Source: Isoetes taiwanensis (Eukaryota > Streptophyta > Lycopodiopsida > Isoetales > Isoetaceae). From it: DNA of 64,000 nt. The translations under genes and the position numbers were made by a program. Every line of letters starts with the position of its first letter. Within the stretch, counting starts at the first letter, position 1. Below are positions 1-64,000 of the stretch, one piece after another. Below the pieces are notes generated by a model. The model did no database searches, was not told the DNA's origin, and saw only the letters and a program-made list of their open reading frames with translations. The DNA lies in assembly GCA_021234155.1 (NCBI GenBank), contig JAJEKV010000003.1:23904874-23968873 (forward strand). The letters are read 5' to 3'.

Positions 1-1196
1 ACCTAAAAGTTCAGTTAGGCATGCCAACATTTCAGCAAAAAAGGGCTGACTGGCTTGACGCGAAACTATTATACAAACGGCTTCATCTCAGTAACAGGCA
101 CAAACTGGACGACCAACGAGATGCCAAAAATTGAACATATGGTAACATTTCTATGCAACGACTGTGAGGTATGCCCGAATAGGGGACAAAATGGTGTATA
201 CTTAAGATTTAATAATTGACACCTATACGTGAGTAAATACAGGTACAAAATTAAGAGGATGCACATAGCAGGTTGGCAGAAATATGACCGAAAGAAAGGA
301 AGGGCGAATGGGTAATAGGGAAACAACTCCGTAGGTGGGAGACCCACATAGGGGCAAAAGATAAGAAAGAAAACAACACGACAAGGCGTGTAAATGTACT
401 ATAAATGATGTACTGAGGTAAGTATAGATGTAATTGTATGATATGATAGGTACGAACGTAGATGCATGGAAGCGACCCAGTAAAAGGGAAATGGAGAAGT
501 TGGGCGGGTACGTCAACCTCTCTTAACCCAGGAGATGCAACAACCACAAAGGAGGAATGAACAGAAATCGGATAAATACGGGGTCCAGGAGTAGATGGTG
601 CAAAGGGTGGAAGGCTAAGCTATGGGACAGAGAGACGGGTGTCTCCGCCATACACCAGGACAGAGTGGGAAAATAACTCACCGGCTGGTGCCGACTGCTA
701 AGCAACAGACACCAGCTTACCCGGCCCACAAAATGGAAACAAAAATGGACGTGGAAAGACAGAGGTTGCTAAGTACGGGATAGGAGGCAACTCCCCGACC
801 GTACACCAGGATAGTGAGGATCCAATCCTCTGGTTGGTGCACCAAAGTCATAAAAAAACCCACGTCCAAAAAAGGATACAACGAGAACAAAGCAGTTCAT
901 ATGGTGCCGGAAATCACGGAATCCTGGGAATTGAATACAAATCTAAGGGCCAGCCAAAAGACGCCGATAGTAAAGAGCGGACACAAACACCCAATAGTCG
1001 TATCTTGGATGGGATAATCCGAAATTTGAAATTCAAAAACCGGAAGGATATGGGGGGAAATGCCCGAACGGCTACATAAGTGAACACGATATAGTAAGCC
1101 CGCGGAAGAGAAACAGGAAACAGGAAAACAGAGAAGAGAGTGCACGGCGGGAAAGGAACTCGGCGAAGCGGTATAGCCACATCAATAGAAGGAGGT
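1..1196 (+). other. presumed LINE 5' untranslated region
   Basis: No convincing gene is visible. The strand is purine-rich like the LINE ORFs that follow. Two segments, about 639-703 and 785-847, share the pattern TACACCAGGA followed about 30 bases later by CTGGTTGGTGC or CGGCTGGTGCC. They may be diverged tandem monomers, as occur in some L1 5' UTRs. Assignment to the LINE is by position only. Confidence 0.4.
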
Positions 1197-1293
1197 ATGG
1201 CTAGTCAAACAGGAACGGGGAGGGCAAGCAGGGAAGAACTCAAAGAAGATCTGCAAGACTTCTTGGCTCGGCCGGCAGTAAGACCGAGACCCG

Positions 1294-2268
1294 GTGCCGA
1301 GGATGGAGGCGCTCAACACACTGGCAAGCGCGGTGCAACAGAACAAAGAAGCGATAGGGAAAGTGGAAGAGCGGGTGCAGGTGGTGGAAGATACAGAAGT
1401 GGAAATTCGGAAGAGGATGGAGGAGGTGGAGAAAGAAAAAGCGGAGATCATACAAAGGTTGGTGGTTTTAGAAAAGAAACAAATAGATTTAGATGCGTGG
1501 CAGAGTTTTGATAGGATTAAACCGCACATAGTGGAATTCAAAGAACAGGAAAGGATAAAGCATGATGTAAGATTGATAGGGGTAGCCGAAAGGCCTAACG
1601 AAGACACGTTTCGTGTCACTGCAGAAATAATGGAGAATGTCTTTCAGGAACACAGGAATGTGATAGTGAAAGCAGTCCGGGCAGGAGCTTGGAGAGGGAG
1701 GGCGAGACATATAAATGTAACAATGAGGGACCTGGCAGCCAAGGAAAGAATCATTCACGCAGGGTTCAAACTAAGGAATGGACTCAAAGTACAAGAGGCC
1801 TTAACACCCATGCAGAGACAGGGGTTACAGAGGGAACTGGCGAAAGTCAGAGAACTGAGCCGGGCGGGAGTACAAGCAGGGGTGAAGAATGGGAAACTGT
1901 ACCTCAAAAGAGGCCGAACCGCAAGAACCGACAGCACAGGGAGACGGGATGGACCCACAGGTTCTGAGGGGAGATGGGCACCACGAAACGGAGGCAATAA
2001 GAGGACAGGGACAGCTGAAACAGATAAGGGAGATAGCATCATCCGGGGCAATAGAACGGGAAGCAGCCCCCAAGATTCTAACACAAACACAGCTAGGGTG
2101 GGGAAACGGAAAAGAGGTCGGAAGGGACCTAGATCAGAACATAACCCTGACAAGGGAAAGAGGAGGGGATCAGGGAGCAAGAACGAGGGGACAGATGAGG
2201 AAGGGACACGCACTAGAGCAGCAGGGAGGCAGGGGAGTACAGAAAGGAAGGAAGAAGTAACGCTCTAG
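1294..2268 (+). CDS. LINE ORF1 protein (L1 ORF1p-like RNA-binding chaperone)
   Basis: Encodes the nucleic-acid-binding protein that packages LINE RNA. Residues about 1-70 are charged heptad-like coiled coil (many E, K, L, V). Residues about 90-200 match the L1 ORF1 core: an RRM-like part containing LIGVAERPNED and AVRAGAWRGRARHINV, then a C-terminal part with LTPMQRQGLQREL and NGKLYLKRG. The last 120 residues are a basic, low-complexity tail rich in R, G, T and E. The listed start is the first Met of the open frame. A better natural start may be the ATG at 1197 in another frame (MASQTGTGRASREELK...), joined by a frameshift near 1270-1293. The frame ends at a TAG, directly after which ORF2 begins in the same frame. 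Confidence 0.75.
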   Translation: MPRMEALNTLASAVQQNKEAIGKVEERVQVVEDTEVEIRKRMEEVEKEKAEIIQRLVVLEKKQIDLDAWQSFDRIKPHIVEFKEQERIKHDVRLIGVAERPNEDTFRVTAEIMENVFQEHRNVIVKAVRAGAWRGRARHINVTMRDLAAKERIIHAGFKLRNGLKVQEALTPMQRQGLQRELAKVRELSRAGVQAGVKNGKLYLKRGRTARTDSTGRRDGPTGSEGRWAPRNGGNKRTGTAETDKGDSIIRGNRTGSSPQDSNTNTARVGKRKRGRKGPRSEHNPDKGKRRGSGSKNEGTDEEGTRTRAAGRQGSTERKEEVTL

Positions 2269-2291
2269 TACTGGAATTGTACGGGAATATC
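2269..2291 (+). pseudogene. first codons of LINE ORF2, cut off by an insertion
   Basis: After the ORF1 stop codon the same frame reads YWNCTGIS, which resembles the start of the APE endonuclease of plant LINEs (usually WNCRG...). The reading frame is then cut at base 2292 by the inserted element and resumes after 4403, with a 1-base frame offset that must be a separate mutation. Confidence 0.6.
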
Positions 2292-4398
2292 TAGCATAAT
2301 GACAGGGGGTCATTTTTGTGTTTTTGTACGATATTTACAAAGGTTTTTCTATGATTTCATTGCCGTATTCATCTTGGTGTACTGAACAGTATTTCTAGAG
2401 TGCCGCTTATCTTGACCATTCATTTTTTATGAGAAGCAGCATCGTACGGTCACGATTAAATTTGTAATGTTTTTAGCACTTAAGTTTTCTTAAAAAGGTT
2501 TGGAATTGGGCATGCAGCCATCGAGGCCCTATGTAGTTAGGGTTTTTTTTTTGTTTGAAATGGAAGCAAAGCACGGCAAGGTTTATGTTTCTGCCAAACC
2601 CGAGATGCCCTGCCTGGGGATGCCCAAGGCCGTTGAGTTATGATCTGAGGAGGTCTCGTTTTGGCACCGGCCGCATTCGACCCGTGGGTCTCTCCGCTTT
2701 CAAAACCCGGGTGTGAGGTAAGCACAATTTTGTGCCCTTGAGCTAATCGGGTCTACAATTTTTCCTACGATTTGGAGATTGGCATTTTGGGTTATCTCTG
2801 TCCGGTTCTTGAGGATTCATTTCTTTTCTTGGCATGTAAGCCCACGAACATGATCGAGGCTTTTCCATTCTATTCTATTATCCATCAAAATATTGTGTGT
2901 TCGTAAAGATATTTGCTTGTTTGATTTGTTTGCGAGAGGTGATGCTCTTGATTACGCCAGATGAAGAATAAATTCTCTTTATGAATTAAAGTAGTTATGT
3001 TGGCCCATCTTATTTGGTCGATGAGTTGTGGATGGGGTTTTATCTTTGGAGGTGCAAACTATATCTTTGAGAAGCGGCCGAGATTAGATTCGAATCGTAT
3101 CCATATAGACAAAGAAAAAAATATCCAAAAACATCTCTCTAGAATATGTAAGAAAATGCAGCTTCTGCTCCGAGGTCATCCATCTCATGCATCCTTTTTC
3201 TTGATATTTTGTTATAGGTGTCTAAAGGAGTAGTTGAGAAGGCAAAGCCGGAACGATATGGAACAAAGATGGCCATCCGGGGATCCCGGTTGCCATGCTA
3301 CTTCTCAAGCATTGCCATATCACATTGCTAGATATTCTAAGGGTTTTATGCTATCAATGGTTTCTTGCGCACACCCCGCTAGCCTTCTCGCAGATTTTAT
3401 ATTTGGAAATGCCATGCTTGTTCTCAAGCATTGCCTCCAATTATGGTTACAAATTCGTCCTAAATCCTCCAGAGGAGACCATAATGTTGTTAATCTTACA
3501 ACATTTGAAGCCATTGAGAAGCTAGCGGGTTGTATACACATTATGTGTTCATCTCAATTTCATGTTCCACTCTTTTTTTCTCAATATGTGCTACCGGGCA
3601 AGAGAAAGCTTGTTGCATATTAAAGACTTAAGGATTCACACACAATCCCTCGCAAGTTAAAGCCATTTTATAACAAAGATATTTGCATATATTTGAGTGG
3701 CCTTTGCTATGCAATGCAAGAAATATTCATCCAGCCCTTGGTATACAGGCAAGGCAACCGCAAGGCACACTTTGTAATAGAAGTGAGACTGCAGGCAAAC
3801 GCCCAAAACAGATGCATGTACATAGTGGTGTGGACATGTATGGCATGTATAGAAACATGCAATATAATGTATTTATTTCTATTCATGTTTTTATTACATG
3901 CAATATTGTACTTGGAACAAGGTTATTTTGCACCCGAGATATATATATTTGGAATTTGCTGCTCCTCAAAATTTAACTACGTTCTCTTTTTCTTAGGGCC
4001 CTAAGGGCCCAAAAATTTTTATATGTATATAACATCCACCATTGGCAATAATTAACAAAACCATTATATCCTACATGTTAAAATTAAAATCCCCCTTGGA
4101 CCCCTTTTGGTTTGGGTGCATATTCACACGGGGTCACGAGGGCAGCGAGAGCCCTTAAATTATATTACACACGTATGAAATTGACACCATATAATATATT
4201 AACTCAAATCTTATAGTATTTCGCACACCTGCATATACCGTATATAAAAATTTGTACAAGAATACCCCATAAACGAGGATCGCTATCTACGGTCCACATC
4301 AAGGAATATAAGGCATATATGCTCATCCGAGGGCTCTTGTTGCCCGGAGTGACCCCCCGTGTGAATATGCACCCAAACCAAAGGGGGTCCAAGGGGGA
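2292..4398 (+). mobile_element. hairpin-ended insertion element, copy 1
   Basis: A 2,107-bp insertion inside LINE ORF2, flanked by the 5-bp duplication ATATC (2287-2291 and 4399-4403). It starts TAGCATAATGACAGGGGG. The next ~110 bases resemble the start of the copies ending at 24921 (minus strand) and starting at 59465. It ends in the hairpin at 4087-4398. The interior has no recognised gene; ORFs at 3234-3623 and 3683-3976 match nothing I know. I cannot assign it to a known superfamily. Non-autonomous, since no transposase is seen. Confidence 0.7.
4010..4398 (+). repeat. hairpin module (GGGCCC / TTTGGTTTGGGTGC), copy in insertion 1
   Basis: The left arm (about 4087-4158) carries CCCCTTTTGGTTTGGGTGC followed by CATATTCACACGGGGTCACG. 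The right arm (about 4328-4398) is its inverse complement. Between them is a ~170-bp unpaired core with ATCTTATAGTATTT and CGAGGATCGC. A GGGCCC palindrome (TTAGGGCCCTAAGGGCCC, near 3994-4012) precedes the left arm. The right arm stops exactly at the target duplication, so it is shorter than the left. The same core occurs at 21931-22426, 23028-23755 and 61784-62302. Confidence 0.8.
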
Positions 4399-4403
4399 TA
4401 TCC

Positions 4404-7400
4404 TTGGGATGATGGAGAATGCCTACACGAAGCACGAGACCAGGATATCATATGCCTGGTAGAGACATGGGAACACAGCACAAAGAGGCTACCAGAGGAA
4501 CCAGGTTACACATTGTTCACGTGTTGGAGAGAAAAGAACTATAAATAGGAAGAGGAAGCAGGGCTAGCGTGCTACATTAGGAATAGCAGTATCAAAAAAG
4601 CATGTATTTTGGAAAATGACATTAATAAAAGATACATGCTTATAAATATTGTGTTGATTGATTACAGAAACCTATATTTGCTAATAGTATACTATCCACC
4701 CCAATGTGATAAACTGGAACTATTAAGCATGGGAGAGATTGCCATGAAACATAGGGATAAGGGAATGTTGATCATAGTAGGAGATATTAACGCAAGGACG
4801 GGACGGGAGCAGGCGCAGAAAGCAGGGATAGACAACGAGAGTGGGCACTGGACACAGGCCGGAAGAGGGGAAGAATGGCAACGAGACACAGTAGACGAAA
4901 TGGAGATGACAGCGAGAGGAGAAACATTAATAGAGGTATGTATAGCTACAGATACAATTATATGTAATGGTCTAAGAAGATGGGGGGCTTCAGGCCAGTT
5001 CACAAGCACAAACGCCCACGGGAGCAGTATAGTGGACTATGTGATAGCAAATGAGGAAGCAATAAAAGAAATCGGAAAAATGGAGTTAGGGGAGTGGCCG
5101 CTAGGAAGGAGGGAAGGACACAGACCCATACTGCTCAGGATGAATGTGGCAAGGGGAAGCACAGAAGATCAGCAAGGAAGAGGCAAACATGCAAAAATTA
5201 CAGTTAAATTCAGGGAAAACAGAGTGGGAACATTCATAAAAACGGTAAAAAAGAAAATAAAGGAAAAGGAATGGGGCGAGGGAATGGAGGACAAAGGGAA
5301 TGACATGAATGACATCTTGGAAGAAGCGGCTAAAATGGCGTTTGGGAGGAGAGAAAGAGGAAGGAGGGCTATAGTATTTCGAAGGTCAGTATGGTTTGAC
5401 GAAGTGTGCATAGAACAGCGAAGGAGAGTCAAACAGGCAAAAGGGACTGAGGCATACCAAGAGGAACGCGGCAAATATGTGAAAATACTGAAAAGGAGGA
5501 AAGCTCAGACCAAGAATCACCAAATGATGGATTGGTCAAGATCCGAAAAAAGAGACCTAAGGCATTCGAACAATATGAAAAAAGGATCAAAACGAAAAGC
5601 CGGTACAAAGAATGTGAGGAGGGGAGAGGAATGGAAATAGAAATAGACCGACAAGATACCCGAACGCGTCGTCAGACAAAACAGGGCCTGATCAATCATG
5701 GCCCCGGATAGTAGACACAAACCTCCCTTCTCCGAGGAAGAGGTGACATGGGCACTAAACAAAATGGCAAACAATAAGGCCCCGGATCTATATGGGCTAA
5801 CATCGAGATGTTGAAATGCGCGTGAGGAACAGAGATAGTAGGGATCATAACAAATAATATTCAATGAGGTAGTGCATTCAGCTCCCGGAAAGATGGCGCT
5901 TTAATAGGGTAATCCCGCCCATAAAGGAGGAAACAAAGAAGAACCGAGTAATTACAAGACTATTATGGTCGGGCCGGTAGAGATTCAAATGGTTCGGGAA
6001 AACTTTGGATCGAAACTCGAAATCATGGGCGTAAGGGGAAGCTCGAGCACAAGGCCAAGCCGGTTTTCGACCAGAGTACTCGACTACAGACCATTTGGTG
6101 ACCCTAAGGATAATGATAGAGCAAACAAGGGAAAGTAACAAGAAGATCATATGTTGCTTCGTGGACTTCAAGAAAGCCTTCGACACAATACCTAGAGATA
6201 AACTTAAGAGCACCAGAAGGGTTAGTAGGATCAATTGCAAGGCTATACCAAAAGGTATATGCCAAAACAGAAGGAGAAGGAGAAGCCATAGAATGCGACA
6301 CAGGAGTAAAGCAAGGATGTCCACTATCACCCACACTGTTTGGGATATACATAGATGCCCTACAGAATTTGTCATCGAGAGATTCGAGACAAAGGAAGCA
6401 CCAATGATAGGGAAAACAAAAGTCCCAATAATGCTATATGCGGATGATTTAGGTATGATGGCGACCAAAGCCAAAGGGATGCACAGAATGCTAGAGATAC
6501 TAGAAGAATTTTGCGCGGAGACAGGACTGACAGTCAACCTGGAAAAAACAAAAATAGTGACTTTCGGTACAAAGATAAAACACAGGCCATTTAGATACAA
6601 GGGGAAGGAACTAGAAGAAGCTGCAGGGTACAGATATCTGGGATACGACACACATGGAGGGGGGAAGTGGTCAAAAGGAGCGGATACCAGATTCCAAGCA
6701 GCAATAGGCAATTATTACGCATGATGAATTATTGCAACAACAATAGGATCACCAACTGGGAAATCAAAGCATATCTATTTAGCACAATAGTAGCATCAAC
6801 ACAGCTGTACGGATGTGAGACATGGGGACCGGGCCTTTCAGAGAAGAAATGGGAAAAACAAGAAGGCATATTGAGGCAATGGCACGGACAGGAATTCCAG
6901 GTGAAGACAAGTACATCATTAGCAACAATCTTATATGAGACAGAAGAAAAGCCAATGGAAGTGAGGGCATGGGAAAGAACAATTAGGTATCTATTAAAGG
7001 ACAACAGTTATGGGAAAGAGGATAAACCGCCATCGCTAGCTTATAGATGAATCAGCAAAACAGCACATAACAAAGAAAAGTGGGGATGGTTTAACGAATT
7101 GGCGGCGGGACGCAAGTATGGGGATGCAACTAAGTCAGATTATACAAGCGGATCGGATGGGACGAAGAATGGACAAAAGTGAGCAATGAGGAGTCGGGTC
7201 GGCACGACATAACTAATGTGGCCTAAGGCAAACTGGCTATTAGGAACCTTCAATCCAGGGGGTCAGATAGGACATATCACGTACAAAAGCAGCATGTTGA
7301 ATAAGAGTAACAGGGGAACGCTGGCCAGATTCAGGATGGGGAGCCACGACCTCCGAATTGAGAAAGATAGATGGAGGAAAATAGACAGGGCAGAGCTTAA

Positions 7401-7623
7401 TATGTCAATATGTGACGCAGGGAAAATAGAAGACGAAGAGCACATGGTAAAAGAGTGCCCGGTCTACACCGACATAAGGTCCAAATTTAACAAGGTCAGG
7501 TGGGACCTCCCACTCCCAGCACTGATGGACAAAGAAGAGACACTCACAGATGTAGGGAAAGCTATAAAAGAAATGATAATAAGACACCGGGGGGTGCACA
7601 AAGAGAGAGGGCTAATAATCTGA
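4404..7623 (+). pseudogene. LINE ORF2: APE endonuclease, reverse transcriptase, zinc knuckle (broken)
   Basis: Endonuclease: DQDIICLVETW (about 4441-4470, catalytic E), GDINARTG (near 4775), SIVDYVIA (near 5030) and EGHRPI (near 5116) are the L1 APE-type motifs. An in-frame TAG lies at 4546-4548, and the longest intact piece is 4609-5640. Reverse transcriptase: motif A FVDFKKAFDTIPRD (about 6158-6199), motif B GVKQGCPLSPTLFG (about 6303-6345, in another frame) and motif C LYADD (about 6431). The 3' part has LYGCETWGPG (about 6806) and a C-terminal zinc-binding pattern CDAGKIEDEEHMVKECPVY (about 7411-7466). At least three frame changes make it non-functional. Confidence 0.85.
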
Positions 7624-7886
7624 GAAGCACGGATGAGGCGGATCAGAGAGGCCCACAAAGCACAGTTCAAAACTGTTTATAGCGATGCATTGTGTATGAC
7701 CAAGAAGCCAGATATAAGTACGATGCGGGTAATATAAAGAACAAGAGAAGCCCGCTAGATGGCTACATAAAACCTATGCGTCTGTTTGCTGGCAGCACCC
7801 TTTGGGAGCTTGCAGGATGCTACACATGTCCGGGGGCCTCACGGCCTGAGGGACGTTAATGTATATTCTATTCTATTCTATTCTAT
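7624..7886 (+). other. LINE 3' UTR with (TTCTA)n tail
   Basis: Non-coding sequence after the ORF2 stop. Near the end GGGGGCCTCACGGCCTGAG can form a small stem, followed by four to five TTCTA units at 7866-7886. A pentanucleotide tail instead of poly(A) marks the 3' end. The LINE fragment ending near 16178 has the same tail and a similar GGCC-rich stem. Confidence 0.7.
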
Positions 7887-8354
7887 CTGACCAAGATGAT
7901 CTTAAGACTGACAAAGACGCCTTAAAGGAGATTGATCTTTCCTACAATGTCCAATTTAGGAAGTTATCAAGGTCGCAGGTATGTGCAAAACTTAGTGTAT
8001 GTTAGTCTTATCGTTATTATTTTGACACTTGTCATCTCTGTTGTTGTCAAACTGCTGCAGGTTTGTTTTCATAGAGGAGAATTGCTAATGGATGAAGCAG
8101 GGCGTGAGTTCGACCAGAAAGCATCAGATGCATTGAAGACTTATTGTAGGGAGGTTGACAAGCTTTTCAGGGAGATTAAGCCATGACACTTGCAAAGAAC
8201 TTTGAAGTACATCCATGAGCAATTTGGTGATGGGCTATGCGAGGTGGACATCATCAGATTCTTGAAGAAGCGTTGGAGACATTGGAGGTTAGAGATTTCT
8301 ATAAGCTTTAAAAGGTTCAACACAAATTATAGCGTATTCTTGTGTCATAGCTGA
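7887..8354 (+). pseudogene. two exon-like segments of an unrecognised gene
   Basis: A segment starting directly after the LINE tail reads TDQDDLKTDKDALKEIDLSY... and ends at a GT donor after 7978 (GCAG/GTATGTG). A matching acceptor (CTGCTGCAG) ends at 8060. The second segment, 8061-8354, reads VCFHRGELLMDEAGREF... and is open except for one TGA at 8184-8186, after which ...EQFGDGLCEVDIIRFLKKRW... continues in frame. I do not recognise the family. It may be the 5' part of the gene at 9198-10040, truncated by the LINE, or a separate captured fragment. Confidence 0.4.
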
Positions 8355-9197
8355 TAAGAACAGGAAAAGCCAATTTGCAAAAGGTGTCATGGATTTGAAA
8401 CTCCACTTTGCTGCTGCTGCATGCAAGATTTTGCATGGAATCAAATGAGTCTGAAGCTTGGAGCTGAAAGGATGGCTCTTTGCATCATCATCATCCTGAA
8501 TTCTGACACACTGTTTTTATTCCGTCCAATCCATTTCTGTGTATCATATTCTTTCTTCTTACAAAGCCTCAGGCTGCCATAATGCTGCTGCCATAATGCT
8601 GCTGTTTAACCTTCCAGGAATCAGGCATTTGGCAAATGATTATGCATCATGCTTTGATGCACACGCAGTGTATTTTATGTAATGTTCTTGCTTCTAATCA
8701 TCATCATTACCATCATCTTTCTTCTGAAAGAGAAATTTCTTGTGAAGCAAACTTCCTCGTTGCTTTGTTAATACTAAACAAACTCTTTTTCTGGCAATTC
8801 CTTGCTTGTTTTTTCTGTGGCGTTACAGTCTTGTGTCCCTGTTTTATAAACTTTGACTCCAACCAGAAATTGATAAATATATGGACTGCAAACCTGTGCA
8901 ACGTGTGCAACGAGCATTTGGACAGTGACATCAACTACCATTGAAAGTACTTTTTTGGTATTTGTCTCTCTGGATTGTCCTTACAGTTTGGGAGGCAATC
9001 TTCAGTTTTTGTTTTTGTTCATTGTTTATTGGTTTGTTTTGTCTTTGAGGTATTGTATGCTTCCTTTTATTTCTTGGATATTCTATTAACACTATCTTTT
9101 GAGTTTCCTTAGAGGAGAATATTCATAAATGGCTTTTGGAATCTTTTAGCGTATTCTTGTGTCCACTATAATCATGTTACATTATTTCTTATTTCAG
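8355..9197 (+). other. non-coding stretch, possible intron
   Basis: AT-rich with T-runs; no gene recognised. It ends in a polypyrimidine tract and TTTCAG acceptor (9191-9197) that opens the next exon, so part or all may be intron. Confidence 0.35.
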
Positions 9198-10040
9198 GGA
9201 TAACCTTCGCAGAAAGGTCCGCACCAACAATGCACCCAAACCAATGCATGTAGATGAAGAGAGTTGGAAAAGGTTTGTCGAACTTTGTGGGAAGACATAT
9301 CAGCGCCAAATAGATGCAGCATCCAAACGCAAGAAGCAACAACGAGCTGGTTCAGGAGGGATCATGTCAATAAAGTCAAAATTTGTAAGCTATTTTCTAA
9401 TTAGAGAATGGGAATTACCATGTAGTTAATGAAATATTTCATTTAATTCAATTAATCATCAAAGACATGAAATCAATGTATTCATTTTTGTAATTAATGA
9501 AATATTATGCAGTTTCAAGATTGGGGCTCCATGCCTACAAATGATCTTATACAAGAAATAATTACAAAAGGGGGATATGAAGCCTTTAGAAAAAGGATGA
9601 TTGCGAAGGGGTTTGTGCCAAAAAAGGTAAGTTTACCTTTTTATAGGTTCAAATATATCAAAATTTTAAGAGCTGCATTTATATTATAGCATAAGGCATT
9701 GGACTATATAAGAGGATCAAGCCCAGGGATAATTTTCAAGACTAAATCCAAGAAGGAGATAGAAGTTATGAATAAAGTAAGTGTATGTAGATTGTTATTT
9801 TATAGTCAATTTGAATTTACATTAATCTCACAGATGTATCTTATAAATGTAGAACACATGCTACATTGATAGCGAGTCTGATAAGGAAAAGGTATGAAGT
9901 GCCAAATTTGATTCATGTTATTCACCTTTGTTCAAATAGATCTAACTTCTGATTTGTTAAATTAGGAAGAGGACAATGATGAAGCCAACCAAAATGAGGT
10001 CGAAGGCGATAGAAATGATCTTGAGAATGGAGAGCATTGA
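9198..10040 (+). CDS. Ptta/En/Spm-family plant transposase-like protein (CACTA accessory, TNPA/TNP1-like), 3' exons
   Basis: Five exons with GT-AG introns and consistent phase: 9198-9384, 9513-9626, 9690-9776, 9853-9891 and 9966-10040 (stop TGA). The first exon contains EESWKRFVELCGKTYQRQID and ASKRKKQQRAGSGGIMS. This is the pattern of the plant Ptta/En/Spm transposase family: W..FV..., then a basic stretch and a Gly/Ser-rich hinge. The last exons encode an acidic tail (EEDNDEANQNEVEGD). These proteins are usually the second product of CACTA elements and bind subterminal repeats. The N-terminus is missing or lies upstream. The exons are free of stops and all splice sites are intact, so this part looks younger than its surroundings. 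Met 9244 is the first ATG but probably not the true start. Confidence 0.7.
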
Positions 10041-11021
10041 AGTTTGTTTTTTGCATTAATTTGAAATTTTAAGTTCTTTGTTTATGAAATTTAAAGTTCT
10101 TCATTGACTTTTGAGAAAGGAGGCAATGAAACTTGTCATTGCATATGACTAGTACCTCCTTCATGTATGAACTCCATATTTAATGAGAAAAATTGCTTAT
10201 GTTCACGTCAAGTTATCTCACTTTAATGAGAAAGTTGCTTTGATATCTTAGTTGGAAGACGAAATGCACATAAACTAGTTAGAAAAAGTGAATACAAAGT
10301 GTTGCAAGTATTATAGAATTTTGCAAATAGAGCCTTTAATTTGACGAAGATACTTTGGTACTGTTCCTGCCACCTTTATGACACAAAATCCCATATTGTT
10401 TTGTACACACAAATTAGTCCCCTTGGTTTTTAAATTGACAAAACGGGTGCATTATATTTATTACTATCTTGTCATAATGTTGACATTTGTTGTGATACAA
10501 AGGTCACTTCCTCATTTTCATATAGTCCCCCGAGATGTACGGGGATATACTCAGTTATAACCATTAGTCCACTAATTTGGTTCTATTATGTTGGTTCCCG
10601 AGATATAGATAAGGAATTTGTCGTTCTTATTCTAGGTGGAGAGTGATCCACACCGAGGCACAGCTACTATGTAAAATATACGAAGTTATACTTACTGCAT
10701 AATTCTATATTCTATTCAAAGGGGAAAATGTTTCTCTCAGATACATTTCCTGGCCTTTTTAGCCATTCTTACACATATTCGATTTTTCAGACAAAAGATT
10801 TTTCAGATCCCTTCTGATCGGGATTATCTGCACTGAGCTTTTTCCAGCCAAAAGCTGTTACAAATTATCTATCCTTGGCGGCCTCCCAAGACTTAATATC
10901 ATTGTTGGATCTAAACAGATTGATCAAAGGATAATTTTAAACCAAAAGAAAAAACAGAAGAGATTAAAACAAAAAGATATGACCGAAAAGGAAGGCCCAC
11001 ATCCCCTTTTTCCTGAGCGGA
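10041..11021 (+). other. non-coding stretch
   Basis: AT-rich DNA after the exon series. No gene, repeat or terminus was recognised. Confidence 0.4.
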
Positions 11022-11660
11022 CTAATTTTTTGGCTTCTTTTCCGAGGACGGTTCCCCGATCTTTTTAACCTTTTCCAGATTTCTCCCAATGTATGCCCTG
11101 CACAGAAAATCGACGGGGTTCTTCTCGCAACAGTAGATACAGACCTTCCCGAAATCACAAATCAAAAGGTTATGTTGATAGTTCGATGACCTTTGTATCG
11201 CAGCATGAACCTGTAATCTGTTGAAGCACTGCATAGTTCGATCCATGTCTTGGCGCCTCACTGAGTCGTTCTTGTCGCCTAATACTCCTAGAACTTCCAG
11301 CAATCCCAGGGTATAGCCACTATCTCGCATGGACTGTGCATGATGAATTCGATCACAGTAAAGACAATGGACACGACCGCAACTGATGCATGATGGCAAG
11401 CCTCTGCTTAGGCACATACAACTATCAAAGCAGATGCACCAGGGATTAAGCTCCTCAAGGTCTGGATTGAACAGCACCGTGAGGTTGCCCGGCGTGCCAG
11501 AGCTGGAGCGCTTCTTGCCGACCTTCTTCTCCCCATCTAACTCCACCAGAACTTTCTTACCTTTGTCCATCAATGTTTCGGAGCTAGGCCGGAGGCTGAG
11601 ACGTGTTGGCGCTTCCCTGTTTGGCCTAAATTCCAGAGCTTGAAGCACTGAGGCACTCAA
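11022..11660 (-). CDS. Cys-rich 212-residue protein of unknown function
   Basis: A single uninterrupted ORF from Met at 11660. The first 75 residues are basic and Ser-rich (EKKVGKKRSSSGTPG). Residues about 93-130 hold a cluster WCICFDSCMCLSRG...CISCGRVHCLYCDRIH, a zinc-finger-like spacing of about eight Cys and two His. A second group VCIYCCEKN...FLC lies near residue 180. The C-terminus is Lys-rich. I do not recognise the family, and there is no signal peptide or membrane segment. It could be a small nuclear zinc-binding protein, or a host gene carried inside the CACTA element. The absence of stops over 639 bases supports coding. Confidence 0.5.
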   Translation of the reverse strand: MSASVLQALEFRPNREAPTRLSLRPSSETLMDKGKKVLVELDGEKKVGKKRSSSGTPGNLTVLFNPDLEELNPWCICFDSCMCLSRGLPSCISCGRVHCLYCDRIHHAQSMRDSGYTLGLLEVLGVLGDKNDSVRRQDMDRTMQCFNRLQVHAAIQRSSNYQHNLLICDFGKVCIYCCEKNPVDFLCRAYIGRNLEKVKKIGEPSSEKKPKN

Positions 11661-12493
11661 GGGCCGGAAGATCTTGAATTCTAAAAATGATCTTCACACT
11701 CACTCTTTCCTTCGTTATAACTGTTATATAGACTTTAGGGTATTTAGGGTTTACGAAATCTGTCAGCTTTTCCCGCCCACTTAATTCTGGCCGTCCACCT
11801 TAAATGCCAGTCTTGTCCTATCCTGTCACAAGGAGTTTCGTCTGCTAATCCCGGCCCCTTATCCCTAGCCCGTTAGCTGACACGTGTACACTTTCCTATT
11901 TTCCCTATATTTTCATTATTATGGCTATCGTAGTTACCATGATTACTACTATCCGTCACGTCTAATCATATGCACTAACTCCCGACGCTCTATATTTCAT
12001 ATAGTTTTACATATTTTCGATATTATCAGCACGTTTTCTATCCCGCCTCCGCTACGTGTCCCCTCCTTTGTCAGTGCACTTTCGATTGGCGTTCTTTCCC
12101 CACTATGCGTTCCACCCCCTTTGTTTCCCAAATTTTTCGGTTTTCCAATTTATCTATTTTATTTATTTTATTTTATTTTATTCCTATATCTATTTCTTAA
12201 CGGCTCTGAAATTTTGAAATTTTGAACCGCCCATCGCCGGAATCTTGAGCTCCTCCCCCCCGACTTTCCTCATCTTTTACATCCTTTTGCTCCATCCAAT
12301 TGTCTTGATCTAGCATTCGAATGTTGTAATCATACCCGGATATCTATCTGTTCCTTCTCGGCCCGAGCATACATTCTTGCATATTATCTAGATTATTTTC
12401 TAGGAAAGATAGACGTGCTCTAATCCTTTACAGGAATAATACTAATATATTAAGAGTCCGGGAAGTGCACTTAGCTGGTTATCGCCCATCGGT
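11661..12493 (-). other. non-coding stretch upstream of the Cys-rich ORF
   Basis: It could hold the promoter of the 11660-11022 gene, but no element can be defended. It is pyrimidine-rich between 11880 and 12340, with TTTTA runs near 12155-12190. Confidence 0.3.
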
Positions 12494-12731
12494 TCATACG
12501 CACTCGCCCTCGTCGTCCACGTCGCCCTCGCCCTCGAATATAGCGTATATTCGATAGAGCTCTGCATTCGATATATCATCACATTCATCGTCAGAGGAAG
12601 AGGAGCAATTAAGCACCACGTGCCTGTTTGTAATGACTGATTGCTTCTTTGAATTTCTGCGGGCTCCTTGTGCAGATGTTTCAGCACAATTATTTGAAGA
12701 ATTAGTAGATTGGCGGCGTTTCAATGACCTG
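12494..12731 (-). other. exon-like acidic segment, unknown
   Basis: On the minus strand an AG acceptor (TAATTGCAG) is followed by an open frame SLKRRQSTNSSNNCAETS... It continues into CSSSSDDECDD and EGEGDVDDEGECV, then a TGA. The composition (basic then acidic Ser/Asp/Glu-rich) fits the C-terminal tail of a nuclear protein. No upstream exon could be found, so this is a weak call. Confidence 0.25.
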
Positions 12732-14653
<1,922 letters not shown>

Positions 14654-14657
14654 CCAA

Positions 14658-15052
14658 GGGTATAAATTTGATAATGGTACCCCAAAATGCGCGAAAGCAC
14701 CAAGCACCTCAAGCACCTAAATTCGATCAAGGAATTGCAATTCTAATTTGTCAGAATTGCAATTGAAATGGACTAGTTTATTCCGGAATTGAAGAATGAT
14801 AGCAAGAACTGATATAAATTCCCGCCATCCAAGAAATCCCGCCATCCAGTAGAATCAACTAAGAAATCAATCTCGCGCCCAAAGAATCAATCCATATCAT
14901 CGATCCCTTCCTCCTCGAAAGAGGATTGCTATTTCTGGAATAACAACCTCAAAATTCGTTACTCTAAATTTTGATCGAGGAATAAGCACCTAAAGCACTT
15001 AAAGCAAGTGTCCCGACAGTGCTTTTGGGGTACCACTATCAAATTTACACCC
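14658..15052. mobile_element. MITE with ~30-bp terminal inverted repeats
   Basis: A 395-bp element. The left end begins GGGTATAAATTTGATAATGG and the right end, inverted, begins GGGTGTAAATTTGATAGTGG, with near identity over about 30 bp. Inner parts also pair (AGCACCTAAA near 14711, AGCACTTAAA near 14992). It is flanked by CCAA on both sides (14654-14657, 15053-15056), a likely 4-bp target duplication. It has no coding capacity and its superfamily is not clear. Confidence 0.7.
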
Positions 15053-15056
15053 CCAA

Positions 15057-15302
15057 TTGCAAATGGTAGAAGTTGTGGAGGCTGAGAATAGCACAAATGT
15101 TACTGACTTGCCAGAGTCTGACAGTAATTCAATCACTCCGATTGTTTTAGCAATTGAGACCATGACAGTAATAACCCAGGATGCTAGTGCAAGGTCCATT
15201 GATGGAACTTCCCAATCAGGAGTGAAAATGCTATCCCAGTATCATAATGATGAGACATGCATTCCAAGCCTATGCCTGTTTGGCAAAATATGCATGCAGT
15301 AA
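15057..15302 (+). other. small ORF of unknown meaning
   Basis: An 81-codon open frame starting just after the MITE (MQMVEVVEAENSTNVTDLPESD...). It resembles nothing I know and may be coding remnant of the disrupted CACTA gene. The MITE could have landed inside the same frame. Confidence 0.2.
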
Positions 15303-15478
15303 CAAATAAACAAGACATTTGCAACCAAGAAATCTCTCCAAGACATTTGCAACCAAGAAATTAAAAACATCTAAGAATGCAAATTAGATCTGACCTCTCC
15401 TTCGGCACCATTTCCATTTGATTTTTCTCCTTTTCTTTCATTGATGGCCTGAACCAATAAACAAATTCATTGATGGCA

Positions 15479-16178
15479 TGTACTACAAATTCATTGTTTA
15501 GTAGTACAGATGCGTCCAGGTCAGGACTTAAACTGTATCTAGATGCTACTTTCCTTCGCAAGCTCTGGGATGCAGAGGCTCTGACGCACGTTAAGCTGGC
15601 ACACTATCAGCAGCAAGTCAATCCTAGGCTCACAAGAGGCCCACACCAGTACTTGTACACCCAGCTGCCCATGAAGAAGCGCAGACTTATAGCTTCCATT
15701 CGCACGGGTGCACATCGCCTCCGCATTGAAACATGGCGTTGGGCTCGAGAAGCACGAGAGCAAAGGCTTTGCCAGTGTTGCCACCAGGGCGCCATTGAGG
15801 ATGAATGTCATGCCCTCCAGATCTGCCCAGCATTTGCCCATATCCGGGAGCAATATGTTCAATTATTAGTGCCTGGCCAGCCGTTGCATCAGTTATTGAC
15901 TACGGCGTCAGTGGGTTTGTTGGGGTCATACCTCCAGGAGGTTATGGATGCACGGACTCGTTTGTGTCCTACGGGACGGCATTGAATTGTCCTATGCAAT
16001 TGTACAGTGTGCCAGCATGCTTATTACTGCTAAGGTTTTTCCCTCGAAAACCCTTCGGAGCGGGGGTTTTTTAATCCTGTCAGTAATACGCTTGCTGCTC
16101 TTTTTGTTTGGGTCCCATAGGCCAATTGGCCTCCGTGGACGCTAAAAACCTATTCTATTCTATTCTATTCTATTCTTA
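15479..16178 (+). mobile_element. 5'-truncated LINE, 3' end only
   Basis: A second LINE fragment. An open frame to 15985 encodes the end of ORF2, with LTRGPHQYLYTQLPMKKRRL, RIETWRWAREAREQ and the zinc-binding pattern RLCQCCHQGAIEDECHALQI (CxxC...H....C), which aligns with the C-terminus of the first LINE. The 3' UTR carries a GGCC stem (AGGCCAATTGGCCT, about 16119-16132) and ends in five TTCTA units at about 16151-16175. The 5' edge is approximate, and I could not define a target duplication. Confidence 0.75.
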
Positions 16179-16615
16179 TTGCAATTTCTGAACTATAATC
16201 TTATCCTATATTGTTGTCCTTACAAAAATAAAGGATCAACTATCTGAAGCAGTTATATATTTACATGCATAAATTATAAGCATGTGTTTGAGGAGCACAC
16301 AAGTCGGTGTAATTGTTAAGTTATACTGGCACATAGGTCATATTCAAAAAACTGTATGCTCTCAAACTTGAATTTTAATTCATCTCAACTACTTGAATAT
16401 CAAACCAGAAAGTTTTTCTATAGTACATTTAGGGTTGTGAATATTTGTACTTTGTCCAACATAACATAAAGTCTCAAATACCACATACGCAAAATCTATA
16501 TTTTGAACTCTATACCAATGAATCTTAAAAGTTCCTCTATTTTACCCTTGCCCCTCCAAGCCACATTGTCTATTCTATCCAACAATCAAACGACCACCTC
16601 TTCAAATTGTTACTA

Positions 16616-16644
16616 GGCCCGGCAACGCTAGGCACCATAACTAG
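16616..16644 (+). mobile_element. Helitron 3' terminus (degenerate)
   Basis: GGCCCGGCAACGCTAGGC can form an imperfect hairpin, followed by ACCATAACTAG and then T. Helitrons end in a short GC-rich hairpin about 10 bases before a CTRR end and insert ahead of T. The same terminus with a perfect stem is at 55201-55227. Upstream sequence (CAATCAAACGACCACC, TTCAAATTGT) also matches between the two. The 5' end (TC...) was not located. Confidence 0.7.
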
Positions 16645-16646
16645 TA

Positions 16647-16910
16647 TATTTTAAATGTTGATAATTGTGGAGTATCCTACAAAGCCAATTGACAGAGAAT
16701 TACTTCCTTACATAAAATTTGCTTCTTCTTCTTCTTTTTCTTCTACATAAACTCCCAATGTTGTTAGTTAGGGAAGGACCATAAAGACTCTAAACTTGAT
16801 CTGGAAATCTAAGGTGGTTATTTAAGCCAATTAGGAATATAATTTTCTACAAGTTGGGGGCAACAAATAATGTGGTACGTATAAGAGAGTGATGTTACCA
16901 CCTAAAATGA
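16647..16910 (+). repeat. direct repeat, copy a
   Basis: Matches 18180-18408 in the same orientation with few changes. Shared blocks include TTTTAAATGTTGATAATTG, ACTTGATCTGGAAATCTAAG and CTACAAGTTGGGGGCAAC. This copy has an extra TTC-rich stretch of about 30 bases (16720-16745). It starts right after the Helitron 3' end. Confidence 0.8.
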
Positions 16911-18179
16911 ATAGATGACGACTAAGTGGATGATTTGTCGATAGATATGTTGCCAGATAGAAAATAAAAAATGCAGAAAAGGTGGTGCAATTATAGAGCG
17001 CGTTGTTGTCGCATTATCTCGAGTTTATCTACCCTCCACATGAACTTGATTGGTTGTTGAAGCTTTGGGAGCATTGTCTATAGATTCATTTTGTCTTTAC
17101 AATATAAAGCTTCAAGTATCTACAACACAATAATCTCCATTTTGATGGAGTAGTAGATTTTCGAGTGGTGGCCATTCTAGAACAAGCTACAACAGTGTAC
17201 TAGAGAGAACTCGAGGAAAACATTCCAGCAGCTTCATAGAAAGAGTAATTGGTCGCATCTCATTCAAATATTTTCCTTCAAAACATGAGTTCAATGAAGA
17301 AATGAGAAAATTAAGAGAAGATATGAGTGCTTCTGCTAGAAACACTGAGTCTTTCGAGCAGTTAACATAATAAATTAGACCTTAAGCTTTGTGTACAATG
17401 AATGTGTGGCTATTACATAATGCAACCATTGAGGACAAGGATATCTAAACAATCCATTGAATCACTGCTAGCACATATAATATAGCTTATTAAGGTCTAA
17501 TCACATTAGTGCTAGAATGGGAAAAGGAAGAGGGTCATCCCATGTATATTGCCATCTATTTTCCTCCAACAAAGACCTACTCAGTGCTAATTACTTTTCA
17601 CTTGCATGCTATTAGTTGAATTTGCTTTACAATTGGAAACGGTTAAAGCCTTAGTCTTGGATATGTATTTCTTTGCATCATTTAGAGGGAGATATATAAC
17701 TCACTTGAAGGAGATCAACATGTTTTAATCATTTCTAATGGTCCAAATTAATATAGGAGGAGCTTTTTACATTCGTTGGAGACCATTGGCCTATAAGATG
17801 CATATAGTCATGCACCTTGCATGTTGACCTATTGGACCAACTACTTGTAACAAATGGAAACCGCTAGACGAAACTTCAAGTGGGTTAAGGTTCTCTCAAT
17901 TATCTTTCGAACATGGGACTCATGCACATAACTGAGATCAACATATAGAATATAGAATCTTGGATATTCTCTTTGAAAGTAAAGGGATATGAATGATTGG
18001 TCAATAAACATCCCTTTATGCGTTATTTAGTACATATTATTGTAGCACATACAAGGATGACATAACCAAATGAATTTAAATAGTCAACAATAGAGAAGGA
18101 GAATCGTCTTAATTTTGATTGGGATAGGTACACTTCATATGTAAGACAACAAAATATCCTTGATTGTAGTAGGTATATG
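16911..18179 (+). other. unassigned DNA between direct repeats
   Basis: About 1.3 kb with no open frame of note. It may be the interior of an element whose ends are the two direct repeats, but no PBS, polypurine tract or protein is visible. Confidence 0.3.
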
Positions 18180-18408
18180 TATTTTAAATGTTGATAATTG
18201 TAGACTACCCTACAAAGCCAATTGACACAGAATTACTTCTTCACATAAACACCCAATGTTATTAGTTAGGAAAGGACCATAAAGACACTAAACTTGATCT
18301 GGAAATCTAAGCAGGTTATTTAAGCCAATTAGGAATTTAGTTTTCTACAAGTTGGGGGCAACAAATAATGTGGTAGGTATAAGAGAGTGATGTTACCACC
18401 TGAAATGA
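18180..18408 (+). repeat. direct repeat, copy b
   Basis: Partner of 16647-16910. It ends shortly before the TNP2 exon, in a region (GATTCATTGATGGCCTG, 18421) that is also partly repeated at 15437. Confidence 0.8.
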
Positions 18409-18512
18409 AACTAACTGGACGATTCATTGATGGCCTGTACTACTAAACAAATTCTATGCAATTATGTTACTTCTATCAACTATAAGTTCAAATAATGTGC
18501 TTATATACACAG

Positions 18513-20105
18513 GTACATCTGATGATACATATTCCAAACGAGATAAGGTTGGCAGGACCTGCTCCTAGTAGATGGATGTTTTTTCTAGAGCGCTACATGA
18601 AGGTGCTCAAAAATTTTGTTCGTCAAATGGCAAAACCAGAGGGTTGCATGGCTGAAGGTCATCTTATACAAGAAACGCTATTTTATCTAAACGATGCCAC
18701 CACATCTTGCCATCCTGATGGTCCAAAATTGTGGGAGAAAGAAGAACCCAAGGAAATTACATCAGAAGTATTACAGGGTAATGGTGTAGAACGAAGTCTG
18801 AGTGATGACATGCTTCTTGCAGTAAACACATTTGTTCTTAATAATACTGCAAGTTTACAACCATGGAGGGACTTGCATGAAACTGCTAAGGAGGATGCAC
18901 GAAGAAGGTCAACAGAGCGATCAACAAGACAATCTATTCCAGATGTAATGAATAATGCATGGTTATTGGCTTGTATGGACGAAGATAAAGATTGTGGTCA
19001 AGTTATTCCATATGATGATTATGAGCTTGCACTTGGTTGTAGTAGAAAGGTATCAGAAATCTTTGATTCAAAGTTTCATTCTTTTTATACTACATTACTC
19101 ATCATTATTATTTTGTTCTAGGCGCGATTCTATACTTCAATGTGGGCATACGGGCAGCATTTTCGCATAAACAATGTGGATAAGCATAGGGTTACATTTG
19201 ATTCAGGTATCAGCTCAGAATTTGAACAAAAAAGTCAATCTAGCAACAGGGATCACAATCTTCTGGAGAGTAGCCTGAATTACATGGGAATCCTGACAGA
19301 CATTATTGAGTTGGATTATCGTAGCTTTCATGTAAATGTTTTCAAGGCGCGATGGTTCAAAGTTGTATACAGAGGTCGTGGCAAGACAGTTAGGACTCAT
19401 CCATCAGGATTTCCAGAAGTGGATTCTTCAAAGGTATTGCCTGAGATGAAAGAACCTTTTGTCTTTCCAAGTCAGGTTGAGCAGATATTTATCCATGAGA
19501 ATCCTAATGACACAAACTGGTGGATTGTCGTACATTGTCAACCGCGGGCACGACGCATAATTGCTTTATCCGTAGATGAAAATAACGTGGAAGAGCTCTC
19601 TCATGATATTCATACTGAGGTTGATGATGATTTTGATGGCGGCGGCGGCATTCATGTCGATGTTGCTGCTGATGATGATTTTGGTGGTGGTGGTGGTGGT
19701 GAGGGTGTTATGGGTATTGCTAATGATGTTGATGATGACTCATTGTTGCATGAAGCAGAAGATGGAGAACTGGCAGATATTGGTATCAACATTGAAGAGG
19801 AGAGTGCATATTTGGGAGAAGATTTGCTTGAGGATGATACTGATGAACATGTTCCTTTAGAATCATCGTTGGCACATTCACAAAGAGAGGAAGTTGATAA
19901 AGAAGCAACTTATGTGCTTCGATCTCCATTCAATTCGCCAATCCATATTCGTGGTCATGATGAGGATTATATTGAAGATGAAGAAATTGCGGGACATGTA
20001 CATGATCATTCTGAAGCAATTAGTGGTTTGGCTCTTCGTCTATATCTAGATGATGACGAGGTGCAGGACATTGAGCATGATCTAAGTGAACAAATTGATA
20101 TATGA
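18513..20105 (+). CDS. CACTA transposon TNP2-like transposase, C-terminal part
   Basis: Two exons, 18513-19049 and 19122-20105, joined by a 72-base GT-AG intron in phase 0. Exon 1 follows an ACACAG acceptor and encodes the DUF4218 region of TNP2 transposases: HIPNEIRLAGPAPSRWMFFL, ERYMKVLKNFVRQMAKPEG and CMAEGHLIQETLFY. Exon 2 begins ARFYTSMWAYGQHFRINN and contains the DUF4216 region: YMGILTDIIELDY, VFKARWFKV, then PFVFPSQVEQIFIHENPND and WWIVVHCQPRARR. The last 150 residues are acidic and Gly/Asp-rich. The catalytic transposase part that should precede DUF4218 was not found in the window. The element is therefore probably internally deleted, or its 5' half was replaced by the insertions at 14.6-18.4 kb. 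No stops interrupt the part that remains. Confidence 0.85.
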
Positions 20106-20715
20106 TATGATTAATCAGCATTGTCAATCTTATTGCTATAATTATTATGATATAGATCATTTGATGTTGAGCATTGCATTATCTTCCTGATCACTTTGCT
20201 CCTTCATGTTGCCAAGTACCCTTCACCATTATCTTCCCCTCCAACTGACTATTGTTCGAGTATCCAAATCATTCTTGGATTCTTCGAAGTATTATCCCTT
20301 GGTGCAATACTATATCTATAATGATGTATAAAAGTATTAGGCAAATGTTGTAGTGACTTAGTTATAATATTGCTTAAATTTTGTTACAACAACCACCTCA
20401 AATTGCAATATAAAATTGACAAATCCTGTTCAAAATTCCGTCAAAATATTAGATGAAATTTTGGATAACATTTTGTCATAAGTCTTAAAAAAAGGTTGGC
20501 ACAACTTTGCTATAATATTGTTCAAAAGTTGTTGCAATAACCTAATTAAGTTGCGCTAAAAAGTTGACAAAAAGGAGGTCATTCTTTTGACGAAATTTTT
20601 GACGCTATGCACTAGACACAATTTTGACACAATACAAACACGTTGTGTCAAGATAATAGCGTTCGACACAAAGTTGTCACTGGACCTATGGCTTGTCACA
20701 AGGGTTGACACTATA
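20106..20715 (+). other. CACTA 3' subterminal region
   Basis: Non-coding DNA between the transposase stop and the terminal repeat. From about 20340 it carries short motifs repeated in both orientations (TTGTTACAACAACC, GTTGTTGCAATAACC, TTGACACAA, GTTGTCACT). Such subterminal repeats are the binding sites of the CACTA accessory protein. Confidence 0.5.
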
Positions 20716-20735
20716 CCCCCCATCCTCTTGTAGTG
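20716..20735 (+). mobile_element. CACTA 3' terminal inverted repeat
   Basis: Read on the minus strand the end is CACTACAAGAGGATGGGGGG, the typical CACTACAAGA start of plant CACTA elements. It lies about 630 bases after the TNP2 stop codon, in the expected orientation. A 3-bp duplication would be ACA (20736-20738). The matching 5' end is not in the window. Confidence 0.75.
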
Positions 20736-21109
20736 ACATTATAATCACGCCCTAAAATGTTAGCCAGCTTTTGAACATTCTATGCTTGACTTAAATCTAG
20801 CATTATAGAAAGTAGTGTGAATCATTGTTTATTTGCAGATGGATTCTTTAAAGCATATCAAGGAGCGTATAAACCTAGAATATGAAATGCTTGGAGGGTC
20901 TTTTGTTTTATAGGTTTGTCTAGATGTCTTGTCAGGGATTCACATTATATTTCAACATTGCTACACTCACATCTACACTCCGTTTATAATATGCATAGTA
21001 GTTCAAGAAATGCATCATGCAGTATGGGAAAAGTCCAGTATGGGAAAAGTGTTGGGACTACATCTTAGGATATTAGGAAGAAACCATATGAATGTTTGGT
21101 TTCATTTAG

Positions 21110-21113
<4 letters not shown>

Positions 21114-21153
<40 letters not shown>

Positions 21154-21508
21154 AGGAAACGGCAGAAATTGTATTACTGTATATGAGATTACATAGTTAT
21201 ACAAAAAACCAGGGATTATCCATCCATGGAAAAAGTGTTGACATCAGATTGTCAACGGCCCTATAATGCCCACTAGGAATAACTGAAGTAGAAAAACACT
21301 TTAAACCAAGAGTTCAGAGTTTAGCAAGACAAAGTTAAAGCCTTAGCTCATAATATATCTGGGACTCCATCAAGAGTGATAACAGCATAGGCCTCATCAG
21401 TATGCAGAAACATCAGGTCATCCAGCTCATTGGGCCCAAATCCGGTAGAGTCTAGCAAGTGCATTATCCAGGAATCACGTGCATCTTCATGTATCTTCTT
21501 CTTCAGCT
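21114..21508 (-). pseudogene. processed (retrotransposed) pseudogene, 5'-truncated
   Basis: On the minus strand an open frame of about 53 codons (IHEDARDSWIMHLLDSTGFG, PNELDDLMFLHTDEAYAVIT) runs to a TGA at 21348-21350. It is followed by ~190 bases of 3' UTR and a run of about 38 A (plus-strand T run at 21114-21152). The unit is bracketed by CATTTAGGCCC and CATTTAGGCC followed by T runs (21103 and 21509), a target duplication of 10-15 bp. Poly(A), truncation and target duplication together indicate LINE-mediated retroposition of an mRNA. The parent gene is not recognised. The long intact A run suggests a young insertion. Confidence 0.8.
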
Positions 21509-21522
21509 CATTTAGGCCTTTT

Positions 21523-21925
21523 TAACTGCCATTTTGATCATAAATACAGATTGATTTTTTATTTTTTTGTGTGTTAAATTGTGTTTATTTCACTAGCTAC
21601 TTTACTTTGTGGAATTCCTTACAAATCTCATGTATGGGGTTGCATGACAATGTGTTCATGTGATTTCTTACTTACTCTACTAAACTCTTTTAATCCTTTT
21701 TTAAATATATGTATTACTAATTTCTAGATATATATCTTAAGGTAGCTTTAAGTAGTGCATTGTAGCTGTGATTCTTTCTTCATAGTCTTGCGGATCAGTT
21801 CACTTAATTATTCACGATAGGTTATACAGAGAATCTTTTTGCGCCATACATATGAAATGCTGGTTTGGTGCAGTGTTCCTTTTCTTAAATATTTTATGGA
21901 TTCGCAACTTGCCTCGGTATGTCTT
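21523..21925. other. unassigned AT-rich stretch
   Basis: No gene or repeat recognised between the processed pseudogene and the hairpin module. Confidence 0.4.
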
Positions 21926-21930
21926 GATAT

Positions 21931-22426
21931 CTAATACAAACCATTAACACACAACTACCATTAACATTATTAACACAAACCATTGTATTTAATACATTTA
22001 AATTAAAATCCCCCTTAAACCCCCTTTGGTTTGGGTGCATATTCACACGGGGGGTTACGTAGGGCAGCGAGAGCCCCTAAAATATATTTATAATACATGT
22101 ACAAAATTAACACCATTAAGTACATTCTCTCAAACCTTATAGTATTTTGCAAACCTTAATATACAGTGTACAAAAACTTGTACATGCATACCCCACAAAT
22201 GAGGATCGCTATGTACGGTCCAGATCTTGGAATAAAGGGGTTATATGCCCACCCGACAGCTCTCGTTGCCCGGAGTAACCCCCGTGTGAATATGCACCCA
22301 AACCAAAGGGGGTTTGAGGGGGATTTTAATTTAAATGTATTAAATACAATGGTTTGTGTTAATAATGTTAATGGTAGTTGTGTGTTGATTGTTATATTAA
22401 AAAAAAAATTGGGCCCTTCGGGCCCT
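21931..22426 (-). repeat. hairpin module, copy outside the 11.2-kb element
   Basis: Arms about 21943-22095 and 22245-22395 contain CCCCCTTTGGTTTGGGTGCA and its inverse. The ~150-base core has CGAGGATCGCTATGTACGG. The GGGCCC palindrome lies on the right (22411-22425), so the module is inverted relative to copy 1. The left arm is truncated next to GATAT (21926-21930), the same target word as in copy 1. No matching element start was found to the right; the 11.2-kb element begins 28 bases further on and may have separated the two ends. Confidence 0.75.
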
Positions 22427-22440
22427 AACTTCAGTTAGCC

Positions 22441-22453
22441 TGTTTATGTAAGT
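22441..22453 (+). repeat. 13-bp direct repeat, left copy
   Basis: TGTTTATGTAAGT, identical to 33649-33661. Interpreted as the target site duplication of the 11.2-kb element. Confidence 0.65.
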
Positions 22454-22489
22454 GCCAAGAAATATACGGGTAAAAGCATGAAAGGGTGT
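22454..22489 (+). repeat. left terminal inverted repeat
   Basis: The inner part GGGTAAAAGCATGAAAGGG (from 22468) is identical to the inverse of 33612-33633. The outer 14 bases match only weakly. Confidence 0.7.
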
Positions 22490-22745
22490 CTATAAATGTA
22501 GCCCTTTTTGTACATATACATATGTACCGAATGCACATTTTTGGAATAACTGTCATCATGACCAGCTAGTAACTGCCATGATTAATGGCTATCCACTACT
22601 CTGAACCCGCAATTATCGGATTTTGAAATTCTTTCCCAAATTCTTTCTTGGTTTGCCTCTCGTTCACTATCCCGCCCCGCCTTCTCTCTCGCTTGGATTC
22701 CGATCCACGAATTCTTCATCTAGCTATGGCCCCAAAACGCCCCGG

Positions 22746-23028
22746 ATGAGTGCTTGCTCATCACCACAGCCCAAGCAAGATGCCGGTGCTTCCGGCGGTG
22801 GAATTTTACCTCCAAGGAGTTTACGTTTGGGTTCTGAGGTGATCCAAGCCAAAGACCTCCGTGAGAAACATGCAGAGGCCCACATACCCAACCTAGAGAT
22901 GGTTATGAACGAGGTATGGGGTGAAGCTCCAAAAAACAGACGAGGATTCAAGGAAGGGAGAATCCAGAACGCATGGAAAGATGATTTTTTTAAATATTAT
23001 GAATTGGTTTATGGCAAGAAACAGGTTA
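22746..23028 (+). pseudogene. first coding segment of the Ulp1-like element gene
   Basis: An open frame from Met 22746 (MSACSSPQPKQDAGASGGGI) through SLRLGSEVIQAKDLREKHAE and AWKDDFFKYYELVYGKKQ. It is cut at 23028 by the palindromic insertion. Charged and probably helical; no known domain. It lies just inside the left inverted repeat, the position of a first exon. Whether it belongs to the same transcript as 24927-25611 is inference from order and strand. Confidence 0.45.
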
Positions 23029-23755
23029 CATATAAAAATTAAATCCCCGAACACATAACAACCAACACATAATAACCATTGACATTAACAACCAACACAT
23101 AACTACCATTGACATTAATTAACACAACCATTGGGTCCAACACATTTAAATTAAAATCCCCCTTAAACCCCCTTTGGTTTGGGTGCATATTCACACGGGG
23201 GGTGACTCCGGGCAACGAGAGCCCTCATAATTGTATTTTGCACGTACGAAATCAACACCATATAGTATTCCGCTTGAAATCTTATAGTATTTTGTGAATC
23301 TTGTTATACAGTATAGCAAATTTTGTACTTGCATACCCCACAAACGAGGAACTTTACGTACGGTTTAGATTAAGGAATAAGGGGTAGGCATATTCACCCC
23401 TTATTCCTTAATCTAAACCGTACGTAAAGTTCCTCGTTTGTGGGGTATGCAAGTACAAAATTTGCTATACTGTATAACAAGATTCACAAAAAATACTATA
23501 AGATTTCAAGCGAATACTATATGGTGTTGATTTAAATGCGTGCAAAATACAATTATGAGGGCTCTCGCTGCCCTACGTCACCCCCCGTGTGAATATGCAC
23601 CCAAACCAAAGGGGGTTTAAGGGGGATTTTAATTTAAATGTGTTGGACCCAATGGTTGTGTTAATTAATGTCAATGGTAGTTATGTGTTGGTTGTTAATG
23701 TCAATGGTTATTATGTGTTGGTTGTTATGTGTTCGGGGATTTAATTTTTATATGT
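23028..23755. repeat. near-perfect 728-bp palindrome
   Basis: Arms 23028-23384 and 23397-23755 pair almost perfectly around a 12-base centre (TAGGCATATTCA, near 23385-23396). Unlike the other hairpin copies the ~170-base core is also duplicated in inverse, so no long loop remains. It contains the CCCCCTTTGGTTTGGGTGCA module in both arms. The outermost six bases ACATAT are target sequence on the left but lie inside the element on the right. Confidence 0.85.
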
Positions 23756-23947
23756 TGGATGCCTCATAATTGTATTTTGCACGTAACTAGAATTCATTTG
23801 AGGCTTTCATCTGTAGCTTTTGAATTTGATCACAATAAAACAAATAGAACATAAGTAAAAATTACCATAAAGATAGAGCAGATTGATCCCATTATTCTGA
23901 AAGTTATAAAGTTTGCAATACAAAGAAAACCCCCTGTTATTATGCTA
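23034..23947 (-). mobile_element. hairpin-ended insertion element, copy X
   Basis: Minus orientation. It starts at 23947 with TAGCATAATAACAGGGGG and ends at 23034 in the palindrome. It is flanked by CATAT on both sides (23029-23033, 23948-23952). 914 bp, mostly the palindrome. Beyond the first ~28 bases its start differs from the other copies. It lies directly next to copy Y, which uses the same CATAT word. Confidence 0.65.
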
Positions 23948-23952
23948 CATAT

Positions 23953-24921
23953 TGTTACTTCCGCTACAGCTATTTCTCTTTCACAATGACACCATTGTTT
24001 ATCAATCCATATGATTTTGGATGCTCCATCTCTAGCTTAAAGGTAATGCATGATTCACCTTATGGTTCGATTAAAGTTCCAAACCTACAATATAAATGGA
24101 TTCTTGTGGCCACTGTTTGACTGATCTGCGTGACATGGAAAAGGGCGTGGAATAATCCGCCTGTTGTGTGCATAAGAATCCGTTTGTTGATTGAAGCTAA
24201 AGGCTGACTGCTATGAACAATTCGGCAGCCAGGAATATCCAAGAGTTGGAAGCAAACGTAGGGCCTAAACTCTAAACTCTTTTTGAATCTGCAGCAAATC
24301 TTAGGAAGGAAACAAAAGGGGGTTTTGCAGCACTACATTGTAGAATCAAGAAACCAATACCTTGTAAAAAAAACACTATGCTAACTGAAGAAACATTAAA
24401 AAACAAAACAAATACCTTTGTAAGTGTGAGCAAAAAATCCATCTCGTGGTAGTAAAATCCACTCCGGCAATAAGAATCCAAGAGGGCAAGTACACATGCA
24501 TATGCACACATGCACACACATGCACATGCACTTGCACTTGCACTTGCACTTGCACTTGCACTTGCACTTGCACTTGCACTTGCACATGCACATGCACAAT
24601 ACACATGCACATGCATATGCACAATATACATGAACATGCATATACATGCACATGCACATGCACATGCACATGCACATGCACACACATGCACATGCATGTG
24701 CACATGCACATGCATACACATGCGCAGTGTTCATGCACAAACACATGCAGAGAAAGACAACAACCCTCGGATTGTTCCAACCAACAAAAATCAACGGCCC
24801 ATAAAGGGTGCACTCTAGAAATACTATTTAGTACACCTCAACAAATACAACAACGAAATCATAGAAAAACTATGTGAAAAAGCGTATAAAAATCTAAAAG
24901 TAACCCCCTGTTATTGTGCTA
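23953..24921 (-). mobile_element. insertion element, copy Y
   Basis: Minus orientation. It starts at 24921 with TAGCACAATAACAGGGGG, and the next ~110 bases closely match copy 1 (shared TTTTTCTATGATTTC and AGTATTTCTAGAGTGC). CATAT precedes it (24922-24926) and follows it (23948-23952). The 969-bp interior contains the GCACTT/GCACAT microsatellite. No hairpin at its other end, unless it shares the one in X. Confidence 0.6.
24487..24722. repeat. hexanucleotide microsatellite (CACTTG)n / (CACATG)n
   Basis: A core of about nine CACTTG units (24530-24582) is flanked on both sides by irregular CACATG, CATATG and ACACATGC units. A period that is a multiple of three with no stop word keeps all frames open on both strands, which explains the long artificial ORFs here. 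Confidence 0.9.
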
Positions 24922-24926
24922 CATAT

Positions 24927-25611
24927 TTCAACCTATTTTGCCAGAGCATTTGCTCTTCACTTGAAGGGACGGCTTGTTGATTGGATGGACGTGGCTAGGA
25001 CCGCCAAAGATCTTGCCAAAACCCTCAGTTCAGACGTTACAGAGGACCCTACAACAGGTAAATCCTCAACTATCAAACAGGACATCGTATTGCAGCAGAA
25101 TATTAGAGCCCTGGCTTATTCTAGATCAGATGTTGACACAATAAAGCAGTTACTTAAGCATGGGTTGGAGGAGAAAACTAACCTATTGAATGAAGTAGAA
25201 GCCTTGGGAAGAAAAAGGAGGGATGCATTGAAGGTCATCAGCCGGATTGAGGGTAGAAAGGATATGCTATCCCAAGATCCGCAGCAGATCTGCCGTAAAA
25301 ATAGATGAGACAAAACAGAATTTGACAAATTGTCCCGTGATCCTGCTGGAAATGCTGTTATGTTCGGAGTGTTGAAGTACAAGTTGGAAGACTTGGTTAT
25401 GAGTAGACATGATAAAGAACAACACTCTTCTAAGCTAGAAATTGGTTTGCAGGAAGCAACTAAAGACATTGAAAGGCATGAAATCTCAATTGAACAAGCA
25501 AAGGAAAAACTTAATTGCATTGAATTGGTTCGGAAAGGCATTCACAGATTTTGGATTTCATGGGGAGAGCGGGACCTATTGTTCTCAAGACCCGAGGCCC
25601 CTACCCTGTAG
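24927..25611 (+). pseudogene. coiled-coil segment of the Ulp1-like element gene
   Basis: The frame resumes after insertion Y with ARAFALHLKGRLVDWMDVAR, and continues through VDTIKQLLKHGLEEKTNLLN and RRDALKVISRIEGRKDML. A TGA at 25306-25308 interrupts it, and the same frame goes on with EFDKLSRDPAGNAVMFG, EQHSSKLEIGLQEATKDIER and EQAKEKLNCIELVRKG. The composition is that of a long coiled coil. No enzymatic motif; its function is unknown. Confidence 0.45.
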
Positions 25612-25967
25612 GGAGCTACTTCTATAGAGCAGATTCATCACATTCGGTTCATGTACTGTTGTGGCCAAGGCTTTGGCAAAACTGGGTTTGTTGTTGCTAG
25701 CTCCATGCAGAGATGCTTATTGCCTCTTCCGCTTGTGTTATCCGTCCATGAAAGATGAATTGCATAAAAGGTTGCATCCGGGATGAGGGCATTCGAATTC
25801 ACTTGGTTTCCTTTCTTTGTGAAAGGTATGCATTGCTCTCAACTAATTTAAACTTATATTTCTCTTCATTCATATTTGTTATTGTAATGCATAGTTCTAC
25901 ATGTATGGCTTTCAAAGGCATTGCTATTCCTTGTACATGTATAACTTTTTAGTGTACATCCAGTAAG

Positions 25968-26350
25968 CGAGGGTACATAGGCATATATTTGCTTGTTTAT
26001 TGATGCTTTTATTTTTGAGCTTGGACTGCAGTTTGTATCGCTTGTACATGTCTCTAATGGAGTCTACATCTGCAAATAGATGTACATGCATTTATCTTTA
26101 GAGTGCATCTCGTAGATGGATTCATAAGTATGTGCATTTTTACATATATGTGCTTTTTTGGCATAGATCTACATTCCCTAACTGGATACACGGGTACATC
26201 CGGGTACATCATCGGTGTACATCCGGGTACATTGATGTACCTTTATGTACATTGAGGAACATGTACATGTACATTTGGCTATAGTTAAATGTAGTTACTT
26301 ACATTTGGTACATTCTATGTACATGAAATGTACATGCTTGGCGGGATGTA
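25968..26350. repeat. TGTACAT-rich tract
   Basis: Many copies of the palindrome-like word TGTACAT or GTACATC, densest at 26190-26345 (for example ACATGTACATGTACATTTG). The same word is enriched only inside the 11.2-kb element. Likely binding sites for the element's own transposase (inference), or a diverged short tandem repeat. Confidence 0.65.
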
Positions 26351-26648
26351 CCATATATTTCTCATTAGTTCTGTTTTTCATGTTCTTTTATGTCTATTGA
26401 AATTTAGATCATTTGTTTGTTTGCGATGAGGTTTGTTCCTATCCCGAAGCGGCTTTAATGGCTGATGTTCTTGAGCCATCTGCATCGACTCTCTTCTGAT
26501 TTTAATTGAGCATAATAAGCGGACCCTAATCCAGACCCTCTACCTTCCAGCTCGGATCACCAATGACATTTTCGGTGCGATAATAGAACAATGCAAGCAG
26601 CGATTCACCTTTCGAACATGGCAAAGTGAAGTTGAGGAAATTGAGAGG

Positions 26649-27104
26649 ATGGCACTTGAGAAAGCTAAAGCGGTGCGCGGTCGCAGAGCCTTCAATGATG
26701 GCTACGCGCATGCAGAAAATCTTTCATCACCAAGTGCTAAATTAGTAATTGGAGAAGCTAAGAAAGATTCAGCTTCTGTCTCAGCATCATCTGCAGGTCC
26801 CAGTTCTGGACCTGTTCAGAAGCTAAGCTACAAAGGACCACGATCCGATCCGATTTTAACCCGGGAGATACCGGGAAGAGGAAGCTGAGTTGGTAGTTGA
26901 GTCCACTCAAAGAGGAGGCAAAAAGAATGCTGGTGATGGCACTCCAAAAGGAAAAAAACGGGCAAAATCTCCAGCAACAAAAAAATGTCCTCCGAAAAGA
27001 AAATCTCCAGGCAAAAAAGTGCCACCACCACCTAGAAAGAGGTATGTCCAAGATGAACTAATTTTGTTAAACATCTCAGATTTATGGTAATTAACCACAT
27101 TTTT
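26649..27104 (+). pseudogene. basic linker exon(s) of the Ulp1-like element gene
   Basis: Two frames joined by a stop/frameshift near 26886: ALEKAKAVRGRRAFNDGYAH ... SASSAGPSSGPVQ, then GGKKNAGDGTPKGKKRAKSP, ATKKCPPKRKSPGKK and PPPPRKR. A GT donor (AGAGGTATGT) follows the last. The Lys/Pro-rich part looks like a nuclear localisation and DNA-binding linker. Assignment to the same gene rests on strand and order. Confidence 0.4.
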
Positions 27105-27408
27105 TTTGTACATAGGACCGCGATCACACAAGCCGTGAAGGAAGGCGATCCCCGATCCTTCGAAGTCGGAACCTAAGAGGAAGAGGATCTACAAGCAAAT
27201 ATTGATGTGATAACAAATAAGGTGCAGCCGGTCCTCGAGAAGATCTTTGAAACAGTGATGAATTTACAAGGTGAGTAATATACAATTGATTACAATAGAT
27301 ATATTCTTTTGCTAATGTTGTTGTTTCCTTGTACAGTTTAGTGAACCGACTGAAAAGGTTGGTTCCATTCACTCCTTATAGGGACTGTCCTCCTAAGCCT
27401 GCACCCTC

Positions 27409-28372
27409 TATCTTTCAAAGTGATGTTGACGAGTTCTGCTGGAAGCTGGACTTGACCTCTAAGATGGTAGATGTCTATGGGAGGTAGGCTAGCATTTCAA
27501 CATATTTATGTTATTTCATTCCCTAAGTCACTCATCTTATGTATTAATATGTAATCTGGATTTGTGTGCAGGTACCTTTGTAGCAGTCTTCCATCTGATT
27601 GGAAACACAAGTTTTTTACGGTTCGACCGGACACCTTCCAGAATTTTGTGAATTCCCTCAAGAAAGGGGGGGGCAGATGCACAGAACACTAACATAAAGG
27701 AAGGGCTGGATGGCATTTTGATTGCAAGATGCCAATACATATTTGTTCCAATTCTGCAAGGCCCAAATGTGGCATTGGCAATACTTGTGCTTGCTGGTCC
27801 AATGAAAAGCTCTTTTCCATCTATAGCTAGCCCAAGTATACAGATCCTCTCTCCTGTCAAAGGCTATGTACCCGATGCTAAAGTGGTCCAGAAGTAAGTA
27901 TGAGTTTCTGTTTTGTTTTTATGATTTGATTATTCTCATATTGCAATTTCTTATGCTTGATTTATTCTCACATTGCAATTTTGCAGGTTTCATAAGCTTG
28001 TGATCAATAACATGATGCTCGGATCCAACAGCTTAAGCCATGGTAGGAAGAACTTTGATGCTCCTGTGTTCTGTCCTAAAATGCCAGAAACTAGTACCAA
28101 CAACCCTTGCATGTACATTGTGGCTTACATGCACAAATTCATAGATGCCGTGGTTGATGCACGACCAAGCTCCATTTTTGTAAGTAGAACATGTTATTTT
28201 CCTATTAGTTATTTGTTGGTATAGTCCTCTAATACTTGTGCACCATCACGGATGACACCCAGTTGGTTCATCGATGCCTATGCCAAGTCACGGAGGGATC
28301 ATCTAATGGAGGCATTAATTGTAGAAGGCGAGATGAATATACAAGCAGTTGTTCCTACACAGGGTAGATAGT
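27409..28372 (+). pseudogene. Ulp1/C48-like cysteine protease segment
   Basis: Four exon-like pieces with GT-AG borders: about 27409-27486 (FQSDVDEFCWKLDLTSKMVD), 27571-27895, 27987-28180 and 28227-28372. The order FFTVRPDTFQNFVN, CQYIFVPILQGPNVALAILV, LSPVKGYVPDAKVVQ, NNPCMYIVAYMHKFIDAV resembles Ulp1-type proteases (VFIPI..HW.L.V, then D, then Q..NGxxCGxY). The expected active His is not evident and the Cys lies in NNPCMY instead of NCGVY. A run of eight G at 27667-27674 shifts the frame. Ulp1-like genes are often carried by plant Mutator and CACTA elements. The match is partial, so this is tentative. Confidence 0.45.
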
Positions 28373-29493
28373 CCCTTTGACTTGTTTGTAAATTACAGTT
28401 TTGTATGAGCCATGCTCCGAGCTTCTTTGTACTCAATAAGTAATGAAAAAATTAATTTATTTGTCTCACTTACACCTCATGCAAATAACAATCGTGTAAT
28501 TATCAATGTGTTTTCTCAATTGTGTGTGCGAAATGTAATTATAAATTGTGAATCTCAAGTGTTTTCTTAGCTGTGACGGTGAATCATCTAATTCGGGGAG
28601 AAAGCTCGTTATCTTTGACTTAAATTACGTGTTGGGCAAGAGTGTGCACAAGAATGAAAATATTAACTCAAGATACCAACGGATCGAGAAAGATGAGCTT
28701 CAATTTAATATAGGAAACGTGGTTTTTTCTTTGCAGCCGCGGGGTTAGCATCAACGTTAGCATTTGTAAGAGAAGGGTTTGATGTTGCCATCCGGGTCTT
28801 CACTCACTTCTAAAAATCTTCAACCAATTGTGGAACATATTTGTGATGCTTTTCCATAAAGTCGAAGTTTGTTTACGGCCGGGGGCGATGTTGGACTCGC
28901 CACACAAAAACACCCTCTTGAACCTCAAAAGGGGTTGTTTGTGAAACCATTAAACGTGGTATGGAAAGAGTACCCGTGAGTACTATGGACATACTGATTA
29001 CGATCGACGACGAAAGATACAAATCCACTTTGAATCACAGAGGAAGCTACATATGTCCTTTCTCTTGGACACCGATATTAGCTAGTGATTGATTGCTTGT
29101 CATGGAGCTCATTCCATGGCTTAATGGATTCAAAATGGCGAAGATGGTATAGTTTATGTGAAAGAGCATCCAATGACTAATGCGGCCAGATGGCATATCG
29201 GGCGGGTGGAACAGATTTTGTTTGGCAAACTATGGCAAACAACTTGGGTGCTCTGTTTGCCTAAATTTAGTCAATATCTGGAACAAGGAATGGAGAAATG
29301 CCATCATGTTATTGGCCTCTCGGCCTGGCCAATTGTTGGTACAGACTTTGACTGATGTACAAATTCAAATGTTATGAATATATGTATCAAAGTTTTTGTT
29401 CATTGCACTTGAGTACTCTATTCTTACTGTCTTTCTTATTGGTACAATTATGAGTGTGTATACATAATTAAGTGATCTTCATTTGCTTTGTAG
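28373..29493. other. unassigned interior of the 11.2-kb element
   Basis: Short open frames only (e.g. 28548-28748, 29158-29355). No domain recognised. Confidence 0.35.
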
Positions 29494-29919
29494 ATGAATG
29501 GTGAAACACAAAAGACTATTAAGAAACTAAGAGATAGAGTTCTGCTGCACCCAGAGGTAATACAAACCAACACAAGCTGCAAGTACATAGGGTTGGGGAC
29601 CGATTATCGCCTCTATCTTGCTGTTCCTGAACTTTGGGAAAAGGTTGAGCAAATTGAAAATTATGAGGAACGAGCAACCATGAAAGGTATATTGGCAGCA
29701 AATCACTTGTTGCACAACCCTTGGGGGAAGGCACGTGTCCTGGAAGATGCAGGCTATGTAGGATGGAAAGGTTTGCCAGTGGCACGTGCTATAGAAACCG
29801 CATGGACTACTGCTTTAGAGGATATCTCTTCAGCCTCTCGGCGGGCTGGAAGACATGATGCAATAGTCATAAGATATCGGGCTCCTCTTGACATTTTGAA
29901 GCTTGGTCATGAATTATGA
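29494..29919 (+). CDS. 141-residue protein of unknown function inside the element
   Basis: An intact frame starting MNGETQKTIKKLRDRVLLHP, preceded by a pyrimidine-rich stretch and TTTGTAG, so the true start may be an exon border. It contains YIGLGTDYRLYLAVPELWEK, NYEERATMKGILAANHLLHN and WTTALEDISSASRRAGRHDA. Helical and soluble, with no motif I recognise. It probably encodes the end of the plus-strand element gene, because no later plus-strand frame exists before the convergent transposase gene. Confidence 0.4.
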   Translation: MNGETQKTIKKLRDRVLLHPEVIQTNTSCKYIGLGTDYRLYLAVPELWEKVEQIENYEERATMKGILAANHLLHNPWGKARVLEDAGYVGWKGLPVARAIETAWTTALEDISSASRRAGRHDAIVIRYRAPLDILKLGHEL

Positions 29920-30099
29920 GCCATGCTCATTTTTGGGTGTGTTATATTTATGTCCACAATATAAATAAATCAACCATTTGTACATGAAAACCTGTCCATT
30001 TCTTATCTTTGCCATGGCTGAAACCATTTTAGTGTTTATGCAATTCAACTTTCTTGTGTTCAATTCTAATCAACTTACACTTAACAAATTTTTATAAGA

Positions 30100-30182
30100 T
30101 TTCTGGAATGTACAACAGATGTACATAAGATGTACATCACGTTGTACATCTTATGTACATTGATGTACATAATGCATACAAG
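30100..30182. repeat. TGTACAT-rich tract between the convergent genes
   Basis: Six or more TGTACAT/ATGTACA words in 80 bases (CAGATGTACATAAGATGTAC and so on), lying between the 3' ends of the two genes. Confidence 0.65.
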
Positions 30183-30449
30183 TAGTCCAGTTCTTGAGTT
30201 CTTATAACAAAGTATTACAATATTTCGTGGGAAAGTACTACAGATCGACTTAGTCCATGTCATCTACAATTCTTTGGAAGTTGTGATAACAATGTCTCAT
30301 GGACTTCATCCGCAAGTGAAATCTTTGTGCTTGCCCCCCTTCACTTGTGTTTTACTTTCTTGAATGGGATTCGAACCCCAATCACAGTTTCTCGGTACCA
30401 AAACATTCTTAGTAGGAAGCGGTTTATACTTATTGTGGCGGCACGGGAT

Positions 30450-33400
30450 TAGTTCATAATATTGTCCTTCAATGACACTAGTGCCAGCCAGTATTCATTT
30501 CCATAGTCATCAATTGAATCTTCTTCCAATGCATGCTTTTCCCCTCGTGCACATGAGAACATAGTATGAAACACCTTCCACATTGTCCAGTGCTGCAAAA
30601 GACACAAATACATCTGAAAAGCGACTTCTGATGTCATCTAAACCAGCCTCGTCCTCTGCATACAAAACTTCCACATCATTTTTCAGCTTCAACACGAGAG
30701 GCAATATGATCCGTGGGCTCCAAACTTTTAGAGACCATTCTCCACAATGTTTAATGTTCTCACAATTCAACCAATTGAAGTTAATGCAAGCATCACAAAA
30801 GCACGAGAGTGGTCTGCGCATAGCAACTTTGTTGGATCTGGGGGTTTATAGTTGACCGCGTAATGTATCTGGCGAGTACCGGTAAAGTCTTGCAATTGAA
30901 TGCTTCTTTTGTTCACATCTGTTTTCCAACCTCCCAAAACACCCTTTCACAATCCGATTCCTTGGCCCTTAAAACCGCACAAAATTTGTTTACGCTTTTG
31001 TCCGGCATGCCATTTTGTTTTCTCTCTGCTTTCGCTCTCAAGCCACAACTTTGCTATACCAGCCTACGCCATCATGTGTGCCTTTCCCATGGCCAGATCC
31101 AAAGAAATTCCATATCACTCGAATTTTATTTTCAACATGGTATCTACAGATTCCATACCATGCACGCGTCTTGATTTGAATTGAGATGCACAACCATCCG
31201 ACCACACATAATGAAGGTTTATGTGTCCACCTCCATTATTCTTAAGCCACCCCAAATGTAATTTAAAACCATGTTGCACAAAATGAGTGTCATGCTTCCC
31301 GTCATCCAAAACATAGAAATGCACTTTGTTTTTTTTTAGCTTACCTTCTATTTTCATCATTGAAATATGGACCAAAATACTAATTTGATCAGATTCCAAT
31401 GCTTTCGGATTGCACTTCCGTCCCTGGTTTCAATGTGTAGTTCTCTGCAAAGTCAACAAATGGACAACACACTATTATCCCGGAGTTTCTCAACACATCT
31501 TTTAAACTGTTTGCTCTGCCAGTGTGCTGTAAAGTTATGATCTGTAAACTTAGCAAGCTGATTTTTCATGTTCTTTAACAAAACAGATGCTTTGTCATTC
31601 TGATCAACTAATCTAAGCCTTACGGATGTACCTTTTTGGATGGCTCATTGACATATGCATATACTTGCCGGTCCACATTACGAATTCCATCTTCCTCGTT
31701 TGGACCGGATGTCTAATTTCTTCACTCCACATTCATCACATTCGCCTTTGATGCATTTTAGTTTATGCCATTCATCCGTCACATATTTCTATAAACTGTT
31801 GACCTCCACAAGATACTAACATTATCAAAAGTTTTCTTGTTTGCTTGACATACTCCATTGTTTTGCTGGGATGCACAGACACTACACCAGCAAGTGCAAT
31901 TAACATGTAGGGATCTCCTCATATCATTGAAGGCCTTTCTGTACAGATCTGCTTGCTCATGTTTGACACAACAACATGTGTTTCTCTCCTTCAATTTCCT
32001 TATGCAATCAGGTTTAGGATACTTTCGGTGTCGGCGAATTTTGGTATCGGGATTACGATATACAAACTGATGATAAAGCTCGGTCGCAATAACAAAAGCA
32101 TTAAAGACCATGTTAGCAAAATGATGTCGGCAACCGGATGCCAAAAGAGTATTGAACTATACTATTGTACAATTAATGTATGTTCTATGTACATAAAATG
32201 TCCATCCAACAGTTCCAATCGATGCATTCTTGTACATCTAATGTACATCTAATGTACAATGATACATCTAATGTACAAACAGTTCCATCAACATCCAATG
32301 TACATCTAATTAATGTTCCAATATTAGTACATCACATTAATGTTACAATATTAGTACAACTAATGTACATATGTCTGATTTGTTTTGGCTTCATTACACG
32401 AAAGTACACTAAAATGTAGAATGATGTAATTTTGATATTCAAGTACATGTAAATGCAAAATGCATGGACATGTAACTGTTAATGGATGTACATCTAAAAA
32501 GTACCTAATAGCACATCAACTTTGCAAGATTTCTGCTACTATGTAAACAATGTAAAATGCAATACATTTCATGAGAACCATGTGTATTCATTAACAGTCA
32601 CTTTCGAACGAGAACTAGAATGTCTACAAATGTACTAGAATGTCTGAGAATGTACTAGAATGTCATGAAAAGAATTTTGGAAGAAAACATAAACTCCAAG
32701 ACTGAATTGATTCAATTACAAGAGCAAACCTCGTGAGATATCAAGGTATTGTATTGCTTGTGTTCTCCTCTTCATGACATCTCTAACCTTTGGTGAAACT
32801 TTGGTATTGTCAAGCCAAAATTCACGAACCCGACATTTGATTGAATCATCGATTCTATTTGATCTTAGCATCCTTCCCCAAAAAGCCCATACATTTGCTC
32901 CACTTAATGACATTATCTTCCTTCTTCTTTGCAGCTTTGGATAAATTTCTTGGCAGTATCTTTAGCAATTTTGAAGAAACATTCTTGTTTATATCTCCTT
33001 TTTTCCAACAATCATTGATAATGATGAATGTTTTGCGGCCAATTTATCTTTGCTATTAGCGGACTTTACTTCTTGAAGTCCATCTTTCAAGTTTCACGAT
33101 CATTGATTTCATAACAATAACTTCGAAGGATTTCCAATTACAGGTTCGAAAACGAAAAAAAACTGTCATCTTGCAACAAACGATCACAAAAACTAATCTT
33201 TGATCTGGGCGGCGTTTGCCCGAAGAATCGAGGATGCAATCCACCGACACATCAACACGCTTTCTTTATTTGTTTTGTGGCATAACAACGCCAATGTCGG
33301 CATACTTAGCTTAGAACCATCACTTCCATTGGAATTCTCACCCTCCATGAACAGATTGACATGTGTTTGCTTCTGGAATTCCTTCGGTGTTCTTCCTGTG

Positions 33401-33460
33401 AAAGGGGGGAATTTCGGAAAGGGAGGGACGGATCCATTCAATTTGGTTCGGTGGTTCGGT
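30450..33460 (-). pseudogene. transposase-like gene (DFAENY / SDGxxxQFK / GHGKG family), decayed
   Basis: Read on the minus strand. N-terminal pieces are near 33441 and 32913 (VREFWLDNTKVSPKVRDVMK). A Cys-rich part follows at 32144-31710 (CCCVKHEQADLYRK, CTCWCSVCAS, CIKGECDECGVKKLDIR), then GIRNVDRQVYAYVNEP and FTDHNFTAHWQSKQFK. Next come VDFAENYTLKPGTEVQ (about 31460-31410) and NLHYVWSDGCASQFKSRR (about 31215-31165). NFFGSGHGKGTHDGVG (about 31110-31063) and RPLSCFCDACINFNWLNCEN (about 30815-30755) close the series. These blocks, in this order, recur in uncharacterised repeat-encoded proteins of plants and animals that I recall as transposase-like; D of DFAENY and D of SDG are plausible catalytic acids. 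Several frameshifts and stops make it inactive. The element position next to the right terminus supports a transposase. Confidence 0.55.
32160..32500. repeat. TGTACAT-rich tract inside the transposase-like gene
   Basis: Ten or more copies of ATGTACA, TGTACAT or CTAATGTAC, e.g. GTACATCTAATGTACATC near 32233. It lies between coding blocks, so it may be an intron. Confidence 0.65.
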
Positions 33461-33611
33461 GGTTAACCAAGAATTTCGGGGGGAATGTCAGGGATGATCT
33501 TGCAATCATTGCATATCTGACACAAAACGACAAACCATAGTATCTTGATGTACATCTAAAATGTACCCCAAAAAAGCACAAATTCGTCCTTCAATTCAGT
33601 ACGATGTACGT

Positions 33612-33648
33612 ACACCCTTTCATGCTTTTACCCATACACTATAGAGGT
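33612..33648 (-). repeat. right terminal inverted repeat
   Basis: The inverse of the left repeat: CCCTTTCATGCTTTTACCC at 33615-33633. A TGTACAT/ACATC-rich stretch (33546-33612) adjoins it on the inside. Confidence 0.7.
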
Positions 33649-33661
33649 TGTTTATGTAAGT
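33649..33661 (+). repeat. 13-bp direct repeat, right copy
   Basis: TGTTTATGTAAGT, identical to 22441-22453. Confidence 0.65.
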
Positions 33662-34228
33662 ACATACGTCGCCAAAATTTCTCTTTTCTATGATTCTGGC
33701 ATAGGTAGGGCGAAAAAGGGGGGATTCCAGATTTTTTTTGTCTATGGTCTGAGGCGTTCTTGTTTTTTTGTGGTTCCTCTTCATGGTAGGAAATAGCAGG
33801 TGCTGGCTTCACGGGGGCTGCTAAGAACAGCCCGATGGAGGCGCTTGGACGGCCTGCCTCTGCGCGAATCGGCCTGCTTGCTAAAATATTGTTTGTTCTT
33901 CTTGCTTCATGTATTGCTTGATTTATTTACTGCTTGAGTTCGGAGGCCTCTTCTTTATCAGTTGCATGCATGAAATGTAGAAGAGCAGTCGGCCTCTGCC
34001 CAAATCGGCCTGCTTGCTAGAATATTGTTTCTTGTTCTTGCTTCATTCATTGCTTCATTTATTTATTGTTTCAGTTCGGAGGCTTCTTGTTTCTTGTTGC
34101 CTTTGATTTTGGAGGGCAACTGGACCTTCACCTATTTCGGTTCTTCCGCTTTCTTCCCGATTGCAGATGGATCACAGCCGCTTTTGCCATGAAGAGTTCT
34201 GTTTTAGGAAGCAGGGAATGAGGAAGCG
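33662..34228 (+). other. unassigned stretch with a short internal duplication
   Basis: The segments CTCTGCGCGAATCGGCCTGC (33857) and CTCTGCCCAAATCGGCCTGC (33996) head two similar ~110-base units that share GCTAGAATATTGTTTC-type sequence and TTCGGAGGC. No gene recognised. Confidence 0.4.
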
Positions 34229-35273
34229 GCTTCCCAGAAACAGGAAGAGTGTTGGCGATGGTAGGAGTTCTTGACGCATTTCCATTAGGGCACATTAATG
34301 CCCTTCAACAGCTCTTCCTTGCAAGAAATACTTTGGTGATTAGACACACATGGATTAAAAGCCAGGTAAATGGAGGTTCTATTTTTTCGCTTCATACTGA
34401 GAATCTGTGATCAGAGTTTTCAACCTATCTTTGCCATCACGTATTAATAACAAAAACTTGAAGACGGCTCCAAAGTCAGGAATGAATTTTATGATTCCTA
34501 AAAACAAACTGTCAGGATCTCTTGTCCCCATTGCATGAGGTTCTGGAAAAGTCGATGCAACAAACGCTGGTGTTTAAGGAGATCCATCGCAGTCTCGGCG
34601 AAAGACAAGATGTGGTGTTGATTTGATTCGGGATCCTGCTGTCAAGAGGGCAGAGCACGTGCTATAGGTTGTTGATTTAAACTTAATGTCAAAAAAAGGA
34701 CTTATATTTGATTGTTGCATGTCTTGTGATGTTCCTTTGGATTATGTCTTGCCGTGATTTATATCTATGCTTCTCGACCATGCCAAATATTATTCCAAGG
34801 CCTGCAGACGCAGTAGATTGAAATGTTGTTGATTAATTGATTTTGTAGATTGGCCAATTACCATGAAAGTTGCTTGATGGCTTGTGAATGTCCTGTGGTA
34901 TTTTCATTGTTCATTTGATGGCCAGAAGATTGGGAAATCCTGGAGCACTAGAATCCTATGGTGACTCATATCGTGCTAGGTTGACGAGACTTAAGGACTG
35001 CCATTAGAAGTCTTTAAGGGTTGTACTTGGGTATTTGGAAATGGATTCAACAACTACCTATTTCATTTTGTTTTGATGCGCAAAAAATTATATACATATA
35101 ACCTCAGTTTATTTGGTGGGGAGGTGAATATACAAATAACTAGAAGGTTGGGATTCTAGATGGCAATGACACTGAGGTGATGACATCCAAGGGAGTAGAT
35201 ATTGAACAAGATATGGGGAGCTTATTGAATGATGCAAGCTTGTTAGTTCTGCTACAATTCTATGCTACAGTTT
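34229..35273 (+). repeat. gene-derived segment, copy a (partner of 56692-57679)
   Basis: About 1 kb with high similarity to 56692-57679. It starts in an exon whose frame is kept in both copies: LAMVGVLDAFPLGHINALQQ, then LFLARNTLVI. Both exons end at a GT donor after CCAG. The rest is intron-like with shared indels. The gene is not recognised. The likely origin is a fragment of a host gene that was duplicated or carried by mobile DNA. Confidence 0.75.
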
Positions 35274-35341
35274 AGCGTCAAATCTCTCTGACATTGTGAA
35301 AATGAGGCTAATATTGTGTATCGACCAGATGAGGATTTATC

Positions 35342-35440
35342 TCAAACTAGTTTTGTGGTGGTTGGTTTTCATCGTTACTTTATTGAGAGAAAAGAGCTCA
35401 ACTTCAGTTCGTTTTGAACGAAGTAAAATTATATTCTTGG
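35342..35440 (-). repeat. short dispersed repeat, copy a
   Basis: About 95 bases matching 55978-56070 in the same orientation (TTTTGTGG..GGTTGGTTTTCATCG, GAACGAAGTAAAATTAT). On the minus strand both keep a similar frame (IILLRSKRTEVELFSLN versus IILLRLERAAIELFFLN), so it may come from a coding sequence or a retroelement 3' end. Confidence 0.6.
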
Positions 35441-35888
35441 AGCCAGGAGGAACTTCACTTTTGCAGATTTGAAGCACGACTCCTCTGTCCTGAAGAATGT
35501 CTTTTCGAGCAATCTCTTGTATCGATTTATGCAGAAAGTTGAGCAACAGAAGCGAATAAATTATTCGATTCTTTCCCCAGAGAAAATCCCTATAACACAT
35601 GGGTTATTCTACGAGGATCCCATAAATTCTTGCACTGAACTTGATTGTTGAGTGCTGTCTTTGAACTTTCTTGTGTTCTCATGTTGGGCCGCCTATTCTA
35701 GGTGTCATATAGTGAGAAAACTCGTGTTGAGCGCGACTTCGTCTTTGTCTAGGTAATGAATTTTGAGTGCACTGTTGAGCAAATTGCACAACCGGAGATG
35801 GAAAATTTGGAGGCTAATCTTGAATGAACGCCATGCTCGCTAAAGCTTAGGCAGATCCCTTGTATTTGTATCTTCTTTCTCTCCTTAG

Positions 35889-36301
35889 AAAGGAAGACAG
35901 GAACGGTTGGAGTTAGAGAAACGAGAGGCAATAGGTGAGTTTCTTACAGCTATTGTTGTGCACATATATTATCCTTCTTGCAGATCAGCATGTAATATTT
36001 TTGCACATGTGGGCATGTGTTTTCTCTGGGTGCCATCTTGTCCATGTACCTATATGCTAGTTTGATGTGAAGTGAATGCATGTTGTTAAACTCACATCAT
36101 ACAAGCCCCCCCACAGGTACATGCCCATTTTGAAGGAAGATAAATTGTACATTCCAGTAAGTGTTGTAGGATTTGCCATCTTTTGCAAATGAGAATGAGT
36201 GGAAATTGTATGTCAAATTATATTGGGTCATGCAGGTGAAGAAATATCAAGGATACAACTTTATAAGACAGATCCTTGGACCACGTGGAAACGCACAAAT
36301 G
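35889..36301 (+). pseudogene. SF1/BBP-type KH-domain protein, exon fragments
   Basis: Three exon-like pieces with proper splice signals: 35889-35934 (KGRQERLELEKREAI), 36117-36156 (YMPILKEDKLYIP) and 36236-36301 (VKKYQGYNFIRQILGPRGN). The last two join in frame to give the start of a KH domain of the splicing-factor-1 / branchpoint-binding-protein or STAR type, whose hallmark is KLYIPV..YPGYNFIG.ILGPRGNTQKR. The GPRG loop contacts RNA. The rest of the domain is absent after the donor at 36302, and the segment normally between KREAI and KLYIP is missing. It is either a fragment captured by a mobile element or part of a large-intron gene; the former seems likelier. Confidence 0.6.
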
Positions 36302-39300
36302 GTAAGTTGCTTCATATGATTATTGTTTATTCGGCAAAGGTGTATGTACTTTCGCCATTGTGAATACTCATTATTATGTAGACCACTAACTATGATAAAA
36401 AGTACAGCCATGGGAGAGTTGATGCAATGTCATCTAACCTTTGTAAATTAAATTAATTCGTCTTTCCAAAAAGGCGTTCCATGATGAAGCCTTGGTAAAT
36501 TCATTGCCCATGTCACACCTATTAAGAATAAACTCTGGTGGCAATTTTCAACCAAAGGTCATAACAATTCAAGTCATTTTTTAATTTTATTAATGGACAC
36601 AATTTCAAGCCAAGACATAGAAACAATTCGTTTAGTTCCCAAAAGTGTGTTTGTTCCATGATGTTCCATGATGTTCCATGATGAAGGCTTCAACCATAAG
36701 GTCATAACAATTCAACTATTAAATGGACAGAATTTTGAGCCCAAACATAGAAACAAAGCATGGTTTAATTCATTGGTCCCTATACAGAACCTTATCGACA
36801 ATCCGCCCAACATCATACAAAAACATAGTATAGTTTGGTTGATTGATCAGAATGCATGAATAGCATGAACCTTACCGACAACCTGCTCAATGTCATAAGT
36901 AATAACTACAGTATTGTTGCTTGCTCTAACCCCATTGGTACCTTGCAAACAACCAGTATGCAAGGATCTGGAGAATGGCTGCTAAAAGAATCTAGAATGC
37001 AGTGTAAATGACAATGACATTCTTGTGGTCAGTCAGTATATCATCATTGGAGGACGTTATAATTTCGTGAACGGTAGGCGCGTTAATGATTTCAAGGGTT
37101 CCATGACATACCTAGACCACAAATCAAACGCGAATGATCTCCTCAAATTGCTTTTATTAAAAGCTTTTAAAATTGCTGTAATCTATTCACTTATTAATGT
37201 CCCTTCAAAATCCATCAAGACCTGCTTTTCTATTATTAGGAGGAACCAAATATCAGACATCAAATGAAACACATACCTCTGGAATGAGTTTGACTCTTCT
37301 ACCAACAACGTTTTAAAAAGCACATAATTTTGTTATCATTGTAATTGCATAACCCTGGTTAATAGACACAATTCTGTCGGTTATTGATAGTATACAACCT
37401 CAAAATAGAGAATAATACAGACATAACCTATGCAATAACATTGCTAAGATATGGGTATAGTCAAATTTCTACCATCATAAAGGTCATTACCACCTTATCT
37501 TAGAGGGCTCTTTCTGAGCATTTTGAATTGGAGAGATGATATGTTGTAGGGGAATTTGCTAAGCCCTGTTCCATATAAGTACCATAGAAATATCATGGTC
37601 ATGATCTATAAAGCCCAAAAATAGCTTGTCTTGACATCATATGAATATAAAACCTAATCAACAAAGAACTAATCCAAGATGAGAAAATGGTCTAAGAACA
37701 TCTCAACCGGGGCGGCAAAGAAACAATGGTTCTTGCACCTTTGCCGCGACTTTGCATTTCAATTTTGACTACCGCAATTCTTCCTCGAGGCAACCACAAA
37801 AAAAAATTTATAGAGGTGTAGATGTGCTTATCTATGCACAACTCCGCAAGCCAAAGCGCAGAGAGCATCCAAAGTGGATCAAAACAACAAAAAGCACGTC
37901 TTAGCATTTCAATTTCGACGAAATGTCAATTCTTCTTCGAGGCAACCCTGCATCATGAACATGTCTTCTTGTGTTGCATCATCAACGTATCTTAAAAGCA
38001 AAGTAAAAAGAATAAACGAAAAATCTTACTAAACACCATAGGGAAGGCATTTAGCTTAAAGACAGGATATGACAGAGCTGCAATCTAAGGAAGAGTTTGA
38101 GCTACTTAACAGAGCTCTTTAGGTAGCCATCTTTATTGTTGGCATGCTATTATAGCTCAATCACTGCATATTATCAGAGCAATGACATAGTATTCAAGCA
38201 AATCGTCATCAGATCTCCAGGTAGCCAATAAGATGAAAGTCTCCAAAAGATTCATGGTGCTGGTAAATTTGCTATCAACAATCCAATTATACGATACCCA
38301 AAAGCACCAACAGTCCAAAAGAATTCTATACAAATCATAATATTGTGTATAAGAACATCCAAACTGTGCATTGCATTGCATCATGATGAACTGCATCCAC
38401 AACATTGGATTGGCAAGTACAAAAATATGAGGAACCAATTAGGCCCATCCCCAATGCCTTGGCAAGTATTTCAGTTATATCTCAGGCTTGTGTCAAGGGC
38501 ATGCTTACATTAATGAAAGACATAAAATGCACGCATGTCCACAATGACCATTACATTATTTTACTTGTGGAGCCAAGTAATATATTGCAGTTGCATTCAC
38601 ACTCAAATGTATTGACAAGATGTATCCATTTGGTGCGGATCGATCACCCAGGCCTCGCCATTTCAATTGAATCAGCAAAGAAGAACACCCTTCCAACACT
38701 CTCACTTGGACATATAACTAGCATAACTTCTCCACTGGTTCCGATCATTTTCTTCTGCCGGATCTGAATAGATTGAGCTCTCTGTTTCAAAGACTGACTG
38801 AGACAGTTTTATCACGTTTCCTTTGGAAAGACGCTTGCTCAATTTCTTCATTCCATCAGTCTTACTCTTCCCTTCTTCTTTTTATCAATATCTTCCTTTG
38901 GAATAACAAGCAAACTGCACTGCTTACATCATCCTTTTTGTTTTGGAGTTCCCCTATACCACCTTCATAATGTATGCCCATAGGAGTCTTGAGGGCTTCA
39001 TAGAGGATTCTTCTAGCTCACGTGCAATCTTTGCATTTACGAGTGAGTCTGCAATCATGTCATGAGCTTTATTATTCCTCCAATCCTTCAACAGTACATG
39101 CCAAAAGCAAAAATTTAATCTTGCTTTCCATTTAAAGTAGCCTCTTCAATGAACATATCAAAGGTTTCCATTCAATAGTCAAACTGAAATACATCATAGG
39201 TGCACCACTCATGGCACACCAACTGTCTCAGATATTCTGTGGAATTCCCTATCTGCCCAACCAATTCAAGAAATGGTGGCTCCTGCATAAGGGTTGCATA

Positions 39301-39858
39301 GACTGGCCTATGCAGACTGATGCACCACATCAGTGGTCCATGTTTTGAAGATGCACCCTTTCAGTATAAAATAGTTCACAACAAGGTTGCATATTAAACG
39401 GGAGTGTTGCAGAACTCCCGTTTGAAGATTCCCTTCTAAAAAACGTATTAACTATTTGAAATGGCCCTTTTTGGGGTTAAGTCCAGAAAATCATGGCAAT
39501 TATAATTTAATATGTGTTATTTTAACCCAATTTGTTTTTTTAACCATTGGGTCAACATATCAACCACTTGAAATGGCAGTTTTAGGGGTTATTCTCAAAA
39601 CATAATGATGATTATGATTTAGTGTATGCTATTTCAACCATATTTAATATTCTTGCTATTGGATAATTGTGAACACACCACAAAAATAGGTTATTTTGCA
39701 ACATATCACAAGTTAAATTACAAGCAGTAAAACAGAAATTGCAACATGAGAAAAAGAAATAAACATAAAGTTTTCTAGTGTGAAGAAGAAGCAAAAGCAC
39801 TAGAGCATGTTAAATCTATCTACAGAAGAACCTAATCAGTATTTTTGGCTTTTGTACA
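36302..39858. other. long unassigned AT-rich stretch
   Basis: No open frame with a recognisable domain on either strand. Minor items: three tandem GATGTTCCAT units at 36655-36680, and two related segments near 39450 and 39560 (ACTATTTGAAATGGC / CCACTTGAAATGGC). Confidence 0.4.
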
Positions 39859-39945
39859 CTATTCTGGAATAGGATTGTCAATTGCTCGTGCACTCTTGCG
39901 CTATTCCGGAATAGGACCTTGCATTGTTATGCTATTCCGGAATAC
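39859..39945. repeat. ATTCCGGAAT palindromes, first group
   Basis: Three units in 87 bases: CTATTCTGGAATAGG (39859), CTATTCCGGAATAG (39901) and CTATTCCGGAATAC (39932). They are related to the groups at 41.8 and 42.2-42.4 kb. Confidence 0.75.
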
Positions 39946-40164
39946 AAATCGAGAGCCATATTTTGAATCAGCTGCACCACACCTTGTATTTAAATCGTCA
40001 TCTAACATGTCAGTTCTTGTTTAATTATGAAGGTCGCAACTAATGCACACCAAAAAACATGTCTTGTGTGTTCTAATAAGACTTATATCCACTTCTCCTC
40101 ATCTCTAAGGACTGGCATATACAAGAAAACCATCATGTACATCATAACCATATTTGCAGAGAAG

Positions 40165-40300
40165 AAGATAATACAATAATGTTGTTCTCAGTTTTTAGAA
40201 AGATTCAAAACAAGGGCAAAATATTGCCACCTAAGATAATACAATAATGTTGTTCTCAGTTTTTAGAAAGATTCAAAACAAGGGCAAAATATTGCCACCT
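40165..40300. repeat. perfect 68-bp tandem duplication
   Basis: Units 40165-40232 and 40233-40300 appear identical, starting AAGATAATACAATAATG and ending ATATTGCCACCT. Identity indicates a recent event, or an assembly duplication. Confidence 0.85.
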
Positions 40301-41790
40301 AAGAAAGATGAAATGCTAGCGGTGATAACTTTCACTCAATATACATCCACATTCATGATTTTAAGATATGTACAAAATGGCATTTGTTACGTGATTTATT
40401 GTATTAGTTTGTATTCACAATAACAATTGATGCATATAAAATTGCTTTCCTATCTCTCAGATACAAAGAGATCTACTGTAATTCAATTGAATAGGTCTCC
40501 TGCTAGATGTTTTGTAACTAGCGAACCACATTTGAAGTTATTTCCATTGCACGAAGATAGAAGTTGTGGACAAATCCACAAGACCTTGTAGACAATCTTA
40601 AAAACAGATGCTGTAAATAAATCATCAACCTGCTTTGGCTACAGCACTTAACAACTTTATCCATTTCACCAACTTAAACTAACTGTACAGGTTTACTCTT
40701 TTGTTGCATTGTTTAAAATAAATAATGGGTAAGTGTTGAATTGAAACCATCTTCAAAGTTGTATATATAACTGCTGCAAAGCTGTCAATGCCTTTCAAGG
40801 CCTCAAATGGTTAAGTGTTTTGCCCGCTCTTGATTGTTCTTACAAAAAGATCAGAGGACACTGGTGTAGCATTGGAAAATTGTAAGACAATGATTTTTCA
40901 ATCATGAAATCAAGATATAGTTTCACCTTAGAGCTTTGAACTGTACACGCTGAATTTTAAGCAATCAGTGTGGTAGGAGTTGCATATATATCCCATTCAG
41001 TGTATGGAATCTAAACAAGCTTCTGCTTGTTCTCTCTGCAAAACCATGTTAACAAGCTCGCACTCCAATAACATCCTTATTCCGCCTACTGCAGCAACTG
41101 AGGATGTGCTGCCATTTTCAATGCAAGATACTCTGGATAACATTATGCTGATAACACCAGCTGATAACACCATGCTCCAAATCCAATGTCTGAAACGTAT
41201 TGCTTATCTGCATCCATCATTTATTGTGTTATAATACAATCCCCTTGACAGAAACGAATATGCTGTGTAGATAATTACCTTTGACTGCTCCATATTAGGG
41301 AATGTGCTCAGCATGTGAAGCATATAAGTCTGACCACAAACACAACACAGGGTTTCGATTCTAAAAATCAAAAGCTTTTCTTTAAACAAGGTGATCTGTT
41401 CACAATAGCACAACATAAACAGAAGTCTTACTCCAAGTCTTTTCAACCCTGATAGAAACCTGACAGAAAAGTTTTGGCATTAGAGGAAACCTGATAGAAC
41501 CGTTCTGGCAATCGTCAAGCATTGGAGGAGCCGAAAAGCATTTTCAGAGGATTATACCATTCCCAACCGGTGCATCCATCGTCGCCCTTTGCTCGCCAGA
41601 AACCTACACGGGCGGCAATCTCTGGCGCAACCCTAAACTACACGAAACTGGCAAAAAGACCAATATAGATCGCGCCATGGCTTATCTTGTAGCCAGACAC
41701 AATTCCAAGGCAATGTGAAGGTGAAATGGGAGCTCGAGGTCGGGAAGGAGAGATCGCCTTGATCAAAGCTTGAAAAAAAAAACATCAAAA
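40301..41790. other. unassigned stretch
   Basis: No gene recognised. An 84-codon open frame at 40980-41234 shows no domain. Confidence 0.35.
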
Positions 41791-41791
41791 C

Positions 41792-41824
41792 GTATTCCGG
41801 AATACAAAGTGTATTCCGGAATAC
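41792..41824. repeat. two GTATTCCGGAATAC palindromes
   Basis: Two exact 14-bp palindromes separated by AAAGT: 41792-41805 and 41811-41824. Confidence 0.85.
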
Positions 41825-42169
41825 ATTTCCCACTTATGATTTTGACCCAAAACCCGGTATCCCTGTCATATAAAGAAAAAAATCAATATCCCCCACTTTT
41901 TTTTAACTACAACCATGTATCCACACAAAAAAAAATAAAAAAATTGAAAGGTCAACATCGCCAAAAAAATCTAGTTGTTGCTCTTTTCGCTAATCCCTTC
42001 AGTACTTAGAACTATGTTCTTATATCCCCAAATAAAAAAACAAATAAAATCGCAAGGTCCTTCAAATCAAATGAAACAAAAAAAAAATTTGTAAGGTCAT
42101 TGAAAATGCCAAAAACTCGAAAAACCTGAAAAATTGCAAGGTCACTGTTTACTCTCAGAAACTTGTACA

Positions 42170-42392
42170 GCAAAAGTGTATTCCAGAATACACTTTGGAT
42201 TTAGAGCAAAACCAAAAGTGTATTCTGGAATACACTTCGACTTTTAAGAAAAGCAAAAGTGTATTCCGGAATACACTTTTGTTATCCTCGAATAGCAAAA
42301 GTGTGTTCCGAAATACAATTTTGGTACTTTCAAATATTATATCATTAAAAAATAACTCGTTGTACCCTAAAAGTACGTTTTCTGGAATACAA
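42170..42392. repeat. cluster of GTGTATTCCGGAATACAC palindromes
   Basis: Five units in about 220 bases: 42176 (one mismatch), 42219 (one mismatch), 42258 (perfect, extended by flanking AAAA/TTTT), 42301 and 42373 (both degenerate). Spacers are 20-50 bases and themselves AT-rich. Because each unit is palindromic, both strands encode the peptide VFRNT, giving false ORFs on both strands. Confidence 0.85.
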
Positions 42393-42923
42393 TTCAAGCT
42401 AACAAAATGTTGTATAGGACGTACACTTAAATTAGTGGTTTTCTCTAAAAACACACTTCAGATAAATTCTAACTGTTAGAAAAAGTGTCACTTTGACACA
42501 GTCAATTTTCTCTTTGCACAAAAAAATGATTGATTTTGGGGGGGTCAAAATGCAATTTTATGACCAAAATAAAAATTTTACCTCATTTTAGATCTTTCTT
42601 TGGAAAAAAAAGGGAATCTTTGAGGAATATTCCTTTTGCTCCCGTTTCAATGATTTGCTCTCGTTTATAATGCAACCTTGTTTCACGGGCTTTGCAGCCA
42701 TTTTTCTGTATGAATTCAACTGCCATAGGTGCATTCTGATATAACCATTATTGAGATTTTAAGGAAAGGAAGTGCATAAAAACCTAAATTACCAAGGATT
42801 TCTGATGGATTAACGAGCATTATGCTCCTCGGCAAGAAATTCCACGCCATTTCTTTGAAAAATCTATGAAACTGCCCCATCTATGGCCGTTTGAAAAATC
42901 TATGAAACTGCCGTCAATTCACG

Positions 42924-43372
42924 ATGGCGGAGCTTGACGACGAAGACTTTATTTTGACTGCGGAGGAATTCAACTATCTGAGGAGCTTGGACCAGGAGGA
43001 CGCTCCTACTTTAGACGTTCTTGATGATGAACACCTCTTTGACGAAGACTTATCTGAGGAAGACCTAGATCATTGGATGCAGAAGACCTAGATGAGGACT
43101 TTGTCAACTTTTGTCAGTCAATAGAAGAAAATCTCTGCAAAGGAGATAGTGAAGTTGAAGCAGAAGCAGCCAGTATAGCCATGCATGACTTGGTCAATGC
43201 ATCAATTGGACTTGGAAGTGAACAGCAACAAGAAGTAAGCACATGGAACACTTGTACATATCCGCGTGAATGGCGACCATGGGAGCAACAAGCAACACAA
43301 GGAATGACAGTAACAAAGAAGCATGGCAACTATGCCACAAGAAATGATGACTCCAAGGATGAAGAAGCGTAA
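42924..43372 (+). pseudogene. acidic small protein, frameshifted, unknown
   Basis: From ATG 42924 the frame reads MAELDDEDFILTAEEFNYLR, then DVLDDEHLFDEDLSEEDLDH and a TAG at 43089. An overlapping +1 frame (43073-43372) continues the same style: AEDLDEDFVNFCQSIEENLC, then EVEAEAASIAMHDLVNASIG, ending at a TAA. A third frame after 43350 gives KKRKIEMPHLDCPRCF. One or two frameshifts would join these into a ~160-residue acidic protein with a basic CxxC tail. I do not recognise it. The cluster of palindromes lies 530 bases upstream. Confidence 0.4.
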
Positions 43373-43710
43373 GATAGAGATGCCCCATCTTGATTGCCCT
43401 CGGTGTTTCAAAGTGATAACACACGCTTGACTACATGAACAATAAGAAGCAAGGCCAACCTGTGTATACGTCGCGTGAAGCCGCAATGGGAGTGGACTGT
43501 TGGGGGCAAACTAAGGGTGTTAGGACCTCGAAAGCCTCCACAATCTAGGAAACCTAAAGGCAAGATTGTTGCTTCCAATGAGAACTTAACATTTGAGAAT
43601 GTTCACCACTTGTATATTCATATTGAAATTGTAATTTGCCATTTCTATATGGTTATTGAGATTGTCTGACTCCCATTTGGGTTGTAAATACGTGGAGAAT
43701 TTATAAAGAT

Positions 43711-44054
43711 TTTTTGCACTTGATGTCCTTTGTTTGTAAGAATTCATGTCACTCATCTCCTTTTATTTTGACTACTTGGTTTTTTATCTTTTCATGTCTA
43801 TGTTATCACTTTTCTAGTATACAGAAAGTTGGTATTGAAGATAATAGAAAGATCTAGTCTAATCATTACATGTGCAAACTTGATATATTTCTAGCACTAT
43901 GCCTATGCGCAATGCATTCTTATGGACCATCAAAATGTAGACTCTAAATCACAACCTTCTTGCCACACTTACAAATGCTCCCCGCTACAAACCAAGCATA
44001 TTATGTCAAAGGCGGAGTCGGGGTTACGCATGTTATAAGAAGTAGGTTAGAAAC
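43711..44054 (+). repeat. direct repeat flanking a Copia fragment, copy a
   Basis: Matches 47154-47498 in the same orientation (TTTTTGCACTTGATGTCC, AGAAAGTTGGTATTGAAG, AGCATATTATGTCAAAGGCG). Short pieces of its end (GCATATTATGTCAAAGGCG...TGTTATAACAAGT) recur at 44224-44290 and 55927-55972. Confidence 0.8.
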
Positions 44055-45287
44055 TTAACACTGCTGAAATGCACTCATCATGGCTTCTAATGCCCGAAAT
44101 TCATGAGATTAGCATCTTATGTGTGAAGAGCACAAACTTTTTACACTTGAGAATATCAAGTTACCAAACTAAGGCACAAAGAAATCTCAAGTCAGGGTTT
44201 CTAACCACACTTCCTGCTCCATTTAACAATGCCTCCGCAACCAAGCATGTTATATCAAAGGCGGAGTGTGTGTTATAGCAAGTAGCTTAGAAACTTAATA
44301 ATGGGAGCTGCACCGATCATATATGGCTTAGCGCAAACGCCCTTACACTTTGACAATATCAAGTTACTAGCTATGACATAAAGGAATATCCATCTAATTG
44401 TCTCAAGAACTTAATGGCAAATACGCGTCTTTGGCGGGGTTAGTTATGCATAACAAGAACTTTGAGATTCTCCCCTAAGCTCAGCTATCAACGTGTTAAC
44501 CACTACATTATTGTATATTAGAGGCTTGTCAGGGGATGTCCGATAGGGATGCACTACAAACCTCTGCCATATAGAAAAGAGTAACCCTCTAGATTTTGTT
44601 TGCATGCTAGTTGTTCTCAAGTTTTCCACAACCCCACAAATAACCCCAAATAGCAACCGGACTAGATTTTCATAGAATATGCTTTGTGCCATGAAAATAT
44701 AGGAAGTGAGGCGACTTTTGGATTAAAATGGTCCACGTTTACGTGATCCATATTTGTCTAAAACTCCATGGCAATCTCAACTATTATTGAACCTCCTCGA
44801 ACAAGCAAGAGCGATGGGTCTTACGATCAAATACACTTCCAAGAATCTTAACATTGGTATCGGTGTTCTTTCCAATAAGTCACTTATCTAAACTAGATCA
44901 AGGACAAGAATCCCTTTCTAGGTTCCTTTCTTGAACTGCTACTTAAGGAGTTCTAGTAAAGTTTTTTGTTGATCTTGAATCACATGTTGTAGATGTTCTC
45001 AAAGTGTAAGGCGCTTTGTGCTCTTAATAAGGCAACTTTATGTCGGGCATTAGAAGCCATAATCAAGAACCCTTTGTTAAGTTTCCTAGCATTCAACAGG
45101 TGATCTTTGCTCTGCAAAGATCCAAGAATTCTGCTAGTACAAGTTAGTGTTTATGTCACACAACATTGAGGACTTTAATCTTCAACATTTGCATTCTTCT
45201 CATGTGATTTGGATGCTACAAAAATGAAGAAAACAGAGACAACAAGGTGTGAATAAACCAAATAGATGTAATATCACTTCAAACCTT
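44055..45287. other. mosaic of related repeat pieces
   Basis: A segment near 44078-44163 (TGGCTTCTAATGCCCG, GAGCACAAA, TTACACTTGAGAA) reappears inverted at about 44990-45060. A further partial copy of the repeat end is at 44224-44290. No gene. Confidence 0.5.
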
Positions 45288-45762
45288 TGTGGGTTGCGGA
45301 TATACTACACCGGTGATTAGCGATTATTTTGCTTAAATAACTTTCTAGCTAGAAAAGCCGAGCAAGGTGATTCACCGCAATTCACTCCACGATTCCATTA
45401 AAAAAAACGGAGCAACAAATAGAAAGCGCATAGTTTATAAAGCTTAGCATACTCGAATCGGTAGCAACAAAGATTCTCATGTACTTTTCTCCAAAGAACC
45501 ACTTCACTTCACATAAAGTCGACATGGAGAATTAGAGCTCACCAAGTTTCCCACGCACAACTACGATTTACGCCCGGCAGTCGGCTGTTTCTTTGCATCT
45601 CTGCTTTTAAGCCCACGATGACTATTTCTTGAACGTCCCCTTTTATTCTTTGTATCTCCACCGACCTTATTTTTAAATACACGTGCCTCCATTTCATAGC
45701 AATTCAATATTTCGTACTTGTTCAACTCCATATACCATATAATATGGCATGGTACATCTACA
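45288..45762 (-). repeat. probable 3' LTR of Copia element 1
   Basis: On the minus strand it starts TGTAGATGTACCATGCC, right after a purine run GAAGGGGAAG (the plus-strand primer), and ends ...CGCAACCCACA. The borders are TG...CA. Length 475 bp is normal for Copia. The matching 5' LTR is not present, so the left edge rests on the terminal dinucleotide only. Confidence 0.5.
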
Positions 45763-47190
45763 CTTCCCCTTCATGCCATATTTCTTCCTTCGATATGCCA
45801 AGTATCTGTGTAAACAACTTCCGCTTCCGTTCTGTCATCGCTTTTGTAAATAAGTCCGCTGCTTGATATGATGTTTCTACATATTGCATTATTAATTCAT
45901 TCTTTGCAATGAGATCTCTTATTTTATGAACACGTAATTCAATATGTTTGGTTCTTTCGTGGTGCACCGGATTCTTTGCTATAGCAATACAGCTTAGGCT
46001 ATCTGTCAAAAAAGACCATACAATTTCTTTAGTTTAGCGAAGAGGTCGAGTATTCGGCTTCAAAGAAAGACATAGCAACGGATGATTGTTTTTTACTCCT
46101 CCATGATATTAGACCTCCTGCAAGCATTAAAGCATAGCCGGAAGTGGATCTTCTAGCATCTAGATCACCTGCCCAATCTGCATCAGAATATGCAAACAAA
46201 ACCAAGTTGTCAGAGTTAAAAGTGATTCCATGGTTTTTCGTGCCTTTTAAGTATCTTAAGATTCGTTTCCAAGGCTGCAACCCAATGTCCTCTGCCTAGA
46301 TTGTTGTTATATCTGCTTAACAAAATACCGCAAAGGCAATATCTGGACGTGTACTGTTTGCCACATAAAGCAGACAACCTATGAGCTCCCCAGTATGGAA
46401 TATTTTCCATTTCCTTCTTTTCTTCATCCTCAGATGGACATAAATCTGTGATATTTTATAACCCTTGCCACAAGCGGTGTATTCAATTGGTTTTGAATTT
46501 TCTAATCCAAACCTCATTATCATATTTTCAATATTTCGAAGTCGACAAAGTCCGAAGCATTACATTTTTCCTTATCTCTACTCATTTCAATTCCCAAGAA
46601 CTGTTTTAATTCTCCAAGATCTGTCATTTTAAATCTTTTCTGAAGAATTTGCTTGCATTTATCTAGGCATCTCATGCAATTCGATACCATTATGCAGTCA
46701 TCTACGTACAAAGCAATAATGCAAAATTTATCCCTATCTTTGAACATGTACAAATTTCCATCATTGTTGAGTTTCTCAAATCCTTGCTCCCTCAGATATT
46801 TATCTATGCACTTATACCACTCCCTAGGTGCTTGTCTTAAACCATAAACTGCACGTTTTAATTTCTAAACCATGTTACTTCCTTCCCCAAAGCCTGGAGC
46901 TTGCTTCATATATTCTCTTCCTGCAAATTTGCATTTAGAAATGCAGTTTTCACATCCATATGATGTATGTCAATTTTGAGTGCATTTGCTAGAGCTAACA
47001 CAAGTCTAATACTTGTTAATTTGACAATTGGGGAGTATGTCTCTTCATAATCAATTCCTTTCTTTTGTGAAAAACCCTGAGCAACCAGTCTAGCTTTATA
47101 CCTTTTGGTCCCATCAGAATTTGTACTTATTTCCTTTGTTTGTCCTTTGTTTGTTTTTTGCACTTGATGTCCTTTGTTTGTTTTTTGCAC
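45758..47190 (-). pseudogene. Copia polyprotein 3' part: reverse transcriptase and RNase H (broken)
   Basis: Starts near RYKARLVAQGFSQKKGIDYE and runs through HHMDVKTAFLNANLQEENI, AVYGLRQAP, IALYVDDCIM (catalytic YVDD), LGELKQFLGIEM and LIGCLLYVANSTRPDIAFAV. RNase H follows with YSDADWAGDLDARRSTSGY, then NPVHHERTKHIELRVHKIRD and YQAADLFTKAM. At least four frameshifts or stops. Gag, protease and integrase are missing; the reverse transcriptase abuts the direct repeat at 47154, so the 5' half was deleted. Confidence 0.85.
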
Positions 47191-47498
47191 TTGATGTCCT
47201 TTTATTTTGACTACTTGGTCTTTTATCTTTTCATGTCTATGCTATCAGATGTAGTATACTGTTTCTAGTATATAGAAAGTTGGTATTGAAGATAATAGGA
47301 AGATCTAGTCTAATCATTACGTGTGCAAACTTGATATATTTCTAGTACTATGCCTCCGCACAATGCATTCTAATGGACTATCAAAATGTAGACTCTTCAG
47401 CCTTCCTGCCACACTTACAAATGCTCCTGCTATAAACCAAGCATATTATGTCAAAGGCGGAGTCAGCTCTGCATGTTATAACAAGTAGGTTAGAAACA
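47154..47498 (+). repeat. direct repeat flanking a Copia fragment, copy b
   Basis: Partner of 43711-44054. At its start TTTTTTGCACTTGATGTCC is repeated in tandem (47154 and 47181), suggesting slippage or misrepair at the junction with the truncated Copia. Confidence 0.8.
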
Positions 47499-49374
47499 CT
47501 AATAGAATATAATATAATTTGTCACGTTTTTCTTTAACTTGAAAATATATTTTCAAGCATTTTTAATTTCCATTACATAATATGACTAGTTATGGTTGCC
47601 GGGCTCTAGTAAGAACTTCGAGAGCCTACTTGCATGCATGTAGTGTCAAAAGATATAATGTCACAATATCTCATCAATTTTTTACTATGAAATAGTTTGT
47701 GCATGCTGTAAGACAAAGATATTGTAATACGGTAAAGTCGTTCATAGATTATGGCGGCGATCTTTGATGTTTACGTAGTTTCAACTGAACTATGTGCCAC
47801 TTCATTACATCATGCCTCTGGGTTAGGCATGTATGCTCGTCCCTTGCCATGAAAGAAGATTTGGAAGTAGTCTTGTATATATAATTCTTCATCATTTTTT
47901 TCAAACCATTAGAGCAAAGCAATGATCACAGAAATTATAATGTGATGTTTTTGTATCAAGAGGTGTGGAGATAAACCTCTTCGTATCTAGAGAAAAATTT
48001 GGATCATGGAACTGTAGATCCAACCAGGAGTGTCCTTGCACTATTTGACATGATTGAAAAAAATCTTCCACTAGTTAATTACAGCAAACAATTGGACAGT
48101 GAGACCTCATAAGCTGGTATAGACCATAGACTCAGTCTGTATCTTTTTGCCCAAAAAATTTCCTTGGCACGTTTCATGTCAATGTTCTAGCAATCACAGC
48201 ATCCAACAAGAGACTGATCCACAAGAAAAAGAGAATCTATTTAGAGTAGCTTGCTGAACAAATCTGATTCTCCTTTCTAAAGATAAAGGATAAAGATAAA
48301 GATAAATATATTCACAACATCATAAAGACCTTGCAATCCAGGGCAAGAAGAATTACAAACTCAAATAGACACAACAAGTAACAAACCTCTCTTATTTGCC
48401 ACGTTGCTAATGTTGTTGAAGGTATCTGAAAAAATAGAATCCATCTACTGATTTCATAAGCTGGACACAAGATCAAGAAGTGTTGTTCATCCTCTATTTT
48501 CTCTGAACCACATATCTTGCATCTTCTTTTGGGCTTCTGAATTCTATCACATTCAATTTGCAGGTGATAGAACTATCCTGTAATGCAACTGATAAAACTA
48601 TCCAAAAGATACTGCTGCAGTGCATACATGACCATACAGTTAGCCAATGCATTACGGGAATACACCCCATCTGGATGTAAAGGAGAACATATTGCTTGAT
48701 GCAGCCTGCTTGAAATGAACAATTCATGCATAAAGAATTTGGGATAAAACTTTATTTACTATGAGAATCTGCAATTTCCCATCAAAATATAGCCATGTTG
48801 ATACTAAAGGGGACTGTACTATTTCGGCAGTATCCAGAATGTTGATGCCATTATCAAATGCGTAACATAGTTGATGATGAGCTTCCTTTTCCGTGTTTTA
48901 AGAGCCCCAAGTCATCTGTTTAACATATTGTTCTCAGCTAAGGGTATACAAGAGGGATAATTATTAAGTACTGAAACTAACCGTGCCTAGTGTGACTTCA
49001 CTGATGACAAGGTCGGAATTATGCTGTTGCAAATGAGCCACGTTGCATGCTTAAAAAAAGTTGGTCTTGTGGTTAAGACATTTACAAACAGATCGGATGT
49101 TGTCATGTGGTATGACGAAATACATACAAGTAGGTAACAAACAATTTTTTTTGCCTTTGTTATTTCGAGGTGTTTAGGGCATTATAAAGGAGACGGCCAA
49201 GAGGAAAAGATTGGAATTCAAGAGTGATGTGTATTTGACATCCGATTGTTTTAAGATTCCCAACCACAAGAAAAACGGGATGAGCACACCAAGCAATACA
49301 AAGGAAACACATCTATGTTCTAATGGTTAATTGGATGGGCAATCTCCAGTTAGACCAGTACCAATCATTTAAAG
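47499..49374. other. unassigned AT-rich stretch
   Basis: No gene recognised. A short AGATAAA run is at 48279-48308. Confidence 0.4.
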
Positions 49375-50661
49375 ATGTGGATTTGCACAACAAGGAGGTT
49401 GGATCTCCACACCAAATGGGACATAGAGAACTTCTTAATGTTTGACACTCAGACCAAGGTTCATACTGGACCAAAGGTGGCCAAGTCAAGGCAATTGGCA
49501 TTGGGTGTATGCCGACCGTATTCAAAGGCTGAGGAAATGGATGTCAAGTTTGCATCTGTGTGGAGGAGAGATATTGTTGAGGTAAGAGGCCTGCCTTTCA
49601 CTATTCACCATATGATCTGTGAGGGTCAAGTTGATGGAAAAAAATATATGCAAGATCATTATTTGACTTCTTTGCTAACGCTGTACATGTGACATGCAAA
49701 TCCTATTGTTTAAGTTTGGATTTTCCGGCCTGATAGAAATTTTTTTTGGTTTTTTTTTAAGTCGATTTCTTAAGATTATTAATGTTTTTGGATGCCGTCA
49801 AATATTTCCGGCTTTCCAAAAATCGGGACTTTTTTTTATGATTTCTTTTCTCCTTCTGGGCAGACCCAGCATGCTCATGTCATGGCTGCATCGTGGCGTG
49901 CATGCCGGATTTGTTGAGTCGGGCAAATGGATTGCGCTTATGCTAGGTCTTTATGCATCCATGGCTTTCAACAGGATTTTGGGTCATGCCGTTTTGCTCG
50001 ATTTCCAACAGGTAACATCTTTCTTCTCGGATTTTCACTCTTCCGGCACCAAAATGTTTGCATCCACCTTCTCTTCTCACTAGACTAAATGCTCCTCCGT
50101 TTTTTTTCCAGATATTCGTGACCAGCAGATGAATGTACATTTTCGTGCAACATCTGATGATATTTTCATTTTGAAATGGATAGATCCACCTTCATCTTGC
50201 AATTCCAGACGCACTGCAAAGACGACCAATATTAAGTACGATTTCGAGTACGGCATTTTGGGGTTCGAAATCTATTTAATTTCGTTTTGGCAGTTTCATC
50301 CGGCCTTCCTCCATGATTGCAGTTTCCTGATTTCAAGCCTCCACTTGATGGCAATCACAGGAACTTCTTTCGTGATCTGTGGTTGGAGCTTCAAAACTTG
50401 GTTATGACAATGCATGCTACAGAGCTATAGGTGCATCTATTCTTTATCAACCTAATTTCTTTATGTTTTATCTACTATTATGATTGTATCTGTATATTTC
50501 AGGAAATTAGAAGCAAGAAAAATGGCTTTTATGGCGCCATGGAAGCTCATGTGGAAAGAGCTACTTCTGTTTGCCTGATTGGGTCACTGTTTCTTATGAG
50601 GAGCATGAAGCAGTATCCGGGTGAGCCAAGTTATGCTGTCATAAGATCCCCAGTTTGTTAA
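49375..50661 (+). other. exon-like open frames of an unrecognised gene
   Basis: Open segments with possible splice borders: 49375-49692 (TRRLDLHTKWDIENFLMFDT), 50112-50407 after TTTTCCAG (DQQMNVHFRATSDDIFILKW, IDPPSSCN) and 50502-50621 after TTTCAG (EIRSKKNGFYGAMEAH), the last ending at a GTGAGC donor. No family recognised. A host gene or captured fragments are both possible. Confidence 0.25.
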
Positions 50662-53600
50662 AAGTATTTTAAAGAATAATGTCATAATGTCATGTGATCC
50701 TTTGTGTGTCAATTCCTTAGTATAGTTTTTATTTAAACCTGAACGATTTAGAGTTGTAGACTGTCTTCTTTAAGTTGCACATTATGAGATTGTTGTTATG
50801 TAATATTACTTTGTTTCATTTTCCATTGTTGCTTGAAGCACTTATAACAGGGTTTTGAAGGATTCCATCCCAGTACATCCAAACGTGCTCATGTGCCAAA
50901 TTGTCATCTCTTTTGTTCATGGGCCTGCAAAATATGCAATACGCATGATCTCATGGGTTCTCCATTTTTTCAGATATGATGTAGACATACTTTGCGATGC
51001 ATAATTCCCATTGCATGTCATAATTTGCAGTCGTAGGAGGCTCAGACGTATGGTAGCATTTGCGAAGCTAGATGGATTTGTTTCCTGCAGCATATATTCA
51101 TCACTAAATTGTAAGTTGAATTCTTTAACTGCAATTATGATGTGGTCTTTACCAACATTAACCTATGGTATCATTCACAGGAGACTTTTGCTAAAATGAG
51201 ACTTCTGAAGAAGCAATGCAGTTTATGTTTGAAACTAATTCAATTCTCCGGAAGGTGAGGGATCATGAATGTTTTCATAACTTGCCTTTATATACAGACA
51301 TCCATCCATAGTGTCGTTTGCTCAACTGAATGTATTGCATGCAGACATCTGTCCATAGTGGCGTTTGCTCAAGCGAATGTATTGCATGCAGAAACTTCAA
51401 GTCAGATAGATCGAACTCTTATTGTTGGTAAAGGTTCTAGATTCTCTTTAGATTTGTTCTGGTATATTCTTTGACTACCATTTAGTGTATTTGTTCAAAG
51501 ATTTACTCCGATATAAGCTCCTGTTGCCAAATTCATCCCTATATTTGCATTCTACCAAAGCTACTTACCTACTTCTATAACCCTTTTTTGTTGCCTGACA
51601 CCGATTTGCCACTACGAGCTGGTTCGTATGCAATTTCCATATGAAAAATTTATCCTTTTTCTCCTAAGCTTTCTATCATGTCATATCTGTTGGGCAATAG
51701 CAGCAAGTATAAAGCATGTGCTTGAAATAAAAGCTTTCAAGTTCCATCCTGCTAGCTTAGTGGATTGAGTTCCATCTAATTTTGCTTTTGCATGCTGCAA
51801 GTAAGCTTTCGTATTAGTCTCAAAGCATATTATTGTAGGCCCTCTGACGTTTTGCAGAGAGTATATACCTGCTTAGAATATGCAGTTTGTTGTAAGAAGC
51901 AGCATGTACATTCCCTATTTCATTTGTGCTTCCATTTTAAATTGCTTTTAGGTTTATATAATTGTGACATGGTCCTATTGGGCACTGATATTTACCCCAG
52001 GGATGGCCTTGCCATCTACAACCATTAGTGAGTTGCATTTGTGAGTCTTGGATGTCCCAGTTCCATTGTACAGTTTGCAGCATAGATTGTGGTGGAATAA
52101 AGTCATGGGTGTTTTGGAACATGTGTCTGGCCAGCCAGTCCATTTGAAACACTTAATTTTTCATTCATTTGCTAATACAACACAGTTGCAACGATCAGCT
52201 ACTCTCTATATCATGTAATGTTGATCCAACGAAGATCTCAGGTATTCCATCCATAGCATATCCAACACTAGCTCTCATACAATCTCCTCCTAGATTAGGT
52301 TGATTCTATTAGTCTGTAGATCATATAACTTCATGCATGCCACATTGTAAATTAGGTACCCCAGTTGTAAGTCTACACTTCCAAAATTTTGCTCTATTTT
52401 GGGCTGTCGCAGGATACAAAATTCAGAGCTACAGCCATACCCAGCACCATAGGCTTTGGATCAGCTACTTTTGGTTTCTCCAGATATGCAATTCTTTCTT
52501 TTAAGTAGGAGATATGGTCACTCATATAGAACCACTGCTTTGTATGGTTTACTGATTTCAGCTCCAGCTTTTAGTGTTCGATACGAGCAGTTTTTAAGAT
52601 TTGCTTAATAGATAGTGAAATGACTCTGAAAAGCCAGTTCCTTATATATGCAGGCTTTGGCTGTATGGTATTCTGTGTGATATTCCAACAAGCTCTGATT
52701 AAGGTAGCATTGTGCAGAGAAGCTTTTAATTGCTTGTGCATTAAGAAAACATGGATTCTATGTGACACAGACTTGGCCCTTGAGTAGAAATGATGTTCGA
52801 GTATTGAAACCCATTTCCAGCAGATATTTTCGTTATCTAGAGAATGTCATGAGAATGTGAAGTTGTTCTTTAGCAGACCCAAAGCCTATTAGTTCAAACT
52901 ATAATCTATCTGAAGACTAAAATTTTTAGAAAGCAAAAGCAAAGGTGCATTGTCTTATTCTTTCTGGTGGCCAATGAAGATGTCTTATGGACATATAATA
53001 GCCCTAGCAATTATAAGCTCCTGTAACTCTCAAATTTAAGTACGTAAAGTCGTGTCCATTGGTCTTTTGTCATGTTTTTGCTTCTACTCTCTGTTGTTAT
53101 GTTGTCCTTTGGGGTAATTGCTCTAATGCTTTTCCGCGTACTTGCTTCTTGGTATTCTTTTTGGAGAACAACTATTAATTTTTGCATGTACAACATTTCC
53201 TGCTGGGTGGCATTGCTTGGCGATCTAGACATGATCTAGACATGCAGCTACGCTTAGGAATGGATTTAAACTCCAATGTGTAGATCAGAGTTTATGATTT
53301 CTCTGCTTCAAGGGAAAATAATCATTTCGCGGAAGCTGCTATTAAACCAGTGCAAGGTAAGCTTTATTTCATGGAGGGACCCATTTGTTTTACATCCTTT
53401 TGCTTGGCGACCTCTACAGGTAAATGGATTCCACCATCTCAGCTGCAACTTTAGTTTAGATCACCCGTTGTAAAATTCATTTCGCAAATGTAGGACTTTG
53501 CTTAGTTTGAAGCATGGGGATATGCAGAATGTACGGCTGCTAACTTTAGACTGCTAACTTTGTTCGTCCTTACGCTATTGTCATTTTGAAATATCCTTGA

Positions 53601-54820
53601 TATGAAGATGGAATATATTACATGGTATCACTCATATTATATACGAAGGCAAACATGTTACATTTTGGACTTATGATATCCATTATTGAATGTGCCATGT
53701 TGCAATGGACTAAATGACATTTATCTGTGCATGTTTCATTTTGATGTAGGCATATTGATGGGCACCCTAAATAAATTCCAAATAATTTATATCTGGGTCT
53801 TTGATAGTTTCGGAAATGCATATCATGCTTTGTGAGATTCCATCCTCTTGCTGTTAATATTTGACTGTTGCCAAGCAAGTGTGTCGTGGTAAACGTTTGG
53901 ATGATTGGATGCCTCATTGCTCAAAGGAAACAAAGGAGTCTGAATAACTTCTAGATAAGTTATAGCCATATATGTCGTGTCATTCCAGGATTTAACTAAA
54001 ACCTGAGCGACATGTTGTGGAGGTTATTGATGTTGCATTTTATAAATGTTTTAGCTTTTATTCGAAAAACATCTCAACATTTCATCAACATTTTATTTCC
54101 TAAATGATATGCCTCACAAGGTTTATGCACACTTGGTTATTCTTGAGTTTGATTCTTATATGTTTCGAGCATTTGCAAGCAACTATTTCTCATATGTCTG
54201 TAGACACACCGATTCCATTGCATGTTTAAGGCATTTGCAAGCAACTATTTGATATGTGTCCCTCTATATGCTAATTTCAAATTTAGTCATACAGTTGCAC
54301 CTTCATTACATACAAGCCATTCACTATATGGTAGGGCTCAAAGTCTTACACGCATGAACTTGCACTTCTTGAACTATAATAGAGACCAATGCCTTTCTTT
54401 ATACAATTATCTAGATTTTCTATGAATGATTTTCAATAGATCCTAAATATCATAATCTCATCATGACATGCTCTGTAACTCTTAGAAGGAAGACAAGTAT
54501 GTGCTAAAGGACGTGTTTCTTTGATTCACAGGTCTTTCTTCAGGAAATAGGGACATGGATTGTAACTCATATTGTGCCATTCCTCTATGATAAAATGTGG
54601 ATGTGTATCAAATTGCTACTCATACGTGAAGGAAAAGAAATTCAATGGTTGACATAAAGCCAATCATCTACATGCCACAAAATGACTCTACTCATATATA
54701 TGGAGAATTGGACATCCATATTCGTCATCTTAATTTCAATTTCCAATAGATATCTAAATGTTGTTGGCCTTGCCATCTTCATACTAAATTGAATCGCTAC
54801 AATTTTGCTACCGAATTTTG
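50662..54820. other. long unassigned stretch
   Basis: No defended gene. Small local duplications occur, e.g. CATCCATAGT...GTTTGCTCAA at 51300 and 51345, and GCATTTGCAAGCAACTATTT at 54170 and 54230. It may be the interior of the Helitron ending at 55227. Confidence 0.35.
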
Positions 54821-54821
54821 A

Positions 54822-54975
54822 GGGCTAAAAGCCACTTGCTTTACCACGTCATCCTAGATTAATTTCTACAGTTTTGTTGCAATTCTCTATCATGTTTTCC
54901 ATCATTGTAAGAGTACGCTAGAGAATATTAAGGGCCGAAAGCCATTTGTTTTACCATGTCCATCCTAGATCCATC
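54822..54975. repeat. diverged tandem duplication, ~105-bp period
   Basis: GAGGGCTAAAAGCCACTTGC followed by TTTACCACGTCATCCTAGAT recurs about 105 bases later as AAGGGCCGAAAGCCATTTG followed by TTTTACCATGTCCATCC. CATCATTGTAAGAGTA also appears twice (54901, 54972). Confidence 0.65.
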
Positions 54976-55198
54976 ATTGTAAGAGTATGTACGACACATT
55001 GTCAGAGATCCATTCTAAAGGCATCTTTTTGGGCATTTCTATTGCACACTAAATCAACACAAAACATGCAATAATGCCCCTCGCATCCACATTCACATTC
55101 TTACCTTTCTTCCTATTTAGAATCATGTCAAATGCAAAAATTACCACATTTTTTCTTCTAGCCAACAATAAAACCACCAACCTTTCAAATTGTAGAAA

Positions 55199-55227
55199 AG
55201 CCCGGCAACGCCGGGCACCATAACTAG
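55199..55227 (+). mobile_element. Helitron 3' terminus
   Basis: GCCCGGCAACGCCGGGC is a perfect hairpin, followed by ACCATAACTAG and T, the classic Helitron end (hairpin, ~10-base gap, CTAG, insertion before T). It has a close relative at 16644. The 5' end was not identified, and no Rep/helicase protein is present nearby, so it is a non-autonomous copy. Confidence 0.8.
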
Positions 55228-55975
55228 TTGATTATAATAATAAAGAATTCGAGGAAGAATAGAATTGGATATGTTGTAGAACACTATTGTCAACATTAGT
55301 TAGTTTGTTATGATCAATTGTTTCTATAGCATATGCAATTTGTTGCCAATGAGAGATGGCTAAAGGATGTTGATTGTTTGATCCTTTGTACTCGACTTAC
55401 CGACGATTGCAACGCATCACCTAGGAGATAGCTATTGAGCCTAGCACGCTAAGTTCTCCCTAGTAGTCTCTCCACACCATGGGTCCAGTTGTCACCAGAC
55501 AAGTCCTCACTTGTACATCCCCGACAAATCCCGCTACCCACAACCAACCAGGGTCAAATCCCGCTATCCACAATCGTTTAGGGTCCTATGCACGGGTCGC
55601 ATATAATTGGGAATTTTTGAGACCAAGCTAGAAGCACCATCTACAATCGCTTTTAGAGCTCTACCTTTCCTCATACACAAGAGGTGCAAAAAATGACCAA
55701 CCATCATCATAGAAGATCCATAACTTGATAAATAACACTAGAAACGTGTGCCCGACAGTGCCGAGCATTTGTGGACATGTGGAATGGTTATTGTAATGGA
55801 CTTCGTAGGTTGTACATGTAGTTTGTCCTATAAATGGAGTGTCTGTGAAGAGTTTACAATTTAGGAAGATGAGGCAAGTCAAATATAACCTCGGGGAGAA
55901 CTAAAACTTGTCAAATATAACCTCGGGAAGCATATTATGTCAAAGGCGAAGTAAGTTCTGCATGTTATAACAAGT
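55228..55975. other. unassigned stretch
   Basis: No gene recognised. A partial copy of the 43.7/47.2-kb repeat end lies at 55927-55972. Confidence 0.4.
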
Positions 55976-55977
55976 TA

Positions 55978-56070
55978 GTTTTGTGGTTGGTTTTCATCGA
56001 AATTCATTGAGAAAAAAGAGCTCAATTGCAGCTCGTTCTAAACGAAGTAAAATTATTTCTTGGGGCCAAG
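55978..56070 (-). repeat. short dispersed repeat, copy b
   Basis: Partner of 35342-35440. A T-run followed by seven G lies 80 bases further on (56149-56177). Confidence 0.6.
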
Positions 56071-56691
56071 ATAGAACAAAGCACTTTTTGTGTAGATAGA
56101 ATGGATTAAGATAGGGCTCAAAATGGTTGTGGGTACAGATCTCTTTCCTTTTTTTTTTTTTTTTTTTTTTGGGGGGGAAGGGGAGGAGGGACAAGCAAAG
56201 AACCCGATCTTGCATGCATTTATACAGAGTTGTAAGTAGTTTTTTCTTTATGGATGTTTATGTGACTGGATTAAGAAGAGGATCATGTAAATATGCAGAT
56301 GTTTGCTCTAAGAAAACTTGTCAAGACTACCTTGATAGACACATGTTGAGTATATAACTGCTAAAGGACCTCAGCCTTGGCTCTAAATTTATCTATGATT
56401 TTGGCAATTCCAGTGCAAATCTTTCATTTGTTCCCTTACCAAATACCTCTTTTTGGATTGCCCTTAGAGGACAAACCCTCGCTCATATGGCTTTTTTGGC
56501 ATATTCTAAATATATATTGAAATATGACTAGAATATATAAAAAACAGCTTCAAATTGGCTGTTTTCAGTAAACTGTTGGCCACCTTATTGCCGGTTGCTA
56601 CTGTTCGGACTGCTAACCGATATGAATTTTCGATGCTATGCAAGGTACGTACTGGACTCAAAATTTATCGTAAGTTTTTGGAGATCTTTAC

Positions 56692-57679
56692 GCTTCCGAG
56701 AAACAGGAAGAGTATTGGCGATAGTAGGAGTTCTTGACGCATTTCCATTAGGGAAGATTGATGCCCTTCAGCAGCTCTTCCTTGCAGGAAATTCTTTGGT
56801 GATTACACAAACACATGGATTCGAAGCCAGGTAAGCAGAGGTTCTATTTTTTCGTTTCATACTGAGACTCTGTGATCAGAGTTTTGAACATATCTTTGCC
56901 ATCATATATTAATAACAAAAACTTGAAGATGGCTCCAAAGTCAGGAATGAAGTTTGTGATTCCTAAACAAGCTATCACTTCTCCCCATTGCACGAGGTTC
57001 TACAAAAGTCGATGCAACAAATGCTAGTGTTTAAGGAGATCCATTGCAGTCTTGGCGAAAGACAAAATGGGGTGTTGATTTGACTCAGGACCTTACTGTC
57101 AAGAGGGGCAAAGCACTTGCACTATAGGTTGTTGATTTAAACTTAATGTAAAAGAAAAGACTTATATTTGATTGTTGCATGTCTTGTGATGTCTTTTATT
57201 TCCTTTGGATTGGGCCTTGCCTTGATTTATCTCTATGCTCCTCGACCGTGCCAAATATTATTCCAAGACCTGCAGAAGCAGTAGATTGAAATGTTGTTGA
57301 TCAATTGATTTTATAGATTGGCCAATTGCCATGAAAGTTGCCTGATGGCTTGTGAATGTCCTGCGTTAATTGTTCATTTGACGGCTAGAAGATCAGGAAA
57401 TCCCTGAGCACTAGAATCCTATGCTGACTCATATCGTCCTAGGTTGAGGAGATTTAAGGACTGCCATTAGAAGTCTTTAAGGCCTGTACTTGGATATTTG
57501 GAACAACCTCAGTCTATCTGGTGAGGAGGTGAATATACAAATAACTGGAAGGTTGGGATTATAGAGTGGCAATGATACTGAGGTGATGGCATCGAAGGGA
57601 GTAGATATTGAACAAGATATGGGGAGCTTATTGAATGATTAGAGCTTGTTAGTTCTGCTACATTTCCATGCTATAGTTT
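56692..57679 (+). repeat. gene-derived segment, copy b
   Basis: Partner of 34229-35273. The exon reads LAIVGVLDAFPLGKIDALQQ, then LFLAGNSLVI, up to the GT donor near 56832. An upstream open part (56595-56690) is unique to this copy. The similarity stops exactly at 57680, where the Copia LTR begins; copy a continues there with AGCGTCAAATC. Confidence 0.75.
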
Positions 57680-58198
57680 TGTTATTGAATTAAGCAAATG
57701 TCTAGCAAATAGATTATTCAATGATTACAACTTAGCCACACTTACAAAATACAATAGACCTTTTCAATAGTCTTAATGCAAATAACCATTGAATTAATCT
57801 ACTGTAGCAATGGAATGAAACACTGTAGCTTATAATTTCCACGACAACTTAGACAAGCAATGCCGACAGCCCAGGCATTCATCAATAGATGAATCCAATT
57901 AAAATCACTTGCACCCCAGCCGATTTGATCTTCTCTGCTTCTTATACAGTGTTAGGCGGCACCGATTCACCAAGAATCAGTCCCGACGGTCATGGACTTG
58001 CTATACAAGTCCTATTCATATTTGCCTCTCTTTTTCCTTTGAAAATATAACTTCAATGAACCTTTAACCATTTAAAGTCTTCAATGGTCTCGATGGGTTC
58101 AAACGACCCTTGTATGCATAGTCACTTCATCTAGTAAATAGGTTGCTCCATAGCCTACCATGGCTAAATACACCTTAGGTATCTGTGAACTTTCAACA
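57680..58198 (-). repeat. 3' LTR of Copia element 2
   Basis: On the minus strand it starts TGTTGAAAGTTCACAG and ends ...TTAATTCAATAACA, with TGTT...AACA borders. The outer border is independently fixed by the break in similarity with the segment at 35273. 519 bp. The 5' LTR is beyond the window. Confidence 0.75.
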
Positions 58199-58349
58199 TG
58201 CAACCATCACTGTGCACTTCTCAAATGCAGTTCCAGTTATCACATGGATCAACTGGATCAACTTATTATAATATGAACAACTCCTTCACTCTCCCTTCAT
58301 ATTATAATCTGTGCAGCTTATCATTTTCCTCAAGTTACAGAATTTGCTG

Positions 58350-59459
58350 TCAGACAGAGATTTTGTTAACGTCTGCCAAGTTCATATTTGTATGAACATA
58401 TTGCACCTGTATTATGTTTCTTTGCACCAAATCTCTAATGAAGTGCATTTCCAATTCTATATGCTTTGTTCTCTCATGCATTATTGGATTTTTTGTCATA
58501 GCAATACAGCTAGTACTGTCAGACTGTAGAACCAAAGGATCTTCTTGTTTCATATAGAGCTCTTCTATAAGCCTTCTAATCCATACAAGTTCCTTAGCAG
58601 CTAGAGTTGTGGCTGAGTACTCTGCCTCAGCAGAGGATAGAGCAATAGATTTCTGTTTTTTGCATTTCCATGAGATAGGACCACCACCTAGCATAAAGAT
58701 AAATCCAGAAGTAGATTTTCGTTCATCAACATCTCCAGCCCAGTCTGAGTCACTAAAGGACTTGAGTTCAAGATTATCACTATTATATTCAATTCCAAAA
58801 TTGATTGTACCTCTGAGGTATCTAAGAACCCTTTTTGCTGCCTGCCAATGGGCTGAACCTGGATTATTACAATATCTGCTTAGCATGTTAACTGCAAATG
58901 CAATATCTGGCCTTGTGCTATTGGCTAGATATAATAAACAACCAACCAATTCTCGATATGGAACATTTTGCATTTGACTCCTTTCTTCTTCAGATTGAGG
59001 ACACATACTATTTGAAAGTTTGTAACCAGCTACCATTGGAGTTTTAACTGCTTTTGAGTCTTCCATATTGAATCTTTTCAGCACACCTTCTATATTTTCT
59101 CCTTGGAATAATGACAATGTTTTGTTTACTCTGTCTCGATAGACTTCTATACCTAGAAACTTCTTCAATTCTCCCAAATCAGACATTTTGAACCTCTTAC
59201 TCAGAATATTCTTGCATTTTTGCAAGATCTCATTATTACTGCTAAACATCATGTTGTCATCAACATATAATGCAATATAACAGAATTCATTAAAGATAAA
59301 TGTTTCCATCATTATTCAATTTTGCAAATCCCTGCTCTTTCAAATAGGAATCCATGCAAATGTACCACTGCCTTGGAGATTGTTTTAGTCCATAAACTGC
59401 CCGTTTTAATTTCCATACTTTATCTCTCCCTTGCTCAAAACCAGGTGGTTGTCTCATGA
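58350..59459 (-). pseudogene. Copia element 2 polyprotein, C-terminal half: reverse transcriptase and RNase H
   Basis: Begins at the insertion border with IFMRQPPGFEQGRDKVWKLK, then RAVYGLKQSPRQWYICMDSY, IALYVDDNMMFSS (YVDD), LGELKKFLGIEVYRD, LVGCLLYLANSTRPDIAFAV and YCNNPGSAHWQAAKRVLRYL. RNase H: SDSDWAGDVDERKSTSGF, SSAEAEYSA and HERTKHIELEMHFIRD. There is one frameshift near 59315. The end is cut by a second near LADVNKISV, where ADVLTK is expected. Otherwise open over 960 bases, so fairly young. Confidence 0.9.
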
Positions 59460-59846
59460 ATATGTAGCATTATAACAGGGGGTTTTCTTTGTGATTTTAT
59501 ACGCTTTTTGGCATGGTTTTCATATGATTTCATGGGCGTATTGCACGAGGCATACTAATTAGTACATCTAGGGTGCGCATTATATTTGCATACGCTTGAA
59601 TTAATTTTGATGCCTATTTTCAATAGTCTAGACCCATATATGATATATTTTTCTATTATGTTCTATTTTTCCTATTGCATTTTATTTTGCTCGACATGCA
59701 AAGCTCGAGCAGCTCATTTTAGGGTTCCTATTTCCTCAAAAATTAGTTCTCTGGCTTATGGTTTCTATTGTAAGGGATCTCGATTGTTGGTTCCAGAAGC
59801 ATTTCGAAAAGCAATCTGCTTCCCTGATTAATCCGTTGAAACATAC

Positions 59847-59923
59847 ATTTGCCATGACAGAAAAACTGCCGGAATGGATTTGCATACATTTGCCGTCACA
59901 GAAAAGCTGCCGGAATGGATTTG
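59847..59923 (+). repeat. two tandem ~38-bp units
   Basis: CATTTGCCATGACAGAAAAA followed by CTGCCGGAATGGATTTG is repeated directly as CATTTGCCGTCACAGAAAAG followed by CTGCCGGAATGGATTTG. Confidence 0.8.
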
Positions 59924-59966
59924 TTGTTTGCAACCTTTTGTGCAGACCAGGTAATACTCATCTTTT

Positions 59967-60281
59967 TTGCTGATGAAGTTGGATCATGCTTTGGCAGATG
60001 CCCTTAAACGAGGGATTCCTGAACTGCAAAGAGAAGATTTTTTGAGCAGCTGTCAGGTTGAAAACGTTATAAGGAACTACACTATAGAACGGCATTGGCT
60101 GTCTCTTAATGAAGAAACGGGAGGCATGAATGACATTTTATATCGCCTGTATGCTATTACAGTATGTTATTCTGAAGGATTTTTCTGTTTAGTTAGGACA
60201 CACTTGAGAAATATGTTTAACAGGGATCCTGTTTTAGCATCAGGGGAATGCTGGACATTTAAAGTTGGCACATCTGTTTGA
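59967..60281 (+). other. coding-like segment carried by insertion 3
   Basis: Open frame LMKLDHALADALKRGIPELQ, then REDFLSSCQVENVIRNYTIE and LNEETGGMNDILYRLYAITV, directly following a CAG-rich pyrimidine stretch. It looks like a genuine protein fragment (balanced, helical composition), but I do not recognise the family. Probably a host exon captured by the element. Confidence 0.35.
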
Positions 60282-60428
60282 TAAACCGTGCTTTCTTGGC
60301 CCGTTAGCTGTTCAGGTACTTATAACTGGATTTCCTTGGTATTTCATATGTATCAACTTGCATATAGCAACTGTGGTTGGATTGAGCCTTACATGTGGCT
60401 CGACCATGTTTTCTGTGCAGGATGTTTT

Positions 60429-60749
60429 CTGTGCCTTTCTACTGTGAGTAAAAAGAATTTCTGTAAAGCGACCTGCATGCCATGTTTCCTGTGCTGACTT
60501 TTACATAAATTAGAGATGGATGAAATGAAAATAAAGCGAGCTCCCTCTGAGGCGACCTAGAAGTTCAAATTATGAAGTTGTTAAAGATGATATTTATAAG
60601 GTTTGCCTTTCTACTGTGAGTAAAAAGAATATCTGTAAAGCAACCTGCATGACACGTTTCTATCTCTGGCTTTTACACAAATTAGAGATGGATGAAAGGA
60701 AAATAAAACGAGCTTACTCCCTGTGATGCAACCTAGAAGTTCAAATTCC
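60429..60749 (+). repeat. tandem duplication, ~175-bp period
   Basis: Units at about 60429-60571 and 60604-60749 share TGCCTTTCTACTGTGAGTAA, AAATTAGAGATGGATGAAA and CCTAGAAGTTCAAATT, with about 10% differences. A third small doublet, GGAGATGTGGAGATATT, follows at 60870 and 60897. Confidence 0.75.
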
Positions 60750-61600
60750 ACAGTACTGCCTGTTGCAACACAGCCTTTAGAGAGTAACTTCTTTTAGAAT
60801 TATCATTGTTTGTGCTATATTGTCTGCCTACTGAATGTCACGCAGGAAACGTGATTCATTCTCCTCTTGGAGATGTGGAGATATTATTCTCCTCCTGGAG
60901 ATGTGGAGATATTAAGTAATAAACCTATTATCGCCATGTGTTGAAGCAAGATGAATTCTAGGTGATGTTGGAGCCGTCATGACAGATTTCACCTCTTCTA
61001 CTCCTCCTCAATCTTGATTATTTTTGCCGAAAGGTTAGTCCTAAGAGTTTTTTTTCCTTCCAAAAGCTCCACTAAGAATGGCATCAAAGCAAAGATGATG
61101 ACGCGATGTTTGTGACCTAAATGCCTTCCTCATATTGATTAATTTGCGATTTGAAATGCAAGTCTTCGGCCGGGTCATGCGGTTTTGGCCCAAAGGATTT
61201 CTTTTGTGTTAAGTTCTTACTACAAATTACCTATTCCTCAAGTCCGCATCCGAAGTTGGGCTTCTAGAAGCATTATGCGGTTTATATCAAAGCAAAGGTG
61301 AGGAATTCACATTTTTACGGCTTTGGTCTAGGAAAGTAAGATTGAATTCTTACTAGCAAAAAAATGCTTACACAAAGGTGACATTATTTGCATGGATTGT
61401 TGTTGCAGGGATTCTTAAGGTTTGATACCATGGCAAGTTGCAATTCTTGATTCATAGTCCACGTGAATAAAAATATGGATAGCTTGCTTGAATATTTGTG
61501 GTACTTTGCATCAGTTTGGATCTGTACCCCGTGGGATGGTATTGGTTGTGGGCATTTTGTAATTGCCCATGATTGGGCCTTATCCATGTGATTACCTTGC

Positions 61601-62491
61601 GTATTTCTTTCAATGAACATGAGTCTTATTATCACGTTCATAATTATCACGTTATGTAAGCTTATTGGCCTCCCTTTCAACTAAAGATTGTAGAGTGAAA
61701 CTTATCATGTCATCCTGGATATTGCATTGCAAAGAAAAATAGAGGTTTTATAGTTCTACACAAGATATGTTGCCATCTCTTTGTTTCCCTAAGGGCCCGA
61801 AGGGCCCAAAATTTTTTTTTTAATATAACAACCAACACATAACTACATTAATTAACTTAGACCATTGCATCCAACATTTTTAAATTAAAATCCCCCTTAA
61901 ACCCCCTTTGGTTTGGGTGCATATTCACACCTGGGTGACGTAGGGGCAGCGAGAGCCCTTTTAATTATATTTTACACGTACAAAATCAACATCATATAGT
62001 ATTTTGCTTAAAATCTTATAGTATTTTGCAAATCTTGTTATACAGTATAGCAAATCTTGTACTTGCATATCCCACAAACGAGGAACTTTACGTACGGTGT
62101 AGATTAAGGAATAAGGGATGAATATGCCTATCCAACAGCTCTCGTTGCCCGGAGTCACCCCCGTGTGAATATGCACCCAAACCAAAGGGGGTTTAAGGGG
62201 GATTTTAATTTAAAAATGTTGGATGCAATGGTCTAAGTTAATTAATGTAGTTATGTGTTGGTTGTTGTATTAAAAAAAAATTTTGGGCCCTTCGGGCCCT
62301 TAGGGAAACAAAGAGATGGCAACATATCTTGTGTAGAACTATAAAACCTCTATTTTTCTTTGCAATGCAATATCCAGGATGACATGATAAGTTTCACTCT
62401 ACAATCTTTAGTTGAAAGGGAGGCCAATAAGCTTACATAACGTGATAATTATGAACGTGATAATAAGACTCATGTTCATTGAAAGAAATAC
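61601..62491. repeat. 891-bp palindrome ending insertion 3
   Basis: Arms 61601-61957 and about 62133-62491 are near-perfect inverse copies. Outer part: GTATTTCTTTCAATGAACAT through a ~190-base unique stretch to TCCCTAAGGGCCCGAAGGGC; inner part: the CCCCCTTTGGTTTGGGTGCA module. The ~175-base core in the middle is single-copy (GTATAGCAAATCTTGTACTT). The outer 190 bases are not found at the other hairpins, so the arms have grown by inverted duplication of local DNA. Confidence 0.85.
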
Positions 62492-62499
62492 ACCATATG

Positions 62500-64000
62500 A
62501 CATCCATATGATGCACCTCTAAATCCCTAGCATTTGCCATGGCTAATAGCATTCTGATGCTTGACATCTTAACTATAGGCGAGAAGGTGTCCTCATAATC
62601 TACTCCATATTTTTTAGTGAATCCCTGTGCTACTAACCTTGCTTTGTATTTGATGGAATTCTTGTCACTTCCTTGCTTGATTCTGAAGATCCACTTGCAG
62701 CCAATGATATTTTTCCCTTTTGGAATATCAACCACATCATAAGTCTCTGTATCCTGGAAGGCATTTAATTCATCCTCCATGGCCTTTTGCCACTGAAGTT
62801 TGTCTTCATTATTAAGTGCTTCTTCAACTGTTTTAGGTGCTTCCATATCTAACAAGGCTAGTATTTCCACCAAATTCAGCTCATCATGGTCTTGTCTAAT
62901 TCTTTTGTTTTTTCCAGATAAATCTCTACCAAAGAGTTCAGTATTTACCTTTGCCTCTTCTTGCAAAATCTGGGCTTGAGTTCTCCTGGTCCTTTTTGGA
63001 AGTTCTCCTTCTTCAGCCCTGTTGTGGTCTGCCTCCTTTTCTTCTTCAGCTAACATATTGTCAGAGTTATTAGCTGATTCCTGAATTCTTTCAACCTGCA
63101 CATTAACAGCATTAGTGTTGACATCATCATGATCATCATCACTCAGGTACTCATTTTCTGTAATTTTCAATTCCTGCACCAACTCCTTTGCTTTCTCAAG
63201 ATTATGTTCAGGTCTGATATTCTTGTAGCACTGTTGTTCATCAAAAGTGACATCCCTGCTTATTATGATCTTCCTTTTCTTTGGATCATACATTCTATAG
63301 GCACCCATAGATTTTAAATTTTTCATAGCATGGCTTGGTACCAGACCATAACAGTTCGGGTATAGAGCCATTAATACTTGTTGATGGCAATTTATTTTGT
63401 ATTTCCACAGCAGTGTTTGCTGCTTCTTCCCACAGAAAATTTGGTAGTCCTGCATGCTTAATCATGGCTCTGACAGCATTTAGAATAGTCCTGTTCTTCC
63501 TCTCTGCAACTCCATTTTGCTGAGGTGAATGACTACAAGTCAACTGTCTTTGAATTCCCTTTTCTTTGCAATACCTTTTAAACTCTGTAGATAAATATTC
63601 TCCTCCTCTGTCTGAGCATAATTTTTTAATTTTCCTCCCTGTTTCAAGTTCTACCTCAGCTAAAAAAGCTTTAAATGCCTCAAAGGCTTCATCCTTAGTT
63701 CTTAGACATGTAATTTTAGCCTTCCTACTATAATCATCTATGAAGGTCATAAAGTATTTTTTTCCTCCAATACTTCTTACATTCAAAGGGCCACATAAAT
63801 CTGTGTGCACAATGTCCAAGACTCCTTTGGCTCTTTTGTGAGATTTTTTGAATGGTAATCTGGTATGCTTGCCAAGCATGCAGCCATAGCAAACATTCTT
63901 TCCAGTGGTTGTCTCACTAGATTTAATTAATCCTTCTTTGATCAAGAGTTCCACATTTTTGTTACTTGTATGACATAATCTTTCATGCCAAGTATTGATG
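62500..64000 (-). CDS. Copia element 2 polyprotein: pre-integrase zinc motif, integrase, start of reverse transcriptase (partial)
   Basis: Runs in from the window edge. TWHERLCHTSNKNVELL and CYGCMLGKHTRLPF form the gag-pre-integrase zinc region. Integrase: VHTDLCGPLNVRS (first D), KLCSDRGGEYLSTEF (second D) and SPQQNGVAERKNRTILNAV (E), followed by a chromo-like tail. A linker rich in Glu and Arg follows, then reverse transcriptase with WQKAMEDELNAFQDTETYD, GCKWIFRIKQG, YKARLVAQGFTKKYGVDYED and LEVHHMDV. There the insertion at 62494 cuts it; the last residues of the open frame are insertion sequence. A frame change near 63300-63450 separates integrase and reverse transcriptase pieces. Confidence 0.9.

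Follow-up and report, generated by a model that had tools for sequence, protein, structure and literature searches.

The window analysed here, a 64,000-nucleotide stretch of the Isoetes taiwanensis genome, holds three insertions of a large element family in which one end, the head, is exact and abuts a short target word, and the other end is ragged and tied to a large hairpin. Insertion leaves no target duplication, the same head is found in front of different bodies, and in one copy the far end is extended by a fold-back. In its behaviour the family resembles one-ended transposons such as Helitrons and IS91, with other termini. We assign a probability of roughly 45% to the reading that its members are non-autonomous one-ended transposons that move head-first as DNA in that style, with the ragged end being closed by host repair.

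A search of the assembly (1,658,258,908 bases in 1,110 contigs) with the 18-bp core of the head, TAGCAYWATRACAGGGGG, returned 7,947 exact occurrences (3,944 + 4,003) and none for the reversed control; the family is thus real and large. In the window, the fixed end was found at exactly the four places given in the original prediction when up to 3 mismatches were allowed, with 0.30 occurrences expected (100 shuffles, largest count 3). Directly before the core, 7,364 of the 7,947 heads (93%) read ATAT[CG], hereafter ATATS. Among 56 distinct flanks, ATATS is present in 51, of which 46 have an A before it, and four of the five flanks that lack it come from one satellite array. The fixed end extends 5-6 bp farther outward than first described, to (A)ATATS. 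Past the core, about 110-130 bp are kept across subfamilies (28 heads aligned; W2, L037, L041 and L048 are exceptions), in agreement with the ~110 further bases originally ascribed to three of the four window heads; the unit at 23034-23947 shares only about 27 bp. All 40 copies of one head type (40/40 among the matches listed) are 99-100% identical, indicating that heads can be very young. The TAGCA-first strand of the head has the better predicted fold (z of -3.0 versus -0.3 on the other strand; 18 sequences, 100 column shuffles each), a single weak result that weakly favours this strand. No poly(A) or simple-repeat tail was seen at the fixed end.

A tandem satellite of ~462 bp also has, in its unit, the beginning of the fixed end (AATAAG or AATATG, then TAGCA...ACAGGGGGTTCC); it makes up all of L050 (8.5 copies of 462 bp by TRF) and is present in L041 and L037, and the insertion site of the copy L003 is a relative of this satellite. 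No description of the family was found among the open-licence papers searched.

The three elements and their associated features are located in the window as follows.

2286 to 4397, forward strand: element 1, with the head AATATCTAGCATAATGACAGGGGG at 2286-2309 and a ragged hairpin end; right border given to about ±3 nt; five insert-free relatives (L052-L056).
4089 to 4399, no strand: hairpin of element 1, with arms at 4089-4133 and 4355-4399 (98% complementary) and a loop of 221 nt.
21939 to 22434, forward strand: solo hairpin module, in which a search of the inner side found no fixed end.
23029 to 24927, reverse strand: element 2, a composite, with an outer head at 24904-24927, an inner head at 23930-23953 and a hairpin end near 23029; right border given to about ±2 nt; four insert-free relatives (L067-L070).
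23028 to 23755, no strand: giant palindrome at the far end of element 2, with a turn of ~10 nt at 23386-23395.
59459 to 62494, forward strand: element 3, with the head AATATGTAGCATTATAACAGGGGG at 59459-59482, a body and a hairpin end; right border accurate to within a few nt; based on insert-free flank relatives (L024, L025, L027, L028) and subfamily copies (L001-L011).
59955 to 60310, forward strand: probable captured GH127-like exon, then a GT...AG intron (Pfam PF07944, a weak E of 0.14; no PDB match).
61601 to 62491, no strand: fold-back of element 3, with arms at 61601-61820 and 62272-62491 (100% complementary).
61785 to 61939 and 62154 to 62308, no strand: module arms of element 3 (91% complementary); the fold-back arms reach beyond them, into unique interior DNA.

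Four independent insertions had originally been counted. The middle two, at 23034-23947 and 23953-24921, are rejected as separate events and form one composite, since their junction recurs in other copies: among nine copies with the outer body it is found in L031, L033 and L036, and in altered form in L032. The outer unit stops exactly before the inner unit's AATATGTAGCA. The insertion sites of the elements are repeated DNA, and the names LINE, Ulp1-like gene and Copia reverse transcriptase (RT) given to them are those of the original prediction. Two subfamily copies, L002 and L005, carry an identical insertion at two genomic places; as their flanks match, they probably reflect a segmental duplication and not two events. 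No Rfam family scored above gathering in the window. Relaxed thresholds gave 58 matches in the composite and three in element 3, none of which reached its gathering score; most were microRNA models on the hexamer repeat or the palindrome.

Each insertion had further been described as flanked by a 5-bp target duplication of ATATC or ATATG. Such a fixed-length duplication is a main ground for excluding Helitron- and LINE-like mechanisms, and it is refuted by relatives of the flanks that lack the insert. These were obtained for ten insertions, with L009 represented by its left side only (its far end joins another repeat) and L031 excluded, its right flank lying inside a local tandem repeat. An alignment script placed the left side of every one of the ten and the right side of six out of nine, the latter within -3 to +40 nt of the cut; the right sides of L003, L006 and L010 were judged by eye. 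The empty site of element 1, GTACGGG/ATATCCTTGGG (the slash marks the cut), has a single ATATC in five relatives, and the right-hand ATATS at 4398-4402 is native target. For the composite, the empty site is GGTTGA/AATATAATGGTTTGTAACC (four relatives), the target is gone down to TGTAACC, and the right-hand ATATG at 23029-23033 belongs to the hairpin arm. For element 3, the empty site is CTCATG/TATATGTCTTC...GTTGTGACATCC, the filled copy is short of ~35-40 bp, and the right-hand ATATG at 62492-62496 is probably filler, a copy of flank sequence (CCATATGA). A Copia relative (L026) has its own short deletion near locus position 1490, at the insertion place of element 3; this deletion differs, and the target missing from element 3 may therefore be an older deletion. 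Beyond the window, target loss is zero in L008 (one relative) and L033 (three relatives), ~9 bp in L001 (four relatives) and ~95 bp in L006 as measured on one relative (L128). For L010, three of four relatives already contain the left AATATG as native sequence, and the right joint shares TGTTG, while the empty site of L003 is approximate because this copy lies inside the satellite. A search with the two flanks of L005 joined together gave no empty site among the matches listed, and the sole 5' flank relative of L040 (L133) bears a degenerate copy and no empty site.

The words at the two ends agree with this. The left word is ATATG in 11 of 11 additional copies, and ATATS stands directly at the right end of the module in none of them (L143 has ATATC ~10 nt beyond). 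Across 24 copies with a visible right end, the first 13 of which were a non-random choice, ATATS lies at or within that end in nine (element 1, the composite, element 3, L001, L003, L005, L008, L010 and L031) and is absent from 15 (L006, L011, L033, L040 and the 11 additional copies); L007, L012, L032, L034, L036 and others, in which the end lies beyond the sequence covered or is ambiguous, were left out of these counts. The left ATATS is mainly element sequence, and the same word at both ends of an insertion need not mean a target duplication. With the duplication refuted, both Helitron/IS91-like one-ended transposition and a reversed form of target-primed reverse transcription return as candidates.

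Insertions enter in front of target words that resemble the element's own start. The target beside the cut resembles AATAT, with a mean score of 0.82 over ten sites versus 0.46 elsewhere in the same flanks and no score as high in 100,000 random draws; the matches in L001 and L033 are weak (0.5 each). The element's own start, too, makes a good target, and this accounts for the composite. The identity of S depends on the head subtype, with G/C counts of 57/7 for TAGCATAATAAC, 11/9 for TAGCATTATAAC, 10/1 for TAGCACAATAAC, 0/4 for TAGCATAATGAC and 1/0 for TAGCATTATGAC (chi-square p 1.9e-5; 100 of 7,364 rows counted by eye, with some cells small), and this points to an element-borne S. The G of ATATG is non-native in the composite, L001, L003 and L008. 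As for the A before ATATS, L001 keeps a native T, and the element 3 copy has A where its relatives have T.

At the other end of the element stands the hairpin. A 27-bp sequence from one hairpin arm has 10,371 exact occurrences genome-wide (5,190 + 5,181; control 0). On contigs C1-C33, for which both match lists are complete, an exact arm lies within 3.5 kb on the inner side of 40 of 64 heads and on the outer side of 4 of 64, and 39 of 77 modules have a correctly placed head; this linkage to the inner side of the head identifies the hairpin as the element's other end. Many modules lack a head and many heads lack an exact arm; 38 of the 77 modules on these contigs have no exact head within 3.5 kb, like the solo module of the window. 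The module takes two forms. Elements 1 and 3 have a stem-loop, and the composite has a giant palindrome whose halves are reverse complements of each other on either side of a ~10-nt turn. In element 3 the outer arm extends over 220 nt, matches its partner at 100% complementarity and takes in unique interior DNA, compared with 91% for the module arms. The simplest reading of this extension, seen in one copy, is that the 3' end folded back and copied itself.

The far ends differ, as originally described, and sit in one hairpin module or its extension. Right ends differ in 11 of 11 additional copies and across the 24 copies with a visible right end, and their junctions are ragged, with short shared words and target losses of 0 to ~95 bp. 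No second conserved terminus, neither terminal inverted repeats (TIRs) nor CTRR, was found in the copies examined. The original picture of an element fixed at one end, variable at the other and bearing a hairpin there is supported genome-wide, without the duplication. The earlier statement that the family fits no LTR, TIR, Helitron or LINE element loses its argument from duplication; lacking TIRs and CTRR in the copies examined, the family is still no textbook case of Helitron/IS91-like transposition or of reversed target-primed reverse transcription.

Behind the head, bodies have been swapped. The copies L146-L148 and L149-L152 share ~243 bp at 98% before continuing into unrelated bodies, and L012 has only ~285 bp in common with its subfamily. 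One body contains two stretches of ETF-ubiquinone oxidoreductase (ETF-QO; best PDB match 2gmh, E of 4e-9 and 3.5e-7), and between them lies GAHILSGNVFEPRALNELFPDW, which we take to be a third. These stretches are separated by intron-like gaps and all lie on the TAGCA-first strand, as do the probable GH127 exon of element 3, which was probably captured, and its GT...AG intron. The other interior frames examined matched no family. Captured genomic DNA is the best account of exons with intron-like gaps; unspliced antisense RNA would also account for them.

The preferred reading, head-first DNA transposition, would proceed as follows. An enzyme supplied in trans would recognise the 5' head, that is (A)ATATS, TAGCAYWATRACAGGGGG and ~110 bp, open the donor there and join the element's first base to a target nicked before an AATAT-like word. 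The element strand would then be copied or displaced from the head until the large hairpin stops progress. The far end would not be cut at a fixed place; rather, a free 3' end, sometimes after fold-back self-copying, would be joined to nearby target by microhomology-mediated host repair, with small deletions and filler. A run past the hairpin would bring in neighbouring DNA, so that one head would come to meet many bodies, including host-gene pieces with introns. The moving form would accordingly be DNA, the steps would follow in this order up to the repair step, and the enzyme, a single-strand nuclease and transferase acting on head and target, may be of HUH type, from resident Helitrons or a relative, with the tail left to host end-joining.

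Several of these features have counterparts in the plant Helitrons and in Helibat/Helraiser. In the published account of Helraiser, the left end is essential, ~24% of colonies (6% when corrected for copy number) remain without the right end, and the hairpin is proposed as a terminator whose read-through gives new 3' ends (PMC4778049). The family shares one essential end, a hairpin end without a sharp border, the capture of flanking genes by read-through and the absence of a target duplication; an A, either target or element, stands before the word in 46 of 51 flanks. It differs in that 5' TC is absent (the head begins (A)ATATS TAGCA), no fixed 3' CTRR is present (right ends vary over 24 copies), the hairpin near the 3' end has arms of 45-155 nt as against a palindrome of 16-20 bp, and the right junction is ragged with loss of target. 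A HUH transposase normally cuts the second end cleanly, and ragged joints that cost target DNA are unusual for this class of enzyme. Two tested Helitron terminal features are absent, and the family is thus not filed as Helitron. IS91 and ISCR elements of bacteria possess one fixed end beside a target word and a variable other end, as the family does; the differences are the eukaryotic host, another target word, ragged repair-like right junctions and the hairpin end.

Helitron RepHel genes are very common in the genome, and some of their frames are open for more than 1,000 aa. At least 150 scored matches to Helitron_like_N were obtained among 1,813 candidates genome-wide, and one locus (L125, 2218-6753) has a RepHel frame of 1,512 aa. 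This abundance may be counted in favour of a HUH-type DNA mechanism. The head was absent from all ten regions upstream of Helitron Rep genes (3.4 kb each) and from two further loci with PF23343; the latter had been tried as a Replitron lead and rejected, the scanned one being a Helitron and the other similar to it. Helitron termini were sought in one pair of copies, 97.7% alike over 5.4 kb upstream, in which the boundaries were not resolved. Inspection by eye of two interior places behind each of 20 heads recognised no Rep or RT frame; 19 of these heads had no exact arm within 3.5 kb among the matches listed, and one lay on contig C35, outside that listing. No autonomous copy, as sought in the original prediction, was found in this small sample, and since the sampled interiors are a small part of ~8,000 heads, absence of the enzyme is not shown. 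Against DNA transposition stand the lack of an enzyme gene with the head in these samples, the ragged joints and the lack of 5' TC and 3' CTRR.

A serious rival, though the less probable one, is target-primed reverse transcription read in the opposite direction. Here, the fixed end would correspond to the 3' terminus of an RNA (...CCCCCTGTTATWRTGCTASATATT) pairing with a target AATAT; the nicked target would prime synthesis, and copying would stop or turn back at the hairpin near the RNA 5' end, giving 5'-truncated copies. One fixed and one truncated end, short shared words, filler, target loss of up to ~95 bp, an element end identical with the target word and fold-back copies would all follow, and the ragged end is accounted for at least as well as by DNA transposition. 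The conserved 110-130 bp common to different bodies likewise recalls LINE and SINE tails, which are conserved and shared by different bodies. However, this reading requires an antisense RNA, as the exons and their intron-like gaps are on the TAGCA-first strand; no RT frame was recognised by eye in the sampled interiors, the RNA strand has no conserved fold (z of -0.3), and a poly(A) or simple-repeat tail is absent from the fixed end. Read in reverse, a 5'-truncated LINE resembles the family in that its 3' end is fixed while its 5' end varies, with short words shared and target lost there, and differs from it by poly(A), duplication and RT, none of which was found here, and by the captured introns, which lie on the opposite strand. 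The junctions of Agrobacterium T-DNA, as described in PMC8395108, resemble those of the family in their deletions, filler and microhomology; the family differs in being resident in the genome and in having one exact end with a target word.

It is quite improbable that the copies are non-autonomous Replitrons, which are HUH transposons with short direct terminal repeats. According to a review, Replitrons occur in algae, bryophytes, lycophytes and ferns and make 2-8 bp duplications (PMC10741241). A lycophyte host, the lack of TIRs, sizes of ~0.9-3 kb and short direct terminal words in some copies (AATATG at both ends of L008) are compatible with this description, but the empty sites do not have the 2-8 bp duplications given there, the far end is ragged and 15 of 24 copies have no terminal word at the right end. 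Elements of the TIR and LTR types differ as well, as both matching terminal repeats and a fixed-length duplication are absent from the copies examined. Finally, a transposase or integrase making a true 5-bp duplication at ATATS, as first proposed, can be set aside almost entirely: ATATS does lie on both sides of the window elements, and element 1 alone is compatible with an ATATC duplication plus one extra A, but the empty-site relatives of the other insertions, the 0/11 count in the additional copies and the unequal left and right words of L003, L006 and L010 speak against it.

Returning to head-first DNA transposition, the family may tentatively be regarded as a eukaryotic transposon with one enzyme-defined end, the head of which joins targets like its own first bases while the tail is left to hairpin and repair. 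If such a one-ended class is real, every insertion would make a new 3' end and could pick up neighbouring genes. The ~8,000 exact heads, one type of which is near-identical among its listed copies, constitute a natural record of one-ended gene capture and of new ends; counting their junctions would allow tests of the loosely defined Helitron 3' end and of the part that host end-joining plays in transposition.
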